Part shown: piece by piece, positions 1-64,000 of the stretch
Numbering within the stretch: the first letter of the stretch is position 1
How the letters are laid out: every line of letters begins with the position of its first letter
Source of the DNA: Rhodoferax ferrireducens T118
Lineage (GTDB): Bacteria; Pseudomonadota; Gammaproteobacteria; Burkholderiales; Burkholderiaceae_C
Assembly (NCBI RefSeq): GCF_000013605.1
Contig: NC_007908.1
Span: 496,001 to 560,000 of the forward strand
Length of the DNA: 64,000 nucleotides
Direction of reading: 5' to 3'
The notes under the pieces: model-generated
What the model was told of the DNA's origin: nothing
The model's database searches: none
Seen by the model: only the letters and a program-made list of their open reading frames with translations
Translations under genes and position numbers: made by a program

Positions 1-459
1 GATGACCGCACCCTGTACTGGGCCGACACCCCCAGCCATGCCATCCAGGCCTGGGATTACGACCTGGCGCGCAACTGCCTGACCGGGCAGCGCACCTTTG
101 CCCAGTTCGCGCCCAAGCCGCCGGGCTGGCAGTCTGACGGCGCGGCGAACAACGGTGGCTACCAGGGCCGCCCGGATGGCGCTGCCGTTGACGTGCTTGG
201 CAATTACTGGGTGGCCATGTACGAGGGCCGCCGCGTCTGCCAACTGGCACCCGACGGCAGCTTGCTGGCCGAGTTCGCCGTGCCCGCGCAATGCCCGACC
301 ATGCCCTGCTTTGGTGGCGAGGACCTGCAGACGCTGTTTGTCACTTCGGCGCGCCATGGCCGCGGTGCGGCCGAGTTGACCCGCTTTCCCGAGTCGGGCT
401 GCGTGTTTGCCATGCGCGTCAGCGTCCCCGGCCTGCCGGTCAACTTCTTTGTCGACTAA
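1..459 (+). CDS. SMP-30/gluconolactonase-like protein, C-terminal part
   Basis: The window opens inside this gene; frame 1 is open from base 1 to the TAA at 457-459 (152 residues visible). The visible part reads like the last blades of an SMP-30/gluconolactonase/LRE-like beta-propeller, including GRPDGAAVDVLGNYWVAMYEG, the Asp-containing segment that in this family helps bind the divalent metal, and a preceding YWADTPSHAIQAWDYD blade. Members hydrolyse sugar lactones (gluconolactone, arabinonolactone) in the cytoplasm. The substrate cannot be told from this fragment. It ends 50 bases before glcE on the same strand and could be co-transcribed with it. The N-terminal half lies outside the window, so the start, length and first metal ligand cannot be judged. 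Confidence 0.8.
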   Translation, partial: DDRTLYWADTPSHAIQAWDYDLARNCLTGQRTFAQFAPKPPGWQSDGAANNGGYQGRPDGAAVDVLGNYWVAMYEGRRVCQLAPDGSLLAEFAVPAQCPTMPCFGGEDLQTLFVTSARHGRGAAELTRFPESGCVFAMRVSVPGLPVNFFVD

Positions 460-509
460 CCCTTACCATTGGCACTACCTCCCAACGCGCCATCTCCGGC
501 CTGCACCCT

Positions 510-1682
510 ATGGACCCACTGCATCAGATCACCGAGCGTATTCGCGCCGCCGCTGCCCACCGCACCCCGTTGCGTATTCGTGCCGGCGGCAGCAAAGACT
601 TCTATGGCCAGTCGCTGCAAGGCGAGGTGCTCGACCTCACCGGCTTGAGCGGCATCATCAGCTACGAGCCCAGCGAGCTGGTAGTCACGGTGCGCGCGGG
701 CACGCCTTTGAGCGAGCTGGAAGCCGTGCTGGCTGAAAAAGGCCAGTGCCTGGCCTTCGAGCCGCCCCACTTTGCGCTGCCAGGCGTCGGTCCAAGCGGT
801 GCCACCGTCGGCGGCATGGTGGCCGCTGGCCTGAGCGGCCCGGCCCGTGCCAGCGTCGGTGGCGTGCGCGACTATGTGCTGGGCGTCAAGCTGCTCAACG
901 GCCGCGCCGAGTTGCTCACGTTTGGCGGCCAGGTGATCAAAAACGTGGCGGGCTATGATGTCTCGCGCCTGATGGTGGGCGCCCTGGGCACGCTCGGCGT
1001 GCTGACCGAGATGTCGCTCAAAGTGCTGCCGCTGGCCCCCTTTGAGGCCACTTTGATGGCGGCTGGCATCGCGCAGCAAGCCGCCCTTGACTTGCTGCAG
1101 CGCTGGGGCGGCCAGCCGCTGCCCTTGAACGCCAGTTGCTGGGTGCGTGACGACAGCGTCAGCCCGGCGCGTGACACCTTGTTTGTGCGCTTGCGTGGCG
1201 CCAGTGCGGCGGTCGCAGCGGCCTGCCCGCGCCTGCTGGCCGACCTGCAAGCCGCAGGCGGTGATTGCGCGCGCCTGGACAACGCGCAAGCCGGCCCCGA
1301 CTGGGCCGCCTGCCGCGACCAAACCCTGCCGTTCTTCCAGCCGCCCGCGCCCGACCTGGGCTTGTGGCGCCTGTCCTTGCCGCCCACTGCGCCCGCGCTG
1401 GCCTTGCCCTACGCGCCCCTGATCGAGTGGCACGGCGGCCTGCGCTGGCTCTGGGCGCCGCTGACGGCACAAGCGCAACTGCGTCAGGCGGCGACCGATG
1501 CGGGCGGGAATGCTATGCTTTTTAGAGCGCCTGACGCAGATAAAACGGGGGCTACAGCTCGTTTTCATCCATTAACGCCGGTGCTGGCTCAGATTCACCA
1601 GCGCCTCAAGGCCGAGTTTGACCCGGCCGGTATCTTCAACCGTGGCCGGATGTACCCCGATGCAAACTCAACTCGCCCCTGA
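510..1682 (+). CDS. glcE: Glycolate oxidase subunit GlcE (FAD-binding)
   Basis: GlcE is the second FAD-binding subunit of the membrane-associated glycolate oxidase GlcDEF, which oxidises glycolate to glyoxylate. The 390-residue product has the FAD-binding PCMH-type fold: RIRAGGSKDFYG near residue 25, GATVGGMVAAGLSGPARA near 100, and GGQVIKNVAGYDVSRL near 140, all typical of GlcE. The C-terminus DPAGIFNRGRMYP is the usual end of the family. The start at 510 is chosen because homology begins at MDPLHQITERIR; the frame is open upstream, and no strong ribosome site is visible. It overlaps glcF by 23 bases, so translation is probably coupled. glcD is not adjacent; the upstream gene is an SMP-30 protein. 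Residues about 334-353 are encoded by a copy of the dispersed repeat (see 1510-1566), in a variable loop just before the conserved C-terminal helix. Confidence 0.93.
   Translation: MDPLHQITERIRAAAAHRTPLRIRAGGSKDFYGQSLQGEVLDLTGLSGIISYEPSELVVTVRAGTPLSELEAVLAEKGQCLAFEPPHFALPGVGPSGATVGGMVAAGLSGPARASVGGVRDYVLGVKLLNGRAELLTFGGQVIKNVAGYDVSRLMVGALGTLGVLTEMSLKVLPLAPFEATLMAAGIAQQAALDLLQRWGGQPLPLNASCWVRDDSVSPARDTLFVRLRGASAAVAAACPRLLADLQAAGGDCARLDNAQAGPDWAACRDQTLPFFQPPAPDLGLWRLSLPPTAPALALPYAPLIEWHGGLRWLWAPLTAQAQLRQAATDAGGNAMLFRAPDADKTGATARFHPLTPVLAQIHQRLKAEFDPAGIFNRGRMYPDANSTRP
1510..1566 (+). repeat. Dispersed repeat copy 1, inside glcE
   Basis: Degenerate copy of the window-wide repeat. TGCTATGC..TTTTAGAGC, then ACGCAG, then AACGGGGGCTACAG match the consensus in order. 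It is in the sense orientation and read in the frame giving ADKTGATAR, equivalent to the AVTTGAR of other copies. It changes no frame and introduces no stop. The flanking GlcE residues (GGNAMLFR before, FHPL after) still look conserved, so the insert is tolerated in a loop. Confidence 0.75.
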
Positions 1683-2928
1683 ATACCAGGCCACGGCCGA
1701 CGGTCTGGCTGCCGAAGCCATCCTGCGCAAGTGCGTGCACTGCGGTTTTTGCACCGCCACCTGCCCGACCTACCAGTTGCTCGGTGACGAGCTGGACGGC
1801 CCGCGTGGGCGCATCTACCTGATGAAACAGGTGCTTGAAGGCGCCACGCCGACGCGCAAGACGCAACTTCATCTGGACCGTTGCCTGACCTGCCGTTCGT
1901 GCGAAAGCACCTGCCCCAGCGGCGTGCAGTACGGCCATCTGCTCGACATCGGGCGCAAGCTGGTCGATGCCAAAGTGCCCCGCCCGGCCGGTGAGCGTGC
2001 CCTGCGCTGGGTGCTCAAAGAGGGCCTGCCGTCACCGCTGTTCGCCCCCGCCATGGCACTGGGCCAGATGGTGCGGCCCTTGCTGCCTGCCGCCCTGCAG
2101 GCCAAGGTGCCGGCCAAGCAAAGCGCGGGTGCTTGGCCCACGCGCGGCCACGCGCGCCAGGTGCTGCTGCTGGCGGGCTGTGTGCAACCGGCCATGGCGC
2201 CCAACATCAACCACGCCACGGCGCGGGTGTTTGACGCGGCCGGTGTCCAGTGCGTGATCGCGCCGAAAGCCGGTTGCTGTGGTGCGGTGAAATTTCACCT
2301 GAACGACCAGGATGGCGGCATGATGGAAATGCGCGCCAACATCGATGCCTGGTGGCCCTATCTGCAAGGCCACAACGGCCACGCCGGGGTCGAAGCCATC
2401 CTCATGAACGCCTCGGGCTGTGGCGTCACGGTCAAGGAATACGGCCACATCCTGCGGGATGATCCGGTCTATGCGGAAAAGGCCGCCCGCATCAGCGCCC
2501 TGACGCAGGACGTGAGCGAATGGCTGCCCGAGCTGAGTGAAAAATTGCGCAGCCGGGTCTCGCCGCAGGTGTCAAAACAGGCCGGCGCCATGGTCTTTCA
2601 CCCGCCGTGCAGCCTGCAACACGGCCAGCAATTGCGCGGCGGCGTCGAGCGTTACCTGGGCGAGTTGGGTTTCAACATCAAAGTGACCGGTTTCGAGGCG
2701 CACCTGTGCTGCGGCTCGGCCGGCACTTATTCCGTGCTGAATCCGGATTTGTCCCATCAACTGCTGGCGCGCAAGCTCGGCCACCTGAACACCACCTTTG
2801 GCGCGGCGCCCCCCGATGTCATCGTCTCGGCCAACATTGGCTGCATCACGCACCTGCAAAGCGGCACCGACACCCCGGTGCGCCACTGGATCGAAGTGCT
2901 GGACGAGGCGCTGCAAGAATCACCATAA
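1660..2928 (+). CDS. glcF: Glycolate oxidase iron-sulfur subunit GlcF
   Basis: GlcF carries electrons from the GlcD/GlcE flavins to the quinone pool. The 422-residue protein has two [4Fe-4S] motifs near the N-terminus, CVHCGFCTATCP and CLTCRSCESTCP, followed by two CCG (cysteine-rich) domains with their signatures CCGAVKFHLND and CCGSAGTYSV. This is the standard GlcF layout. The ATG at 1660 is preferred because the family begins about here (MQTQLAPEY) and an upstream in-frame start would only add residues encoded inside the end of glcE. It overlaps glcE by 23 bases. A repeat copy follows four bases after the stop. Confidence 0.94.
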   Translation: MQTQLAPEYQATADGLAAEAILRKCVHCGFCTATCPTYQLLGDELDGPRGRIYLMKQVLEGATPTRKTQLHLDRCLTCRSCESTCPSGVQYGHLLDIGRKLVDAKVPRPAGERALRWVLKEGLPSPLFAPAMALGQMVRPLLPAALQAKVPAKQSAGAWPTRGHARQVLLLAGCVQPAMAPNINHATARVFDAAGVQCVIAPKAGCCGAVKFHLNDQDGGMMEMRANIDAWWPYLQGHNGHAGVEAILMNASGCGVTVKEYGHILRDDPVYAEKAARISALTQDVSEWLPELSEKLRSRVSPQVSKQAGAMVFHPPCSLQHGQQLRGGVERYLGELGFNIKVTGFEAHLCCGSAGTYSVLNPDLSHQLLARKLGHLNTTFGAAPPDVIVSANIGCITHLQSGTDTPVRHWIEVLDEALQESP

Positions 2929-2931
2929 GAA

Positions 2932-2999
2932 CGCTATTAAATATATAGCTACTTACGCAGTTACAACGGGGGCTAGAGCCCGATTTCTTATAAATTTGA
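2932..2999 (+). repeat. Dispersed repeat copy 2, between glcF and aroG
   Basis: This is one of the best copies. It carries CTATTAAATATATAGCTACTT, ACGCAGTTACAACGGGGGCTAGAG and the AT-rich tail TTTCTTATAAATTTG. It begins 3-4 bases after the glcF stop and ends about 16 bases before the aroG start, so it fills essentially the whole intergenic space. Read in frame it would encode IATYAVTTGARA without a stop, the same peptide as the intragenic copies. Confidence 0.9.
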
Positions 3000-3015
3000 T
3001 GGAACAGGCGCTGCC

Positions 3016-4074
3016 ATGACTTTCCCCTCGGCCTTTGAAAACCTGAACGTGCTGTCCCAGCACACCTTGCTCTCGCCGGCCCAGTTGCACGACGATGTGC
3101 CCGCCAGCGTGCGCGCCACCCAGACGGTCACCACGGCACGCCAGGCGGTGGCCAGTATTCTGAGCGGACGCGACCCGCGTTTGCTGGTGGTGGTGGGGCC
3201 CTGCTCGATCCACGACATTGCCGCGGCAAAGGATTACGCGCAGCGCCTCAAAGCGCTGGCCGATGAGCTGGCCGACCAACTGTTCATCGTGATGCGCGTG
3301 TACTTTGAAAAACCGCGCACCACGGTCGGCTGGAAGGGCTTGATCAACGACCCGCACATGGACGACTCGTTTGACATCGAAGAAGGCCTGCACATCGCGC
3401 GGCGCCTGCTGGTGGAGCTCAATGACATGGGCCTGCCCTGCGGCACCGAGGCGCTGGACCCGATCACGCCGCAGTACCTGGGCGACCTGATCGCCTGGAG
3501 CGCAATCGGCGCGCGCACCACCGAGAGCCAGACGCACCGTGAAATGGCCAGCGGCCTGTCGAGCCCGGTCGGCTTCAAGAACGGCACCGACGGTGACCTG
3601 GACGTTGCCTTGAACGGTATGTTGTCGGCAGCGCAGCCGCATGCGTTTCTGGGTATCAATGGTGACGGTCAGGTGGCGCTGACGCAGACGCGCGGCAATG
3701 CGTTTGGCCATTTGATCCTGCGCGGCGGTGCCGTGCCCAACTACGACTCGGTGGCGGTGGCGCAAGCCGAGGCCGCGCTTAGGGCGGCCAAGTTGCCGGT
3801 CAACATCGTGGTCGATTGCAGCCATGCCAACTCGCGCAAAAACCATGCGCTGCAAACGCTGGTGCTCAAAGACGTGGTCGGGCAAATCCTGGACGGCAAC
3901 CGTTCGATCAAGGGCGTGATGCTCGAATCCAACCTGTTCGAAGGTAACCAAAAGCTGGCGCGCCCGCAAGACTTGCGCTACGGCGTCTCCATCACCGACG
4001 CCTGCCTGGGCTGGGACAGCACCGCCGCCAGCCTGCGCGAGGCCGCGGAACGCCTGCGCACGATGCCGCGTTGA
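3016..4074 (+). CDS. aroG: 3-deoxy-7-phosphoheptulonate synthase (DAHP synthase, class I)
   Basis: Catalyses the first step of the shikimate pathway: phosphoenolpyruvate plus erythrose 4-phosphate give DAHP. The 352-residue protein is the usual length for the AroF/G/H (class I-alpha) family. Diagnostic segments are VVVGPCSIHD near residue 57 (metal-ligand Cys), MRVYFEKPRTTVGWKGLINDP, GARTTESQTHREMASG, GFKNGTDG and the metal-binding DCSHANS. The start has GGAACAGG upstream as a plausible ribosome site, directly after repeat copy 2. Feedback specificity (Phe, Tyr or Trp) cannot be read with confidence, so the symbol is the generic one. Confidence 0.95.
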   Translation: MTFPSAFENLNVLSQHTLLSPAQLHDDVPASVRATQTVTTARQAVASILSGRDPRLLVVVGPCSIHDIAAAKDYAQRLKALADELADQLFIVMRVYFEKPRTTVGWKGLINDPHMDDSFDIEEGLHIARRLLVELNDMGLPCGTEALDPITPQYLGDLIAWSAIGARTTESQTHREMASGLSSPVGFKNGTDGDLDVALNGMLSAAQPHAFLGINGDGQVALTQTRGNAFGHLILRGGAVPNYDSVAVAQAEAALRAAKLPVNIVVDCSHANSRKNHALQTLVLKDVVGQILDGNRSIKGVMLESNLFEGNQKLARPQDLRYGVSITDACLGWDSTAASLREAAERLRTMPR

Positions 4075-4119
4075 GTTTTCGCAAGCGGCGCAGCACAAGA
4101 AGTGCTGACACTGCGCCGT

Positions 4120-5019
4120 ATGCACGCCTTGGTCCGATGCCGCCGTCCGCTGTTGATCGCCCTTTTGGGTCTCGCCCTTGCCTTGCCGGTGCTGGCCCAA
4201 AACAGCACCCCGGATGCCCGCGCTATCGACTTGCGCCAGCAGGCCATCGCCTACGAGAACGGTGAAGGTGTGCCGCGCAACCCAGCGCTGGCGATTTCCC
4301 TGTACTGCCAGGCCGCTGCTCTGGGCGACGCCCAAGCCCACTACAGCCTGGGCTGGATCTACGCCAACGGGCGCGGCGTGCCACGCGACGACGCTATGGC
4401 GGCCTACTTTTTCCAGGCCGCTGCCGCGCAGGGGCTGGAAGCCGCCCAACGGATGCTGAAAATCGTGGGGGAACCGACCCCCGACGTGCCCGAGTGCCTG
4501 CGTCCGCCGGCGCCGCCGCCAGCGTCGGCGACCGACCTGGTGCCGGAGCCGGGTGTGGACTACCAAGCGATTGCGCCGCGCAAGATTTTTGAGCTGGTGA
4601 TGAAAATGGCGCCCCAGTACCAGGTGCAGCCGCAACTGGCGCTGGCCATCATCGCCGCCGAATCGAATTTCGACAGCCAGGCGCTGTCGCCCATGAACGC
4701 CCAGGGCCTGATGCAGCTGATCCCCGAGACCAGCCAGCGCTTTCAGGTGCGCAACCCGTTTGACGCGGCGCAGAACATCCGCGGTGGCCTGGCCTACCTG
4801 CGCTGGTTGCTGGCCTATTTTGAGGGCGACATTGTCTTGGTGGCCGCCGCCTACAACGCGGGCGAGGGCAAGGTGGAGCGTTACCGTGGCGTGCCGCCGT
4901 ACCAGGAAACCCGCGCCTACGTGCAGCGCATCGTGCGCGCGGTGGGCACGCTGGCGCACCCGTTTGACGCCCGCGTGACCCCGCCCTCGCCCGCGCTGGC
5001 CCTGATCCGGCTTAACTGA
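4120..5019 (+). CDS. Sel1-repeat lytic transglycosylase (SLT domain)
   Basis: A secreted or periplasmic murein lytic transglycosylase, about 299 residues. Residues 1-27 form a signal peptide (RCRRPLLIALLGLALALPVLA, cleavage before QNST). Two Sel1/TPR-like repeats follow (AIAYENGEGVPRN..., LGWIYANGRGVPRDD...), then a proline-rich linker and a Slt-type catalytic domain. The predicted catalytic Glu is in IIAAESNFDSQA, followed by MNAQGLMQLIP and the AAYNAGEGKVERY substrate-cleft motif. It cleaves the MurNAc-GlcNAc bond to make 1,6-anhydro products, which links it in function to the ampG-type transporter at 42.9-44.2 kb. A GTG at 4102 is an alternative start. The Sel1 plus SLT fusion is less common than a bare SLT domain. 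Confidence 0.88.
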   Translation: MHALVRCRRPLLIALLGLALALPVLAQNSTPDARAIDLRQQAIAYENGEGVPRNPALAISLYCQAAALGDAQAHYSLGWIYANGRGVPRDDAMAAYFFQAAAAQGLEAAQRMLKIVGEPTPDVPECLRPPAPPPASATDLVPEPGVDYQAIAPRKIFELVMKMAPQYQVQPQLALAIIAAESNFDSQALSPMNAQGLMQLIPETSQRFQVRNPFDAAQNIRGGLAYLRWLLAYFEGDIVLVAAAYNAGEGKVERYRGVPPYQETRAYVQRIVRAVGTLAHPFDARVTPPSPALALIRLN

Positions 5020-5025
5020 GTTGGC

Positions 5026-5511
5026 TCAGGCCGCCAGCGCCGTTTCAATATCTTTCGCCAGGCTCGCGGGTGTGGCGGTGGGTGCATAGCGCTTGAGGAC
5101 TTGGCCGTCCTTGCCGACCAGGAACTTGGTGAAATTCCATTTGATCGCCTTGCTGCCGAGCAGGCCGGGCGCCTCCTGGGTCAACCACTGGTACAGCGGG
5201 TGTGCCTGCGCGCCGTTGACGTCGATCTTGGCCATCATGGGAAAGCTCACGCCGTAGTTCAGCTGGCAGAACTCGGCGATTTCGTTGTTGCTGCCGGCGT
5301 CTTGCGCGCCAAACTGATTGCACGGGAAGCCCAGCACCACCAGCCCCTTGTTGCCATAGGTTTCGTGCAATTCTTCCAGACCGGCAAATTGCGGCGTAAA
5401 GCCACAGGCACTGGCCGTGTTGACGATCAGCATGACCCGGCCCTTGAATTGGCTCAGGGAAACCGGCTGGCCGTTGATTTGCAAAGCTTCAAAATCGTAC
5501 ACAGGGCTCAT
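5026..5511 (-). CDS. Glutathione peroxidase (Cys type)
   Basis: 161-residue thiol peroxidase of the GPx family that reduces hydroperoxides. It has the catalytic tetrad context [11 protein letters not shown] (peroxidatic Cys in place of selenocysteine), [10 protein letters not shown] with the Gln (and a possible resolving Cys), and [13 protein letters not shown] with the catalytic Trp and Asn. The start [10 protein letters not shown] at 5511 fits the family; upstream in-frame codons do not look like protein. It ends six bases from the convergent transglycosylase gene. In bacteria such enzymes often use thioredoxin rather than glutathione, which sequence alone does not settle. Confidence 0.92.
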
Positions 5512-5618
5512 GGCTGTTCCAGATGCTTGAATGGGGCTGCCAGTGTCGCACTTCTGATTAAGTTGCGTGATGGAAGCCTTGGGCGTCCCTGGCCGATTCG
5601 TCCAGGCCACGACGGGCG

Positions 5619-6038
5619 TTACTGCGGCCTGGACGCAACCCCTTCAATGATGTCGGTATTTTGCGAATCAATGATGAACCACTTGCCGTCTTGTTGACGC
5701 AGTACGTTCAGCAGGACGCCCTGGCGCTCTGGCAGGGGTATTCCTTGCGGCGTCACGTGGCCCACAAGACGCCAGCGGCATCGCGCAATCGCAATTTGTG
5801 GCGTTGGAAATCGTGTCGACAATTCGACCAGCGTCAAGCGGCTGTTTTTGAAGAGGGTTTGGTGTGTGAATTCGTGGGCCGCCTTAATCTCTGCCCGTCC
5901 CTTCCACCACAAGCCAACAACATTGACGAACTCTGCATCAGGCGCGAACAACTCGGCAAAGGCGTTCATGTCGTGTCTGTTCCAGCATTCGGCAAAGGCC
6001 TCGACGATGCGTGTGACTGCTGCGCTATCGGCTGACAT
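5619..6038 (-). CDS. SnoaL-like / SgcJ-EcaC family protein
   Basis: 139-residue protein of the NTF2-like (SnoaL) fold. The start at 6038 is decided by a strong AGGAGG about eight bases upstream. The N-terminus ([34 protein letters not shown] in pieces) is the typical helix-plus-cone opening of the SgcJ/EcaC oxidoreductase-like group, and the C-terminus ends in the strand [13 protein letters not shown]. Function is unknown; members have been annotated as 'SgcJ/EcaC family oxidoreductase' without biochemical proof. It lies between gpx and an EamA transporter on the same strand, with 107 bases before gpx and about 214 bases of unassigned sequence on its 5' side. Confidence 0.75.
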
Positions 6039-6252
6039 CCTTGAACCTCCTGCAGTAGAAGACCCGACGTTGAAGAATAAGCGTCCCAACACAACGAATT
6101 CGGCAAACCAGATGGTCGACTCTGGCGGCCTCGGCCAAATCCAGGCCTTCAGCCCCCTTGAAGCTGCTACCGGCATGGGGTTCGCGTGCGATGACTATAA
6201 GTTAATCCAGGAGAAAATCAAATCTCAACCCCCTGAAACCTTGCGGGACAGA

Positions 6253-7191
6253 CTAAGAAGGTTGGCGAAACGACAGCACTGACAGCAGCGATGCCAACAG
6301 AATCAAAGCGCCGCCGATCAGGGTGCGCGCCGACAGCGTCCCGGCCCCCAGCAGCACCGAAGAGCCGCTGGCAAAAATCACTTCTGACAGCATGATGAGC
6401 GAGGTCGCGCTGGCGCTCAGATGGGCAGCCCCGTACTGCAGCGCCAGGTTGCCGGCCAGGAACGCCAGGCTGATCAGCAGCGCCCAGGCAACCCAGGCCA
6501 GCTTGGGCGCCGGCAGCGGCGTCACCACGTCCAGCCCCACACCCAGCACGGCCGCAGCGCCGGCCAGCAGCGCGCCGCCCACAAACATGGCCAGCATGCG
6601 CGACTCGCCCGGCGTGTGGTTGAGACGGCGCAGCAGGATATTGGTCAGGGCAAAACAAAAGCCGGCCATCAGGGCCAGCCAGTCGGCCAGACTCTCGGGC
6701 ACCGGCCAGGGCGACGCCGGGGTCTTGAGCACAATCACCACGCCCGCCAGCGCCAATGCCAGGCGCACCAATGAGCCGGTGCTTGGTTTTTCGCCCAGCA
6801 GGGGCCAGGCCAGCAGCACGACCCAAGCCGGCATCAGGTAGAACAGCAAGACGACGCGCACCACGTCGCCCACCGTCACCGCCCAATTGAAGCCGACATT
6901 GGTCAGCCCGGCCGCCAGCAGCAGCCACCACAACTCGGGGTGGCGCAAGAAGCCGCGCCAGGCGCGCGGCTGAACCAGCGCCAGACACAGCAGGCCAAAG
7001 GTATAAATCAGGGCGGTGGTCCACAGCGGGTGCAAGCCCAGGCTTTGCAAGCTGCGAAACGGCCACCACGAAACCCCCCAGACGAAGGCGTTGAGCGTCA
7101 GTGCCGCCGCGGCCAGCGCCGTTTTGCTCAAGGGCGGACGGCGACAAATCGCTTCAATGGCCTCAAACCTCGAATTTGTCGTTGCGTGCAA
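6253..7191 (-). CDS. EamA-family (DMT superfamily) membrane transporter
   Basis: About ten hydrophobic segments in 312 residues with the two-fold EamA repeat (first repeat NAFVWGVSWWPFRSL, second ALMAGFCFALTNILLRR). Inner-membrane metabolite exporters of this family carry amino acids or other small molecules; the substrate is not predictable here. The start is uncertain: TTG at 7191 overlaps the end of lplT by 29 bases, while TTG at 7131 removes the first 20 residues and avoids the overlap. No ATG is available near the expected N-terminus. It probably forms an operon with lplT. Confidence 0.82.
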   Translation of the reverse strand: MHATTNSRFEAIEAICRRPPLSKTALAAAALTLNAFVWGVSWWPFRSLQSLGLHPLWTTALIYTFGLLCLALVQPRAWRGFLRHPELWWLLLAAGLTNVGFNWAVTVGDVVRVVLLFYLMPAWVVLLAWPLLGEKPSTGSLVRLALALAGVVIVLKTPASPWPVPESLADWLALMAGFCFALTNILLRRLNHTPGESRMLAMFVGGALLAGAAAVLGVGLDVVTPLPAPKLAWVAWALLISLAFLAGNLALQYGAAHLSASATSLIMLSEVIFASGSSVLLGAGTLSARTLIGGALILLASLLSVLSFRQPS

Positions 7192-8446
7192 TGCTCAGCA
7201 GGTGCTCGATTTCGACCTGATGCACCACGCAATTGCGCGCGTGCCAGCGCCGGATCAGCCACATGAAGCCGGCGATCACCAGACCAAAACCGGTAATGGC
7301 GGTGAAGGTCGGCAGTCCCAGGCCGGTGGACAGGCTGTAGGCCGCGCCGAGTCCCAGAATGCAGGCCTGCTCGTTGAAGTTTTGCACGGCAATGGAGCGT
7401 CCCGACCCCATCAAATTGTGGCCGCGATGCTGCAGCAGCGCGTTCATCGGCACCACCAGGAAGCCGCCCAGCGCCCCCAGCAAAATCAGAAACGGCGCCG
7501 CCACCCAGACGTTGGTGATAAAGATCAGCAGGATGATCAGGATGCCCATGACGATACCCAGCGTGATGACACGGGGGCCGTCTTCCAGGCGCATGCGCAT
7601 CGACGCCACGACCGCGCCAGCCGCCATGCCAATCGCCACCACGCCTTGCAGGGCCGAGGCTTGCGTCACCGAGTAACCCAGTGCCGCCGCCGCCCAGGCC
7701 AGCACAATAAAGCGCAAATTGCCCGCCACACCCCAAATCAGCGTGGTGGCGGCGAGCGAAATCTGGCCCAGTTTGTCGCGCCACAAACGGACGTTACAGG
7801 CCCAAAAATCAGGCAACAGAGAGGTGACGCGTCGCGACATCGGCCGCATTTCCACCCCGGTCAGGGGAATATGGGTGTTGAACCAGGCCGCCAGCAAATA
7901 GACAAAAATCAGCACGCAAATGGCGGCCTCGGGCGCGTTGTTCACGCCGGTGTCTACCAAGGGGAAATCAAATGCCAGGAGCCAGGGCGCTATCACCGGC
8001 CCCACCAGTTGTCCGCCCAGCAGCACGCCCAAAATGATGGAGGCAATGGTCAGGCCTTCAATCCAGCCGTTGGCCTTGACCAGCTGCGAGGCCGGCAACA
8101 ATTCCGTCAGGATGCCGTATTTGGCCGGCGAATAGGCCGCCGCACCCAGCCCCACAATGGCGTAAGCCAGCAAGGGATGCGAGCCAAACAGCATGAACAG
8201 GCAACCCAGCACCTTGATGAAGTTGCTGAGCAACATCACCTTGCCCTTGGGCATGGAGTCGGCAAAAGCCCCGACAAACGGCGCCAGTACTACGTAAAAC
8301 AGCGCGAACATCGGCACCAAAGCGGCTTGCTGCCACTCGGGAGCGTGGCTGCTTCGGAGCAATTGCACGGCGGTCACAAACAAGGCGTTGTCGGCCAGCG
8401 AGCTGAAAAACTGCGCCGACATGATGGTAAAAAAGCCGCGTTTCAT
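7163..8446 (-). CDS. lplT: Lysophospholipid transporter LplT (MFS)
   Basis: 427-residue major facilitator protein beginning MKRGFFTIMSAQFFSSLADNA, a signature opening of LplT. LplT flips lysophosphatidylethanolamine across the inner membrane for re-acylation. Twelve hydrophobic segments are apparent. In enterobacteria lplT pairs with the acyltransferase aas; no aas is visible here, although an outer-membrane phospholipase A (pldA, about 45 kb away) could supply the substrate. The downstream EamA gene overlaps its 3' end. Confidence 0.88.
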   Translation of the reverse strand: MKRGFFTIMSAQFFSSLADNALFVTAVQLLRSSHAPEWQQAALVPMFALFYVVLAPFVGAFADSMPKGKVMLLSNFIKVLGCLFMLFGSHPLLAYAIVGLGAAAYSPAKYGILTELLPASQLVKANGWIEGLTIASIILGVLLGGQLVGPVIAPWLLAFDFPLVDTGVNNAPEAAICVLIFVYLLAAWFNTHIPLTGVEMRPMSRRVTSLLPDFWACNVRLWRDKLGQISLAATTLIWGVAGNLRFIVLAWAAAALGYSVTQASALQGVVAIGMAAGAVVASMRMRLEDGPRVITLGIVMGILIILLIFITNVWVAAPFLILLGALGGFLVVPMNALLQHRGHNLMGSGRSIAVQNFNEQACILGLGAAYSLSTGLGLPTFTAITGFGLVIAGFMWLIRRWHARNCVVHQVEIEHLLSIARNDKFEV

Positions 8447-8568
8447 TGTCTACAGGCGCGCATCAGTGGCTGATGCAATTGTTGTGGTGTGTCTCCGAAC
8501 GATGCGGGTTTATAGCACGCCAGCGAAGTGTCAAAATCCGGACTCCAAGCTTTAACCTCAGAGTGCCC

Positions 8569-9693
8569 ATGCCCCGCCCGATCCAAGCCACCATTCACAC
8601 CGCTGCCCTGCGCCACAATCTGGCGCGCGCCCGTCTGGCCGCGCCAGATGCAAAAGTCTGGGCCATCGTCAAGGCCAATGCCTACGGCCATGGCATTGAG
8701 CGCGTGTTTGAAGGCCTGCGCGCGGCCGACGGCTTTGCCCTGCTGGACCTGGACGAAGCGCAGCGCGTGCGGGCGCTGGGCTGGCGTGGACCGATCCTTT
8801 TGTTGGAGGGTGTGTTCGAGTTGCGCGACCTGGAGCTGTGCTCGCGCCTGGACCTGTGGCACACCGTGCACTGCGACGAGCAGATCGACATGCTGGCCAG
8901 CCACAAGACCAAGGTGGCGCAACGGGTGTTCCTGAAAATGAATTCCGGCATGAACCGGCTCGGCTTTACGCCGCAACGCTACCGCGCCGCCTGGACGCGT
9001 CTGAATGCCCTGCCGCAGGTTGATGAAATTTCCCTGATCACGCATTTCAGCGACGCCGATGGCGCGCGCGGCATCACCGAGCAGATGGCGGTGTTTGCCG
9101 AAGTCACGCGCGACCTGCCGGGCGAGCGCACCTTGAGCAACAGCGCGGCCACCCTGCTTCACACGCCCGCCAGGCAGCCGGGCGACGGCTTCGTCGCCTC
9201 CGACTGGGTGCGCCCCGGCATAGCCATTTATGGCAGCGCGCCGGACTTTCCCCAGCACAGCGCCACTGACTGGGGGCTGCAGCCCAGCATGACACTTACT
9301 GCAAAAATAATAGCTACTCAAACAGTGGATACGGGGGCTAGCGTCGGATATGGCTCAACATTTGTGGCCGACAAGCCGATCCAGGTCGGTGTCGTCGCCT
9401 GCGGCTATGCCGACGGCTACCCGCGCCTGTGCCCCACGGGCACGCCGGTGCTGGTGAACGGGATTCGCACGCGCACCGTGGGCCGCGTGAGCATGGACAT
9501 GCTCGCCGTCGACCTGAGTGCCGTGACGGCAGCCGGTGGCCAGGTTGGGATCGGCAGCGAGGTCACCCTGTGGGGGCGTGCCGCCAATGGCCTGGTGCTG
9601 GGGATCGACGAGGTGGCGCAGCCGGCCGGGACGGTGGGCTACGAACTGATGTGCGCACTGGCGCCGCGAGTCCCCGTGCTGGTCGCAGACTGA
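8569..9693 (+). CDS. alr: Alanine racemase
   Basis: PLP-dependent enzyme making D-alanine for peptidoglycan; 374 residues. The PLP lysine is in WAIVKANAYGHG near residue 38, the second catalytic base (Tyr) is in SVGYGST near residue 260, and GYADGYPR and GRVSMDMLAVDL are conserved. The ATG at 8569 (MPRPIQATIHTAALRHN) matches the family start; the frame stays open upstream but does not look coding. The segment just before the catalytic Tyr (residues about 246-260, IIATQTVDTGAS) is encoded by a copy of the dispersed repeat, yet the family alignment I remember (E. coli Alr, IIAVRDHKAGEPVGYG) shows no gap there. Its TGA overlaps the next start (TGATG). Confidence 0.95.
   Translation: MPRPIQATIHTAALRHNLARARLAAPDAKVWAIVKANAYGHGIERVFEGLRAADGFALLDLDEAQRVRALGWRGPILLLEGVFELRDLELCSRLDLWHTVHCDEQIDMLASHKTKVAQRVFLKMNSGMNRLGFTPQRYRAAWTRLNALPQVDEISLITHFSDADGARGITEQMAVFAEVTRDLPGERTLSNSAATLLHTPARQPGDGFVASDWVRPGIAIYGSAPDFPQHSATDWGLQPSMTLTAKIIATQTVDTGASVGYGSTFVADKPIQVGVVACGYADGYPRLCPTGTPVLVNGIRTRTVGRVSMDMLAVDLSAVTAAGGQVGIGSEVTLWGRAANGLVLGIDEVAQPAGTVGYELMCALAPRVPVLVAD
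9303..9346 (+). repeat. Dispersed repeat copy 3, inside alr
   Basis: AATAGCTACT and ACGGGGGCTAG are both exact matches to the repeat core and are separated by exactly 12 bases, as in the other good copies. It is in sense orientation and in the shared frame, encoding IATQTVDTGAS. The outer arms are poor, so this is the core only. Confidence 0.75.
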
Positions 9694-10901
9694 TGGACTA
9701 CGTGATGCTTCCCGTGGCCCGGCTCAAGCTCGGCAACACGCTCCCGATTGATGTGTGGGCCCCGGACGGGCGCCTGCTGCTGCGCCGGGGGCAGGCGATC
9801 CTGTCAGAGCAGCAGCGCGAGATGCTGCATGCCCACCAGGCCTGCATGACCGCCAGCGATGCCCGCGCCTGGCAAAAAAGCTATGAGCGGCTGATCAACA
9901 CCCTGCTCCAGCGGGGCGCCGATCTCGACGCCATCATGCGGGCGGAACTGCCCAGTGAGCTCGTGGAGACCGACTACCTGTCGGGCGCCCAGGTTCTGGG
10001 GGGCTGGCTCGATCTGCAGGAGATTCTGCGCGGGCTGCTGTACCAGGGCGAGGCCGCCATCAACCCCTTGCCCCGGCTGGCGGGCACTGAGAGCCGGGCG
10101 CTGGAGCTGCTTCGCGCCGATCCGGATGAATGCCTGTTCATCCTGTTTCAGGCGCTGGCCGACATCAGCTTGGGCTACTGCGCGACCCATGCCCTGCTGT
10201 CGGCGGTGGTTTGTGCGTTGACCGCGGAAAAACTGGACATGGCGGCGGCTGCCGGCGGCAGCCTGTTTCGTGCCGCCCTGGTCATGAACATCGGCATGGC
10301 GCGGGAGCAGGACAAGCTGGCCATGCAGAGTTCGCTGCCAACCGAGGCGCAGCGCGTGCTGGTGCGGGAACACCCCTGCAAAAGTGTCGAGCTGCTGCGG
10401 CTCATGGGGGTGAGCGACGAAGACCAACTGGACATCGTGCGCTGGCACCATGAGGTTAATGAGTCACACGGGCTGGCGCACAACGTGATGGCTCGGCGCC
10501 TGCTGCGCCTGGCGGATGGTTTTGTCGCCAAGATGGCGGCGCGCAAGACGCGACTCGCCATGTCGCCCTTGGGCGCGGCGAAGTCGGTATTTTTGGGCGC
10601 GACGCCAGACACCGCCAGCATCGGTTCGGCCATGGCGACGGCGCTCGGGTTCTATCCGCCGGGCACTTATGTTCAGCTGTTCAACGGAGAAAAAGCGGTC
10701 GTCGTGGCGCGCGGCCTGCGCGCCAACCAGCCCCAGGTTGTGAGTATTGTCAATGCGGGCGGCATGCCCGTGAGCAAATATCTCTACCGCGAGACCAGCA
10801 ACCCGCGGTTTGCCATTCGCACGCCCATCAATGCGGAGCGGATCAAGGTCAAGGTCAGCCTGGAGAAGGTGCAAAAAGCGCGCAAGGAACACACTGACTG
10901 A
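9693..10901 (+). CDS. Degenerate HD-GYP-like protein
   Basis: 402-residue cytoplasmic protein starting at an ATG that overlaps the alr stop by one base, so probably translated with it. The C-terminal two thirds resembles the HD-GYP c-di-GMP phosphodiesterase domain, but key motifs are altered. HALLSAVV stands where the HD pair is expected, NIGMAREQ replaces HDIGK, REHPCKSVELL keeps the HP motif, and WHHEVNESHG keeps HHE but lacks the GYP tripeptide. The N-terminal part (LGNTLPIDVWAPDGRLLLRRG) resembles the small domain seen before many HD-GYP domains. I infer a probably non-catalytic or divergent phosphohydrolase with a regulatory role; catalysis is doubtful because several metal ligands are missing. 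The C-terminal 100 residues contain a small beta-rich segment (GTYVQLFNGEKAVVVARG) typical of this family's tail. Confidence 0.75.
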   Translation: MDYVMLPVARLKLGNTLPIDVWAPDGRLLLRRGQAILSEQQREMLHAHQACMTASDARAWQKSYERLINTLLQRGADLDAIMRAELPSELVETDYLSGAQVLGGWLDLQEILRGLLYQGEAAINPLPRLAGTESRALELLRADPDECLFILFQALADISLGYCATHALLSAVVCALTAEKLDMAAAAGGSLFRAALVMNIGMAREQDKLAMQSSLPTEAQRVLVREHPCKSVELLRLMGVSDEDQLDIVRWHHEVNESHGLAHNVMARRLLRLADGFVAKMAARKTRLAMSPLGAAKSVFLGATPDTASIGSAMATALGFYPPGTYVQLFNGEKAVVVARGLRANQPQVVSIVNAGGMPVSKYLYRETSNPRFAIRTPINAERIKVKVSLEKVQKARKEHTD

Positions 10902-10940
10902 CGTTGATGGACGCGGCCCCTGAGCGGGATGACAATCAAT

Positions 10941-10958
10941 CCCGGCGTCAGCGCCGGG
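10941..10958 (+). terminator. GC-rich hairpin before cbpA
   Basis: CCCGGCG-TCAG-CGCCGGG forms a perfect seven-base-pair stem 39 bases after the stop of the HD-GYP-like gene and 40 bases before cbpA. There is no T-tract, so it is a weak or Rho-assisted terminator or an mRNA processing/attenuation element rather than a classical terminator. Confidence 0.35.
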
Positions 10959-10998
10959 CTTGTGCTGGTGAGCCGTATTTATGGCCGGGAGGATGCAA

Positions 10999-11961
10999 GT
11001 GGAATTCAAGGACTATTACCAGATCATGGGTCTGCAGCGCAGCGCGACGCAGGACGAGATCAAGCGCGCGCACCGCACCCTGGCCCGCAAATACCATCCC
11101 GACGTCAGCAAGGAGCCCAACGCGGAGGCCCGTTTCAAGGAAATTGGCGAGGCCTATGAGGTTCTGAAAGACCCTGAAAAGCGCGCCGCCTATGACCAAC
11201 TGGGTGCCAACTGGAAAGGTGGGCAGGAGTTTCGACCGCCGCCGGACTGGAACGCCGGGTTCGAAACCGGCGGTGCGGGATTTGGCGCAGGCGAGGCCGG
11301 CGACTACAGCGACTTTTTCGAGTCACTGTTCAGTCGCGGCTTTGGTGCGCAGCGCGGTGGTCGGCGCGGGGGTGCCGCCTTTCATGCGCCGGGACAGGAC
11401 CGGCACGCCAAAATCCAGATTGACCTGGAGGACGCCTACCAAGGCGCCAAGCGCCGGGTCACGCTGCAGGTGCCCACGCTGGACGCCCAGGGCCATGTGG
11501 CCACGCGCGAACACACCATCGAATTCAGCATTCCCAAAGGGGTGCGCGCCGGGCAGCAGATTCGCCTGGCCGGCCAAGGTGACCCCGGCATGGGGCAGGG
11601 CGCGCCGGGTGACCTGTACCTTGAAATCGAGTTTCGTGCGCATGCGCACTACCGTATCGACAAGCATGATGTTTACCTGGATTTGCCGGTAGCGCCCTGG
11701 GAAGCGGCGCTGGGTGCACAGATTGAAGTGCCAACCCCGAGCGGCTTCGTTGAACTGAAGATCCCGGCCGGTTCGGTCGAAGGCCGCAAGCTGCGCCTGA
11801 AGGGCCGTGGCATTCCGGCGCGCACGCCCGGGGACTTCTACTTTGTGCTGAAAATTGCCTTGCCCCCGGCCGACAGCGAAGCGGCCCAGGCGTTTTACCG
11901 CAGCATGGCCACACAGTTCAAATCCTTCAAGCCACGCGCCAGACTGGGAGCCGCCGCATGA
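10999..11961 (+). CDS. cbpA: Curved-DNA-binding DnaJ-type co-chaperone CbpA
   Basis: 320-residue class II J-domain protein. The J domain is at residues 1-70 with the HPD motif in RKYHPDVSK, followed by a G/F-rich stretch (GFETGGAGFGAGEAG), no zinc-finger repeats, and two C-terminal substrate-binding domains (IPKGVRAGQQIRLAGQGDPG; LKIPAGSVEGRKLRLKGRG). It stimulates DnaK and can bind DNA. The GTG at 10999 is chosen because GGGAGG sits six bases upstream; the ATGs at 10981 and 10993 lack proper spacing, and the family starts at (M/V)EFKDYY. The stop overlaps cbpM (ATGA). Confidence 0.93.
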   Translation: MEFKDYYQIMGLQRSATQDEIKRAHRTLARKYHPDVSKEPNAEARFKEIGEAYEVLKDPEKRAAYDQLGANWKGGQEFRPPPDWNAGFETGGAGFGAGEAGDYSDFFESLFSRGFGAQRGGRRGGAAFHAPGQDRHAKIQIDLEDAYQGAKRRVTLQVPTLDAQGHVATREHTIEFSIPKGVRAGQQIRLAGQGDPGMGQGAPGDLYLEIEFRAHAHYRIDKHDVYLDLPVAPWEAALGAQIEVPTPSGFVELKIPAGSVEGRKLRLKGRGIPARTPGDFYFVLKIALPPADSEAAQAFYRSMATQFKSFKPRARLGAAA

Positions 11962-12305
11962 GTACCACGCCAAAGCGCGTCGCCACCCGCGCCGCGACCG
12001 CAGAACCGGCCACCGAGTTGACCCTGCTGGACATCAGCCGCACTTGCGCCGTGCAGACTGATTTCATCCTCGAGTTGATTGAGGAGGGGGTTTTGGCCCC
12101 GCTGGCGGGCAGTGCCCCCGGGAGCTGGCGCTTTACCACCGTACAGACCCGCCAGGTCACGGTGGCGGCGCGTCTGCAACGCGACCTGGGCGTGAACCCG
12201 GCCGGTGCCGCGCTGGCGCTGCAGTTGCTCGATGAACTGGAGACGCTGCGGGCGCAGCTTGCGGCCAGCGCATCGGACGATGACTCCGGTCCATCCAGCA
12301 CGCGA

Positions 12306-12314
<9 letters not shown>
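11958..12314 (+). CDS. cbpM: Chaperone modulator CbpM
   Basis: 118-residue MerR-like protein that binds the J domain of CbpA and inhibits its co-chaperone and DNA-binding activities. Recognisable parts are LTLLDISRTCAVQTDFILELIEEGVLAP (helix-turn-helix-like, given here as one continuous region around residues 21-48) and the C-terminal helix DLGVNPAGAALALQLLDEL. It overlaps cbpA by four bases, the standard cbpAM arrangement. Its 3' end overlaps the convergent P-type ATPase gene by nine bases. Confidence 0.9.
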
Positions 12315-14879
<2,565 letters not shown>

Positions 14880-17358
14880 TGCTTGCCCCCTTCAACCATC
14901 AATAAATACGCGACCACCAACGCCCCCAGCAAGCCAAAGTAAGACAGCGGCAGGGGCGTAAACCCCAAATAGGGCGCCAATGGCGTGAACGGCAACAGCA
15001 TCGCCGTGACCACGACCCCCAAAGACGTCAGCACCAGCCACCGATTCGGGTGGCTGCGCAAGGGGTTGCGCCGGGTACGGATGACAAAAATAACCAGCAC
15101 CTGGGTGGCGATGGACTCCACAAACCAGCCGGTGCGAAACAGGGACTCGTGCGCATTGAACAGACTGAGCAGCAGGTAGAAGGTCAAGAAATCAAACAGT
15201 GAGCTGATGGGACCGATGGTCAGCATGAAATTGCGGATGAAGGTCATGTCCCAGCGTTTGGGTTGGGCCAGGTTCTCCTCGTCCACGTTGTCCATGGGCA
15301 GCGTAATTTCGGACACGTCATACATCAGGTTGTTGAGCAAGATCTGCATCGGCAACATCGGCAGGAACGGCAGAAACAAGGTGGCGGCGGCCATGCTGAA
15401 CATGTTGCCAAAGTTGGAGCTGGTGGCCATCATGATGTACTTCATCACATTGCCAAAGGTGCGCCGGCCTTCCAGAATACCCTGGTGCAGCACCATCAGG
15501 TCGCGCTCCAGCAGAATCATGGCCGCCGCCTGCTTGGCCACGTCCACCGCGCCCTCGACCGAGATGCCGACGTCGGCCGTGTGCAGGGAAGGCGCGTCGT
15601 TGATGCCGTCACCCAGATAACCCACCACATGGCCGCGGCCTTTGAGTGCCAGGAGGATGCGGTTTTTTTGCGCCGGGTTGACGCGGCAAAACAGGTTGGC
15701 ACCCTCCACCCGGGCCCGCAGCGCGTCGTCGTTCAGGGCTGCCAGTTCGGTGCCGGTCAGTACGCCCTCGATGGCCACACCCAGCTGGGTGCAGACATGG
15801 CGCGTCACCCGCTCGTTGTCACCGGTCACGATCTTCACGGCCACACCGCTGGCCGCCAGCGCTTTCAGCGCCTCGCCGGCGCTGGCTTTGGGCGGGTCCA
15901 GAAAGGCGGCAAAACCCGCGAACACCAGCTCACTTTCGTCCGACACCATGGCGTGCGGGTGGTCGCCGGGCACATCGCGCGAGGCGATGCCAAGTACCCG
16001 GAAACCCTCCTCACTCAGACTGTCAAACAGTTGGGTGATGCGCACACGCGCCGCCGCGTCGAGCGCCACCGTGGCGTCTGCACTGTCCTGGTAGTGCGTG
16101 CACAAGCGAACAATATCTTCGGGTGCGCCTTTGACCACCAGCCGGCGCGCACCGGCGCGCTGCACCAGCACCGAGACGCGGCGGCGCTCGAAGTCAAACG
16201 GCACCTCGTCGATCTTGGTCCAGGCGGATACATCGATCTCTCCATGCGCCAGGATGGCATCGTCCAGCGGGCTTTTCAGGCCGCTCTCAAAATAGCTGTT
16301 GAGGTAGGCCAGCTCCAGAACGTGCGGATCGTCCTGGCCCCCTGCGTCCACGTGGCGCTCCAGTCGAATTTTGGCTTCGGTCAGGGTGCCGGTCTTGTCG
16401 GTGCACAACACGTCCATGGCGCCCATGTCCTGAATCGCCGATGGTCGCTTCACGATCACTTTCAAGGCCGCCATGCGCAGGGCGCCGCGCGTGAGCGTCA
16501 CCGACACCACCATGGGCAACAATTCAGGCGTGAGGCCGACGGCCAGCGCCACCGCGAACAAAAAAGATTCGAGCAGCGGTCGGTGCAAGGCCACATTGAC
16601 CAGCAAGGTGAACAGCACCAGCAGAAACGTCAGGCGCATGATCAGCATGCCGAAATGCCGGGTGCCGATCTCGAAGGCGGTGGGTGGCGCCTTATCAGCC
16701 AGGCTGACTGCAATTTGGCCCAGCGCGCTGGTGCTGCCGGTGCGTCCGATCAGCACGCTCGCCGAGCCGCTGACCACGGAGCTGCCCATGAAGACCGCGT
16801 CCGCCGCGTCCAGCGCCCAGGCCTGGGACGAGGCTTGTTCAGCGTCGGCTTGGTCCGGCAACGAGGCCCGCTTTTCCACCGGATAAGGCTCGCCCGTGAG
16901 TTGTGCCTGGTTGACGAAGAAGTCATCCGCTTCCAGCAGCCGCGCATCGGCTGGCACCAGATTGCCGGCCGACAGCAGCACCACGTCACCAGGCACCAGC
17001 TCGGTCACCGGCAGTTCGCGTCGCTGGCCGTCCCGCAGCACGGTGGCGGTGATGGCCACCTGCAGCGCCAGTTGTTCGGCCGCACGCCCGGCCCGGTAGG
17101 ACTGCACAAAGTCCAGCGTCACACTCATCAGCACGATCACCCCGATGATGAGGGCGCCCGTCACGTCACCCGTCAAGGCGGAGAGGCCGCTGGCCGCCAG
17201 CAGCACCAGGACCAAGGGGTTTTTGAAGTGCGCCAGAAACTGCAGCAGCAGCGCCCGTTGTCTGGCGGGCTGAAGCCGATTGGGGCCGTATTGCCTGAGC
17301 CGGGCGGCGGCGACAAGACTGGTCAGGCCGTTCATGGTCTATCCTCAACGCGCGGCTG

Positions 17359-17382
17359 CCACTGCGATGAATCCTGCAGTGG
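17359..17382 (-). promoter_or_regulatory. Leader hairpin upstream of mgtA
   Basis: CCACTGC and GCAGTGG form a seven-base-pair stem with a ten-base loop, 24 bases before the mgtA ATG on the minus strand. mgtA leaders in other bacteria carry Mg2+-responsive elements, but this sequence does not resemble the M-box or the Salmonella leader closely enough to name. The rest of the 302 bases between mgtA and yegP shows no gene that I recognise; it must hold the divergent promoters. Confidence 0.3.
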
Positions 17383-17637
17383 ATCAAGAGAGGCCGCGAG
17401 GAAGAGAACAGGGGTCATGTTGAGAACGGATGGGGCCGGTCATTGTGGTGGCGCCAGCTTGCGCAGCTATTGACGGTACTCAAGCCGATGGCAGCATTCT
17501 GCGCTGCCGCGCGGATGAGGCCGGGTCCTTGAGATTTCGCAAGCCGGAACCTGTGGCCTTTGCCTACGCTTGGGCGGGGATTGGAAAAACCGAGGGAAAA
17601 CCCGCAGGACGCGGTTCCTCACTACAGGAGAATTCAC

Positions 17638-17970
17638 ATGGCTGGCTGGTATGAATTGAGCAAGAGTAGCGATGGACAATTCCGCTTCGTCCTCAAGGAC
17701 GGCACGGGTGACACGCTGCTGACGAGTGAACTCTACAAAGCAAGGAGTTCGGCCGAGCAGGGCGTGGCATCGGTTCAGGCCAACAGTCTGCTGGACGAGC
17801 GCTATGAGCGCAAGACCGCGTCCAATGGAAAAGCATTCTTCAACCTGAAGGCGGCCAATCATCAGGTCATCGGCACCAGTCAGATGTATGCCACCGAGGC
17901 CGCGCGTGAAGCCGACATCGCCCGTGTCAAGGCGGAAGGTGCGTCCAAGACGGTCAAAGAGAAAACCTGA
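17638..17970 (+). CDS. YegP-like DUF1508 protein
   Basis: 110-residue protein with two tandem DUF1508 (YegP) repeats: residues 1-46 ([18 protein letters not shown]...) and about 58-103 ([18 protein letters not shown]...). The repeats fold as small beta-rich units with the conserved F-L-K/A-x-N/D pattern. Function is unknown; family members are induced under stress in some bacteria. The ATG is decided by ACAGGAG nine bases upstream. It stands alone, divergent from mgtA and convergent with the hpaI remnant. Confidence 0.85.
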
Positions 17971-18021
17971 GCTTTCTGCCGGTCAGCGCTGGCGCCTTGA
18001 CTACACACCTTGCTGAACGTT

Positions 18022-18091
18022 AATGAGCCATATCTGGCTCTAGCCCGCGTCGAATATGCCCAGGTAGCTGCTATCTTGATAGCAATATTCA
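18022..18091 (-). repeat. Dispersed repeat copy 4, at the 3' end of the hpaI remnant
   Basis: On the minus strand it reads TTGAATATTGCTATCAAGATAGCAGCTAC..., then CGACGCGGGCTAGAGCC. It is a diverged copy: GCGGGCTAG replaces GGGGGCTAG. The first bases include the TGA stop of the broken hpaI gene, so the repeat starts exactly where the coding sequence ends. Confidence 0.75.
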
Positions 18092-18590
18092 ATAACCACT
18101 GTTCGCAGCGGCGGCTGCCGCCGACAGCTTGAACTTCTCCAGCAGCGCTGTCGCTGCCGCCGACAGCAGCATGGTCTCGACGCCCACCGCCACGAACAAG
18201 GCCCCGGCAGTCAACCATTGGCGGGCCTGGTCTTCGTTGCCGGCCAGGATGCCGGGCGGCCTGGGCCGCCGTGTCCACCATGGGCACCAGAATGGTCTGC
18301 ACACCCAGGTCGAGGTACTGTTTGATCAGCGCAGTCTCGCCCACGGATACGCGAACCACGGGGTGCGAACCAGGGCCCGCCAGCGCACTGGTGGCGCTGG
18401 CAATGGCTTGCAGTTGCCCGAGAACCGAGCGCAGATCGTTGGGCGCGTGCTCGCCGTCGATCACCAGCCAGTCATAGCCGGTGCCGGCCAGAATTTCAGC
18501 GCAATAGGGGTCAGCCAGACCCAGCCACAGGCCGATCTGGGCTTGCTGGTTTTGCAGGGCTTGCTTGAAGATGTTGACAGGTGTTTTCAT
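18089..18590 (-). pseudogene. hpaI: Truncated 4-hydroxy-2-oxoheptanedioate aldolase (HpcH/HpaI) remnant
   Basis: The first about 113 codons from the ATG at 18590 match HpaI well ([50 protein letters not shown]). The sequence then jumps, in another frame, straight to the family C-terminus ([27 protein letters not shown]). Compared with HpaI as I know it (about 260 residues), roughly 110-130 codons are missing from the middle, including the catalytic Arg and metal-binding Glu/Asp region, and the join near 18255 shifts the frame. The intact enzyme is a class II pyruvate aldolase of aromatic degradation. No neighbouring pathway genes are present. Repeat copy 4 lies at the 3' end. Confidence 0.85.
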
Positions 18591-18713
18591 GTTTGTTGCC
18601 TTTTCATCGGGTCTGCGCGCCTTGGTTGCGCTCGTCGCTCCAATGGTGATAGCCAGCGTCAAGCCGGTCAATCGCTTTGTTGTGGCACAGGCCCTCAGGC
18701 TGCCCAATGTTGC

Positions 18714-18730
18714 CCTAAGGCGCCCTTAAG
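18714..18730 (+). promoter_or_regulatory. PmrA-type direct repeat before the small membrane protein
   Basis: CCTAAG-GCGCC-CTTAAG matches the PmrA/QseB-type box YTTAAK-N5-YTTAAK with one mismatch in the first half. It lies 52 bases upstream of the ATG at 18782. A second, better box is at 24916, before a cytochrome b561 gene clustered with a PmrA/QseB-like regulator, so this gene may belong to that regulon. Confidence 0.45.
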
Positions 18731-18781
18731 ACTAGAGCGCGAAGATGGCGATATTGATTCACTTCGCCCCAGAGGCTCTCC

Positions 18782-18946
18782 ATGGATTCATCCCTTCGCT
18801 TATTCATCCATCAATTCGGCGGCGTCGTGCTGGCGGCACTGGTACCCGTGATCCTGATCGCTTTCATGTCGATTCCGTTCACTCTGGGTGGCCACCCCGG
18901 TGACGTTCGATCTGCTGCAGCGCCGGTCGCACGGCACATGACTTGA
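18782..18946 (+). CDS. Small single-pass membrane protein (54 residues)
   Basis: Short open frame with one hydrophobic segment at about residues 13-30 (GGVVLAALVPVILIAFMS), a basic/amphipathic N-terminus (MDSSLRLFIHQF) and a tail SIPFTLGGHPGDVR...HMT. The tail has the look of a conserved small protein in this bacterial group, but I cannot name a family. The frame occupies the space before the CDF exporter (51 bases away). A weak AGAGG precedes the ATG. The PmrA-type box upstream supports a real, regulated gene. Membrane topology with the N-terminus inside is a guess. Confidence 0.55.
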   Translation: MDSSLRLFIHQFGGVVLAALVPVILIAFMSIPFTLGGHPGDVRSAAAPVARHMT

Positions 18947-18997
18947 GGCCTTCGTTACCATTGACGCGTTAGCATCAAAATTCAACAAAAACTTCCC

Positions 18998-19954
18998 ATG
19001 AAATTCACCGAACTTGCCGATGACCCCGAGGACACAGACCACAGCCCGGCCGAGCGCATCGCCGCTGCTTCGCGCAGCACCTGGGTCAGCGTGGTTGTCA
19101 ACCTTGTCCTGACCATCACCCAGATCGCGATCGGTGTCGTGGCCAAGTCGCAAGGCCTGATTGCCGACGGCATTCATTCGCTGTCGGACCTGGTGGCGGA
19201 CTTTGTCGTGCTGTTCGCCAGCCACCACAGTAAAAAAGACGCTGACGCTGACCACCCCTACGGCCACCAGCGTTTTGAGACCGCAGCCTCACTGGTGCTG
19301 GGCACGCTGTTGCTGGCCGTCGGCCTGGGCATGTTGTGGTCGGCCGCGCGCAAGCTGGAAGCGCCCGAGACCGTGCAGACCGTCCACATCATGGCCCTGT
19401 GGGTGGCCGGCGGCGCGCTGATCGCCAAGGAGCTGTTGTTCCGCTACATGCTGTCGGTGGCCAAGCGCGTCAAGTCGAGCATGCTGGTGGCCAACGCCTG
19501 GCATGCGCGCTCGGATGCGGCGTCCTCGCTGGTGGTGGGCATCGGCATCGTCGGCAATCTGGCAGGCTACCCGATCCTGGATCCGATCGCCGCGCTCATC
19601 GTCGGCTTCATGGTCACCAAGATGGGCTGGGGCTTCAGCTGGGACGCGCTGCACGACCTGATGGACCGCGCGGTGGACGAGCAGGAGGTGCAGGCCATCC
19701 GCCTGACGCTGATCGAAACTCCGGGCGTGAGCGGCGTGCACGACGTGCGCACGCGCAAGATGGGCGACATGATCGTGGTGGACGCGCACATCGAAGTCGA
19801 TGCCGCGATCAGCGTCGAGGCCGGCCATGACATTGCCGTCGAGGCCAGGCAGCGTGTGCTGCAGCGCCATCGGGTGCTGAACCTGATGACGCATGTGGAC
19901 CCTTGGCGCCGGCCTGATCTGGACCACCCGACGCCTGCAGCAGCGCCACGCTGA
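18998..19954 (+). CDS. Cation diffusion facilitator (FieF/CzcD-like) metal exporter
   Basis: 318-residue CDF transporter with six hydrophobic segments. The metal site HxxxD pairs are visible: LIADGIHSLSDLVADF in helix 2 and NAWHARSDAASSLVVG in helix 5. A DHPYGHQRFE loop follows helix 2, and a C-terminal cytoplasmic domain ends in VDAHIEVDA...THVDPW. It exports Zn2+, Fe2+, Mn2+ or similar in exchange for protons; the selectivity residue pattern (D/H in helix 2 and H/D in helix 5) allows several metals. The start MKFTELADDPEDTDHSPAERIAAASRST is at the first ATG. Confidence 0.92.
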   Translation: MKFTELADDPEDTDHSPAERIAAASRSTWVSVVVNLVLTITQIAIGVVAKSQGLIADGIHSLSDLVADFVVLFASHHSKKDADADHPYGHQRFETAASLVLGTLLLAVGLGMLWSAARKLEAPETVQTVHIMALWVAGGALIAKELLFRYMLSVAKRVKSSMLVANAWHARSDAASSLVVGIGIVGNLAGYPILDPIAALIVGFMVTKMGWGFSWDALHDLMDRAVDEQEVQAIRLTLIETPGVSGVHDVRTRKMGDMIVVDAHIEVDAAISVEAGHDIAVEARQRVLQRHRVLNLMTHVDPWRRPDLDHPTPAAAPR

Positions 19955-19976
19955 CGGGCGGGGCGTCTGTGCGGGT

Positions 19977-19990
19977 TTGACAAAGATCAA
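19977..19990 (+). promoter_or_regulatory. FNR/ANR-type site before the reductase-cytochrome operon
   Basis: TTGACAAAGATCAA matches TTGAT-N4-ATCAA with a single mismatch (C for T in the first half). It is 95 bases upstream of the GTG that starts the ferredoxin-NADP reductase-like gene and outside the coding region of the CDF gene. The position suits an activator site around -41 if transcription starts some 50 bases before the gene. It implies oxygen-limited expression of the operon. Confidence 0.6.
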
Positions 19991-20084
19991 GCTCGCGTGG
20001 AAGGACCTTCCTAGAATGAACGCGACAGCGTCAGACTGCGGCTGCGACCAGCCGCGATGTTCAATTCATCAGTAAGAGTTATCC

Positions 20085-21329
20085 GTGACCGCCCCATTGC
20101 TTCTTGCCTACATCTGTGCGGCACTGCTGTTTCAGCTTGCGCTCGGGATCGGCGTCATGGTGTGGCGGCGACGCGGTGTTGCGGCCAAGACGCCGGTCGC
20201 TGAGAGCGTCGAAACCCGGCCTGTTTCATCGGGGGCCTGGCCCGGCTGGCGCGAGTTCCGCGTGCTGCGCCGCGAATTCGAGGACGACACCCACACGCAG
20301 TGCTCTTTTTATCTCGTGCCGGTCGACGGCGCCGCGCTGCCGCCGTTCAGGCCGGGCCAGTTCCTCACCTTCACGCTGCAGGTTGCCGACGCAGGCGAGC
20401 CAGGCGGGCAACGCACGATCACGCGCTGCTACTCGTTGTCCGATCGGCCGGAGCCGACGTGCTATCGCATCACCATCAAGCGCATCCCGACCCCGGACGA
20501 TCGGCCGCTGGTTCCGCCCGGCGCGTCCTCGAGTCACTTTCATGACCGGATCCGCGCGGGTGATGTGCTCCAGGTCAAGGCGCCGTCGGGTCACTTCTTC
20601 ATCGATCCAGACCCGCAGGTGCCGGCCGTGCTCATCGCGGGCGGCATCGGCGTCACGCCGATGATGAGCATGCTGCGCTGGTGTCTGGCCGAGCAGCCCG
20701 GGCGCACGCTTCACCTCTACTACGGGGTGCGCCAAGGCGGCGAACATGCGTTCAAGCTGCAGCTCGAACAGTTGGCCAACTCGCATCCCAACTTTCACCT
20801 GAGCGTGGTCTACAGCCGCCCCGGCCCGAACGACGCGCCGGAGCGCGACTACCAGCAGGCCGGGCACGTGGACATCGATCTGCTGCGGCGGACCTTGCCA
20901 CACGGCCGGCATCAGTTCTATGTCTGCGGCCCGGCGGCCATGATGGAGAGCCTGGTGCCGGCGCTGGCCCGCTGGGGCGTGCCGCAACCAGACATCCACT
21001 TCGAAGCGTTCGGCCCGGCATCGGTGCGTTTGCCGGGTGCCACACCCCAGGCGCAAGCTGCGGGTCTGGCCGCCCCACTTGCCATACATTTCCGCCGCTC
21101 TGGCCGCACGCTGACGTGGGACGGCAAGGACGACACCCTGCTTGACTTTGCCGAGCGCCACGACGTGGCCGTGGCTTCAGGTTGCCGCTCGGGCGGCTGC
21201 GGAACGTGCGAAACGAAACTGATTTCCGGCCGCGTGCGCTACGCCAACCCGCCCGAGCATGACGTCGCACCAAGGCATTGCCTGCTCTGCGTCGGCAGGC
21301 CGGAATCGGCCTTGGAAATCGAGGCCTGA
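20085..21329 (+). CDS. Membrane-anchored FAD/NAD(P)H reductase with a C-terminal 2Fe-2S domain
   Basis: 414 residues in this order: an N-terminal membrane helix (LLLAYICAALLFQLALGIGVMVW), an FAD domain (RCYSLSDRPE, the RxYS flavin motif), an NAD(P) domain (IAGGIGVTPMMSML; FYVCGPAAMM) and a plant-type [2Fe-2S] domain (CRSGGCGTCETK ... CLLCVGRP). The domain set is like HCP reductase, flavohemoprotein-type and phthalate-dioxygenase-type reductases, moving electrons from NAD(P)H to a partner through the iron-sulfur centre. The start is GTG at 20085. The next two genes follow at +5 and with an ATGA overlap, so the partner is probably the membrane protein and eight-heme cytochrome c encoded there. 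An FNR-type site lies upstream. Confidence 0.88.
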   Translation: MTAPLLLAYICAALLFQLALGIGVMVWRRRGVAAKTPVAESVETRPVSSGAWPGWREFRVLRREFEDDTHTQCSFYLVPVDGAALPPFRPGQFLTFTLQVADAGEPGGQRTITRCYSLSDRPEPTCYRITIKRIPTPDDRPLVPPGASSSHFHDRIRAGDVLQVKAPSGHFFIDPDPQVPAVLIAGGIGVTPMMSMLRWCLAEQPGRTLHLYYGVRQGGEHAFKLQLEQLANSHPNFHLSVVYSRPGPNDAPERDYQQAGHVDIDLLRRTLPHGRHQFYVCGPAAMMESLVPALARWGVPQPDIHFEAFGPASVRLPGATPQAQAAGLAAPLAIHFRRSGRTLTWDGKDDTLLDFAERHDVAVASGCRSGGCGTCETKLISGRVRYANPPEHDVAPRHCLLCVGRPESALEIEA

Positions 21330-21334
21330 CGAGC

Positions 21335-21913
21335 ATGAAAGCCAGACTGATCCGGCGCGAAGTCCTGCCTTTTCTGCTGTCTTTGGGCACGCTGGCGCTG
21401 GCCACCGTGCTGATCGACGCCTTGTTGCACTTGGCCAACATCGCCTGGATCGGCCGCTATCTGGGGATCCCAGGAACGCTGCTGATTCTGGGTTCGTTCG
21501 GCTATTCGCTGCGCAAACGCCGGCTGATCCAAGCGGGGCGCCCGCTGCAGCTGCTGCGCTGGCATGAGCGCATGGCCTGGCTCGGCTCCTTGCTGGTGCT
21601 GGTGCACGCAGGCATTCATTTCAATTCGATTCTGGCCTGGCTGGCGGTCGTGGCCATGCTGATCAACGTCGCCAGCGGGCTGACCGGCAAATTTCTGCTC
21701 GACCGTTCGCGCCGGCGACTGGAAGAAGCACGGCAGAGGATGCGCCAGCACGGCCTGGCTGCCGATGAACTCGACGAGCACCTGTACTGGGACAGCCTGA
21801 CGTTTGACGCGGTCAAGCAGTGGCGCTCGGTTCACTTTCCGATCACGCTGGCGTTTGCCGTGCTCGCCCTGGCACACATCATGGCCGTCTTTTTATTCTG
21901 GGGCTGGAGATGA
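21335..21913 (+). CDS. Small polytopic membrane protein, possible b-type heme carrier
   Basis: 192 residues with about four to five hydrophobic segments and no family that I can name with certainty. Histidines sit in or next to membrane helices (LRWHERMAWLG; LVLVHAGIHFN; RSVHFPIT; LALAHIMAV), a pattern that could hold two b hemes as in cytochrome b561 or ferric-reductase-like proteins. A basic loop (RSRRRLEEARQRMRQH) lies between helices. It sits between a reductase with a cytoplasmic flavin/2Fe-2S portion and a periplasmic multiheme cytochrome, exactly where a transmembrane electron conduit is needed. Heme binding is inference. Confidence 0.7.
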   Translation: MKARLIRREVLPFLLSLGTLALATVLIDALLHLANIAWIGRYLGIPGTLLILGSFGYSLRKRRLIQAGRPLQLLRWHERMAWLGSLLVLVHAGIHFNSILAWLAVVAMLINVASGLTGKFLLDRSRRRLEEARQRMRQHGLAADELDEHLYWDSLTFDAVKQWRSVHFPITLAFAVLALAHIMAVFLFWGWR

Positions 21914-22647
21914 AGCGCGGCTGGCTCATGGCCCTGATAGCGGCCAACCTGCTGGTGCTGGTCGTCCTGATCTTTATCTACCCGCACCTGATGGTGAGCC
22001 CGGGTCCGGTGGTGGCGGCCCACGCCGAAATTGCCACCGACTGCTTCGCCTGCCATGCGCCCTGGCGCGGCGCGTCAGCGGCGCGTTGCGTCAGCTGCCA
22101 TGTCCTGCCCGACATCGGATTGCGCACCAGCAAGGGCGTGGCCATTGTTCAACACACGCGCAAGACCTCGTTCCACCAGGCGCTGATCGAGCAGGACTGC
22201 ATGGCCTGCCACAGCGATCACGCCGCCCCCAAACTCACCCAGCGCAGTCGCAAGCCGTTCTCGCATTTATTGCTCAAAACAGCGGTGCGTGAGCAATGCC
22301 AGGGTTGCCACCAGGCGCCGACCGACAAGCTGCACGGTCAGATCACAGGCAACTGCAATCAATGCCACAGCCAGCAAGCCTGGAAGCCCGCCACGTTTGA
22401 ACATGACAAATTGTTTTTGCTCGACAGGGACCACGCCGCCTCGTGCGAGACCTGTCACAGCAACAACGACTACCGCCGCTACACCTGCTACGGTTGCCAT
22501 GAGCACAGCCTGGACAAAATACGCTCGGAGCACAGGGAAGAAGGCATCCAGAACTTCGAGAATTGCGTTGAATGTCATCGCAGCGCCAAGGGGGAGCCAG
22601 AGAACAAAGGGTCGGGCAAGCGCAAAGACAAGGAAGACGACGACTGA
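21910..22647 (+). CDS. Membrane-anchored eight-heme cytochrome c
   Basis: 245 residues: an N-terminal membrane anchor (MALIAANLLVLVVLIFIYP) and then eight CxxCH heme-binding motifs, starting near residues 45, 60, 97, 130, 149, 179, 193 and 219 (CFACH, CVSCH, CMACH, CQGCH, CNQCH, CETCH, CYGCH, CVECH). Extra His residues supply sixth ligands. The C-terminus is highly charged (KGSGKRKDKEDDD). It overlaps the preceding gene by four bases (ATGA). The arrangement resembles periplasmic multiheme cytochromes of the class III / doubled-CxxCH type. Function is inferred to be periplasmic electron transfer; the terminal acceptor is unknown. I do not recognise it as NrfA, NapC or MtrA. Confidence 0.9.
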   Translation: MKRGWLMALIAANLLVLVVLIFIYPHLMVSPGPVVAAHAEIATDCFACHAPWRGASAARCVSCHVLPDIGLRTSKGVAIVQHTRKTSFHQALIEQDCMACHSDHAAPKLTQRSRKPFSHLLLKTAVREQCQGCHQAPTDKLHGQITGNCNQCHSQQAWKPATFEHDKLFLLDRDHAASCETCHSNNDYRRYTCYGCHEHSLDKIRSEHREEGIQNFENCVECHRSAKGEPENKGSGKRKDKEDDD

Positions 22648-22654
22648 GCCTGAA

Positions 22655-22725
22655 TGTTTTAGAGATAAAACTGACGATAGCCCCCGTCATTGCTATGTAA
22701 TATGCTATTAATAATATAGCAAATA
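22655..22725 (-). repeat. Dispersed repeat copy 5, between the cytochrome operon and radA
   Basis: On the minus strand: TTGCTATATTATTAATAGC..., GCAATGACGGGGGCTATCG, and the tail TTTTATCTCTAAAAC. It starts seven bases after the cytochrome stop, in antisense orientation to both neighbours. The shared frame is open here as well (peptide LIAYYIAMTGAIV), although no gene uses it. Confidence 0.8.
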
Positions 22726-22753
22726 CAAGCGGCCAAGTCGATCCTTCCGACAT

Positions 22754-22769
22754 CTGTTTTTCCATACAG
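22754..22769 (+). promoter_or_regulatory. LexA-type box before radA
   Basis: CTGTTTTTCCATACAG is a perfect CTGT-N8-ACAG, the LexA operator form used in beta- and gammaproteobacteria. It ends 13 bases before the radA ATG, so LexA binding would block transcription or initiation. This predicts SOS induction of radA. Confidence 0.6.
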
Positions 22770-22782
22770 TAACATCGCCCGC

Positions 22783-24147
22783 ATGGCCAAAGAAAAAACC
22801 GTTTACGTTTGCTCCGATTGTGGCGGCACCAGCCCCAAATGGCAGGGCAAATGCCCCAGTTGCAACGCCTGGAATACGCTGATTGAATCGGTGCCAGAGA
22901 GCTTGTCCCCCACCAAAAACCGTTTCGCCTCCCTGGCCAAGACGGCAGAAATCGCCATTCTGGGCGACATTGACGCGGTGGACATGGCGCGCACCCCCAC
23001 CGGCCACGAGGAGCTTGACCGTGTGCTGGGCGGCGGCATGGTCGAAGGCGGCGTGGTACTGATCGGCGGCGACCCCGGCATTGGCAAGTCCACCCTGCTG
23101 CTGCAGGCGCTCGACTCGCTGCAATGCAGCGGCCAGAACACCTTGTACGTGACGGGCGAAGAAAGCGGCGCGCAAGTCGCGCTGCGCTCGCGCCGCCTCG
23201 GGCTGGGCCACTCGCAGGTGCGGGTGCTGGCCGAGATCCAGCTGGAAAAAATCCTGTCCGTTTTGGCGGCCACCCAGCCTGACATCGCCGTCATCGACTC
23301 GATCCAGACGGTCTACTCGGATCAGCTCACGTCGGCCCCCGGTTCGGTGGCGCAAGTGCGCGAATGCGCAGCGCACCTGACGCGTGCGGCCAAGGCCAGC
23401 GGTGTCTGCATCGTGCTGGTCGGTCATGTCACCAAGGAAGGCGCCCTGGCGGGCCCGCGTGTGCTGGAGCACATGGTGGACACGGTGCTCTACTTTGAAG
23501 GCGACACGCATTCAAGTTTCAGGCTGGTGCGCGCCATCAAGAACCGCTTTGGCGCGGTGAACGAAATTGGCGTCTTTGCCATGACCGAAAAGGGTCTCAA
23601 AGGGGTGAGCAACCCGAGCGCCATTTTCCTGAGCCAGCACGCCGAGCCGGTGCCCGGCAGTTGCGTGATGGTGACGCTGGAGGGCACACGGCCGATGCTG
23701 GTGGAAATTCAAGCGCTGGTCGACAGCGGTGGGCCCTCGCCCCGGCGTTTGAGCGTGGGCCTGGACAAAGACCGCCTCGCCATGCTGCTGGCCGTGCTGC
23801 ACCGCCACGCGGGCGTGGCTTGCATGGACCAGGACGTGTTTGTGAACGCGGTCGGCGGTGTGCGCATCAGCGAGCCCGCTGCCGATCTGGCGGTGCTGCT
23901 GGCGATCACGTCGAGCCTGCGCGGCAAGCCGCTGCCGAAGGGATTCTTTGCCTTTGGCGAGGTTGGCCTGGCCGGTGAAGTGCGGCCCGCGCCGCGCGGT
24001 CAGGAACGGCTGAAGGAAGCCGCCAAGCTGGGCTTTAGCGTGGCGCTGGTGCCCAAGGCCAACGCGCCGAAAAAACCGATTGAAGGCTTGACCATCCATG
24101 CGGTGGAGCGCGTCGAGCAGGCGATGGAGGTGGTGCGGGGGCTGTAA
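22783..24147 (+). CDS. radA: DNA repair protein RadA/Sms
   Basis: 454-residue branch-migration ATPase acting in recombination intermediates. It has the N-terminal zinc finger CSDCGGTSPKWQGKCPSC (Cys 10, 13, 24, 27), Walker A GGDPGIGKST at about 95-104, Walker B region IAVIDSIQT, the RadA-specific KNRFG motif (AIKNRFGAVNEIG), and the C-terminal Lon-like domain (GGVRISEPAADLAVL; FGEVGLAGEVRP). The length is normal. A LexA-type box sits directly upstream. Confidence 0.96.
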   Translation: MAKEKTVYVCSDCGGTSPKWQGKCPSCNAWNTLIESVPESLSPTKNRFASLAKTAEIAILGDIDAVDMARTPTGHEELDRVLGGGMVEGGVVLIGGDPGIGKSTLLLQALDSLQCSGQNTLYVTGEESGAQVALRSRRLGLGHSQVRVLAEIQLEKILSVLAATQPDIAVIDSIQTVYSDQLTSAPGSVAQVRECAAHLTRAAKASGVCIVLVGHVTKEGALAGPRVLEHMVDTVLYFEGDTHSSFRLVRAIKNRFGAVNEIGVFAMTEKGLKGVSNPSAIFLSQHAEPVPGSCVMVTLEGTRPMLVEIQALVDSGGPSPRRLSVGLDKDRLAMLLAVLHRHAGVACMDQDVFVNAVGGVRISEPAADLAVLLAITSSLRGKPLPKGFFAFGEVGLAGEVRPAPRGQERLKEAAKLGFSVALVPKANAPKKPIEGLTIHAVERVEQAMEVVRGL

Positions 24148-24193
24148 TCTTGCCCGGTTACCGGGGTGTCATTGCGGGCTTCTATCCGCCAAT

Positions 24194-24820
24194 TCACTGG
24201 CGCACGATGCTGTTGCCGGAGTTCCTGACCGCATCGCCAGTTTTGAAGCCGGGGTCCTGTTCGAAGCTGAAGCTGTGTTTGCGGCCGTCCTGGTACTGCA
24301 CGTGAACCGTCCACACCTTGTGCGTCTTGACCTTTTCTTCAATCTTTTTGCCCGCATACGCACCGCCCGCTGCACCGGCGACCGTGGCCAGGTCTTTGCC
24401 CAAACCGCCTCCCACCTGATGGCCCAATATGGCGCCAGTGACGCCGCCAGCAATCAGGCCAACGGCACTGCCTTCGCCTTTTTTGTCGCTCACGTTGACG
24501 GCGATCACCCGGGCGCAATCAGGGCAGGCCGCCGTGGCATTCTGGTGTGACGTGGCAGCTGGCGTCTGGGCTGCCAGTTGCGCCCTGGCCGCCGCGATGG
24601 CTTTGTCGTACTCGCTCTTGGCGTCGCGGCGGCATTGCAGGCGCGCCGTGGACGAGGCTTCGTCATTGCAGAGTTTTTTATCGGCGGCGTAGCGCTCCTG
24701 CGCCTGCCGGCTGTCGGCCGTGTACTGGGCCTTTGGCAACATGGGTGTTTGGGCCAGCGCGGTCGCAGCCAGGCTCGAAAAAATAAGACCGCAAGTCATT
24801 GTCCACACAGTTTTCTTCAT
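24194..24820 (-). CDS. Glycine-zipper 2TM envelope protein
   Basis: 208 residues: a signal peptide (TMTCGLIFSSLAATALA, cleavage before QTPML), a charged helical region with a Cys pattern (KLCNDEASSTARLQCRRDAK) and CPDC, then a glycine-zipper 2TM domain (SAVGLIAGGVTGAILGHQVG; GGLGKDLATVAGAAGGAYAG) of the SlyB/PcP/Rick_17kDa type, and a short beta C-terminus (VWTVHVQYQDGRKHSFSFEQ). There is no lipobox, so unlike SlyB it is probably not a lipoprotein. Its role in outer-membrane integrity is inferred from the family. The start is set by GGAGCCCATC before the ATG. Confidence 0.8.
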   Translation of the reverse strand: MKKTVWTMTCGLIFSSLAATALAQTPMLPKAQYTADSRQAQERYAADKKLCNDEASSTARLQCRRDAKSEYDKAIAAARAQLAAQTPAATSHQNATAACPDCARVIAVNVSDKKGEGSAVGLIAGGVTGAILGHQVGGGLGKDLATVAGAAGGAYAGKKIEEKVKTHKVWTVHVQYQDGRKHSFSFEQDPGFKTGDAVRNSGNSIVRQ

Positions 24821-24915
24821 GATGGGCTCCTGGAGTATGAGAGAAAAGTTATCACCCCGATGGGGATGCAACATGCAAGCATAGCGCTTGCGTGTGTCCA
24901 CGCAAGCGCCAGCGC

Positions 24916-24932
24916 CTTAAGACTTGCTTAAT
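24916..24932 (+). promoter_or_regulatory. PmrA/QseB-type box before the cytochrome b561 cluster
   Basis: CTTAAG-ACTTG-CTTAAT is a perfect direct repeat of the PmrA-type consensus YTTAAK with N5 spacing. It lies 36 bases before the ATG of the cytochrome b561 gene. The response regulator two genes downstream belongs to the QseB/PmrA/TctD branch, so autoregulation is likely. Confidence 0.6.
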
Positions 24933-24968
24933 CTGCGGCTTCTACCATCGCCGCTTCTTGGAGATGGG

Positions 24969-25682
24969 ATGCAAATTTTTGACACGGCGAAAGAAAAAAG
25001 CCAAATCCTGGTGTGGGATGCGCCGGTGCGGGTGTTCCACTGGCTGCTGGCGCTGAGCTTTGCCGGGGCTTATGTGAGCGCAGAAAGTGATCGCTGGCTG
25101 GCGCTGCATGTCACGCTGGGCTACACCATGGCCGGGCTGGTGGCGTTTCGGATTTTGTGGGGCCTGCTGGGCACACGCTACGCCCGTTTTGGCAGCTTTG
25201 TGCGTGGCCCGCTAACGCTCGTGCGCTACGGGCGTGCCATGCTGGCGGGCCGGCCAGAGCATCATGTCGGGCACAACCCGGCGGGTGCGGTGGCGATTGT
25301 GCTGTTGCTGTCGCTGAGCATGGCTATCGTGGCGACCGGCTGGTTGTTCTACAACGTGCCGGGGGCCAGGTGGCTCAAAGAGGTGCACGAAGGGGCGGCG
25401 GGCTTCATGCTGGCAGTGGTTGCCTTGCACATAGGCGGCGCCGTGCTGACCAGCCTCATGCACCGTGAAAACCTGGTGCGCGCCATGATCAACGGCAAGA
25501 AAGAAGGCGCTCCCAACCAGGGTATTCGCCGGGCCTGGCGGCCTTTGGCGCTGCTGATGGTGGCCGCGGTTCTGGGCTTTTGGTACTTGCAATGGCAGAG
25601 TCCAGCCACGCCGGGCTTGAGCGGCAAGGGCTTGGCGTCACAAGACGCAAAATACCGTTCGCACACGCATGATGATGATTGA
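24969..25682 (+). CDS. Cytochrome b561 family protein
   Basis: 237-residue inner-membrane di-heme cytochrome b. It begins VWDAPVRVFHWLLALSF (heme-ligand His, conserved opening), continues LHVTLGYTMAGLVAFRILWG (second His), has a central helix with ATGWLFY and ends with VHEGAAGFMLAVVALHIGG (two His). This is the Ni/Fe-hydrogenase-b / b561 pattern. It probably shuttles electrons between quinones and a partner. The cluster with a two-component system is a common arrangement in Comamonadaceae. The C-terminal tail is His/Asp-rich (SHTHDDD), a possible metal-binding end. Confidence 0.88.
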   Translation: MQIFDTAKEKSQILVWDAPVRVFHWLLALSFAGAYVSAESDRWLALHVTLGYTMAGLVAFRILWGLLGTRYARFGSFVRGPLTLVRYGRAMLAGRPEHHVGHNPAGAVAIVLLLSLSMAIVATGWLFYNVPGARWLKEVHEGAAGFMLAVVALHIGGAVLTSLMHRENLVRAMINGKKEGAPNQGIRRAWRPLALLMVAAVLGFWYLQWQSPATPGLSGKGLASQDAKYRSHTHDDD

Positions 25683-25755
25683 TACGGTGTGCTGCGCCGG
25701 CTGGCGCTGCTGCTTGGCAAGGCACGCGGACCTTGGATTTTTTGGGAGTTGATGG

Positions 25756-26439
25756 ATGAGAATTTTGCTGGCAGAAGACGACTCGATGTTGGGCGATGGG
25801 CTGCGCGCGGGCTTGCGCCAGCTGGGGTTTCAGGTGGACTGGGTGCGCGATGGCCTGGCGGCCGAGCGCGAGCTGGCCTGCGGCGACTACGCGGCCGCGG
25901 TGCTGGACCTCGGCTTGCCCTTGAAAGACGGCATCGATGTGCTGCAAGCTGTGCGGGCAAGCAAGATCACCACCCCGGTGCTGGTGCTGACGGCCCGCGA
26001 CGCCGTGCCGGATCGGATCCGCGGCCTGGACCTGGGGGCTGATGACTATGTGGTCAAGCCGGTCGATTTGCATGAACTGGGTGCGCGCCTGCGCTCGCTG
26101 GTGCGCCGCGCCCATGGGCAGATGCAGGATGTCTTGCGTTGCGGTGCGGTGCTGCTGGAACCTTCGGCCCGGCGCGTCAGTCTGAACGACGAGCCGGTGG
26201 CGCTGTCCACCCGTGAATTCGATTTGTTGCACGTGCTGATGCTCAACGCCGACCGCGTGTTGTCGCGGGAGCAACTGGAACAGCAGCTCTACAGCTGGGG
26301 CTATGAAGTGGAAAGCAATGCAATCGAGGTCCACATCCACCATCTGCGCCGCAAATTGCAGCCCGACTTGATCCAGACCGTACGCGGCATTGGGTACACC
26401 GTGCAACGCGGGTCAGCACCGGCATCGGCGTCCACATGA
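25756..26439 (+). CDS. OmpR-family response regulator (QseB/PmrA/TctD-like)
   Basis: 227 residues: a receiver domain (acidic pocket EDD at 7-9, phosphoacceptor Asp51 in VLDLGLPL, Thr in LTARD, Lys in VVKPVD) and a winged-helix output domain (STREFDLLHVLM ... VEVHIHHLRRKL-type helix, HIHHLRRKLQ, IQTVRGIGYTV). It overlaps the kinase start by four bases. Likely target sites are the CTTAA direct repeats at 24916 and possibly 18714. Confidence 0.92.
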   Translation: MRILLAEDDSMLGDGLRAGLRQLGFQVDWVRDGLAAERELACGDYAAAVLDLGLPLKDGIDVLQAVRASKITTPVLVLTARDAVPDRIRGLDLGADDYVVKPVDLHELGARLRSLVRRAHGQMQDVLRCGAVLLEPSARRVSLNDEPVALSTREFDLLHVLMLNADRVLSREQLEQQLYSWGYEVESNAIEVHIHHLRRKLQPDLIQTVRGIGYTVQRGSAPASAST

Positions 26440-27788
26440 GGACCGCTCGCCGCCTGAAGTCCTTGCAGGCCCGCTTGCTGGCACCCTTGCTGGGGCTGCT
26501 GACCGTGGTCTGGCTGGGCGCGGCTGTCATGATCTGGTTTGATGCCAGCCACGAACTCGATGAATTGCTGGACGGCCATCTGGCGCAGGCCGCCGCCTTG
26601 CTGATCATGCAGCAGGCCCACGCGCATGAGGCGGACAGCGTGGAAGACGCGCCCTCACTGCACAAGTACGCACCCAAGGTGGTGTTTCAGGTGTTTCACG
26701 AAGGGCGGCTGGTGTTGAGCTCGGCCAATGCCGGCACCGCGCCGATTGCCGGCAACGCGCAGGGCTTTTCAACTGTGCGTTTGGCCGATGACGCCCAGTG
26801 GCGGGTGTTTGCGACCCGCGGCGCCGAGCACGATGTGCAGGTCTATGTCGGCGAGCAGACCGAGTCGCGCGATTCCATTCTGTTGGCCGTGCTGCAAGGG
26901 GTGCTGTTGCCGCTGGTTATTGCGCTGCCGCTGTTGGCGCTGGTTGGTTGGTGGGCCGTCCGTCAGGGCCTGGCGCCCCTGCGCCACCTCAGTCGGGTGC
27001 TGGCACAGCGCCGCCCGCAGGCCATGGAACCGTTGCTGGTCCCTGACTTGAGCACAGAAATGGTGCCCGTGGTGCAGGCCCTGAACGGCCTGTTTGAACG
27101 CATCGAGCAGATGCTGGTGTCGGAGCGGCGCTTCACGGCCGACGCGGCGCACGAGCTGCGCACCCCGATTGCCGCCATCCGCGCCCAGGCGCAGGTGGCG
27201 CTGGGTGCCGGTCATGATGCCGCGCAGCGCGACCATGCCCTGCAGTTCACCCTGGCCGGCTGTGATCGGGCCACCCACTTGGTCGAGCAATTGCTCACGC
27301 TGGCGCGGCTGGAGGCGGCCCCCGCCAGCGCTGCCGATGCGGTGGCCAGGGTGGATTTGAGCGCGCTGGCACGCCGTGTGGCGGCCGATCTGGCGCCCAC
27401 CGCGCTGGCGCGCGGGCAAACCCTGCAGCTCGAAGCGCCCACCGCCTGTCAGGTGGCAGGTGATGAAGCGCTGATCGGGGTGCTGGTGCGCAACCTGGTT
27501 GACAACGCCCTGCGCTACAGCCCGAACCAGGCGCAGGTTTGGGTCAGCGTGGCGATGGAGTCCGGGCAAGCCGTGCTGCGCGTGCAAGACAGCGGCGCGG
27601 GCATGACCGAGCCCGAGATAGCACGCCTGGGCGAGCGGTTTTACCGCGTGCTGGGTAGCGACCAGCCGGGCAGCGGCCTGGGTTGGTCGATTGTCAAGAG
27701 AATTGCGACTGTATTTGGCGCCCAGGTGCAGGTCAGTCGCTCTGAACGCCTGGGCGGCCTGGCGGTGACGGTGCGCTGGCGGCGCTGA
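26436..27788 (+). CDS. Sensor histidine kinase (QseC/PmrB-like)
   Basis: 450 residues: TM1 at about 14-34 (LLAPLLGLLTVVWLGAAVMI), a periplasmic sensor region rich in His (QAHAHEADS; EHDVQVYVGEQTESR), TM2 at about 153-174, HAMP, the dimerisation/phosphoacceptor site His239 in FTADAAHELRTPIAAI, and an HATPase domain with N-box NLVDNALRYSP, G1 DSGAGM and G2 GSGLGWSIVKR. It forms a pair with the preceding regulator. The periplasmic region has the QseC/2CSK-N-type layout; the stimulus is unknown. Confidence 0.92.
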   Translation: MRTARRLKSLQARLLAPLLGLLTVVWLGAAVMIWFDASHELDELLDGHLAQAAALLIMQQAHAHEADSVEDAPSLHKYAPKVVFQVFHEGRLVLSSANAGTAPIAGNAQGFSTVRLADDAQWRVFATRGAEHDVQVYVGEQTESRDSILLAVLQGVLLPLVIALPLLALVGWWAVRQGLAPLRHLSRVLAQRRPQAMEPLLVPDLSTEMVPVVQALNGLFERIEQMLVSERRFTADAAHELRTPIAAIRAQAQVALGAGHDAAQRDHALQFTLAGCDRATHLVEQLLTLARLEAAPASAADAVARVDLSALARRVAADLAPTALARGQTLQLEAPTACQVAGDEALIGVLVRNLVDNALRYSPNQAQVWVSVAMESGQAVLRVQDSGAGMTEPEIARLGERFYRVLGSDQPGSGLGWSIVKRIATVFGAQVQVSRSERLGGLAVTVRWRR

Positions 27789-27870
27789 CGGCTCAACCCA
27801 AATGGCTCAAAGGAACGAGGAAAGATGACGCAAAATGGCGCCTCCCATTGCAAAGCAAGAACGAGGCACC

Positions 27871-29274
27871 ATGAGCAAACTGTCGTTACTGGATCTCGGG
27901 TTTTTTATTGCCGAGACGCAGGCCAGTCCCAAGCACGTGGCGGGCCTGCTGATTTGCAGGCGGCCGCCCAAATCGACGCTTGCCTTTGCCAAAAATCTGT
28001 ACCGCGAACTGCTGACGTTTACCGATGTCAAGGCACCGTTCAATCGCGTGATCAAGTTTTCATTGAAGGCCATGCCGCACTGGCAGTACAGCAAGGCGGT
28101 CGATCTGAAGCAGCACATTTTTTATCACAAGCTCGCCGGCGGCTGCAATGACCGGCAAGCGTTGTATGACTTTGTATCGAAGCTGCACCAGCCCATGCTG
28201 GATCGTTCGCGCCCCTTGTGGGAAGTGCACGTGATTGACGGTCTGGAGATCGACCGGAAAAAAGGCTACTTCGCGCTGTATCAAAAAATGCACCATGCGT
28301 GCGCCGACGGCGTCACGATGTCGCGCTGGACCTCGGAGAGCATGGCGCAGACGCCCGATGATCTCGAGCTGACGCCGGTGTGGACCAGAAAGCACGGCGG
28401 CCATGGCGATCGGCACAAACAAGCCATGCAGGACTTGATGCATTCCTTGTGGAAAGATGTCGGCGGCACCACGCTGCGTTTTTTAGGCATCGCCCGCCTG
28501 GCCACCATGCTGCTGCTGGAGAGTGTCAAGCTCACCAAGAACGCCATCGCCTTGCCCTTTGTCTCCACTGCCAAGACGCCTTTGACCGGGCAGGTGACGG
28601 CCGGCCGTCAGTTCACCACCGCCGGCGTTTCACTGGCGCGGGTCAACCAGGTTCGGGAACGGACCCGCTCCACCATCAATCATGTGGCGCTGACCTGTCT
28701 GGATGGCGCCTTGCGGCGTTACCTCAAGGATCAGGGGGTTGAGCTCCAGCGCCCGATCACGATTCAGATGCCGGTCAACCTGCGCAAAGAGGGCGAGAAG
28801 ACAGCGGGCAACAAGATTGGGATTATTCAGGTGGAACTGTCGGCGCCCACCGACGACCCCTATGTGCGGCTGCGCAACATCGGGTTTTCGCTGCGCAGTG
28901 TACGCACGATGATCGACAGCGTGGCGCCCGAGGCGATCGAGTCCTACACCATCATCACCGGGCTGGTGGCGCAGATTGCAGAATTGCTCCAGCTCAGCAA
29001 CACGCTGCCCCCCATGGGCAACACCCTGGTCTCCAACGTGCCGGGGCCCAAAGAGTATTTGTACATCAAAGGCGCCAAGATGGAAGAGATGCACCCCATC
29101 AGTACCCTGCCGCCCAGCAATCTGCTCAACATTACCCTGTTCAGCTACGCCGGGGAGCTTTTCTTTGGCCTGATCGCGACCGACGAGCTGCCCAATTTGC
29201 AGCGTTTGGGTGACTATGTGCAGGAGGCGTTTACCGAGCTGGAAAGCTCGGTCCGCGATGCCCGTGCGGCCTGA
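27871..29274 (+). CDS. Wax ester synthase/DGAT-like acyltransferase
   Basis: 467-residue member of the WS/DGAT (WES) superfamily. The catalytic HHxxxDG motif is MHHACADGVTM near residue 147, and the C-terminal domain has the conserved NVPGPKEYLYI and NITLFSYAGELFFGLIATDE. Characterised relatives transfer acyl groups from acyl-CoA to alcohols or diacylglycerol; many paralogues have unknown substrates. The N-terminus LSLLDLGFFIAETQASPKHVAG is typical. The ATG at 27871 is preferred over 27835 because GAGG lies five bases upstream and homology starts there. Confidence 0.82.
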   Translation: MSKLSLLDLGFFIAETQASPKHVAGLLICRRPPKSTLAFAKNLYRELLTFTDVKAPFNRVIKFSLKAMPHWQYSKAVDLKQHIFYHKLAGGCNDRQALYDFVSKLHQPMLDRSRPLWEVHVIDGLEIDRKKGYFALYQKMHHACADGVTMSRWTSESMAQTPDDLELTPVWTRKHGGHGDRHKQAMQDLMHSLWKDVGGTTLRFLGIARLATMLLLESVKLTKNAIALPFVSTAKTPLTGQVTAGRQFTTAGVSLARVNQVRERTRSTINHVALTCLDGALRRYLKDQGVELQRPITIQMPVNLRKEGEKTAGNKIGIIQVELSAPTDDPYVRLRNIGFSLRSVRTMIDSVAPEAIESYTIITGLVAQIAELLQLSNTLPPMGNTLVSNVPGPKEYLYIKGAKMEEMHPISTLPPSNLLNITLFSYAGELFFGLIATDELPNLQRLGDYVQEAFTELESSVRDARAA

Positions 29275-29313
29275 ACGCAGGGCACCTGTCGCGGCCTCGT
29301 AAAATCAATTTTT

Positions 29314-29328
29314 TTGCAATATTTGCAA
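29314..29328 (+). promoter_or_regulatory. TTGCAA inverted repeat upstream of ilvE
   Basis: TTGCAA-TAT-TTGCAA, an AT-rich symmetrical site 24 bases before the ilvE ATG. It could be an operator or part of the core promoter. No regulator can be assigned. Confidence 0.3.
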
Positions 29329-29351
29329 GTCCCATACCCGAGGAACTACTT

Positions 29352-30302
29352 ATGAGCCCTGTAACCCCTTCCATGTCCGACCGCGACGGCAAAATCTGGA
29401 TGGATGGCCAGATGGTCGACTGGCGCGACGCCAAGATCCATGTGCTGACGCATACCCTGCATTACGGCTGCGGCGTTTTTGAAGGTGTGCGCGCTTACAA
29501 CGCCGTCGGCGGCACCGCAATTTTCCGGCTCGAAGATCACACCGAACGCCTTTTCAACAGCGCCAAGATCCTGCGCATGAAGATCCCGTTCAGCATGGAC
29601 GAGGTGCTGGCGGCGCAAAAGGCGGTGGTGCGCGAGAACAAGCTGGAGGGCGGCTACATCCGTCCCTTGAGCTGGATTGGCGACGAGAAATTGGGTGTGA
29701 GCCCCAAAGGCAACACCATTCACCTGATGGTGGCGGCCTGGCCCTGGGGTGCGTATCTCGGCGAAGAAGGCATGAAACGTGGCATTCGGGTCAAGACCAG
29801 CAGTTTTACCCGCCACCACGTCAACATCACCATGACGCAGGCAAAGGCGGTGAGCAACTACAGCAACTCGATCCTGGCCAACCTGGAAGTCACCGACGAA
29901 GGTTACGACGAGGCCCTGCTGCTCGACTGCTCGGGCTTTGTGTCGGAAGGCCCGGGTGAAAATATTTTCGTCGTCAAAGACGGCGTGGTTTACACGCCGG
30001 ATCTGTCGTCCGGCGCACTCAACGGCATCACCCGCAACACCATCTTCCACATTGCCAAGGACCTGGGGCTGGAACTGATTCAAAAACGTATCACCCGTGA
30101 TGAGGTTTATATCTGTGATGAAGCCTTCTTTACCGGCACGGCGGCTGAAGTCACCCCGATTCGCGAACTTGACCGCATCGAACTGGGCAAGGGTGACTAT
30201 GTCGGCAGCCGCGGCCCGATCACCGAAAAAATCCAGAGCGCCTACTTTGACATCGTCAATGGCCGCAACCCGAAATATGCCCATTGGCTGAGTAAAGTCT
30301 GA
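29352..30302 (+). CDS. ilvE: Branched-chain amino acid aminotransferase
   Basis: 316-residue class IV (fold type IV) PLP aminotransferase that makes or degrades Leu, Ile and Val. Key segments: HTLHYGCGVFEGVRAY near residue 36, YIRPLSWIGDEKLGV, the PLP lysine in MTQAKAVSNYSNSILAN, LDCSGFVSEGPGENIF and the cofactor-phosphate loop FTGTAAEVTPIRELD. An AGGAAC ribosome site precedes the ATG. It is followed 12 bases later by a zinc-finger gene and then waaF, a plausible operon. Confidence 0.95.
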   Translation: MSPVTPSMSDRDGKIWMDGQMVDWRDAKIHVLTHTLHYGCGVFEGVRAYNAVGGTAIFRLEDHTERLFNSAKILRMKIPFSMDEVLAAQKAVVRENKLEGGYIRPLSWIGDEKLGVSPKGNTIHLMVAAWPWGAYLGEEGMKRGIRVKTSSFTRHHVNITMTQAKAVSNYSNSILANLEVTDEGYDEALLLDCSGFVSEGPGENIFVVKDGVVYTPDLSSGALNGITRNTIFHIAKDLGLELIQKRITRDEVYICDEAFFTGTAAEVTPIRELDRIELGKGDYVGSRGPITEKIQSAYFDIVNGRNPKYAHWLSKV

Positions 30303-30314
30303 AAGAAAAATACC

Positions 30315-30518
30315 GTGAACAAATCTACTGTCGAACTCCTGGCCGCAGACCTCAACCACCAAGGTGGCGTGTTCTGCCCCAACCCCAAGGCCGATATGAA
30401 ACTCTGGGACAGCCACCCCAAGGTCTATCTGGACGTGGCCCATAGCGGGGAGGCCAAGTGCCCTTACTGCGGCACGGTTTACAAACTCAAGGCGGGTGAG
30501 CACTTCGCCGGGCACTAA
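30315..30518 (+). CDS. Small zinc-finger protein (CHCC type)
   Basis: 67-residue protein with a CHCC zinc-ribbon pattern: GVFCPNP, then SHPKVYLDV and KCPYCGTVY. It resembles the domain shared with the mitochondrial complex I subunit NDUFS6 and is common as a small stand-alone gene beside ilvE and waaF in Burkholderiales. Function in bacteria is not established. GTG start at 30315; the 3' end overlaps waaF by 23 bases. Confidence 0.85.
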   Translation: MNKSTVELLAADLNHQGGVFCPNPKADMKLWDSHPKVYLDVAHSGEAKCPYCGTVYKLKAGEHFAGH

Positions 30519-31542
30519 AGAATCGGGGTCTCTCCCCCATTCTTTTCGTTCTTTGATCATCGCGCCCCAGTGGATCGGGGATGCGGTGATGACCGAGCCG
30601 CTGATGCGCCGCCTGCAGGCGCGCGGCGAGCGCCTCACGGTCGGTGCGCTGCCGTGGGTGGCGCCCGTGTACCGGCTCATGCCACAGGTGGCGGAGGTGA
30701 TTGAATTGCCCTTCGCCCACGGTGGCCTGCAGCTCAAGGCCCGGCGCAGCTTGGCCCGGCAACTAAGCGGCCGGTTTGACGTGGCTTATGTTTGCCCCAA
30801 CTCCCTGAAAAGCGCCTTGTTGCCGTTGCTGGCGGGTATTCCGAAGCGGGTAGGGTACCTGGGCGAGGCACGGGTGGGCTTGCTGACGCACCGTTTGAAA
30901 AACCCGCCCAAGGCCCAGCGCCCGCCCATGGTCGCGTTTTACTCGGCGCTCAGTGGTGCGGCTGACTCAGGCAATGACCGGCCGCAACTGCAGCTGAATC
31001 CGGTTGAGGTTGACATCGCCCTGGCGGCGCTGGGGTTGCAGCGCGGTGCTTATGACGTGTTTGCCCCTGGGGCTGAATACGGCCCGGCCAAGCGCTGGCC
31101 GACCCGTCATTTTGCCGAGTTGGCCCGTCGTCTTGAGTTGCCGGTTGTGTTACTGGGTTCCGCCAAGGAACGTGACTTGTGTCGTGAGATTGCCGACCTG
31201 GTCAACGCCGACCAGCCGGGCAAATGCCGCAATCTTGCCGGCGAAACTTCGCTCGCCCAGGCATTCAGTGTCATCGGCGCTGCAAAATGCCTGGTCAGCA
31301 ACGATTCCGGCCTGATGCATGTGGGAGCCGCCTTGGGTGTGCGTCAGGTGGCCCTGTTCGGCTCCAGCAGCCCGCTGCACACGCCGCCCCTCAATGATAG
31401 GGCGGCCGTGCTGTGGCTCAAGAACGATGCAAGTTACCAGCCGCCGCTTGATTGCGCGCCCTGTTTTGAGCGCGAATGTCCGCTTGGGCACACACGCTGC
31501 CTGGTGGATATCACGGCTGACCGTGTGTTACTAAATATGTAG
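30496..31542 (+). CDS. waaF: Lipopolysaccharide heptosyltransferase II
   Basis: 348-residue glycosyltransferase family 9 enzyme adding the second heptose to the LPS inner core at the cytoplasmic face. Marks: IIAPQWIGDAVMTEPLMRRL at the start, PGAEYGPAKRWP (nucleotide-sugar binding), GAAKCLVSNDSGLMHVGAALG and the C-terminal LFGSSSPLHTPP. GTG start at 30496, coupled by overlap to the zinc-finger gene. The TAG stop is supplied by the dispersed repeat copy that begins at about 31528, so the last four or five residues (VLLNM) are repeat-encoded. Confidence 0.9.
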   Translation: MSTSPGTKESGSLPHSFRSLIIAPQWIGDAVMTEPLMRRLQARGERLTVGALPWVAPVYRLMPQVAEVIELPFAHGGLQLKARRSLARQLSGRFDVAYVCPNSLKSALLPLLAGIPKRVGYLGEARVGLLTHRLKNPPKAQRPPMVAFYSALSGAADSGNDRPQLQLNPVEVDIALAALGLQRGAYDVFAPGAEYGPAKRWPTRHFAELARRLELPVVLLGSAKERDLCREIADLVNADQPGKCRNLAGETSLAQAFSVIGAAKCLVSNDSGLMHVGAALGVRQVALFGSSSPLHTPPLNDRAAVLWLKNDASYQPPLDCAPCFERECPLGHTRCLVDITADRVLLNM

Positions 31543-31588
31543 CTATACAAGCAATGACAACGGGGGCTAGAGGCTTGTTTTATACAAA
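31528..31588 (+). repeat. Dispersed repeat copy 6, overlapping the waaF stop codon
   Basis: TTACTAAATATGTAGCTATACAAGCAATGACAACGGGGGCTAGAGGC with the tail TTGTTTTATAC. The waaF reading frame runs into it and stops at the TAG in ATGTAGCTA, so the insertion (or its presence) defines the C-terminus of WaaF. Orientation is sense relative to waaF. Confidence 0.85.
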
Positions 31589-31609
31589 AAAAACCACCCG
31601 AAGGTGGTT
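31585..31609 (-). terminator. Distal terminator of the minus-strand unit
   Basis: On the minus strand, AACCACC-TTCG-GGTGGTT followed by eight T. It has a perfect seven-base-pair stem and a stable UUCG loop: a classical Rho-independent terminator. It is the second of two in tandem and ends the kinase/regulator/glycogen strand. Confidence 0.85.
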
Positions 31610-31730
31610 GTAAAAAAGTCCCCGAAGGAACCTCGTTGGATTCTTTGCAGGTCTGAGCGCCCGTCTATGACTGACTGGACTCCAACGCTTGAGCACTGTG
31701 ACAGCAGTTGGGGACACTTTACCGAGCATT
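31610..31730 (-). ncRNA. Candidate small RNA between the sensor kinase and waaF
   Basis: About 110 bases with long-range complementarity end in the tandem terminators. GTCCCC (31710-31715 on the minus strand) can pair with GGGGAC (31618-31623), and CGTTGGA/TCCAACG (31681-31687 with 31634-31640) forms a second closing stem. No open frame of note is present. It could be an independent small RNA or a processed 3' UTR of the kinase message. No known RNA family is recognised and no convincing promoter is seen (only TGGCAC-N17-TAAAGT), so this is a candidate only. Confidence 0.3.
31612..31632 (-). terminator. Proximal terminator of the minus-strand unit
   Basis: On the minus strand, GTTCC-TTCG-GGGAC followed by six T (one U-G pair in the stem). 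It lies 3 bases before the distal terminator. The pair is about 170-200 bases beyond the kinase stop, which is far for a simple 3' end. Confidence 0.7.
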
Positions 31731-31804
31731 CGTGTAATGTGCCATCCCCCATTTGGGGGATATGGCGCGGTTTTTGGGTAGAAAAATGTCGCTTTTTGCG
31801 ACTT

Positions 31805-33088
31805 TTATACTTTGTCGACCGGCGAAAGCGGCAGCCGGACGACAAAGCAGGCGCCGCCATCGGGGCGATTCTCGCAAGACACCGTGCCACCATGGCGCAG
31901 GGCGATCGATTTCACCAGGGCCAGCCCCAGGCCGACGCCGCCATCGCGCTCGGTGGCGCCTGGCAAGCGGTAAAAGGGCTCAAATATCCGCTCTCGCAGC
32001 TCGGGTGGAACGCCTGGGCCGCGGTCACAGACACTGATGACGGCCTGCCTGTCGGTCTTGCGCAGTGTCACCGTGATCTCGCCCGCCGCATGGCGCCTGG
32101 CGTTCTCCAGCAGGTTGCGCATCGCGCGGCGCAGCAACTTGGTGACACCTTGCACCGGCAAGTCGGACGGTCCTGCCGGCTCGGTCGGTGTGGCTGATGA
32201 GTCGCTGGCCAGTTGCACATCGAGCTCTGCGTTGACCCGAGCGCACTCCTCCGCTGCCAGACCAATCAGGTCAACCGACTCGATCGTGCCCATGTCGGCT
32301 TCGCGGGCATCCAGGCGGCTGGCCAGCAAAATCTCCTCAATCAACTGGTCTAACTCGCTGATGTTGCGGGAGATCTCGTTCTTGAACGCCGGTGACGCTG
32401 ACGAACCCATCAACTCCAGCCCCATGCGAATGCGGGTCAGAGGCGAGCGCAGCTCATGCGAGGCGTTGGCCAGCAATGATTTCTGCGATGCCAGCAGCGA
32501 TTCATGCGACTTCACCAGGGTCTCGATGCGCTCGGCCGCATGGTTGAAGCGCGCCGCCAGAAAGGTCACCTCGTCGGCGCCGGCCTCCGGCACCCGGATC
32601 GAAAGGTCGCCTTCGCCCCACTTCTCCACCCCGTTTTGCAGCAATTCCAGACGGCGCGTGAGCTTGCGAATGATCGGATAGGTGGCCAGCGCCACCGCGA
32701 TGCCGACCAGGGACAGGGTCCAGAAAAAACCGAAGGGCGGGCGACTCCAGGGTGACTGTGGCGGGCGCGGGAATTGCAGATGCACCATTTGCCCATCGTT
32801 CATCACCACCACGAACTCCGGGTCGTTGCCATACTGGCTGTAGGGGCCGAGCCAGCGATCCTGCGCATCTGGCGCCCGGTCGCTGTTCTCCCCAAAACCG
32901 ACGTCCGGTGGCCGGCGCATGCGGGAGTGCCCATTGCCAATGATTCTCCCGACATGGTCACGGATGACCACGTTGCGCAGGGGTGGCTCGGCCGTGAGCC
33001 GCCAGGCCCAACCGACCAGCAAGGTCAGAACCGCCACCGCCAGCACCACGGCCAGCCAGATCCGCACATACAGTTTCTTGAAGAACAT
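31805..33088 (-). CDS. Sensor histidine kinase (CpxA/RstB-like)
   Basis: 427 residues: TM1 at about 9-29, a periplasmic domain of about 90 residues rich in Pro/Asp/Arg (MRRPPDVGFGENSDRAPDAQ), TM2 at about 121-140 (FFWTLSLVGIAVALATYPII), HAMP, phosphoacceptor His211 in LLANASHELRSPLTRI and an ATPase domain (NLLENARRHA, DRGPGVP, GGVGLGLALVK). It follows the regulator by two bases. A short hairpin GTCGC-AAAAA-GCGAC with ATTTTT follows the stop directly and may be a weak terminator. The signal is unknown; CpxA-like kinases sense envelope stress. Confidence 0.9.
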   Translation of the reverse strand: MFFKKLYVRIWLAVVLAVAVLTLLVGWAWRLTAEPPLRNVVIRDHVGRIIGNGHSRMRRPPDVGFGENSDRAPDAQDRWLGPYSQYGNDPEFVVVMNDGQMVHLQFPRPPQSPWSRPPFGFFWTLSLVGIAVALATYPIIRKLTRRLELLQNGVEKWGEGDLSIRVPEAGADEVTFLAARFNHAAERIETLVKSHESLLASQKSLLANASHELRSPLTRIRMGLELMGSSASPAFKNEISRNISELDQLIEEILLASRLDAREADMGTIESVDLIGLAAEECARVNAELDVQLASDSSATPTEPAGPSDLPVQGVTKLLRRAMRNLLENARRHAAGEITVTLRKTDRQAVISVCDRGPGVPPELRERIFEPFYRLPGATERDGGVGLGLALVKSIALRHGGTVSCENRPDGGACFVVRLPLSPVDKV

Positions 33089-33090
33089 GC

Positions 33091-33795
33091 TCAGTCTTGC
33101 TGGCGGGCGAATACATAGCCGACGCCGCGCACCGTGAGGATGCGCTTGGGATCCTTGGCATCGAGTTCAATGGCTGCGCGGATGCGTCCCATGTGCACGT
33201 CGATCGAGCGGTCAAAGGCGTCGAGTTCACGTCCGCGCACGGCTTCCATGATCTGGTCACGCGTGAGCACCCGCCCGGCGCGCTCGGCCAGCGCCACCAG
33301 CAGATCAAACTGGTAAGAGGTCAAGTCGCAGAGTTGGCCCGCCACACTGACGGAGCGGGCGTCGCGGTCGATTTCCAGTGTGCCAAAACGCAGCTGTGTT
33401 TGAACGGGGTGCGCGCCCTCCACATGGCGGCGTAACACAGCGCGAATGCGGGCCAGCAGCTCGCGTGGCTCAAACGGCTTGGGCAGGTAGTCATCGGCGC
33501 CGATCTCCAGCCCGATGATGCGGTCCATCGGGTCGCCCTTGGCGGTCAACATCAGCACCGGTATTTGCGCCAGGGCGCCGGGCAGTGAGCGGATGCGCCG
33601 ACACACCTCCAGCCCGTCCATGTCAGGCAGCATCAGATCCAGGATGACCAGGTCAGGTGGGTCGGACTGCAGGTCGGTCAGCCCGGTTTGGCCGTCGCCG
33701 GCATGGCCCACCACAAACCCTGATTGCGCCAGGTACTCACTCACCATCTGGGCCAGGCGCGTGTCATCTTCGATCATCAATAGGTGTTGAGTCAT
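33091..33795 (-). CDS. OmpR-family response regulator (CpxR/RstA-like)
   Basis: 234 residues: a receiver with EDD near residues 9-11, Asp53 in VILDLMLPDMDG, LTAKGD and LPKPFEPREL, and a winged-helix domain (LTSYQFDLLVALA; RSIDVHMGRIRAAIE; ILTVRGVGYVF). It is transcribed just before its kinase. Only 68 bases separate it from the glgP stop, so it could be read through from the glycogen operon or have its own promoter there. Confidence 0.92.
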   Translation of the reverse strand: MTQHLLMIEDDTRLAQMVSEYLAQSGFVVGHAGDGQTGLTDLQSDPPDLVILDLMLPDMDGLEVCRRIRSLPGALAQIPVLMLTAKGDPMDRIIGLEIGADDYLPKPFEPRELLARIRAVLRRHVEGAHPVQTQLRFGTLEIDRDARSVSVAGQLCDLTSYQFDLLVALAERAGRVLTRDQIMEAVRGRELDAFDRSIDVHMGRIRAAIELDAKDPKRILTVRGVGYVFARQQD

Positions 33796-33863
33796 GGAAA
33801 TAGTCTAGGGCCGGGCAGATAAAAGCGCATGGGGCGACTGTAAAGTTTCGGTAAATGGAGCTG

Positions 33864-36311
33864 TCACCGCAGGGGCGCCACGCCCCAGATATCGGTGGCA
33901 TATTCGCGAATCGTGCGGTCGGAAGAAAAAGGTCCCATGCCGGCAACATTCAGAATCGCGCTGCGCGTCCATGCGCCGGGGCGCCGATAGAGATCGTCCA
34001 CCTTGTCCTGGCAGGCACAATAGTCGCCGTAATCGGCCAACAACTGGTAGTAGTCAGACTCCAGCAGCACATTGACCACATCGCGGTAGCGACCGGGCTC
34101 CTCGGGCGAAAACCCACCTTGAGCCAGGCGGTCAATGGCAAACTTCAGATCAAAATTGCCCTCGTAGTAGCTGCGCGGCAGATAGCCGTAACCCCGCAGC
34201 TCAGCCACTTTTTCGGCGCGGTTGCCAAACACGAAAATATTGTCCGGGCCTACCTTCTCGGCAATTTCAATGTTGGCACCATCCCAGGTGCCAATCGTGA
34301 GAGCGCCATTGAGGGCGAATTTCATGTTGCCGGTGCCTGAAGCTTCGGTGCCGGCGGTTGAAATCTGCTCCGACAAATTGGCCGCTGGAATGATGATTTC
34401 TGCCAGCGACACCCGGTAATTGGGGATGAACACAACGCGCAGCAGCGAACCGATCAGGGGGTCGTTGTTGATCACGCGCGCCACGTCGTTGATCAGCCGG
34501 ATGACGAGTTTGGCCATGTAGTAGGCGGAGGCGGCCTTGCCGGCAAAGATCACGGTGCGTGGCACCCAGTTGGCATGCGGTTGGGCCAGTATGCGGTGGT
34601 AGCGCGTGATGACATGCAGCACATTGAGCAGTTGGCGCTTGTATTCGTGCATGCGCTTGACCTGGACGTCGAACAGACTGTGCGGATCCACGATGACGCC
34701 CGGGCAGCGCGCCATCAGGTCCGTCAGACGGCGCTTGTTTTGCTGCTTGGCCAGCCGGAAGGCATTTTGAAACTCCGGCTCGTCGGCCAGATCGCGCAAC
34801 TGGGCCAACTGATCCAGATCTTGCCGCCAGTCGGGGCCGATGCGGCTGTCGATCAAGGTCGATAGCGAAGGGTTGGCCAGCGACAGCCAGCGGCGCGGGG
34901 TAATGCCGTTGGTTTTATTGCAGAAGCGCTCCGGATACATCCGCACAAAATCGGAAAAGATCGTGTCCACCATCAATTGACTGTGCAGGGCCGAGACACC
35001 ATTGACCTTGTGACTGGACAACACCGACAGATGGGCCATGCGCACCCGGCGCACGCCGCGCTCTTCGATCAGTGAAATACGCCGCAACAAGGCATGGTCA
35101 TCCGGGAATCGGGTATGAACTTCAGCCAGAAAACGGGCATTGATGTCGAAGATCAGACCCATGTGCCGGGGCAACACGCGGCCCAGCAGTTCCACCGGCC
35201 AGGTCTCCAGGGCCTCTTCCATCAGGGTGTGATTGGTGTACGAGAAGATGCGCGTGCACAGGCCCCAGGCGGCTTCCCAGTCAAGTTGGTGCTCGTCCAT
35301 CAGGAGTCGCATCAACTCGGGCACCGCCAGCGCCGGATGGGTGTCGTTGAGGTGAATAGCCACCTTGTCGGCAAGTTGTTCAAAGCCGCTGTGGTTTTTG
35401 AGGTGACGCCGCAAAATATCCTGCAGCGAGGCACTGACAAAAAAGTACTCCTGGCGCAGGCGCAATTCATGCCCGTGCTCGGTGCGATCATCCGGGTAGA
35501 GTACCCGCGAGACGTTTTCTGATTGGTTTTTGGCCTCCACTGCCTGGATGTAATCGCCCCGGTTAAAGGCGTCCAGGTTGACGCCGCCGCTGGCACGTGC
35601 CGACCAGAGCCGCATGGTGACCACGCTGCGCATCTGATGGCCAGGCACGCCGCTGTCGTAGGCGGTGGCAATCACATCTTCGGTATCGAGCCAGAGCGAT
35701 TGGCCGTTCTGCGGTACCAGGCGTCCGCCATAACGGATGGTGTAGCTGAGTTCGGGGCGCATGAACTCCCACGGATAGCCGTTGACCAGCCAGTAGTCGG
35801 GCTCTTCCACTTGCTGTCCATGTTCGATACGCTGGGCAAACATGCCGAATTCGTAGCGGATGCCATAACCCATGCCGGGCAGGCCCAAGGTGGCCATCGA
35901 GTCCAGAAAGCAGGCTGCCAGGCGACCCAGACCGCCGTTGCCCAGGCCGGCATCGGGCTCCAGGTCAATCAGGGCATCAAAGTCGGCACCCAGCAGGGCG
36001 CAGGCCTGTTTGACGGGTTCATAAATGTCAGTCGCCAACATCGCATTGGTCAGTGCCCGTCCGGTGAGAAATTCCAGCGACAGGTAATACACGCGCTTGG
36101 CATCCTGGTCTTCGGCCTGGGTCAACGACTCGCGCCAGCCGTCCATGATGCGGTCGCGCACGGCATGAAACACGGCAAACAGCCAGTCGCGCTGGGTGGC
36201 GGAGTGCAGGTCTTTGCCGACCTGGTAAACCAGCCTGTTCGAGATTGACCGGCGCAGCGCTTCGACGCTGTTGGTGGGTTTGTCAAATTGAAAAATAGCG
36301 GTGGCGGGCAT
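33864..36311 (-). CDS. glgP: Glycogen phosphorylase
   Basis: 815-residue GT35 enzyme releasing glucose 1-phosphate from glycogen or maltodextrin. Conserved regions: LSLEFLTGRALTNAM, AGLGNGGLGRLAACFLDS, GIRYEFGMF, WLVNGYPWE, the PLP-lysine region EASGTGNMKFALNGA and IGTWDGANIEI. The family normally has TLDGANVEI, so the Trp for Leu is a small oddity. The ATG at 36311 has CCGGAG eight bases upstream and begins MPATAIFQFDKPTNS; the frame stays open further upstream. It is the last glycogen gene of the minus-strand group and is followed by a two-component pair. Confidence 0.95.
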   Translation of the reverse strand: MPATAIFQFDKPTNSVEALRRSISNRLVYQVGKDLHSATQRDWLFAVFHAVRDRIMDGWRESLTQAEDQDAKRVYYLSLEFLTGRALTNAMLATDIYEPVKQACALLGADFDALIDLEPDAGLGNGGLGRLAACFLDSMATLGLPGMGYGIRYEFGMFAQRIEHGQQVEEPDYWLVNGYPWEFMRPELSYTIRYGGRLVPQNGQSLWLDTEDVIATAYDSGVPGHQMRSVVTMRLWSARASGGVNLDAFNRGDYIQAVEAKNQSENVSRVLYPDDRTEHGHELRLRQEYFFVSASLQDILRRHLKNHSGFEQLADKVAIHLNDTHPALAVPELMRLLMDEHQLDWEAAWGLCTRIFSYTNHTLMEEALETWPVELLGRVLPRHMGLIFDINARFLAEVHTRFPDDHALLRRISLIEERGVRRVRMAHLSVLSSHKVNGVSALHSQLMVDTIFSDFVRMYPERFCNKTNGITPRRWLSLANPSLSTLIDSRIGPDWRQDLDQLAQLRDLADEPEFQNAFRLAKQQNKRRLTDLMARCPGVIVDPHSLFDVQVKRMHEYKRQLLNVLHVITRYHRILAQPHANWVPRTVIFAGKAASAYYMAKLVIRLINDVARVINNDPLIGSLLRVVFIPNYRVSLAEIIIPAANLSEQISTAGTEASGTGNMKFALNGALTIGTWDGANIEIAEKVGPDNIFVFGNRAEKVAELRGYGYLPRSYYEGNFDLKFAIDRLAQGGFSPEEPGRYRDVVNVLLESDYYQLLADYGDYCACQDKVDDLYRRPGAWTRSAILNVAGMGPFSSDRTIREYATDIWGVAPLR

Positions 36312-36342
36312 GGTCAATGGCTCCGGAAAATACACAGATGAA

Positions 36343-37827
36343 TTATTTTGCACCCGGCCGCAATGTTTGGTACATGGCCAGGTAGTGCTGCGCAGAAGCG
36401 AGCCAGTCAAAGCGCAGCCCCATGCCCCGTTGTTGCACTGCCAACCATTCGTCGGGGCGTCGAAACAAGACAAAGGCCCGCCGCACGGCGCTGAGCAATC
36501 CGGCGGGGCTCAATTCGTCGAACACAAAACCAGTCGCACTGCCTTCGTCCAGATTTTCCAGCGTGCAATCGACCACCGTGTCGGCCAGACCGCCGACCCG
36601 GCGTACCAAAGGCAAGGTGCCGTAGCGCAAGCCATAGAGCTGCGTCAGGCCGCAAGGCTCAAATTCAGAGGGAACCAGGATGACATCGGCACCGGCAATG
36701 ACCGCGTGGGCGGTGACCTCGTCGTAGCCAATGCGCACACCGACCTGGCCGGGGTAGCGGATGGCCGCATCCACAAAGGCCCGTTCCAGCGCTACGTCAC
36801 CCTGGCCCAGCAAGGCCAGTTGACCACCACGCTGAACCATGTCCGCCAACACCTGGGGCAGCAGGTGCAGCCCTTTTTGCTCCGTCAAGCGGCTGACGGC
36901 ACCAAATACCAGGGCATTGGCACGCGGCTCCAGTCCAAATTTGGTTTGAAGTGCGCGCTTGGCGAGAGTTTTGCCCTGCAGCTTGTGCTCATCGTAGGGG
37001 GCAGGCAGCAAGGCATCGGTGGCCGGGTTCCATATCAGGTCATCCACCCCATTGAGAATTCCCGAGAGTGAGTTGGCGCGCTCGCGCAGCAGGCCATCGA
37101 GTCCGCAGCCTTGCGCTTCGGAGCTTATTTCACGGGCATAGGTCGGGCTGACCGTGGTAATGCGGTCAGCATACCGAAGCGCCGCCTTCATGAAGGAGAC
37201 CTTCCCAAAAAACTCAAAGCCATCGATATCAAACCACGACTTGGGAAGACCCAGCCGGGTGACTTCTGCGGCTGCAAACAAGCCCTGATATGCCAGGTTG
37301 TGAATGGTGAAAACTGTCGCTGGTGTGGCTTGTTTGGCTGCGGCAAAGGCCCGCACATAGGTCGGGGTCAGGCCGCTATGCCAGTCGTGGCAGTGAATGA
37401 CATCGGGTCGCCAGTGCGGGTCAAGCCCCTGCCCCAGGGTCGCTCCAGCCCATCCCAGCGCCGCGAAGCGAATCGCGTTGTCGCTCCAGTCCTTGCCGTC
37501 CGGCCCGAGGTAGGGGTTGCCGGGACGGTCATACAAGGCCGGGGCTTGAACCAGATAAACCGGCAGTTCCAGCCCGGGCAGAGTGGCCAGCGTCAGGCTG
37601 GCAGGGGGCAGGACCGGGGCCGGGCCCCAGGGCATGGGCCCTGCCGGCAAACTGGCAATAGGCCGCGTTGAAAGGGCCTGGTTGGCAATGGCTGGGAAGG
37701 CCGGCAGCAGCAAGCGCACCTCGCAGCCCACAGCCTGCAGTGCCGGGGCCAGACCGGCGCTGACATCGGCCAGCCCCCCGGTCTTGAGAAATGGAAACAG
37801 TTCGGTGCAAACATACAAAACCTTCAT
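36343..37827 (-). CDS. glgA: Glycogen synthase (ADP-glucose type)
   Basis: 494-residue GT5 enzyme elongating alpha-1,4-glucan from ADP-glucose. The N-terminal KTGGLADV motif ([18 protein letters not shown]) binds ADP-glucose. Also conserved: [27 protein letters not shown], and the C-terminal [19 protein letters not shown] and [11 protein letters not shown]. The start overlaps the glgC stop (ATGA), indicating coupled translation. Confidence 0.96.
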
Positions 37828-39095
37828 GCCTGACTCACCCGCAACGCCTCCAGCATGGCCACCGTGACCAGCACCACACCGTCGGCACTGACATGGAAAC
37901 GCCGCGCGTCGTCCTCAGCGTCAAAGCCGATCGTCATGCCCGCAGGAATACGGCAGCCTTCGTCAACCACCACCTTGCGTAACCGGCAGTGCCGTCCGAC
38001 ATCAGCCTCCGGCAGAAGGACCGACTCTTCCACGCTGCTGTAAGAGTGAAGGTGAACCCCGGTGAACAGCACGGATCGCCGCACCAGCGCACCCGACACA
38101 ATGCAGCCCCCGGATACCAGCGAGTCGACCGCCATACCGCGGCGCCCCTCATCATCAAAGACAAACTTGGCCGGTGGCGAGGTTGGCTGGTAAGTCCAGA
38201 TCGGCCAATCCTTGTCATAGAGATCGAGCTGGGGAATGGTGGCGGTCAAGTCGATATTGGCGGCCCAGTAGGCATCGACCGTGCCGACATCGCGCCAGTA
38301 AGAAGGGCTCTCCGGGCTGGATTTGACGCAAGACAGGTCAAACGGATGGGCCATGGCTTCGCCGCGTGACACGATGGCCGGGATCAAATCCTTGCCAAAG
38401 TCGTGGTGGGAGGCGGCATCTTCAATGTCGGTCTGCAACGCGGCAAACAGATAGTCGGCGTCAAATACATACACCCCCATGCTCACCAGCGCCTGTTCCG
38501 GCTGGTCCAGCATCGGTTGCGGGTGCGCCGGCTTTTCATCAAACCGGGTAATGTGGCGCATGGCATCCACCGTCATGACACCGAAGGCGCTGGCTTCTGC
38601 CAGCGGCACTTCAATGCAGGCGACCGTGCAGGGCGCACCCAGGGCCACGTGGTCTTCGATCAGGCTGGCGTAATTCATCTTGTACACATGGTCGCCCGCC
38701 AATACCAAAATATATTTGGGATCGTGCTCGCGCAGGATATCGATATTTTGATAAACCGCATCGGCCGTGCCCCGGTACCACGATGCCTCGTCAACGCGCT
38801 GCTGGGCTGGCAGCAAATCGATGAACTCATTGACTTCGTTGCGCAAGAAAGACCAGCCATGCTGCAAATGGCGCAGCAGGCTGTGCGACTTGTACTGTGT
38901 CAACACGCCGATGCGGTGCAGCCCCGAGTTCACACAATTGGATAGCACAAAATCAATGATCCGGAACTTGCCGCCAAAGTGGACGGCTGGTTTGGCACAA
39001 TTTTCCGTCAGGTCCTGCAGCCGGGAACCGCGGCCTCCCGCCAGGACCAGGGAGATGGTTCGACGGACCGGGCGGTGATGAGCACCATCTTTCAT
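37824..39095 (-). CDS. glgC: Glucose-1-phosphate adenylyltransferase
   Basis: 423-residue ADP-glucose pyrophosphorylase, the committed step of glycogen synthesis. N-terminal nucleotide loop [15 protein letters not shown], allosteric/substrate region [24 protein letters not shown] and [21 protein letters not shown], and a C-terminal left-handed beta-helix. The ATG at 39095 has a strong AGGAGG six bases upstream, which decides it over an earlier in-frame start. Fructose-1,6-bisphosphate activation is usual in the family but not shown here. Confidence 0.96.
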
Positions 39096-39129
39096 GAGAA
39101 ACCTCCTGGAAAAAATATCAATAATCAGG

Positions 39130-40668
39130 CTAGCGAAGCAGATTGCGGCCATGGGCGTGAGCCATGTCTTTCAGGCGCCGGGCCGGTGTATCGCCGACCT
39201 GGCGCCAGGCAAAACGCCATTGCCAGCAACCCTGCGCCACACCGGGCGTGTTCATGCGATGCAAGCCGTCCAGTCCCAGTACATCCTGGAGCGGAAATAT
39301 GACCGTGTTCGCTTTTGACTGCGAGAGCGATTGCATCATGGCCCAGTGAATCTCGAAGTCCGCCAGAGGGCCGAGATAGGCGCGGGCGACGTGCCGTTGC
39401 CCGGCGCCCGCCGTCTGCCACCAGCCCAATGTGGTGTCGTTGTCATGCGTGCCGGTGTAGGCTACCGTTTGGACGTCAAAGTTGTGCGGTAGGTAAGGAT
39501 TGGCAGGGGTGTCGCCAAATGCAAACTGCATCACGCGCATGCCGGGAAAGCCGCAGTTCTGGCGTAAATCGGTGACGGCCTGGGTGATGATGCCGAGGTC
39601 TTCCGCAATGATCGGCAGCAAGCCGCTCGCCCCTTGCTGTAGCCGGGCTTGGGCCAATGCGTCAAACAAGGCTTGGCCGGGCCCCTGACGCCAGCAACCC
39701 GCGACTGCCGTGGGTTCGGTGGCCGGAATTTCCCAATACGACTCGAAACCGCGAAAGTGATCCAGCCGGATCACATCCACCAGCTCAAGCAGGTGACTGA
39801 GCCGGTCCTTCCACCAGGCAAAACCCTGCTCCGCCATCACGTCCCAGCGGTACAGGGGGTTGCCCCAGCGCTGACCGGTCACACTGAAATAGTCGGGTGG
39901 TACACCGGCTACGACCGTTGCTTCGCCCAACGGATCCAGCAGGAACAAGTCGGTGTTGAGCCACACATCGGCACTGTGATGCGCAACAAAAATAGGAGCG
40001 TCGCCCACAATCGCGATGCCACGTGCGTGAGCGTAGTCACGCAAACGCTGCCACTGCACCATAAAGCGCCACTGGATGAAGCTGAAGAACCCGAGCTCGT
40101 CTGCCATCGACTCGCCCACTGCGGCCAGCGCTGCCAGGTCGGCCTGTGCCAGCCCCGTGGGCCATTGGGTCCAGGGTTTGCCGTGGTGCGTCTCCAGTGC
40201 CATGAAAAAGGCGTAACCCTCCAGCCAGTGCGCTTGCTGCAGCCGAAAGCGTTCAAACTCGGTCCAGTCACTGGCTTGCGTGTGTTCCAGGAAACCCTGC
40301 CATGCTTCACGCAAACGTTGCAAGCGGTACGGCGCCACGCGCTCAAAGTCACAGCGCCCCACTTCAAACACCGGCGGCTCCTGCGCTGACAGCCAGCCGT
40401 TTTTCACCAGTTCATCCAGGTCCACCAGCAGTGGATTGCCGGCAAAAGTGGAGGGGCTGTGGTAGGGCGAGTTGCCTGGCCCCACCGGCGAGAGTGGCAG
40501 TATTTGCCAGAGTCGCTGTCCGGCCGACACCAGCCAGTCCACAAAATGGTAGGCCTCAGCCCCGAGGTCGCCCGAGCCATGGGGGCCTGGCAGAGAGGTC
40601 AGGTGCAGCAGCACGCCGCTGCAGCGTTGCGAAAAAATGGCCGCCGTGGCCGCTTGCGCCGGGCTCAT
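39130..40668 (-). CDS. malQ: 4-alpha-glucanotransferase (amylomaltase)
   Basis: 512-residue GH77 disproportionating enzyme. Opening [47 protein letters not shown] (read as two conserved pieces), [13 protein letters not shown] with the catalytic Asp, [10 protein letters not shown] with the acid/base Glu, and [12 protein letters not shown] with the third Asp. It overlaps glgX by four bases and works with GlgX and GlgP in recycling linear maltodextrins. Its 3' end is 34 bases from the glgC start. Confidence 0.95.
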
Positions 40669-42884
40669 GCTTGAGCCTCAAGTGGCAACACGGGATTCGT
40701 CACGTGCTGGACGAGTCCGAGCATCGTGCGTGGTGCGGCAGTGATCGCCTGCGTGCAGGCGGGCGCAGAGTTCCATTGGGCATCCGGCAACACCCAGCTG
40801 GCGGCACTGTCCAACACGGTGTGCCAACGCCCCGGGGGCAGCGCAAAAATCTGGGGCTCATCGCCCGCATGGACCAGCAGCAACCAGCGCAGCGGCATGG
40901 CGTCACTCGCTTCGGCCGTGTCGGTGACTTCGATCAGGCCGGCAAAACTGCGCGATTGAGCATCGTCCCAGTCGGGTGCAGCCATGGCCGCGCCGTCCGG
41001 CCTGCGCCAGGCGATGTCTGCTGCCGTGACCCCGGCCCCGGCCGTGGCGCGACCGGTGAACCAGCGCGCATGGCGCAGCGCCGCGTGGGTTTGACGCAGG
41101 TGGACAAGGCCCCCGACAAAATTGGTCAATTCAGGGTCTGCACCTGGCCAATCGAGCCAGCTGGTCTCGTTGTCCTGGCAGTAGGCGTTGTTGTTTCCCT
41201 GTTGGGAATGGCCCAGTTCGTCACCTGCCAGCAGCTGTGGCAGTCCCTGCGAACAAAACAGCGTGGCCAGCAAGGCGCGCCGCCATTGCGCGCGCACGGA
41301 CTGCACCGTAACATCGTCCGTGGGGCCCTCCACCCCGGCGTTGGCGCTGAGGTTGTGGTGCTGTCCATCGCGGTTGCCTTCGCCATTGGCCAGGTTGTGC
41401 TTGTGGCGGTATGAGGTCAAATCCGCCAGCGTCATGCCGTCATGGGCGCTCAGCAGGTTGATACAGGCCAGGGGAGAGCGGCCGTCATGGTCAAAGTAAT
41501 CGCTGGAACCCGTGAGCCGGCGCGCCAGCCCGCCCCGCGTGCTGTGGTGGCCCAACCAGAAGGCGCGGCTGGTATCGCGAAAACGGTCATTCCATTCATG
41601 CCAGCGAGCGGGAAATCGTCCGAGTTGGTAGCCATTCGGCCCAAGGTCCCACGGCTCGGCAATCAGCTTGATACCGGCCAAGACCGGGTCTTGTGCCAGG
41701 GCCGTCAGCAGGCCGGACATCGGGTGAAAATCGTGATGAAGAATCGGGTCGCGCCCCAGTGCAGTGGCGAGGTCAAAGCGAAACCCATCCACACCAAACG
41801 CCTGCACCCACCAGCGCAGGCTGTCCATGACCAGCTGTACGGCGCAGGGCTGCGCCAGATTGAAGCTGTTGCCGCAACCGCTGAAGTTAAGGTACTGGCC
41901 CGCCGTGTCCAGTGCGTACCAACTGGCGTTGTCCAGACCGCGCCAGCTCAAGGTGGGGCCAAAAGTGTCACTCTCGGCGCTGTGGTTGAACACCACATCC
42001 AGCACCACCTCCAGTCCGTGCTGGTGCAACTGGTCCACCATGTGCCTGAATTCGGTACGGTCATCGGTAAACTGGCCGCTGGCGTAAGCCGGCTCAGGGA
42101 CGAAATAAGCCAGGGTGTTGTAGCCCCAGTAGTTGCGCAAGCCCTTTTGCAGCAGATGTGCTTCGGTCACAAACAGTTGCACCGGCAACAAACACAAGGT
42201 GGTGATGCCCAGGTGCCGGTAATGCGCCAGCATGGGTGGGCTGGCCAAGCCGGCATAGGTGCCGCGCAAGGCGACCGGCACGTCGGGGTGGCGCTGCGTC
42301 AGCCCTTTGACATGCGCTTCGTACAGCACGGTGCGGGCCAGCGGCACCCCGGGCTTGCGGGTGATGGCCGCTCCCCCCTGCAACTCGGCCGCCAGGTCCA
42401 GCACCTGGGCTTTGGGCATGCGTGGCGCGTTGTCGTGCGGGTCGGGCGCGGCATTTAGCACGGTTGCATCGGCAGCCGCTTGCCCCAGGTAGTCGCGCTC
42501 CAGCGACAGGTGCTGCGTGGACCCTTTGAGCGCGCGCGCAAAGGGATCAAGCAGCAATTTGGCCGGGTTGAAACGCTGGCCGTGCGCGGGCTGATACGGT
42601 CCATGCGCACGCAGCCCATACAACTGACCGGCCTTCAAACCGCGCACAAAACCGTGCCAGACACCGTCGCTGTGCGCGGGCAAGCGGATGCGAGCAGTCT
42701 CCTGCGCACCATGTTCGTCAAACAGACACAGCTCAATCGCCTCGGCGTGGCGGGAATAGACAGCGAAGTTGATGCCGCTCTGGCCGTCAAGCGTCATGCA
42801 GGTGGCGCCCAGCGGCCAGGACTGCCCGGTTTTACACGGCAAGCCGGGCCTGTTGGCAAGGGCATCTGCATCGCTGGTCAACAT
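40665..42884 (-). CDS. glgX: Glycogen debranching enzyme GlgX
   Basis: 739-residue GH13 isoamylase-type enzyme cleaving alpha-1,6 branches. It has an N-terminal carbohydrate-binding module (NFAVYSRHAEAIELCLFDE; GLRAHGPYQPAHGQRFNPAKLLLDPFA as the GlgX/TreX hallmark, cited in part), catalytic VLDVVFNHSAE, FRFDLATALGRD (nucleophile Asp), IAEPWDLGPNGYQ (acid Glu) and LSAHDGMTL (stabilising Asp). It is the first glycogen-specific gene after the ampG-like gene. No branching enzyme glgB is present in the window. Confidence 0.94.
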   Translation of the reverse strand: MLTSDADALANRPGLPCKTGQSWPLGATCMTLDGQSGINFAVYSRHAEAIELCLFDEHGAQETARIRLPAHSDGVWHGFVRGLKAGQLYGLRAHGPYQPAHGQRFNPAKLLLDPFARALKGSTQHLSLERDYLGQAAADATVLNAAPDPHDNAPRMPKAQVLDLAAELQGGAAITRKPGVPLARTVLYEAHVKGLTQRHPDVPVALRGTYAGLASPPMLAHYRHLGITTLCLLPVQLFVTEAHLLQKGLRNYWGYNTLAYFVPEPAYASGQFTDDRTEFRHMVDQLHQHGLEVVLDVVFNHSAESDTFGPTLSWRGLDNASWYALDTAGQYLNFSGCGNSFNLAQPCAVQLVMDSLRWWVQAFGVDGFRFDLATALGRDPILHHDFHPMSGLLTALAQDPVLAGIKLIAEPWDLGPNGYQLGRFPARWHEWNDRFRDTSRAFWLGHHSTRGGLARRLTGSSDYFDHDGRSPLACINLLSAHDGMTLADLTSYRHKHNLANGEGNRDGQHHNLSANAGVEGPTDDVTVQSVRAQWRRALLATLFCSQGLPQLLAGDELGHSQQGNNNAYCQDNETSWLDWPGADPELTNFVGGLVHLRQTHAALRHARWFTGRATAGAGVTAADIAWRRPDGAAMAAPDWDDAQSRSFAGLIEVTDTAEASDAMPLRWLLLVHAGDEPQIFALPPGRWHTVLDSAASWVLPDAQWNSAPACTQAITAAPRTMLGLVQHVTNPVLPLEAQA

Positions 42885-42922
42885 GAAGTCAAGGCGTGGT
42901 TGATAGAAATAGGGTTGCCAAT

Positions 42923-44248
42923 TTACGCCTGTCGGGCCCGGGACGCCAGCCAGACCAGCAACAACACGGGCAGGCCCAGCAGGGACGTCCCAATGAAGAA
43001 ATTCTGGTAACCAAACGCATCCACATACCGGCCCGAATAGCCAGCCAGAAACTTGGGGGCGAGCAGCATCATAGAACTGAACAACGCGTACTGGGTGGCC
43101 GAGTAGTTGATATTTGTCAGACTGGACAGGTAGGCAATGAAGGCCGCCGAGGCTATGCCGCTGGCCAGGTTGTCAGCCGAGATGACAAAAATAAGTGCCG
43201 TTAGATCATGGCCCCGTGTACTCAAGGCCGCAAACAGCAAATTGGTGGCGGCACTCAACACCGCGCCCAGCATCAGCACCCGCATCACACCGAACCGCAT
43301 CGACAGCACACCGCCCACAAAAGCGCCGACCAGCGTCATGATGACGCCGAAAATCTTGGTCACTGCCGCCACCTCGTCCTTGGTGTAGCCCATGTCCACA
43401 TAAAACGGATTGGCCATGATGCCCATGACCACGTCGCTGATGCGGTAAATGGCAATCAGCGCCAGGATCAGCAGCGCCTGCTTGCCGTAGCGATGCAAAA
43501 AGTCGGCAAACGGTTCAATCAAGGCGCCGCGCAGCCATTCGCGCGCATTTTTGGCCGATGGCATGGCCCGGCGCAGCGGTTCGGGCGACAGCAGCACCGT
43601 CAACACCCCCAGCAACATGCTGGCCGCCATCACCAGGTAAGCGGTTTGCCAGGCACCATGCTGATAGCCGGCCACCCCGGCCACTTCGGCTCGCGCCGCC
43701 ACCCACAACACCCCGGCCCCGGCCCAGATCATGGCCAGACGGTAGCCGGTCTGGTAAGCCGCTGCCAGCGCCGCCTGGCGATTGATATTGGCCGATTCGA
43801 TGCGAAAGGCATCCAGTGCAATATCTTGCGTCGCCGAGCCAAAGGCCACCGCCAGGGCACCCCACACCACGGGCTGCAGCGCGACCCGCGGGTCGTTGAA
43901 TGACATGGCCACCAAACCGGCCATCACGGCCAGCTGGGCCAGCAAGAGCCAACTGCGCCTGCGGCCCATCCAGCGTGTCAGCAGCGGAATGGGCATCCGG
44001 TCCACCAGCGGCGCCCACACCCACTTGAAAGCGTAGGCCAGGCCGACCCAGCTCAAATAACCAATGGTGGTGCGGTCAAGGCCGGCCTCGCGCAGCCAAA
44101 AACTCAAGGTGCCCAGCACCAGCAGCAAGGGCAGGCCGGCCGAAAACCCCAGTAGCAGCATGCGCAGCGTGGGTGGCTCCAGATAAACTTTGAAAGTGTC
44201 GATCCAGGCGGGCTTGATTTGGGGGGTGTTAGAGGCACTTGATGTCAT
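42923..44248 (-). CDS. ampG: AmpG-type muropeptide permease (MFS)
   Basis: 441-residue major-facilitator protein with twelve predicted membrane helices. The opening MLLLGFSAGLPLLLVLGTLSFWLREAGLDRTTIGY is the AmpG signature (quoted as a region), with VDRMPIPLLTRWMGRRRSW and FGSATQDIALDAFRIE following. AmpG imports 1,6-anhydro-muropeptides for cell-wall recycling and controls AmpC induction in some bacteria. The ATG at 44248 (MTSSASNTPQIKPAW) is used. It is transcribed toward glgX with 38 bases between and divergent from the M48 protease gene. Confidence 0.9.
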   Translation of the reverse strand: MTSSASNTPQIKPAWIDTFKVYLEPPTLRMLLLGFSAGLPLLLVLGTLSFWLREAGLDRTTIGYLSWVGLAYAFKWVWAPLVDRMPIPLLTRWMGRRRSWLLLAQLAVMAGLVAMSFNDPRVALQPVVWGALAVAFGSATQDIALDAFRIESANINRQAALAAAYQTGYRLAMIWAGAGVLWVAARAEVAGVAGYQHGAWQTAYLVMAASMLLGVLTVLLSPEPLRRAMPSAKNAREWLRGALIEPFADFLHRYGKQALLILALIAIYRISDVVMGIMANPFYVDMGYTKDEVAAVTKIFGVIMTLVGAFVGGVLSMRFGVMRVLMLGAVLSAATNLLFAALSTRGHDLTALIFVISADNLASGIASAAFIAYLSSLTNINYSATQYALFSSMMLLAPKFLAGYSGRYVDAFGYQNFFIGTSLLGLPVLLLVWLASRARQA

Positions 44249-44291
44249 GCGGGAATAATACGCGGAGCCCCGTCGTTGCCTGAACCCACTG

Positions 44292-45137
44292 ATGAATACA
44301 CCATACCACTGCCCCTTGTGTCTGACGCGCCGCCTGGCGCTGCAAGGCATGGCCCTGACGCTGGTTCTGCCGGGCGCCACATGGCCGATCGCGCTGGCAC
44401 GTGAGGGCGTCGATGTCGGCGGCAATTCGGTCTTCAGCAATCTGGTGCCGGCCGAAACGGTGGAGCGCTCGGCCGGCCAGCAATACGCCCAGCTGTTGCA
44501 ACAGGCGGCGGCCCAGCACGCGCTGGGCAGCAAAGACCATCCCCAGGTGCGGCGTCTGCGCGCCATTGCCAACAAGATCATTCCGTTTGCCAGCACTTGG
44601 AATCCGCGGGCCAGCAACTGGCGCTGGGAAGTCAGCCTGATCGGCAGCAAGCAGATCAACGCGTTTTGTATGCCGGGCGGAAAAATTGCTTTCTACAGCG
44701 GCATCCTGGAACAACTCAAACTCACCGATGCTGAAATCGCCACCGTCATGGGGCACGAGATGGCCCATGCCCTGCGGGAGCACGCCCGCGCTCGCCTGGG
44801 CAAGAATGCCGCCACCGGCATCGGCGCCAGCCTGTTGGGACAGGTGCTTGGCTTGGGTAATTTGGGCCAAACCGTCACCAACTACGGTGCGCAGTTACTG
44901 ACGCTGCAGTTCAGCCGCAGCGACGAATCGGATGCTGACCTGGTGGGTATGGAGTTGGCGGCTCGTGCCGGCTTTGACCCGCGCGCCGGTGTCACGTTGT
45001 GGCAAAAAATGGCCGCCGCCAGTCGGGGCGCGCCGCCGCAGTGGCTGTCCACCCACCCCTCGGGCAGCACCCGCATCAGCGATATTGAACGCAACCTGCC
45101 CAAAGTGACGCCGCTGTATGAGCGGGCCAAGCAGTAG
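44292..45137 (+). CDS. M48-family metallopeptidase
   Basis: 281-residue periplasmic or membrane-associated zinc protease. The zinc motif is VMGHEMAHALREH near residue 150 and the third ligand is in DESDADLVGMELAARAGFDP. The N-terminus has a twin-arginine-like motif (LTRRLALQG) and a hydrophobic stretch, so export by Sec or Tat is plausible. It resembles LoiP/YcaL-type single-domain M48 enzymes of outer-membrane quality control. It is divergent from ampG with a 43-base gap containing both promoters. Confidence 0.88.
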   Translation: MNTPYHCPLCLTRRLALQGMALTLVLPGATWPIALAREGVDVGGNSVFSNLVPAETVERSAGQQYAQLLQQAAAQHALGSKDHPQVRRLRAIANKIIPFASTWNPRASNWRWEVSLIGSKQINAFCMPGGKIAFYSGILEQLKLTDAEIATVMGHEMAHALREHARARLGKNAATGIGASLLGQVLGLGNLGQTVTNYGAQLLTLQFSRSDESDADLVGMELAARAGFDPRAGVTLWQKMAAASRGAPPQWLSTHPSGSTRISDIERNLPKVTPLYERAKQ

Positions 45138-45202
45138 TTGTGCCAGGTTGTCAGTTCCGGTGAAATAATCGCCTTCTTCCTGTACTGAACAAGACCCACC
45201 CC

Positions 45203-46825
45203 ATGAACCTCACCGAATCCCTGCTGCACGCCCTCAAGGCGCATGGCGCACGGCAAATCTTTGGCATCCCCGGCGACTTCGCGCTGCCGTACTTTCGTAT
45301 TATTGAGAAGTCCGCCATCCTGCCGCTGTACACCTTGTCACACGAGCCGGGCGTGGGTTTTGCCGCTGACGCCTGTGGCCGTATCAGCGGTGGCCTGGGT
45401 GTGGCGGCTGTGACCTATGGCGCCGGCGCCTTCAACATGGTCAATGCGGTGGCGTCGGCCTACGCCGAGAAATCACCGCTGGTGGTGCTGTCGGGCGGTC
45501 CCGGCAAGGGCGAATCTCAATCCGGACTCTTGTTGCACCACCAGGCCAAGACATTGGATTCGCAGTTCCAGATTTACAAGGAAATTACCTGCGATCAGGT
45601 TCGGCTGGATGATGCCGAGCGCGCCCCGGCCGACATCGCCCGGGCGCTGGCCAATTGCCTGCGCCATTCGCAACCGGTGTACATCGAGATTCCGCGCGAC
45701 ATGGTGGCCGAACCCTGCTTGCCGGTGACGGCGCAGGCCGCTTTGGCGGTTGACCCGGATGCGCTGGACGCCTGCGTGACAGACATTTTGCAGCGCCTGG
45801 CGCAAGCCAGCGCGCCCGTCCTGATGGCGGGCGTTGAAGTGCGGCGTTTCGGGCTGGAGGCCAAGGTCGCCGAATTGTCAAGTCGGCTGGCGCTGCCGGT
45901 GGTCACCAGTTTCATGGGTGTTGGCTTGCTGGCGCAAACCGAGGCACCCCTGGTCGGCACCTACCTCGGCGTGGCGGGCTTGCCCGAGGTGACGCAACTG
46001 GTGGAAAACTCCGACGGTTTGTTTCTGCTCGGCGTGATTGTGTCGGACACCAATTTCGCCGTGTCGGAGAAGAAGATCGATCTGCGCAAAACCATACGGG
46101 CTCTGGCGGGCCAGGTCACGATGGGTTACCACACCTATTCCCATATACCGCTGGCGGCGCTGGTGGACCACCTGCTGCTGCGGGTGCCGGCCACCGACAA
46201 GAAGTTTTCGGTCAAACACCAGAGCTATCCGCACGGCCTGGTGGCGGACGCCGCGTCCATCACACCCACTGACATCGCCACCGCCGTCAATGACCTGATG
46301 GCCAGGCACGGAAAACTGCCGATTGCCTCCGACATGGGTGACTGCCTGTTTACCGCGCTGGACATTGAACACACCGCCCTGATCGCGCCCGGCTACTACG
46401 CCACCATGGGTTTTGGTGTGCCCGCCGGCCTGGGTCTGCAGGCCGCGACCGGTGAGCGCCCGCTGATCCTGGTCGGTGACGGCGCGTTCCAGATGACCGG
46501 CTGGGAGCTGGGCAATTGCCGACGCTATGGCTGGGACCCGATCGTGCTGCTGTTCAACAACGCCAGCTGGGAAATGCTGCGCACCTTCCAGCCCGAGTCT
46601 GGCTTCAATGACCTCGACCACTGGGGTTTTGCCGAAATGGCAGCCGGCATGGGGGGAGATGGAGTGCGGGTCAACACCCGCGCCGAGCTCAAGGCCGCGC
46701 TGGACAAGGCGATTGCAACCCGCGGGCGTTTTCAGTTGATTGACATCACGATCCCGCGTGGTGTGCTGTCAGAAACGCTTTCGCGCTTTGTGGCCGGGGT
46801 CAAGCGGCTCAGCACGCCGCAATAG
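45203..46825 (+). CDS. Thiamine-diphosphate-dependent 2-oxoacid decarboxylase (IpdC/PpdC-like)
   Basis: 540-residue enzyme with the three-domain TPP fold. GDFALPYF and SHEPGVGFAADACGR give the catalytic Glu; the central domain lies about 190-330; GDGAFQMTGWELGNCRRYGWDPIVLLFNN is the TPP-Mg2+ motif (GDG...NN). It looks closer to indolepyruvate/phenylpyruvate decarboxylases (as in Azospirillum) than to acetolactate synthase, so it would convert indole-3-pyruvate or phenylpyruvate to the aldehyde (Ehrlich pathway or auxin synthesis). Substrate choice between pyruvate, phenylpyruvate and indolepyruvate is not certain. It stands alone; repeat copy 7 lies after its stop. Confidence 0.85.
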   Translation: MNLTESLLHALKAHGARQIFGIPGDFALPYFRIIEKSAILPLYTLSHEPGVGFAADACGRISGGLGVAAVTYGAGAFNMVNAVASAYAEKSPLVVLSGGPGKGESQSGLLLHHQAKTLDSQFQIYKEITCDQVRLDDAERAPADIARALANCLRHSQPVYIEIPRDMVAEPCLPVTAQAALAVDPDALDACVTDILQRLAQASAPVLMAGVEVRRFGLEAKVAELSSRLALPVVTSFMGVGLLAQTEAPLVGTYLGVAGLPEVTQLVENSDGLFLLGVIVSDTNFAVSEKKIDLRKTIRALAGQVTMGYHTYSHIPLAALVDHLLLRVPATDKKFSVKHQSYPHGLVADAASITPTDIATAVNDLMARHGKLPIASDMGDCLFTALDIEHTALIAPGYYATMGFGVPAGLGLQAATGERPLILVGDGAFQMTGWELGNCRRYGWDPIVLLFNNASWEMLRTFQPESGFNDLDHWGFAEMAAGMGGDGVRVNTRAELKAALDKAIATRGRFQLIDITIPRGVLSETLSRFVAGVKRLSTPQ

Positions 46826-46871
46826 ACGGCGCCCGGTCCGCACGCTGTGACAGGTCCGGGGGTAGGCTGGG

Positions 46872-46944
46872 AAATATATAAGAAACAGGCCTCTAGCCCC
46901 CGCTGTACAGGCGCAACACGCTATTTAAATAGTAGCAATATTGC
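46872..46944 (-). repeat. Dispersed repeat copy 7, between the decarboxylase and amt
   Basis: On the minus strand: AATATTGCTACTATTTAAATAGCG, GCGCCTGTACAGCGGGGGCTAGAGGCC and the tail TTTCTTATATATTTC. It is a full-length copy with both arms and the AT-rich end, lying in the convergent space between the 3' ends of two genes. The rest of this 144-base gap shows nothing else. Confidence 0.88.
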
Positions 46945-46969
46945 GCTCCCTGCTTCGCCCTGAAAGGCT

Positions 46970-48172
46970 TCACCAGTTGACCTCGCGCTCGGCCGTGGCG
47001 CTGATCATGTGAATGGACAGGTCGGCGCCGTTGTATTCTTCCTCCTGGCTCAGGCGCAAGCCCATGACGGCTTTGAGTCCGCCATAAACCAGCAGACCAC
47101 CCGCCACGGCCCAGGCCACACCCATGGCGGTGCCGATCAGTTGGGCGCCCAGATTCACGCCCCCCAGGCCGCCGAGCGCTTGGCTGCCAAAAATACCGGC
47201 GGCAATGCCGCCCCAGGTGCCGCACAGGCCATGTAGTGGCCACACGCCCAGCACGTCGTCAATCTTCCATCTGTTTTGCGTCAGGGTGAACATGCGCACA
47301 AACAGAGCACCGGCCACCACACCCACCACCAGTGCACCTAATGGGTGCATCAGATCGGAGCCAGCGCACACGGCGACCAGCCCTGCCAGGGGTCCGTTGT
47401 GCACAAAGCCAGGGTCATTCTTGCCTGCCACCAGCGCCGCCAGCGTGCCGCCCACCATCGCCATCAGCGAGTTGACCGCCACCAGCCCCGAGATCTTGTC
47501 CAGCGTTTGTGCGCTCATCACGTTAAAGCCAAACCAGCCGACCGTCAGCACCCAGGCACCCAGCGCCAGAAACGGAATGCTCGATGGTGGATGGGCCGAA
47601 ATGCCGCCGTCCTTGCGGTAGCGGTTGGCGCGCGCGCCCAACAAGATCACGGCGGGCAGCGCAACCCAGCCGCCCACCGCGTGCACCACCACGCTGCCGG
47701 CAAAGTCATGAAACTCGGCGCCGGTCAGGCTTTTGATCCAGCCCTGCACGCCAAAATGCTGGTTCCAGGCAATGCCCTCAAAAAATGGGTAGACAAAGCC
47801 GACGATGACCGCCGTGGCGATCAGTTGCGGCCAGAAGCGGGCGCGCTCGGCAATGCCGCCCGAAATAATGGCCGGAATGGCGGCGGCAAACGTCAGCAAG
47901 AAAAAGAACCTGACCAGCTCGAAACCGTTCTTGGCGGCCAACTGCTCGGCGCCGACAAAAAAATGAGTGCCATAGGCGACGCCATAACCCACCAGAAAGT
48001 ACGCGATGGTCGAGACCGAAAAGTCCACCAGGATCTTGACCAGCGCATTGACCTGATTCTTGCGGCGGACCGTGCCGAGCTCCAGAAATGCAAAACCTGC
48101 ATGCATGGCCAGCACCATGACGGCGCCGAGCAAGATGAACAAGGTGTCGGCGCCCTGTTTGAGTGCTTCCAT
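46970..48172 (-). CDS. amt: Ammonium transporter
   Basis: 400-residue Amt/Rh channel with about eleven membrane helices. Marks: GAVMVLAMHAGFAFLELGTVRRKN at the first helix, FHDFAGSVVVHAVGGWVAL with the twin-His pore His, GARANRY, GWFGFNV, and WPLHGLCGTWGGIAAGIFG with the second pore His. The ATG at 48172 has AAAAGG upstream. It lacks a linked glnK. A sigma-54 promoter lies 74 bases before the start. Confidence 0.95.
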   Translation of the reverse strand: MEALKQGADTLFILLGAVMVLAMHAGFAFLELGTVRRKNQVNALVKILVDFSVSTIAYFLVGYGVAYGTHFFVGAEQLAAKNGFELVRFFFLLTFAAAIPAIISGGIAERARFWPQLIATAVIVGFVYPFFEGIAWNQHFGVQGWIKSLTGAEFHDFAGSVVVHAVGGWVALPAVILLGARANRYRKDGGISAHPPSSIPFLALGAWVLTVGWFGFNVMSAQTLDKISGLVAVNSLMAMVGGTLAALVAGKNDPGFVHNGPLAGLVAVCAGSDLMHPLGALVVGVVAGALFVRMFTLTQNRWKIDDVLGVWPLHGLCGTWGGIAAGIFGSQALGGLGGVNLGAQLIGTAMGVAWAVAGGLLVYGGLKAVMGLRLSQEEEYNGADLSIHMISATAEREVNW

Positions 48173-48201
48173 GAAAACCTTTTGAGAAAAAATGAATTGA
48201 A

Positions 48202-48239
48202 TTGGTGCATCCGGCAGCTGATTGCCGACTGCGCACCAA
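48202..48239 (-). promoter_or_regulatory. Inverted repeat in the amt leader
   Basis: TTGGTGC near the promoter and GCACCAA near the gene are perfect complements, with a nested CGGCA/TGCCG pair. It lies mostly downstream of the predicted start site, so it could form an mRNA stem-loop or be a DNA site related to the NtrC half-site GGTGCA. The NtrC form normally has much closer half-sites. Confidence 0.4.
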
Positions 48240-48245
48240 ACTAAA

Positions 48246-48261
48246 GCAAAAAACGCGCCAA
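48246..48261 (-). promoter_or_regulatory. Sigma-54 promoter of amt
   Basis: TTGGCGCGTTTTTTGC on the minus strand matches the -24/-12 consensus (TGGCRC-N5-TTGC), with GG and GC exactly ten bases apart. Transcription would start near 48234 and give a leader of about 60 bases. RpoN/NtrC control of an ammonium transporter under nitrogen limitation is well known, which supports the reading. NtrC half-sites (GGTGCA) occur near 48316. Confidence 0.7.
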
Positions 48262-48382
48262 AACGGTCCCCCATGAGTACGGACTACGTGCGTCCGGGCC
48301 GCCGTGTCTCCAAGCGGTGCAGGCAGGACGACAAGCAGGGAGGGTCACCGGCACAGGTGCTCGTCCGTTACCATCGCCCGCT

Positions 48383-48946
48383 ATGGACGCATTTTTAGTT
48401 TCAACCGGTATCGTGGCCTTGGCCGAAATGGGTGACAAAACCCAACTACTCGCACTTCTGCTGGCGGTGCGCTTTCGCCGGCCCTGGCCGATTGTGCTGG
48501 GCATCTTTGTCGCCACCCTAGCCAACCACGCCCTGGCAGGGGCTGTGGGGGCCTGGGTGACCACCGTGCTGGGACCGGATGTGCTGCGCTGGGTGCTGGG
48601 CGGCTCGTTCATCGCCATGGCGGTCTGGATGCTGATTCCCGACAAGATGGACGACGACGAAACGGGCGCGGCGCCCCGGTTTGGTGTCTTTGGCACCACC
48701 GTCATCGCCTTTTTCCTGGCCGAGATGGGGGATAAAACCCAAGTTGCCACCGTCATGCTGGCGGCGCAATACCACGCTTATTTTTCAGTCATAGCCGGTA
48801 CCACGCTGGGCATGATGCTGGCCAATGCGCCGGTGGTCTGGCTGGGTGAACGCATGACACGACTGCTGCCGCTGCGCGCGGTGCACATCGTGTCTGCCTT
48901 GATCTTCCTGGGGCTGGGGCTGGCGGCCTTGCTGGGGTGGATTTAA
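48383..48946 (+). CDS. GDT1/TMEM165-type cation transporter (UPF0016)
   Basis: 187-residue inner-membrane protein with six helices and two copies of the family signature E-x-G-D-K-T, in ALAEMGDKTQL (near residue 15) and FLAEMGDKTQV (near residue 116). The two-fold repeat makes a Mn2+ and/or Ca2+ exchanger; bacterial members (MneA/CaxA-like) export manganese. The ATG at 48383 is at the start of homology. The upstream 210 bases, shared with amt, show no yybP-ykoY riboswitch that I can recognise. Confidence 0.88.
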   Translation: MDAFLVSTGIVALAEMGDKTQLLALLLAVRFRRPWPIVLGIFVATLANHALAGAVGAWVTTVLGPDVLRWVLGGSFIAMAVWMLIPDKMDDDETGAAPRFGVFGTTVIAFFLAEMGDKTQVATVMLAAQYHAYFSVIAGTTLGMMLANAPVVWLGERMTRLLPLRAVHIVSALIFLGLGLAALLGWI

Positions 48947-49012
48947 ACCCTGGCGCTCAGGCGGCAAGCACCGGCGCAACGTGCGATGACGGCGCCGGTT
49001 TGTGAAGGGCGA

Positions 49013-49180
49013 TTAACCGCCTTTTTTGCAGCGCTTGCCGGGGTTTTTCTTGTTGTTGGTGGCGGTGCCGCGTTCCAGGCTGCGCATTTGGCCGTGACCG
49101 GCGGTGTAGCACACGCCTTTGGGGGCGACAGGACGGGGGCTGGCTTTGCGCTCAGCTTCAGTACGGAATTCTTTGGCCAT
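49013..49180 (-). CDS. Small basic protein (55 residues), unknown function
   Basis: Reads MAKEFRTEAERKAS... to ...NNKKNPGKRCKKGG. It has two Cys, a strongly basic Lys/Arg/Gly-rich tail, no membrane segment and no low-complexity artefact beyond the tail. A good ribosome site (TGGAG, eight bases before the ATG) and its position after the GDT1 gene in an otherwise empty stretch argue that it is real. The basic tail suggests nucleic-acid or ribosome binding, which is only a guess. I recognise no family. Confidence 0.6.
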   Translation of the reverse strand: MAKEFRTEAERKASPRPVAPKGVCYTAGHGQMRSLERGTATNNKKNPGKRCKKGG

Positions 49181-49257
49181 GAAATACTCCAGATAGTTTT
49201 AAAAACAGGCGATTATCCCCGCACTTGGGATTGGGCAGCGGGCCCGGCTTGCTCGGG

Positions 49258-49581
49258 TCAGTCGCGGTCGGCCTGATCAGACGGCTCAGCACCGGCCGCG
49301 CGGGCCGCGCGATGGCCGGGCTTGGCCAATAGTTCCAGGTAAAACTCAGCGCCCCCGTCCTTGGCCAGCGCATCAATCAAACTCGTGATGGTGGCGAAAT
49401 GGACCACCGCGGCGTTGGCTTCATTGCTGCCAAATTTGCAGTCAAAATCCCAATAGTCCACGCCCTCGGGCAGCGGCACCCGCCGTTGGCGCTTGACGTA
49501 CTTGCGGATCTCGTGTTTGGTGGCTTCCAGCACCCGGTCACGGTTTTTGCCTTCAATGTCTAATTTAAACGTTTTTTTCAC
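49258..49581 (-). CDS. DUF6172-like small protein
   Basis: 107 residues beginning VKKTFKLDIEGKNRDRVLEA, with KHEIRKYVKRQRRVPLPEGVDYWDFDCKFG as the central conserved region (residues about 23-52) and LELLAKPGHR near the end. I recall this pattern as DUF6172; function is unknown. The GTG at 49581 is chosen because AGAAGG lies five bases upstream and homology starts there; ATGs at 49611 and 49617 are alternatives. The C-terminal AARAAGAEPSDQADRD is probably disordered. Confidence 0.7.
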   Translation of the reverse strand: MKKTFKLDIEGKNRDRVLEATKHEIRKYVKRQRRVPLPEGVDYWDFDCKFGSNEANAAVVHFATITSLIDALAKDGGAEFYLELLAKPGHRAARAAGAEPSDQADRD

Positions 49582-49690
49582 GCTGGCCTTCTGAGAATTA
49601 ATGCGGCACATCCCCACATGGGGATGTGATTCGCGAACGTTCGATTATGCGTTGACGGCTTTGACTGGGCGCATGCCAGTGGCAGGCGCT

Positions 49691-51379
49691 TCAGGCCCGT
49701 GCGATCCTGGGTGTCGCGCGCGCGATGATGGCGCCGGCATCAACACCGCGCGGCAGTGTGCCGTAGTTGTGCTGACCGACCTGCCCCAGGCGTGACTCGC
49801 AGAACGCATCACTCACGAACGCCGGGGCGTGGCGCACCAGCAGGGAGGCCTGCAGAGCCAGCGCCATGCGGTCGACCACATCACGCGCGCGGTATTCAAA
49901 ATCAGCCAAGTCCTTGAGATCGGTCGCCAGCGCGGCAATATGCCGGTCCAGCAAGGCCTGGGCGCCGCGCGCCTGGTTGACTTCTGCAAAAAAAGCATCC
50001 ACCACGGCGGGTGTTTTTGACAGCGCGCGCAGCACGTCCAGGCACTGCACATTGCCGCTGCCCTCCCAGATGGTGTTCACGGGCGCCTCCCGGTACAGGC
50101 GCGGCATCATGCTGTCTTCCATCACGCCGCTGCCACCAATACACTCCATGGCTTCGTAGGCATGGTTCGGCGTGCGCTTGCAAATCCAGTACTTGCCCAC
50201 TGCCGTGACCAGGCGCACCAGCAGGTCTTCCTGTTCCTCAAAGCGGTTGTCCATGGCGCGCGCCATGCGCATCGTCAACGTGGTGGCGGCTTCACTCTCC
50301 AGCGCCAGGTCGGCCAACACGTTTTGCATCAGCGGCTGCTGGTTCAGTACCTGCCCAAACGCCGAGCGCACTGAGCAATGGTGCAGTGCCTGCGACGCCG
50401 CCATGCGCATGCCCGCGCTGGAGCCGATCATGCAGTCAAAGCGGGTCATGCTGACCATCTCGATGATGTTGCGCACGCCGCGCCCCTCTTCGCCGACCAT
50501 CCATGCCAGCGCGCCGCGCAGCTCGGTCTCAGACGATGCGTTGGACGCATTGCCCATTTTTTTCTTCAGCCGCAGCACCTGCATCGGGTTTTTGCTGCCG
50601 TCCGGGCGCCAGCGCGGCAGCAGGAAGCACGACAGGCCGCCGGGCGCTTGCGCCAATACCAGGAACGCATCGCACATGGGGGCCGACACAAAATACTTGT
50701 GCCCCACCAGTTCGTAGGCTTGGCCCGGCCCACCCGTGCCCACCGGGTAGGCGCGCGTGCTGTTGGTGCGCACATCCGAGCCGCCTTGCTTCTCGGTCAT
50801 CGCCATGCCGATGGTCACGCCCTGTTTCTGTTCTACCGGCACGTTGCGCGGGTCATACACGCGCGCCGTGACCTTGGGCTCCCACACGCTGGCCAGGTCG
50901 CTCTGCAGGCGCAGCGCGGGCACGGCGGCGAAGGTCATGGTGATCGGGCAGCCGTGGCCCGCCTCCACCTGGCCATGCAGAAAACTCTTGGCAGCGCGGG
51001 CGACGTGTGCGCCCGCGCGCGGCGCGGTCCAGGGTGAGGCGTGCAGCCCGTGCTCGATGGATGTTTTCATCAACTGGTGGTAGCTTGGGTGAAATTTCAC
51101 CAGATCGATGCGATTGCCAAAGCGGTCATGGGTATCAAACTCGGGCTGGAACTTATTGGCCAGATTCCCCAACTCAAGATAATCGGCCGAGCCTGTCATC
51201 TGACCAAACTCGCTGAGTTCGCCCTCAGCCCACTGCCCGCCCTCGCGTTGCACTGCCTCGCGCAAGGCGGCGTCTTGGGTGTACATGTTGTAGTCGCACA
51301 GCTCGGTGGACAAGTTGCTCAGCTCATGGGTGTCGGCCAGGTAGAGCGAGTTGGGTGCGGGGTTCATACGGCTATTCAT
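49691..51379 (-). CDS. AidB-like acyl-CoA dehydrogenase
   Basis: 562-residue member of the acyl-CoA dehydrogenase superfamily with the long AidB layout. Notable segments: GHGCPITMTFAAVPALR, GMAMTEKQGGSDVR (the FAD-binding strand with TEKxGGSD), KYFVSAPMCDAFLVLAQ, ECIGGSGVMEDSMMPRLYREAPVNTIWEGSGNV (quoted as a region, the conserved catalytic/tetramer area). E. coli AidB has isovaleryl-CoA dehydrogenase activity and binds DNA during alkylation stress. The ATG at 51379 has GGAG seven bases upstream and overlaps the paaX-like gene by eight bases, so the two form an operon. Confidence 0.88.
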   Translation of the reverse strand: MNSRMNPAPNSLYLADTHELSNLSTELCDYNMYTQDAALREAVQREGGQWAEGELSEFGQMTGSADYLELGNLANKFQPEFDTHDRFGNRIDLVKFHPSYHQLMKTSIEHGLHASPWTAPRAGAHVARAAKSFLHGQVEAGHGCPITMTFAAVPALRLQSDLASVWEPKVTARVYDPRNVPVEQKQGVTIGMAMTEKQGGSDVRTNSTRAYPVGTGGPGQAYELVGHKYFVSAPMCDAFLVLAQAPGGLSCFLLPRWRPDGSKNPMQVLRLKKKMGNASNASSETELRGALAWMVGEEGRGVRNIIEMVSMTRFDCMIGSSAGMRMAASQALHHCSVRSAFGQVLNQQPLMQNVLADLALESEAATTLTMRMARAMDNRFEEQEDLLVRLVTAVGKYWICKRTPNHAYEAMECIGGSGVMEDSMMPRLYREAPVNTIWEGSGNVQCLDVLRALSKTPAVVDAFFAEVNQARGAQALLDRHIAALATDLKDLADFEYRARDVVDRMALALQASLLVRHAPAFVSDAFCESRLGQVGQHNYGTLPRGVDAGAIIARATPRIARA

Positions 51380-52217
51380 TAATCGTCTCCAGTTCGGCGG
51401 GTTGAGGGGTGAGATGAAGAGCGGGTGGGGTGTCCGCGACGGATGCAAAAAAACGGTTCCAGATGGCACGACCCGCTTCGTCAAAATGGTGCACGGCCTG
51501 GATGAACGCGTGGCGCTCTCGGGTGTCGACAAACGGCTCCGGTAGCAGCGGATCAAAGACCAATTGATGAATGGCTTTGCCGCCCAGAAGGAACGATTCG
51601 CGCGCCGCTGCATCCAGCGGAAGTTGGTTCGCGCGGGCCAGCCACGCCTCCAGCTCGGCGCGCAACTGCCGGTAGGTTCGCGTCAGCGCCTGGCCGTTCC
51701 ACAGCTGGTGCACGACGGCCTCACGCGCCGGGTCGAGGCCACTGGCCCGAAAAACAGCCGCATTGTGGTCCAGTCCAAGTTTGAAGAGACGTTGGCGCAC
51801 CTCGTCAAGATCCGACTCAATGTTGTCGGGACGAATATACAGACCACGCTCCAACAGCCGCAAGCCCATCATCTGCAGGGCGCGTTCACGCCGCTGCGGG
51901 GCGGCGCGGTCGCTGCGCCCCAGCGCGCCGCAATGGACGACGATATGGCTGCCTTGCCACGCCCGTAGCCGGGATTCCATCGTGCGCCAGGTGGCCACCT
52001 CGCCGGCCAAATCGGTGGCCGCGGGCCCAAGGCGGTAAGCGCCGCGCTCTGCCGCCTCAATCAGACCCGCCGCCGACAGGCGCGCCAGGGTGACGCGCAG
52101 GCTGTTTTCGCTGATATTGAAAAGGGCGCCCGCCAGGATCGCATCGCGGGCGGCCATCGGCTTGTCGCCGGTCGCCAGCATGAGATCGAGGACGAGATTT
52201 TTCGGATTGACCTTCAT
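51372..52217 (-). CDS. PaaX-family transcriptional regulator
   Basis: 281 residues: an N-terminal winged helix (LILDLML-type opening, here LVLDLMLATGDKP, and ISENSLRVTLARLSAAGLIEA as the recognition part) and the PaaX-like middle and C-terminal domains. PaaX represses phenylacetate catabolism and responds to phenylacetyl-CoA. Here the downstream gene is an AidB-like dehydrogenase rather than a paa operon, so the ligand is probably a different acyl-CoA. A long palindrome lies immediately upstream and may be its own operator. Confidence 0.85.
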   Translation of the reverse strand: MKVNPKNLVLDLMLATGDKPMAARDAILAGALFNISENSLRVTLARLSAAGLIEAAERGAYRLGPAATDLAGEVATWRTMESRLRAWQGSHIVVHCGALGRSDRAAPQRRERALQMMGLRLLERGLYIRPDNIESDLDEVRQRLFKLGLDHNAAVFRASGLDPAREAVVHQLWNGQALTRTYRQLRAELEAWLARANQLPLDAAARESFLLGGKAIHQLVFDPLLPEPFVDTRERHAFIQAVHHFDEAGRAIWNRFFASVADTPPALHLTPQPAELETINE

Positions 52218-52241
52218 GAGCCTGGTGGAGCGCCTGCTTGT

Positions 52242-52301
52242 GAAACCGCTACATTACTTGATTTGTAAGCATTTACATTTTTTCGTAATGTAGCAGGTTT
52301 C
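52242..52301 (-). promoter_or_regulatory. Long interrupted palindrome upstream of the PaaX-like gene
   Basis: The left arm GAAACC-GCTACATTAC (52242-52257) and the right arm GTAATGTAGC-A-GGTTTC (52285-52301) are complementary over 16 bases with one extra base. A second, inner palindrome TGTAA-GCAT-TTACA (52264-52277) sits at the centre. It begins 24 bases before the start codon, in the promoter. This looks like a double operator or looped binding site for the PaaX-like protein. As RNA it would also form a hairpin, so a terminator for pldA is possible, though without a T-tract. Confidence 0.65.
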
Positions 52302-52358
52302 AGCCCATGGGCAAACCCCGCGGCGGGAATGTGCCCGCGTGCCAGGCGCCGTGCGGGG

Positions 52359-53528
52359 CTACCAGTCCACCAGGCTCAAGCCGATGCTCAGCACGGTGCG
52401 ACGGCGGTTGTAGTCGACCAGCGAATCACCATAGCCGCTGAACAATTGGGTGTGAAAACGCAAGGCGTCCTGGCTGCCGGGCAGGCCACTGCTGGTGAGC
52501 TGCCTGAGCCATTCCAGCCGCACCGAGCCGTTGGCGTCGGCGCGCAGCGAGTGGCGCAGGGTCACGCCCAGGGTGTTGTCCTGGTTGGGGGTCCAAAAAG
52601 CCGCCACTTCGGCGCGTCCAATTTTGTTGCTGATGTCGGGGTTGTCGTCATTGGCCAGGTTTTCATTCACGCGCTTCCATAGCTTGGCATCGACCCGGAA
52701 CTGGTTGCCTTTTTCCATGCCGGCCATCAGCACATTGCGGTTCCAGCTGCGCGACAGCGGCAGCGGCTGGCCGTTGGACTGGTGCACCAGGCTCAAGCCG
52801 CTGTAGCGCAGCCGCCAGCCCAAGGGCAACGGCACGTCAGTCGGGTAGATGTAAGTGAGTTCCGGCTCATGGTCGGTGGTGCGAAACGGGCGCGACAGAT
52901 CGCCGCTGAAGATTTGCCAGTTGGACTGCTGGCTGTAGCCAAACCAGAGCGAGTCGCGCTTGAGCTCTTGCTGCCCGGTCAGCAGGCCCTGGGCGATCTT
53001 GGTGCGCACCGAGAGCTGGATCCGGACCTCGTTGTTGCCGTAGCCCAAAGCCTCGGCCGCCGTGTGGTCGGGCGCCGGCGAACTGGGTTGGGTGTTGACG
53101 CTGTCAGAACCGATCCACGACAGGCTGATGGGGTGAAAACCGCGAATGCCAAACGTGCCGCAGTCACTGCCGGCTTCCAGCTCCCAAAACCGCGACAGCT
53201 CGGAAAACAGCTTGTTCTTGCAGTTGTGGGCGGCCGGCGCTTCCATGGTGATCGTCACCGGCGCGGGAGCAACGGGTGCTAGAGCGGGCGTGGCCGGCGT
53301 CTGCGCCAGCGCCGATGCGCCTGGCGACGGCGCACGGCTTGCCGCGGCGCCGGCCTGCTGCGCCGCCCAGCGGTCAAAGCAGATCAGCCGCGCTTCGCTG
53401 TCCCCGGTCAGATTCGCGCACGTTTGCCAGGCCGCCGGCCCGGCAGAAACATTTATATTATTCTGGCCCCTAGCCCCCGTCGTTACTGCGCAAGTAGCTA
53501 TTAAAATAGTAGTGCATAACGGATTCAT
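52359..53528 (-). CDS. pldA: Outer-membrane phospholipase A
   Basis: About 389 residues; OMPLA family beta-barrel hydrolysing phospholipids in the outer leaflet. Active-site segment LVHQSNGQPLPLSRSWNR (His and Ser of HxSNG), LWFGYSQQSNWQ and the C-terminal strand RRTVLSIGLSLVDW ending in Trp. A proline/alanine-rich linker (about residues 60-100) precedes the barrel. The start is uncertain: ATG 53528 or ATG 53561. The N-terminal residues 4-27 (LCTTILIATCAVTTGARGQNN) are encoded by repeat copy 8 and form the hydrophobic core of the putative signal peptide. It lies on the same strand as rep. Confidence 0.88.
   Translation of the reverse strand: MNPLCTTILIATCAVTTGARGQNNINVSAGPAAWQTCANLTGDSEARLICFDRWAAQQAGAAASRAPSPGASALAQTPATPALAPVAPAPVTITMEAPAAHNCKNKLFSELSRFWELEAGSDCGTFGIRGFHPISLSWIGSDSVNTQPSSPAPDHTAAEALGYGNNEVRIQLSVRTKIAQGLLTGQQELKRDSLWFGYSQQSNWQIFSGDLSRPFRTTDHEPELTYIYPTDVPLPLGWRLRYSGLSLVHQSNGQPLPLSRSWNRNVLMAGMEKGNQFRVDAKLWKRVNENLANDDNPDISNKIGRAEVAAFWTPNQDNTLGVTLRHSLRADANGSVRLEWLRQLTSSGLPGSQDALRFHTQLFSGYGDSLVDYNRRRTVLSIGLSLVDW
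53448..53518 (-). repeat. Dispersed repeat copy 8, forming the pldA signal-peptide region
   Basis: On the minus strand: TGCACTACTATTTTAATAGCTACTT, GCGCAGTAACGACGGGGGCTAGGGGCC and the tail AATAATATAAATG. It is a near-complete copy in sense orientation and in the shared frame (LIATCAVTTGARG). It covers about codons 4-27 of pldA, that is, nearly everything before the mature protein. Confidence 0.88.
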
Positions 53529-53589
53529 GATTGGCTTGCTCGGAGGGACAACGTGGGTCATTGTTTCAGGTTTCAAACTGGCCGCGACC

Positions 53590-55345
53590 TTAGAGCGGAC
53601 GCGCCGGCACTTGTATGGCCTGCGCATCCTGCGCTTTTTGCGCAAACTCCGCGCGCAACGCGCGCAGCTTGGCCCGCGGGTCTTCCTTGGTGGTGGCCTG
53701 GTCCAGTGCCATCTCGGCAATGAAGCGGCTGGGCAGGGCGGCCACCATCTCGCGGCCTTTTTTGCGCTTGCGCGTCCAGCTCACCGCCAGGCTGCGCTGG
53801 GCGCGGGTGATGCCCACGTACATCAGGCGGCGCTCTTCCTGCAGGTGCACGGCGGTGGCCTCGACGGCCGCCTCATGCGCACGCTCGGACCCACCGACCG
53901 AGGCGGCCGCGGAGTCGCCGCTGCCCTTCAGCTTGAACGGCAGCATGCCCTCGGTCACACCCACCAGCATCACATGCGGCCACTCCAGGCCCTTGGCGGC
54001 GTGCAGCGTTGACAGCGTCACCACGTTTTGCTCGGTTTCGCGCTCGCTGATGGTCGACAGCAGCGACACCGTTTGCGCCACCTCCAGCAGCGACTTGGGC
54101 TCAACCGTGCTGGAGACCCCGGCTGCGTCGTCGAGTTGCCCGCCGCAGCGCGCGGACATCCAGTCGCAAAAATCGAGCACATTGGTCCAGCGCGCCGCGG
54201 CCAATTTTTCGCTGTCCTCGCCGTCATACAGATGTTTTTCATAGCCGATGTCCTTGAGCCACTCCAGCAAGAAGGCCTTGGCTGATTCGGCACCCAGCGT
54301 GCGCCGGGCGCGAAACTCGAGGTCGTTCACATAGCGGCCAAATTCGTGCAGGCTGCCGACGGCCTTGCTGCTCAGCACGCTGCCCAAAGAAGACGAAAAC
54401 AGGGCCTCGAACAGGCTGATCTTGTATTGGCCGGCAAAAACGCCCAAAGCGCTGAGCGTCTGGTGGCCGATGCCGCGCTTGGGGACCGTCACCGCGCGCA
54501 AGAACGCCGGGTCATCGTTGTTGTTGATCCAGAGCCGGAACCAGCCACACAAGTCCTTGATTTCGGCGCGGTCAAAAAAGCTGGTGCCGCCCGACACCTT
54601 GTACGGGATTTGCGCCTTGCGCAGCGCTTTTTCGAAGGTCTTGGCCTGGTGGTTGGCGCGGTACAGCACGGCAAAGTCGCGCAATTCCTTGAATTGGGGC
54701 CCGCCGTGCGGCAGGCCACTGGCGCGCAGGCTCTGGATGCGCGCCACGGTGCGTTCGGCCTCGTGTTCTTCACTGTCGGCGTCGACCACCCGCACCGGTT
54801 CGCCTTCGCCCAGGTCGCTCCATAAATTCTTGGGGAACAGCTTCGGATTGGGGCCGATCACGTTGTTGGCGGCGCGCAGGATGGCACTGGTGGAACGGTA
54901 GTTCTGCTCCAGCTTGATGACTTTGAGCGTCGGGAAATCAACCGGCAGGCGCTTCAGGTTGTCCAGCGTGGCGCCGCGCCAGCCGTAAATCGACTGGTCA
55001 TCGTCGCCGACGGCGGTGAACCGCGCTTGCGTTGCCGGATTGCCGCCCACCAGCAGCTTCAACAATTCATACTGCGTGGCATTCGTGTCCTGGTACTCAT
55101 CCACAAGGATATGGCCCGCCAGCCCTTGCCATTTCTGCCTGACATGCTCATGATTTTGTAGCAACTTGAGCGGCAGGCTGATCAGGTCGTCAAAGTCAAC
55201 GCTCTGGTAGGCGGCCAGCCGCTCCTCGTAGTGCGCCATGACGCGGGCCACGATGCGATCGCTGTCATTGGCGGCCAGCGCCGCTGCCTGCTGGGCGTTG
55301 AGCCCCTGGTTTTTCCACAGGCTGATGGTCCACTGCCAGCTGCGC
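53590..55345 (-). pseudogene. rep: 5'-truncated Rep-type (UvrD/REP) DNA helicase
   Basis: 585 codons of a superfamily 1 helicase. Present: ILVDEYQDTNATQYEL (motif II), VGDDDQSIYGWRGA (motif III), LEQNYRSTSAILRAAN (motif IV), PYKVSGGTSFFDR, TLHAAKGLEWPHVML (motif V), RRLMYVGITRAQRSL (motif VI). The start is missing: the frame runs through without a family start and ends at a junction near 55345 with porin sequence. Compared with E. coli Rep (about 673 residues), about 130-140 residues with Walker A (motif I) and motif Ia are lost. Without motif I it cannot hydrolyse ATP. The first in-frame Met is 55251. It is not clear whether this is a real deletion or an assembly join (see findings). Confidence 0.85.
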
Positions 55346-56383
55346 GCCGTGCTCGCAGCCTCCGGCGCCTCGTTCGCTCAGTCCAGCGTGACGCTTTATG
55401 GCATTGCTGATGTTTACTTGGGCAACACGAAATTGACCGGGCACGATGGCGTCAGCACAACGACCAATTCCCTTGGCAGCGGTGGTGTCAGCACCGATCG
55501 TTGGGGTTTTAAAGGGTCTGAAGATTTGGGCGGTGGCCTGAAAGCCAATTTCTTGCTGGAGCAAGGTTTTAACATTGACACGGGCGCAGCCAAGGGCACG
55601 GGCAACAATGCGGCTGGTTTGCCCGTAGCCGGTGCGCAAGGCTTTGCCCGCCAGTCCTACGTTGGTTTCTCGGGTGGCTTCGGTGAAGTCAAATTGGGCA
55701 AGATGTGGACTGCTTTTGATGATGTCAATGGTGCCACTGATGCGGTTTTTGACTCGGCCCTGTCGCCGATGTACTACGTCTTTACCAGCACCAACTACAA
55801 CGCCAACCCCGGCAACTCTGTTTACTACACAACCCCGACCTTCAGCGGCTTTAGCGGCACAGTCAGCTATGGCTTGGGCGAAAACAAGACGGCTGCTCAA
55901 AATGCTGGTTCCAACGCAGCCTTCAATGTGCAGTACACAGGCGGTCCGGTGTACGTGGCTTTGGGCTATCAATCCGAGAAAGACAATGGCAATGTGAGCT
56001 CGCGTGACTTTACCCGCGTCAATGCTTCTTATGATTTGGGCGTTGTCAAGCTCATGGGCAACCTTGGCCGCACCAAAGCGAACGACAAGTCCACCAACGA
56101 ATGGCAACTGGGCGTTGATTACCCTGTGGGCAGCGCTTTGACGCTGTCTGCCAGCTACGCAGCTTCCAAAGGTGGGGTCCTGACTACTTTTGCGCCGACT
56201 GCAGCAGGTACAGCTGATGTCAAGCGCACGGGCTTTGGCATCGGTGCTTCTTACTCCCTGTCCAAGCGTACGTCCTTGTATGGTGGTTACATGGCTGCCA
56301 AGGAAGAAGCCAACGCCAACTTTGTCGGCACTGCTGATGCCGAAACCAAGCTGTTTGCTGTTGGTCTTCGCCACGCATTCTGA
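55346..56383 (+). pseudogene. 5'-truncated Burkholderiales-type porin
   Basis: 345 codons of a gram-negative trimeric porin (Porin_4/OmpC-like), from AVLAASGASFAQ|SSVTLYGIADVY to the C-terminal LFAVGLRHAF (final Phe for BAM recognition). The first about nine residues of the signal peptide (the family and the neighbouring gene have MKKSLIAL) and any promoter are absent. The preceding bases are antisense rep sequence. In-frame ATGs exist inside the rep antisense (55238, 55253, 55325) and could give odd N-termini; 55253 offers a signal-like MRSLSLAASAAACWAL. A terminator follows. The mature barrel is intact, so the gene may be only recently inactivated. Confidence 0.8.
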
Positions 56384-56432
56384 TCCCGGCGGTTTGCCGG
56401 CCTGCCTGGCAAACCGCAGCTGACTCAGATAA

Positions 56433-56458
56433 AACCGCCTTTCGGGGCGGTTTTTTTT
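56433..56458 (+). terminator. Terminator of the truncated porin gene
   Basis: AACCGCC-TTTCGG-GGCGGTT followed by six or more T. A standard Rho-independent terminator about 50 bases after the stop. Confidence 0.88.
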
Positions 56459-56600
56459 GGCTGACCGTTCCCGACCCCAACTAAAGCGTTGTATCTGACC
56501 CACATAAACCGGCTATATTTAGCCGCTTGCCCCCAAAATCTTTGCGCTGGTCAGCTCGCTCTGGTCAAATGGAACTCAACTTCTACTCAAGAAGTGATGC

Positions 56601-56619
56601 GAAGCACAACAAGTGCTTC
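56601..56619 (+). promoter_or_regulatory. Leader hairpin of the second porin
   Basis: GAAGCAC-AACAA-GTGCTTC, a seven-base-pair stem 27 bases before the ATG of the porin at 56646. The leader between the upstream terminator and the porin is about 190 bases and contains another small stem (GGCTATATTTAGCC near 56510). Long, structured porin leaders are commonly targets of small RNAs, which is a possibility here. Confidence 0.35.
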
Positions 56620-56645
56620 ACCAATATTAACTTTGGAGTATTTGA

Positions 56646-57662
56646 ATGAAAAAATCCCTAATCGCCTTGGCAGTGCTCGCTGCTTCCGGCGCCGCTATGG
56701 CCCAGTCTTCCGTCACGCTGTACGGTGTTGCAGACGTCGGTTTTGCCCATGAAGACAACGGTAGCACCAGCGTCAACCGTATGGATTCTGGCAATTTGAA
56801 CGGCAGTCGTTGGGGCCTGAAAGGCTCTGAAGATCTGGGCGGCGGCTTGAAAGCGATTTTCACCCTCGAAGCCGGTTTTAGCCTTGACACAGGCGCACAG
56901 GCAGATGCAGCAAGTTTCTTTAACCGCCAATCTTTTGTTGGTGTGTCTAGCAACTTTGGTACCGTCAAGCTTGGTCGTCAAATGAACCCCGTCTATGCCA
57001 CCGCATCCACCTGGGATTCGTTTGGTGACGCACTGGCCGGTGACTCCTCGCATTTGTTTAGCTACAACGGCAGCCGCACCAACAACATGATCTCCTACAA
57101 CTACAGTGCCAATGGCTTCTACGGCGAGTTGCAGTATGGTCTGGGTGAAGTTGCAGGTAACAACTCGATTACCGGTGACAACTCTGCTGGTCGCAGTGCT
57201 GCCATGTTTGTGGGCTACATGAGAGGCCCCTTCGATGTCGTGCTGACGCATCAAAATATCCATAACAGCGGCCCTTACACGACTGCCACCAAAATGACAT
57301 TGCTGGGCGGCAATTATGATTTCGGCGTGGTTAAGCTGTTTGCGGCCTATGCAGTTGAAAAGACCCTGGGTGTTGGCGCCAAGGACCAAAAAGACGCTCA
57401 CCTCGGTCTGACGGCACCCGTTGGCACCGCTGGCACGGTCGAACTGTCCTATCTCCGCAAGAAGGATGATCTGGTCTCCAATGCCAATGCCCATCAAGTG
57501 GCCGTTGGCTACGTTCACACGCTGTCCAAGCGCACTGCGTTGTACACCAGCTACGCTCAGATGAGCAACGAGAGTGCAGCGGCTTATAGCGCTGGCAAGC
57601 TCGTTGTCCCCGCTGGCAATAGCGACAAGGTGTTCGACATTGGCGTGCGCCACTCGTTCTAA
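56646..57662 (+). CDS. Gram-negative porin
   Basis: 338-residue general porin. Signal peptide MKKSLIALAVLAASGAAMA, mature start QSSVTLYGVADVGF, the conserved RWGLKGSEDLGGGLKAIFTLE (as GSRWGLKGSEDLGGGLKA), RQSFVGVSSNFGTVKLGRQ, and the C-terminal FDIGVRHSF. It forms a 16-stranded trimeric barrel for small solutes. TTTGGAG precedes the ATG. It is a diverged tandem partner of the truncated porin upstream, sharing the N-terminal third well and differing in loops. Confidence 0.95.
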   Translation: MKKSLIALAVLAASGAAMAQSSVTLYGVADVGFAHEDNGSTSVNRMDSGNLNGSRWGLKGSEDLGGGLKAIFTLEAGFSLDTGAQADAASFFNRQSFVGVSSNFGTVKLGRQMNPVYATASTWDSFGDALAGDSSHLFSYNGSRTNNMISYNYSANGFYGELQYGLGEVAGNNSITGDNSAGRSAAMFVGYMRGPFDVVLTHQNIHNSGPYTTATKMTLLGGNYDFGVVKLFAAYAVEKTLGVGAKDQKDAHLGLTAPVGTAGTVELSYLRKKDDLVSNANAHQVAVGYVHTLSKRTALYTSYAQMSNESAAAYSAGKLVVPAGNSDKVFDIGVRHSF

Positions 57663-57701
57663 TCTGACGCTGACGCAAGTCAGTTAAAGCTTGAATCCAA
57701 A

Positions 57702-57735
57702 AACCCCGCTGTGGCAACACAGCGGGGTTTTTTGT
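57702..57735 (+). terminator. Terminator of the second porin
   Basis: AACCCCGCTGTG-GCAA-CACAGCGGGGTT with a following T-run: a perfect twelve-base-pair stem with a GNRA-type loop, 40 bases after the stop. Confidence 0.93.
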
Positions 57736-57811
57736 TGAGTGGTGACGCACCGAGGTGCTGGAAATCAATCTTTAAGACGCGGTTGCTGACATGTTGGTTT
57801 GGTTTCTCGCT

Positions 57812-58819
57812 TCAGGCAAAGTGGTCGAACGAGGCGTAGCGGTCGGGCACGGGCTGCCTTTGGGCATCCATCAAGCGCAGGCCGCGCTCGGCCTCAATTT
57901 GCCCGATGCGGGTGACGGGTGTCAAGCTGGCCGCCGCTGCGGCGGCGACGGCCTCGCGGCGGGCCACCGGGGCGGTGAACAGCAGCTCGTAATCGTCGCC
58001 CCCAGAGAGCGCCCAGCGGCGCCATTGCTCTGGCGCAATATTCGTATCAAATTGACCTGTAGCCCCCGTGTAATAGGCGTGAGCTGCTATTAAGGAAGTA
58101 GCAACATCGGCGTCCACCGTGGCGCCCACGCCCGACTGCTGCAGGATGTGGCCAAGGTCGCCAAGCAGGCCGTCGCTGACATCAATGGCCGCATTGGCAA
58201 CGCCGCGCAGTGCCAGGCCCAGCGCCACGCGCGGGGTCGGGGTTTCGAGGCGCACGCGGGCCGCGGTGAACACCGCCTCGGGGACCGACACGGTGCCCCG
58301 AAATACCTCCAGCGCCAGCCGGGCGTCACCCAGGTTGCCACTGATATACAGGTCATCGCCCGCTTGCGCGCCCGAGCGCAGCAGCGCTTGCGATCGCCCC
58401 GCCATCACCGGTACCTCGCCAAACACCGTGATGCAGATGTTGAGCGGCCCCTGCGTGGTGTCGCCGCCGATCAGTTCGCAGCTGTGCGCGTCGGCCAGCG
58501 CCAGCAAGCCCTGCGCGAACGGCGCCAGCCAGGACTCGTCGGCGCGCGGCAGCGCCAGCGCCAGGCTGAACGCCAGCGGGCGGGCGCCACAGGCGGCGAG
58601 GTCGCTCAAATTGACGGCCAGCGCCTTGTGCCCGAGCTTGAAGGGATCCAGCGTGGAGACAAAGTGTCGTCCTTCGACCAGCATGTCGCAGGAAATGGCC
58701 AACTGCGTGCCGGGCGCCGGCTGCAGCAGCGCGCAGTCGTCGCCAATCCCCAAGGCTACGCGTGCGGCGTGGCGCTCAGGGCGTTTGAAATAGCGTTCGA
58801 TCAGTTCAAATTCACCCAT
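57812..58819 (-). CDS. thiL: Thiamine-monophosphate kinase
   Basis: 335-residue ATP-dependent kinase making thiamine diphosphate. Opening GEFELIERYF, metal/ATP sites GIGDDCALL and SCDMLVEGRHF, NLSDLAACGA, GGDTTQGPL, IDVSDGLLGDLGHI and WALSGGDDYELLFTAP. Residues about 238-261 (VATSLIAAHAYYTGATGQFD) are encoded by repeat copy 9 and lie between the conserved DVSDGLL and SGGDDYEL regions. That segment is about ten residues longer than in the ThiL proteins that I remember. It follows the Gcr-type gene by two bases. Confidence 0.94.
   Translation of the reverse strand: MGEFELIERYFKRPERHAARVALGIGDDCALLQPAPGTQLAISCDMLVEGRHFVSTLDPFKLGHKALAVNLSDLAACGARPLAFSLALALPRADESWLAPFAQGLLALADAHSCELIGGDTTQGPLNICITVFGEVPVMAGRSQALLRSGAQAGDDLYISGNLGDARLALEVFRGTVSVPEAVFTAARVRLETPTPRVALGLALRGVANAAIDVSDGLLGDLGHILQQSGVGATVDADVATSLIAAHAYYTGATGQFDTNIAPEQWRRWALSGGDDYELLFTAPVARREAVAAAAAASLTPVTRIGQIEAERGLRLMDAQRQPVPDRYASFDHFA
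58038..58107 (-). repeat. Dispersed repeat copy 9, inside thiL
   Basis: On the minus strand: TTGCTACTTCCTTAATAGCAGCTCACGCC, TACACGGGGGCTACAGG and the tail TTTGATACGAATATTG. Sense orientation, shared frame (LIAAHAYYTGATG). It adds residues without breaking the frame. Confidence 0.82.
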
Positions 58820-58821
58820 GG

Positions 58822-60876
58822 CTAGTCAACCTTATCGTTTGCTGGCGGCGTGGGGATTGTTTCCTTTGCCGGCAAAAAGAAGCTCAGCGGCGCATGGCGC
58901 CAGCGCGCGCGAATGGCGGTGCGAATACGGGAGCGGTCGATGCCACCGATGTTGTGGGCGCGCAAAGCAAGCCGGAACGCAAAGTAAAAACTGACCCCCA
59001 CGTTGAGCACAGCGGTGACCACAATGCCGACCACGCACCACCAGAAAGCCGATTGCTGGAGTACCGCCAGGCCGAGGCTAGCGGCTGCCGCGGCCAGTTG
59101 GCCGGTGGACAGTGTCACGTGCCGCACTTCCAGCCCCAGTCCGAAGAACGCGGCAAAAGCCGGGACCAAACCCAGCATCAACCCGAGCGACACATTGGCC
59201 GCCAGACCTGAGATGTTGTCGCGCATGAACTGCGCCCAACGCCCGGCACGCGCAATTCCCAGAGCTGCAGTGATCTTGGGGTTGTAGCGCAGCGCCGAGT
59301 CCAGCCGGTGCAGCACAAACCAGTTCTCGACCCAACCTGCGATGATGCTCGACGCAAACAGCAGCACACCCGTCAGCGCGGCAAACAGCGCTGTCGGGCC
59401 GAACACGTGGAGCGTGTGCAGCACGTGCTCGGCCTCCTTCACGTCAATCATCGGCTTTCCCAGAGTGAACCAGAGCGCCGCGCTGATCAGCACGACACAC
59501 GGCGCCACCAACGCCAGGTTGCCCACCACGGCTGCTACCTGCGAGCGCACCAGATGGGTGACTTCATCGACAAACAGGTCAATCGCCCCGGGTTCGTCGA
59601 GGTCCTTGAGTTTGGCGGCCATGGCTGGGGCCGTCATGGCTGGCTGTTTGGTGGCGACGGTCCAGTGCAGCAACTGGATCAGCACAAAACTCAGGGCATA
59701 GTTCAGGCCGGCATAAAACCCGCTCCAGAAAGCCGACAAGCCGAGCGACAGCACCATGAACTTGAACAGCGTGGTGAGCGACATCACGGCGCCGCCACCC
59801 GCTGCATCGCGCAGCATGGCGCCGTATTCGGCCCGGGTGCGGGTAATGTAGTGCTCGCCGGTCTCGGAGCTGCGCTCGGCCACTTTGGCGGCCAGCATCG
59901 ATGAGTTGGAGGCAATCAGGGCGCGCAGACTGCGCCGCGCTTGCCCCACCAGGACCAGATGCGCCAGCAGACGCGCGGTGCTGGCCTGCGGGTTGGCCGC
60001 CAGCAGGCAATCGAGCAGGGCGCGAACGCGCAGCACCCGTTCACGCAGTTGACGCAACTGGAACACCAGGTTGACGGAAATGCCGTTGGCATCCAGATGG
60101 GTGTAAACCGACGCAGCCGCCTGACGGCAAGCCTCCAGGCGGCTCAGGTACCGCTGCAGCGCGTCCTGGCGTTCGGCGGAGTTGACGTGCGGGCTGGCCA
60201 GAAAGGCGACTTGCAGCGCCATGATGTCGCCGTCCAGGGCGTGAAAGGGGGCCGTTTCCAGCGCCGGGGCACTCATGCGCAAACGCAGTTCCGGTGAAAA
60301 ACCGGTGGCGCGAATCTGGCTGGTGCAAAAGGTCAGCGCCTCAAGCAGTGTCGCCTGCCAGGGCGAGACGCTGCCTTGCTTGACCTGGGGCACCCAGGCA
60401 CAGTTGTCGTTGCCGGCATCCAGACACGAGAGTTGCAGTAACTCAGACAGCCGCATCAAGGTGGCGTCGTCCAGGGCGCTGATCCATTGGGCATCAAACG
60501 CATCACACAACACCAGTGAAAACAGGGCCGAGGCATCGACAGTTTCGGGGGTTCCTGGCAACCATTTGAGGCGCAGGCGCTCGGCCAGCTCGCTGGCAAA
60601 AGCGCTGCGGGACGAAAACCCGTAGTCGGCCAGCAAGGCCGTCGCATCCACGGTGGAAAGCAGCACCCGCCACCAGGCCTGCAGCTTGGCACGCGCATCC
60701 GGGCGCTGTTGCAGCGTGTCGAGCAGCAGCGTCATACGTGCCACCGCGTGCGGCACTGAATCGCGGCCACCACGGACCCAGCGCAGCAAGTCAATCAGCC
60801 ACAGGTGGCGGTGCGCCAGATGGGCTTGCGGGTCCAGGGCATCGAGCAGTTCAGCCAGGTCAAGTTTTTGGGTCAT
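58822..60876 (-). CDS. Gcr-type 'site-specific recombinase' membrane protein
   Basis: 684-residue protein of the family annotated in databases as site-specific recombinase (Gcr, PF10136). An N-terminal helical, soluble half (about residues 1-370) is followed by about six to eight membrane segments (LFKFMVLSLGLSAFWSGFYAG; LALVAPCVVLISAALWFTLG; FAALTGVLLFASSIIAGW; FAAFFGLGLEVRH). No tyrosine or serine recombinase catalytic motif is visible, and the membrane topology argues against DNA cleavage. I treat the recombinase label as doubtful. It sits in a minus-strand unit apaG - this gene - thiL, all closely spaced. Confidence 0.8.
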   Translation of the reverse strand: MTQKLDLAELLDALDPQAHLAHRHLWLIDLLRWVRGGRDSVPHAVARMTLLLDTLQQRPDARAKLQAWWRVLLSTVDATALLADYGFSSRSAFASELAERLRLKWLPGTPETVDASALFSLVLCDAFDAQWISALDDATLMRLSELLQLSCLDAGNDNCAWVPQVKQGSVSPWQATLLEALTFCTSQIRATGFSPELRLRMSAPALETAPFHALDGDIMALQVAFLASPHVNSAERQDALQRYLSRLEACRQAAASVYTHLDANGISVNLVFQLRQLRERVLRVRALLDCLLAANPQASTARLLAHLVLVGQARRSLRALIASNSSMLAAKVAERSSETGEHYITRTRAEYGAMLRDAAGGGAVMSLTTLFKFMVLSLGLSAFWSGFYAGLNYALSFVLIQLLHWTVATKQPAMTAPAMAAKLKDLDEPGAIDLFVDEVTHLVRSQVAAVVGNLALVAPCVVLISAALWFTLGKPMIDVKEAEHVLHTLHVFGPTALFAALTGVLLFASSIIAGWVENWFVLHRLDSALRYNPKITAALGIARAGRWAQFMRDNISGLAANVSLGLMLGLVPAFAAFFGLGLEVRHVTLSTGQLAAAAASLGLAVLQQSAFWWCVVGIVVTAVLNVGVSFYFAFRLALRAHNIGGIDRSRIRTAIRARWRHAPLSFFLPAKETIPTPPANDKVD

Positions 60877-60887
60877 CGATTCGGGTT

Positions 60888-61280
60888 TCAGTGCAGTGTG
60901 CGCGCGCCGCCGCTGGGGCTCAGGCCATCGAGCACAAACATCGGCACATCGACATCGAACTTTTCGCCGTCTTCGGCGACGCAAAAAAAGCTGCCATGCA
61001 TGGTGCCCGTGGGGGTGCGCAGGCGGGTGCCGCTGGTGTATTCAAACGCTTCACCGGGTTTGAGCAGAGGCTGCTGCCCGACCACACCCAGGCCCTTCAC
61101 GCGCTCGGTGTGGCCGTTGGCGTCGTTCACGTTCCAGGTGCGTGAGATCAACTGGGCACTGACCTGCCCCACATTGATGATGGTGATGGTGTAAGCGAAC
61201 ACATACAGGTCTTGCTGTGGTGCTGACTGGTCGGCAAGATAGCGAGACTCGACTTCAACGCGAAACTGGTACTGGGACAT
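60888..61280 (-). CDS. apaG: ApaG protein
   Basis: 130-residue single-domain protein with the ApaG (DUF525) immunoglobulin-like fold: VFAYTITIINVGQVSAQLISR, RTWNVNDANGHTERVKGLGVVGQQP (as a region), FEYTSGTRLRTPTGTMHGS and the ending MFVLDG. It is linked to Mg2+/Co2+ resistance and pyrophosphate binding in some bacteria, but its function is not firmly known. Standard length. It is the first gene of the apaG - Gcr - thiL unit and divergent from rpe. Confidence 0.93.
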   Translation of the reverse strand: MSQYQFRVEVESRYLADQSAPQQDLYVFAYTITIINVGQVSAQLISRTWNVNDANGHTERVKGLGVVGQQPLLKPGEAFEYTSGTRLRTPTGTMHGSFFCVAEDGEKFDVDVPMFVLDGLSPSGGARTLH

Positions 61281-61390
61281 GGCGCAATGCTATCCTGAAA
61301 ATTTGAGGGCCAGATCGCAGCTCGCGCGTCGTTGGCAGGCGCCGTCCCCAAGCGGGCATGAATTCAAAGGCAACTATTTATACTTCACCC

Positions 61391-62074
61391 ATGACTTACC
61401 GCATTGCCCCTTCCATTCTCTCCGCCGACTTTGCCCGCCTGGGTGAGGAACTCAGCCACGTCATTGCCGCCGGTTGCGACTGGATTCACTTTGACGTGAT
61501 GGACAACCACTACGTGCCCAATCTCACCTTCGGCCCGATGATCTGCGGTGCTTTGAAGCCGCATGCCAAGACCGCTGGCGGCGTGGCCGTGCCGATTGAT
61601 GTGCACCTGATGGTGCAACCGGTCGATGCGTTGGCCAGTGCCTTTGCCGATGCGGGGGCGGATTTGATCAGTTTTCACCCGGATGCATCCGGCCATGTGC
61701 ATCGCAGCATCCAGGCCATCAAGGCCAAGGGATGCAAGGCCGGCCTGGTGTTCAACCCGGCTGAACCCCTTGACGTGCTGGACTGGGTCATTGACGACAT
61801 TGATCTGATCCTGATCATGAGCGTCAACCCCGGCTTTGGCGGCCAGAGTTTTATTGATTCAGCCTTGCGCAAGATCGAGGATGTGCGTCGGCGCATCACG
61901 GCCTGCGGCAAAGACATTCGGCTGGAAGTCGATGGTGGCGTCAAGGTGGACAACATCCGGCGCGTCGCCGACGCCGGGGCCGACACTTTTGTGGCCGGCA
62001 GCGCCATTTTTGGCCAACCGGATTACAAGTCAGTGGTGGATGCCATGCGGCTGGCGCTGGGAACAGCCGCCTGA
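61391..62074 (+). CDS. rpe: Ribulose-phosphate 3-epimerase
   Basis: About 227 residues; TIM-barrel enzyme interconverting ribulose 5-phosphate and xylulose 5-phosphate. Metal ligands and catalytic residues are in [18 protein letters not shown] (His, Asp), VHLMV (His) and [11 protein letters not shown] (Asp), with the phosphate loop [13 protein letters not shown]. The ATG at 61391 ([14 protein letters not shown]) matches the family start; the ATG at 61358 would add 11 residues. Neither has an obvious ribosome site. Confidence 0.95.
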
Positions 62075-62087
62075 TCCTCGCGCCAGC

Positions 62088-62591
62088 TCATTCTTCTGTT
62101 GGCGCTTTCGCCGGTGCGGGCCGGGTTGGCGCTTGAGTTTGGGCTTGAGTCAATTTTGGCAACTCCAGCGTGACCGATACCGGTGCATCCAGGCTGATGG
62201 CCAGGGATGCGCTGCGCGGCGCCACCGAGTGCAGCACCAACTCGTCATTCACATGGGCACCGACCCGGTACGGCTTGGCCGGTTTTCCATCGACGGAAAT
62301 CAGGGCGTAACTATCGCTGGCCCGGTTGGCAAGCACGCCGCTCAATTTGAAGTGACTGGCGGCGCTGTCCACCAGCTTGGCGCTCACGCTGGTCTGTCCA
62401 CCACCCAGCAGGCGAGCCACGACTTGCGGGTCCGCTGCCGGTGGGGCGGTATAAACCACAGCAGCCGTCAGGCTTGCCGGCACGGTGGCCTGCCACTTCA
62501 GGACCCAATAGGTGGCGCTGGCCGCGGCCAGGGCAGCCAGCAAAAAAGTGGCGATGCGTAGCCACCAGAGGGAAAGCAATGCGGTCTTCAT
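62088..62591 (-). CDS. gspC: Type II secretion GspC-like protein
   Basis: 167 residues: an inner-membrane helix (WLRIATFLLAALAAASATYWVL) and a periplasmic homology region (LLGGGQTSVSAKLVDSAASHFKLSGVLANRASDSYALISVDGKPAKPYRVGAHV as a region, residues about 62-116) that in the family contacts the secretin GspD. It lacks the C-terminal PDZ or coiled-coil domain and ends in a Pro/Ala/Thr-rich tail. It is divergent from gspG with only 50 bases between, the arrangement known from Burkholderia. Confidence 0.85.
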   Translation of the reverse strand: MKTALLSLWWLRIATFLLAALAAASATYWVLKWQATVPASLTAAVVYTAPPAADPQVVARLLGGGQTSVSAKLVDSAASHFKLSGVLANRASDSYALISVDGKPAKPYRVGAHVNDELVLHSVAPRSASLAISLDAPVSVTLELPKLTQAQTQAPTRPAPAKAPTEE

Positions 62592-62641
62592 GGCTGGATT
62601 ATCATTGAAGCGAACCCGATATTAGAAAGTGACTTAACCCG

Positions 62642-63085
62642 ATGAAATCAATTTCTCAAAGCATGCGTCGTCGCCTCCAGGCCGGCTTCACCCTGATCGA
62701 GCTGATGGTGGTGTTGCTGATCATCGGGGTGCTGGCCGCCCTGATCGTGCCGAACGTGCTGGACCGCGCTGATGACGCGCGGGTCACGGCGGCCAAGACA
62801 GACGTCAATAACCTGATGCAGGCCCTCAAGCTCTACCGGCTGGACAACCAGCGCTACCCCACGGCCGAGCAGGGTTTGCAAGCCTTGCTGACCAAACCCA
62901 CGACCGCGCCGGTGCCTCCCAACTGGAAGTCCTACCTTGACCTGCTGCCCAATGATCCCTGGGGCAAGCCCTATGTTTACCTCAACCCCGGCATCAAGGG
63001 CGAGGTCGATGTGATGTCCCTTGGTGCCGATGGCCAGGCCGGGGGCGAGGGTAAAAATGCTGATATTGGCAGCTGGCAACCATAG
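62642..63085 (+). CDS. gspG: Type II secretion major pseudopilin GspG
   Basis: 147-residue major pseudopilin. Prepilin peptidase site RRRLQAG|FTLIELMVVLLIIGVLAALIVP, with the +5 Glu present and the N-methylated Phe. C-terminal calcium-binding region PNDPWGKPYVYLNPGIKGEVDVMSLGADGQ. It builds the piston-like pseudopilus between inner and outer membranes. First gene of gspG-H-I-J. Confidence 0.96.
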   Translation: MKSISQSMRRRLQAGFTLIELMVVLLIIGVLAALIVPNVLDRADDARVTAAKTDVNNLMQALKLYRLDNQRYPTAEQGLQALLTKPTTAPVPPNWKSYLDLLPNDPWGKPYVYLNPGIKGEVDVMSLGADGQAGGEGKNADIGSWQP

Positions 63086-63131
63086 AGTGGGTTGGAATGG
63101 CTAAAAAGTCTTGAATTCGTCTTCGCTTGCG

Positions 63132-63599
63132 ATGACAAAAACCAGTACGAATCGGGGCTTTACGCTGCTGGAGTTGCTGGTAGTCGTTGCCGTCATCGCC
63201 ATGGCCTCCGCCGGTGTCGGCTTTGCGATGCGCGACACGTCACAGGTGCAGCTGGAGCGCGACGCCGAGCGCCTGGCGGCGTTGCTGGAGTCGGCGCGCG
63301 CACGTTCCCGGGTCAGCGGCGTGCCGGTGCGTTGGCGCGCCACGCCAACCGGGTTCCGTTTTGAGGGTTTGGCGCCCTCGGCGCAACCGGATTCCGATTT
63401 GCCGGAGCAATGGCTGGATCCGGATACGCGCGTGGCCGACGGCCCAGCCACCGCACCGGCTCTTACGCTGTTGTTGGGCCCGGATCCCATCATCGAGCCG
63501 CAACAGGTGGAGTTGACGTCTCGCACCCAGCCGGGTAAAAGCGTGCGCTTGGCCACCGACGGCGTGCGCCCCTTTGCAGTGCTGGCGGGCGTGCCGTGA
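63132..63599 (+). CDS. gspH: Type II secretion minor pseudopilin GspH
   Basis: About 155 residues. Prepilin site TNRG|FTLLELLVVVAVIAMASAGVG, with the +5 Glu, followed by a small beta-rich domain (VPVRWRATPTGFRFEGL). The ATG at 63132 is used; an in-frame TTG at 63111 is less likely. It overlaps gspI by four bases (GTGA). Confidence 0.88.
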   Translation: MTKTSTNRGFTLLELLVVVAVIAMASAGVGFAMRDTSQVQLERDAERLAALLESARARSRVSGVPVRWRATPTGFRFEGLAPSAQPDSDLPEQWLDPDTRVADGPATAPALTLLLGPDPIIEPQQVELTSRTQPGKSVRLATDGVRPFAVLAGVP

Positions 63600-63976
63600 A
63601 CAGCGCTCGCCAGCCGCAGCGCCACGGTGCGCGCGGCTTTACCCTGGTTGAAGTGCTGGTGGCGCTTGGTATTGTGGCCATTGCCCTGCTGGCTGGCTTG
63701 CAGGCCACCGCCGCCTTGACCCGCAACGCCCAGCGCCAGTCCGACGTCTTGCTGGCCCAGACCTGTGCCGAGAATGAGCTGGTCAAGGTGCGCCTGGCCA
63801 GGCAATTGCCCGACGTCGGCGACAGCAGCATCGCCTGCGAGCAGGCTGGGGAGGTCTTCACGGTGGCGCTGGCGGTGCGGCCCACGCCCAACTTCAATTT
63901 CCGACGGGTCGATGCGCAGGTGTTCAAGGGCGACGACGCCGTGCTGCGCTTGTCCACCGTGGCGGGGCGCTACTGA
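63596..63976 (+). CDS. gspI: Type II secretion minor pseudopilin GspI
   Basis: 126 residues. Prepilin site GARG|FTLVEVLVALGIVAIALLAG with the +5 Glu, and the family C-terminal region (ENELVKVRLARQLPDVGDS). Starts with GTG at 63596 within the end of gspH. It is part of the GspI-J-K tip complex. Confidence 0.9.
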   Translation: MNSARQPQRHGARGFTLVEVLVALGIVAIALLAGLQATAALTRNAQRQSDVLLAQTCAENELVKVRLARQLPDVGDSSIACEQAGEVFTVALAVRPTPNFNFRRVDAQVFKGDDAVLRLSTVAGRY

Positions 63977-64000
63977 TGACGCACCCGGGCTTGCCGCGGC
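63976..64000 (+). CDS. gspJ: Start of a probable GspJ gene (cut by the window end)
   Basis: The ATG at 63976 overlaps the gspI TGA by one base (TGATG). Only MTHPGLPR is visible. The call rests on the conserved gspG-H-I-J order and on the coupled start. Confidence 0.55.

Follow-up and report, generated by a model that had tools for sequence, protein, structure and literature searches.

What kind of sequence can occupy one reading frame inside four different proteins as well as the gaps between genes? The question is raised by a 64,000-nt stretch of the genome of Rhodoferax ferrireducens T118 (here called the window), in which a sequence-only reading had named nine copies of a dispersed repeat, four of them in glcE, alr, pldA and thiL, and had likened it to Rickettsia palindromic elements (RPE).

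Copies of the motif in the window

A model trained on the sequences of 29 genome copies alone was run over the window with filters off. All nine named copies were indeed found, with 29.9 to 63.2 bits, and the next match in the window had 9.1 bits. Four are on the plus strand (1510, 2932, 9303 and 31528) and five on the minus strand (18022, 22655, 46872, 53448 and 58038). The repeat had been described as a core to which full copies add an outer arm and an AT-rich tail; arm and tail belong, with the core, to one gapless motif of ~66 nt with the layout GCTA..ATAGC..CGCA..ACGGGGGCTAGAGGCC..ATTT..AAA.

The names of the four genes fit family matches to FAD-binding (GlcE-like), alanine racemase, phospholipase A1 and AIR-synthase-related (ThiL-like) proteins. 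The copies in glcE (1510..1573, plus strand, 30.9 bits) and alr (9296..9362, plus strand, 47.4 bits) are sense and made of native codons; those in pldA (53448..53515, minus strand, 58.3 bits), within what by eye is an apparent signal-peptide region, and in thiL (58037..58103, minus strand, 36.0 bits) are also sense. Computed offsets placed all four in one common frame, as had been claimed. The reason given for this, stop codons in the other frames, held as well: two sense frames of the consensus are closed inside the motif, and one is open until a stop in the AT-rich tail. The same frame is used by a copy (18020..18086, minus strand, 29.9 bits) in an open reading frame (17880-18707, minus strand), a candidate gene that is HpcH/HpaI-like in its first half. 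A tenth, weak copy beyond the nine lies inside uvrD (55095..55166, minus strand) in a different frame, with the stop-making letters altered; it scored 18.2, or 34.0 with a retrained matrix, which gave 29.1 for the corresponding site of the related genome G044 and -22.3 for that of G032, the sites being gap-free.

Of the remaining copies, one (2931..2996, plus strand, 63.2 bits) directly follows the next gene, whose stop codon is at 2928 and which is presumably glcF; this name, like gltB and RAYT below, is one that we assume from position and sequence reading. Another (31525..31591, plus strand, 52.7 bits) terminates a glycosyltransferase family 9 gene with its own TAG (31540-31542). A third (46872..46939, minus strand, 41.0 bits) lies downstream of an ammonium transporter gene and aligned with its counterpart in G047 with a few small gaps. 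For the last, the best-matching part is 22677..22723 (minus strand, 31.0 bits) in a 72-column register of 22653-22724.

Within the copies in glcE, alr, pldA and thiL, GC3 is 0.26 to 0.35, compared to 0.81 to 0.84 elsewhere in the same genes. This drop shows third codon positions taken over, with codons bent to spell the motif: codon choice is bent by it, and in places amino-acid choice is too. The motif also carries a warning: the peculiar IATxAVTTGAR peptides of these proteins reflect a constraint on the DNA and not protein function.

Presence and absence at orthologous sites

RPE are dispersed, lie in protein genes and are read in frame, and in these three respects the motif is like them. 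However, RPE are inserted as extra residues and are palindromes with a stable hairpin. An insertion would be expected to leave some relatives ~22 residues shorter at the site, and no such row was found among those counted. In alr, 80 of 80 orthologues (the best 80 of 577) were gap-free across the copy. In thiL, 26 of 30 rows, its own included, were gap-free, and the other 4 had an 8-residue gap in common (best 30 of 84 genomes with a match). All 30 of the best-matching glcE loci were within 2 residues of the length in the window. For pldA, whose alignment is loose upstream, 25 of 26 same-genus rows were within 6 residues (best 30 of 42 genomes with a match); the 26th is a same-genus fragment (L246) without the copy region and was not counted, and neither were four rows from other orders (L247-L250), which were 5 to 12 residues shorter at the site. 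On these gap tests, an RPE-like insertion was rejected: unlike RPE, the motif lies in four genes without having been inserted, and in the form found in the window it has no conserved hairpin.

The motif did vary between presence and absence among relatives, but by substitution, not by insertion. At the alr site, at least 8 changes of state were counted, 5 of them forced by well-supported branches; at the thiL site there were 5, with 1 forced. The border between a transposase gene and the presumed gltB measured 381 to 385 nt in nine genomes, of which five have the motif and four lack it (9 of 11 genomes were measured; G055 and G342 were left out where the Pfam match ended short, and a short Pfam match shifted two genomes by 3 nt). 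The motif is present and absent in place at four genes and at this gene border. After glcF, the gap is 87 nt here, 9 nt in two motif-free relatives and 90 nt in a third motif-free one (best 30 of 88 genomes with a glcF match), and an indel is possible at this site.

The transposase border also bears on the idea of a REP/REPIN-like element, single-strand copies of which a RAYT-type transposase would disperse, with decay following. Like REPs and REPINs, the motif is short, has hundreds of copies and lies near gene ends, and a Y1 transposase match was found in each tested genome (22 of 22). Moreover, in all 7 motif-bearing genomes examined, which represent three genera, the 3' end of the transposase gene has a copy (22.4 to 70.1), in each case antisense to the gene. 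Most GTAG REPs are described as lying behind coding regions, where they often supply TAG stops, and some as lying within open reading frames (PMC3733652). Nevertheless, this explanation is improbable, since the copy next to the transposase itself changes in place, with the same spacing in the presence or absence of the motif, the transposase occurs in motif-free genomes too, and the four coding copies were not inserted. The absence of a conserved hairpin in the window's form argues against it as well, and with ~66 nt the motif differs from REPs, described as palindromes of 20 to 40 bp.

Change in place would also result if short-tract gene conversion from a template (RNA, retron-like or oligonucleotide single-stranded DNA) repeatedly replaced partial matches by the prevailing consensus. 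Such conversion would account for a length beyond the needs of recognition and for the concerted change of dialects described below. However, copies are graded from weak to strong, with scores of 18 to 87, and orthologous copies that align without gaps diverge freely, unlike pasted blocks: their identity is 0.67 to 0.85 in glcE, alr, thiL and pldA, and 0.89 in the weak case of uvrD. We therefore give this explanation little credence.

Abundance, strands and dialects

The exact core ACGGGGGCTAG occurred 62 + 62 times in the genome, compared to 1 occurrence of the reversed pattern. The genome search confirmed that the copies of the window belong to a larger set: the motif is dispersed genome-wide in hundreds of copies and is found in relatives as well. 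Extrapolation from samples gave 500 to 600 copies per chromosome on both strands, and the 150 best copies divide into 74 and 76 by strand. The G+C content of sampled copies with an E value below 0.002 (n = 36) was 29 to 51%.

Samples of 200 kb from each of seven genomes contained dialects of the motif at 105 to 210 copies per Mb, with an information content of 47 to 68 bits (uncorrected for sample size), which is far above what ~500 sites need. Matrices built from the six other genomes found 16 to 54 matches above 25 in each of the seven genomes and none in the reversed sequence; above 15, there were 20 to 60 matches and again none reversed, except for 1 in G032. By columns 25 to 47 alone, 170 of 260 copies were assigned to the right one of the seven genomes (leave-one-out), and 36 of the 90 misassigned copies went to the look-alike partner of their own genome (G000/G032 or G010/G254). 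In Acidovorax loci around alr, the motif was found 23 times in 93 kb and 0 times reversed; no copy was found in 60 kb of Limnohabitans loci or in 43 kb of Variovorax loci. A pattern search of 250 genomes gave 47 positive genomes, 11 of them with a single match, some of which may be due to chance, since the control pattern had a single match in 9 of the 250; among the 30 loci listed from this search, L312, L324 and L335 are unlike the motif. Many genomes of the same genus matched neither exact pattern, and another dialect is still possible there. No paper on the motif was listed in a literature search, and among the papers listed for the core string none concerned this family by its title, which is not proof that the motif is unpublished.

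An early rule for the window, that all copies are sense to the neighbouring gene, did not survive gene calls over 464 kb. According to the gene calls of this analysis (from a home-made caller that placed the start of pldA too late), antisense coding copies are present elsewhere in the genome and many copies lie near the 3' ends of genes. The latter would be expected of an RNA-level element, i.e., a terminator, an mRNA stability element or a small-RNA target, but since the motif occurs in both orientations, and antisense inside genes too, such an element is very improbable. RNAalifold predicted only 4 pairs (-0.92 kcal/mol) and no conserved hairpin for the window's dialect; the inner arms are complementary in the consensus of G254 and G055 and non-complementary in that of the window. 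No pair of either possible stem covaried in more than one genome, and the window had no Rfam match at the gathering score. An RNA hairpin was rejected because there were only these 4 pairs and no supporting covariation. Since no stem covaries, we read the motif as duplex DNA.

A duplex would also fit a site bound by a protein that organises or segregates the chromosome; housekeeping selection would keep hundreds of such sites, with dialects tracking changes in the protein. The plasmid (257 kb) has 0 of the 150 best copies, with ~8 expected by length, and the information lies in blocks, with best periods of 12.25 to 12.75 nt (0 of 2,000 column permutations were as strong, neighbour correlation being ignored). 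However, neither half of the chromosome clearly favours one strand (32 plus and 42 minus in the first, 42 plus and 34 minus in the second), and the 150 best copies are clustered above random (P = 0.003), with stretches of 307 kb and 250 kb, the latter across contig ends taken as joined, without any. Moreover, the absence of the exact patterns from many genomes of the same genus and of copies from the Limnohabitans and Variovorax loci fits a dispensable trait better. A chromosome-protein site is thus unlikely.

A putative uptake signal

The combination of in-place change, dialects and strand symmetry makes the motif similar to uptake sequences, and we consider it probable that it is a new, unusually long, uptake-signal-like motif. 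Like the USS of Pasteurellaceae and the DUS of Neisseriaceae, it occurs hundreds of times, on both strands and inside genes as well as in gaps, and it has lineage dialects, as described for these systems (PMC3630211). The published counts per genome are 1,465 to 2,206 for USS and 1,892 for DUS (PMC7811141). USS evolve through point mutation and not by insertion, and they are rare in newly acquired segments (PMC7811141); the motif likewise changes in place by substitution, the site after glcF being ambiguous. For the DUS of Neisseria, arrival by recombination rather than by point mutation was argued, with DUS often standing opposite gaps (PMC2397512). Another trait for comparison is the preference of DUS for permissive locations and their scarcity in acquired genes (PMC2397512); here, the plasmid has none of the 150 best copies, the chromosome has the two empty stretches given above, and of the match-free loci, L065 has IS66 and TniB-like genes, and L064 does not look mobile. 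Unlike DUS and USS, whose cores have 9 to 11 bp (PMC4212676), the motif is about six times as long, with no short core, its density is that given above for the seven genomes, and its host family is Comamonadaceae. A repeat known from Bordetella and several Comamonadaceae, BRE, also has some copies in coding sequence, but as described it is up to ~90 bp long, has a mean G+C content of 69% in Bordetella, is sometimes in tandem and reaches at most 29 copies per genome (PMC3110155). The motif is set apart from this description by its length, its lower G+C content, its extrapolated copy number and its spacing, the closest two of the 150 best copies being 779 nt apart.

For the process, we infer protein binding, uptake and drive. 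On this reading, the motif is a double-stranded DNA signal of ~66 nt that arises and decays by base substitution, without indels at the tested coding sites. It does so on both strands, at hundreds of places in the chromosome, and settles in gaps, gene ends and tolerant stretches of proteins. Its role would most likely be self-recognition in natural transformation. A receptor of the type IV pilus would bind matching DNA more strongly, uptake and recombination of such DNA would be more frequent, and the motif would accumulate through this bias by molecular drive. If the preference of the receptor shifted, all sites would drift to the new dialect. A ComEC match was found in 21 of 22 genomes, the exception being the motif-bearing G047, and the ComP-type pilin family PF16732 in 76 of 90 genomes, motif-bearing and motif-free; both were rejected as markers of motif-bearing genomes because both also occur in motif-free ones.

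Verminephrobacter and Acidovorax both belong to the Comamonadaceae (PMC3110155). In Verminephrobacter eiseniae, type IV pili are required for transformation, which is only mildly reduced by excess salmon DNA, and Acidovorax temperans was transformed by DNA of its own species only; the passages on selective transformation name no signal (PMC4212676). The limit in A. temperans can also be caused by the homology needs of recombination. A more far-reaching proposal, to which we give slightly less than an even chance, is that Comamonadaceae have a third, independently evolved uptake-signal system. Its signal would span six helical turns, and an extended receptor or filament would read it through graded contacts spaced by about one turn. 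By itself, biased uptake would have rewritten ~500 to 1,000 sites per genome in place, codons of essential genes included, and genome-wide dialect switches would have kept species apart.

Whatever protein reads it, a motif of ~50 to 60 bits, kept by substitution at hundreds of sites and changing its dialect across the whole genome, is not easily accounted for by the usual evolution of binding sites. A concrete sequence now stands beside the sequence-selective transformation published for Comamonadaceae (PMC4212676). If the uptake-signal reading is true, a third family, common in water and soil, would provide an independent case for deciding whether uptake signals are selected or a product of drive.

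Copy number and chromosomal layout of the repeat

A sequence-only model trained on 29 genome copies and run over the window with filters off gave nine matches at 29.9 to 63.2 bits (next best, 9.1), and the repeat was thus present at all nine places named in the sequence-only reading. A search of the genome for further copies returned many, with 124 occurrences of the exact core versus 1 for the reversed pattern. Copies picked via the exact core aligned without gaps across about 66 nt (sets of 30 and 29). A matrix scan of the window and 20 sampled stretches (464 kb) found 52 places scoring above 15, including 10 within the window, with a maximum of 7.9 in the reversed-sequence control. Outside the window, 380 kb of chromosome were sampled; an earlier matrix counted 42 copies there (~110 per Mb) and a retrained one 48 (~126 per Mb), which extrapolates to about 500 to 600 copies on the 4.71-Mb chromosome.

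The 150 best copies were all on the chromosome and none on the 257-kb plasmid. Their orientation was balanced (74 and 76), no clear strand bias by chromosome half was seen among them, and they were clustered above random, with two stretches, of 307 and 250 kb, free of them. Weaker copies were present near the 250-kb stretch (locus L061). The 307-kb stretch lies at about 907,700-1,214,250 of G000:C2, in the window's own genome; a locus inside it (L064), with ABC transporter, LacI-type and radical SAM genes, had no matrix match. Within genomes, no covariation was seen for either possible stem, and therefore the columns act independently, as in duplex recognition. The information of the motif is arranged in blocks with best periods of 12.25 to 12.75 nt, for which the permutation control was weak. 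Elsewhere in the window, two adjacent ORFs (55325-57662) look like a tandem duplication, since direct repeats (D4 and D10; 74-78% identical) are common to both.

Copies within genes and at gene borders

Rickettsia palindromic elements are insertions. The repeat had been likened to them in the sequence-only reading, but gap tests in genes exclude insertion here. The 80 best-matching of 577 alr orthologues all aligned across the copy with neither gaps nor inserted residues; under a matrix from which the alr copy itself had been left out, 10 scored above 10, the named ones being Rhodoferax, and the rest scored from 2.8 down to -74. For thiL, 26 of 30 rows (the window's own included; best 30 of 84 genomes) were gapless, the remaining 4 had one common 8-residue gap, and 18 of the 30 scored above 10. 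The length of glcE was within 2 residues of the window's in 30 of 30 rows from the best 30 of 88 glcF-matching genomes, and 16 of these had a match above 15. In pldA, the copy lies in an apparent signal-peptide region; a match above 20 was present in 14 of 25 same-genus rows (among the best 30 of 42 genomes), and the 11 rows lacking a match differed in length by no more than 3 residues. A partial tenth copy, in uvrD, aligned without gaps with a relative having no match. In the pldA locus of one relative (L222, genome G044), the core of the copy is one G shorter and a TAG stop lies within the pldA match.

G/C at third codon positions was 26-35% in the four coding copies versus 81-84% in the remainder of those genes. 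Of the three sense frames of the consensus, one stays open as far as the tail, and the common frame noted earlier was confirmed: the copies in glcE, alr, pldA and thiL are all read in it. Other frames are occupied by the copy in uvrD and by antisense copies elsewhere, with the stop-making letters altered. Trees made from codon positions 1 and 2, with motif columns excluded, required at least 8 changes of motif state for alr, of which well-supported branches force 5, and at least 5 for thiL, with 1 forced in this way; thus, the motif was repeatedly gained or lost at the same place, in alr at least.

Outside genes, the one clear case of non-insertion lies where a Y1 transposase gene adjoins a gene read as gltB: this border spans 381-385 nt in each of nine genomes, of which five carry a motif copy there and four lack one. 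Two border copies were weak (22.4 and 26.8), and the distance for the 26.8 copy is outside the measured set. The gap after glcF was 87 nt in the window's genome, 9 nt in two motif-less relatives and 90 nt in another, so that an indel may have occurred there. The HpcH/HpaI aldolase-like ORF at 17880-18707 (minus strand) continues through a motif copy, and its match to a 221-position family model is limited to positions 1-100; it is perhaps a truncated gene.

The transposase gene preceding the gltB-read gene is RAYT-type (12714-13442 of locus L073 in the window's genome; loci L457-L466 in relatives). On its 3' side, the 11 genomes aligned share a pair of short conserved blocks (resembling TGTGTCC and TGACCCC) separated by about 50 nt, motif present or not. 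REP elements are described as 20-40-bp palindromes linked to RAYT genes; a Y1 transposase was found in 22 of 22 tested genomes, motif-bearing and motif-less alike, and a REP/RAYT origin is considered unlikely. The Beta-proteobacterial repeat element was rejected, being described in PMC3110155 as longer, G+C-rich, sometimes tandem and rare.

Distribution and dialects among relatives

Presence/absence variation among relatives was evident. Across 148 genomes, exact ACGGGGGCTAG was abundant in some of the same genus (134, 86, 82, 78 and 73 occurrences), reached 20-45 in four more of that genus and was near zero in many; 59 genomes of other families had 0-1 each. GCTAGAGGCCNATTT was present in 53 of the 148, a set partly different from that of ACGGGGGCTAG. 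Across Comamonadaceae it was present in 47 of 250 genomes, which belong to 31 of 126 genera; 11 of the 47 had a single hit. Motif density was 105-210 per Mb in seven genomes of three genera (200-444 kb sampled each).

Around alr, copies above 25 numbered 23 in 93 kb of Acidovorax, 8 in 81 kb of Rhodoferax, 2 in 14 kb of Polaromonas, 2 in 6 kb of Giesbergeria, 1 in 21 kb of Comamonas and 4 in 171 kb of remaining loci with no genus assigned. No copy above 25 was found in the alr-region loci of Limnohabitans (60 kb), Variovorax (43 kb), Ramlibacter (20 kb), Curvibacter (12 kb) or Delftia, Caenimonas and Hylemonella (7 kb each), and the reversed control gave 0 in every genus.

The middle of the consensus differs among genomes, with CGCA..ACGGGGGC in the window's genome and GCGCTT..AAGCGC or GCCCTT..AAGGGC in other sampled ones. 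Leave-out matrices from six other genomes found 16-54 copies above 25 in each of seven (reversed, 0), and columns 25-47 alone assigned 170 of 260 copies to the correct genome of seven.

A candidate uptake signal

As described in PMC7811141, PMC2397512 and PMC3630211, uptake sequences are symmetric between strands, form dialects, sit in permissive places and are scarce in acquired DNA. According to PMC7811141, Pasteurellaceae uptake sequences (USS) evolve by point mutation; for those of Neisseria (DUS), PMC2397512 argues for recombination as the mode of arrival instead. Within Comamonadaceae, PMC4212676 reports that transformation of Verminephrobacter eiseniae requires type IV pili and is reduced only mildly by excess salmon DNA, and that Acidovorax temperans is transformed by DNA of its own species only; the passages cited here name no signal sequence. 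The own-species limit of A. temperans could also be explained by homology needs.

The DNA-uptake channel ComEC was matched in 21 of 22 genomes tested. A motif copy lies within the ComEC-family match in two same-genus genomes (G000:C2:2723837-2724637 and G010:C1:2598691-2599488). In G000, G032, G044 and G045 the ComP-type pilin match (G000:C2:2933855-2934016 in G000) is confined to roughly the N-terminal half of the family model, and the full model is matched in many other genomes, including G047; receptor divergence is possible. Points against an uptake signal are the unusual length of the motif and the failure of both ComEC and the ComP-type pilin family to distinguish motif-bearing from motif-less genomes. 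Still, because of the published marks, the selective transformation in the family and the ComEC match in most genomes tested, we consider it fairly probable that the motif is a candidate uptake signal, which biased uptake and recombination would keep in place.
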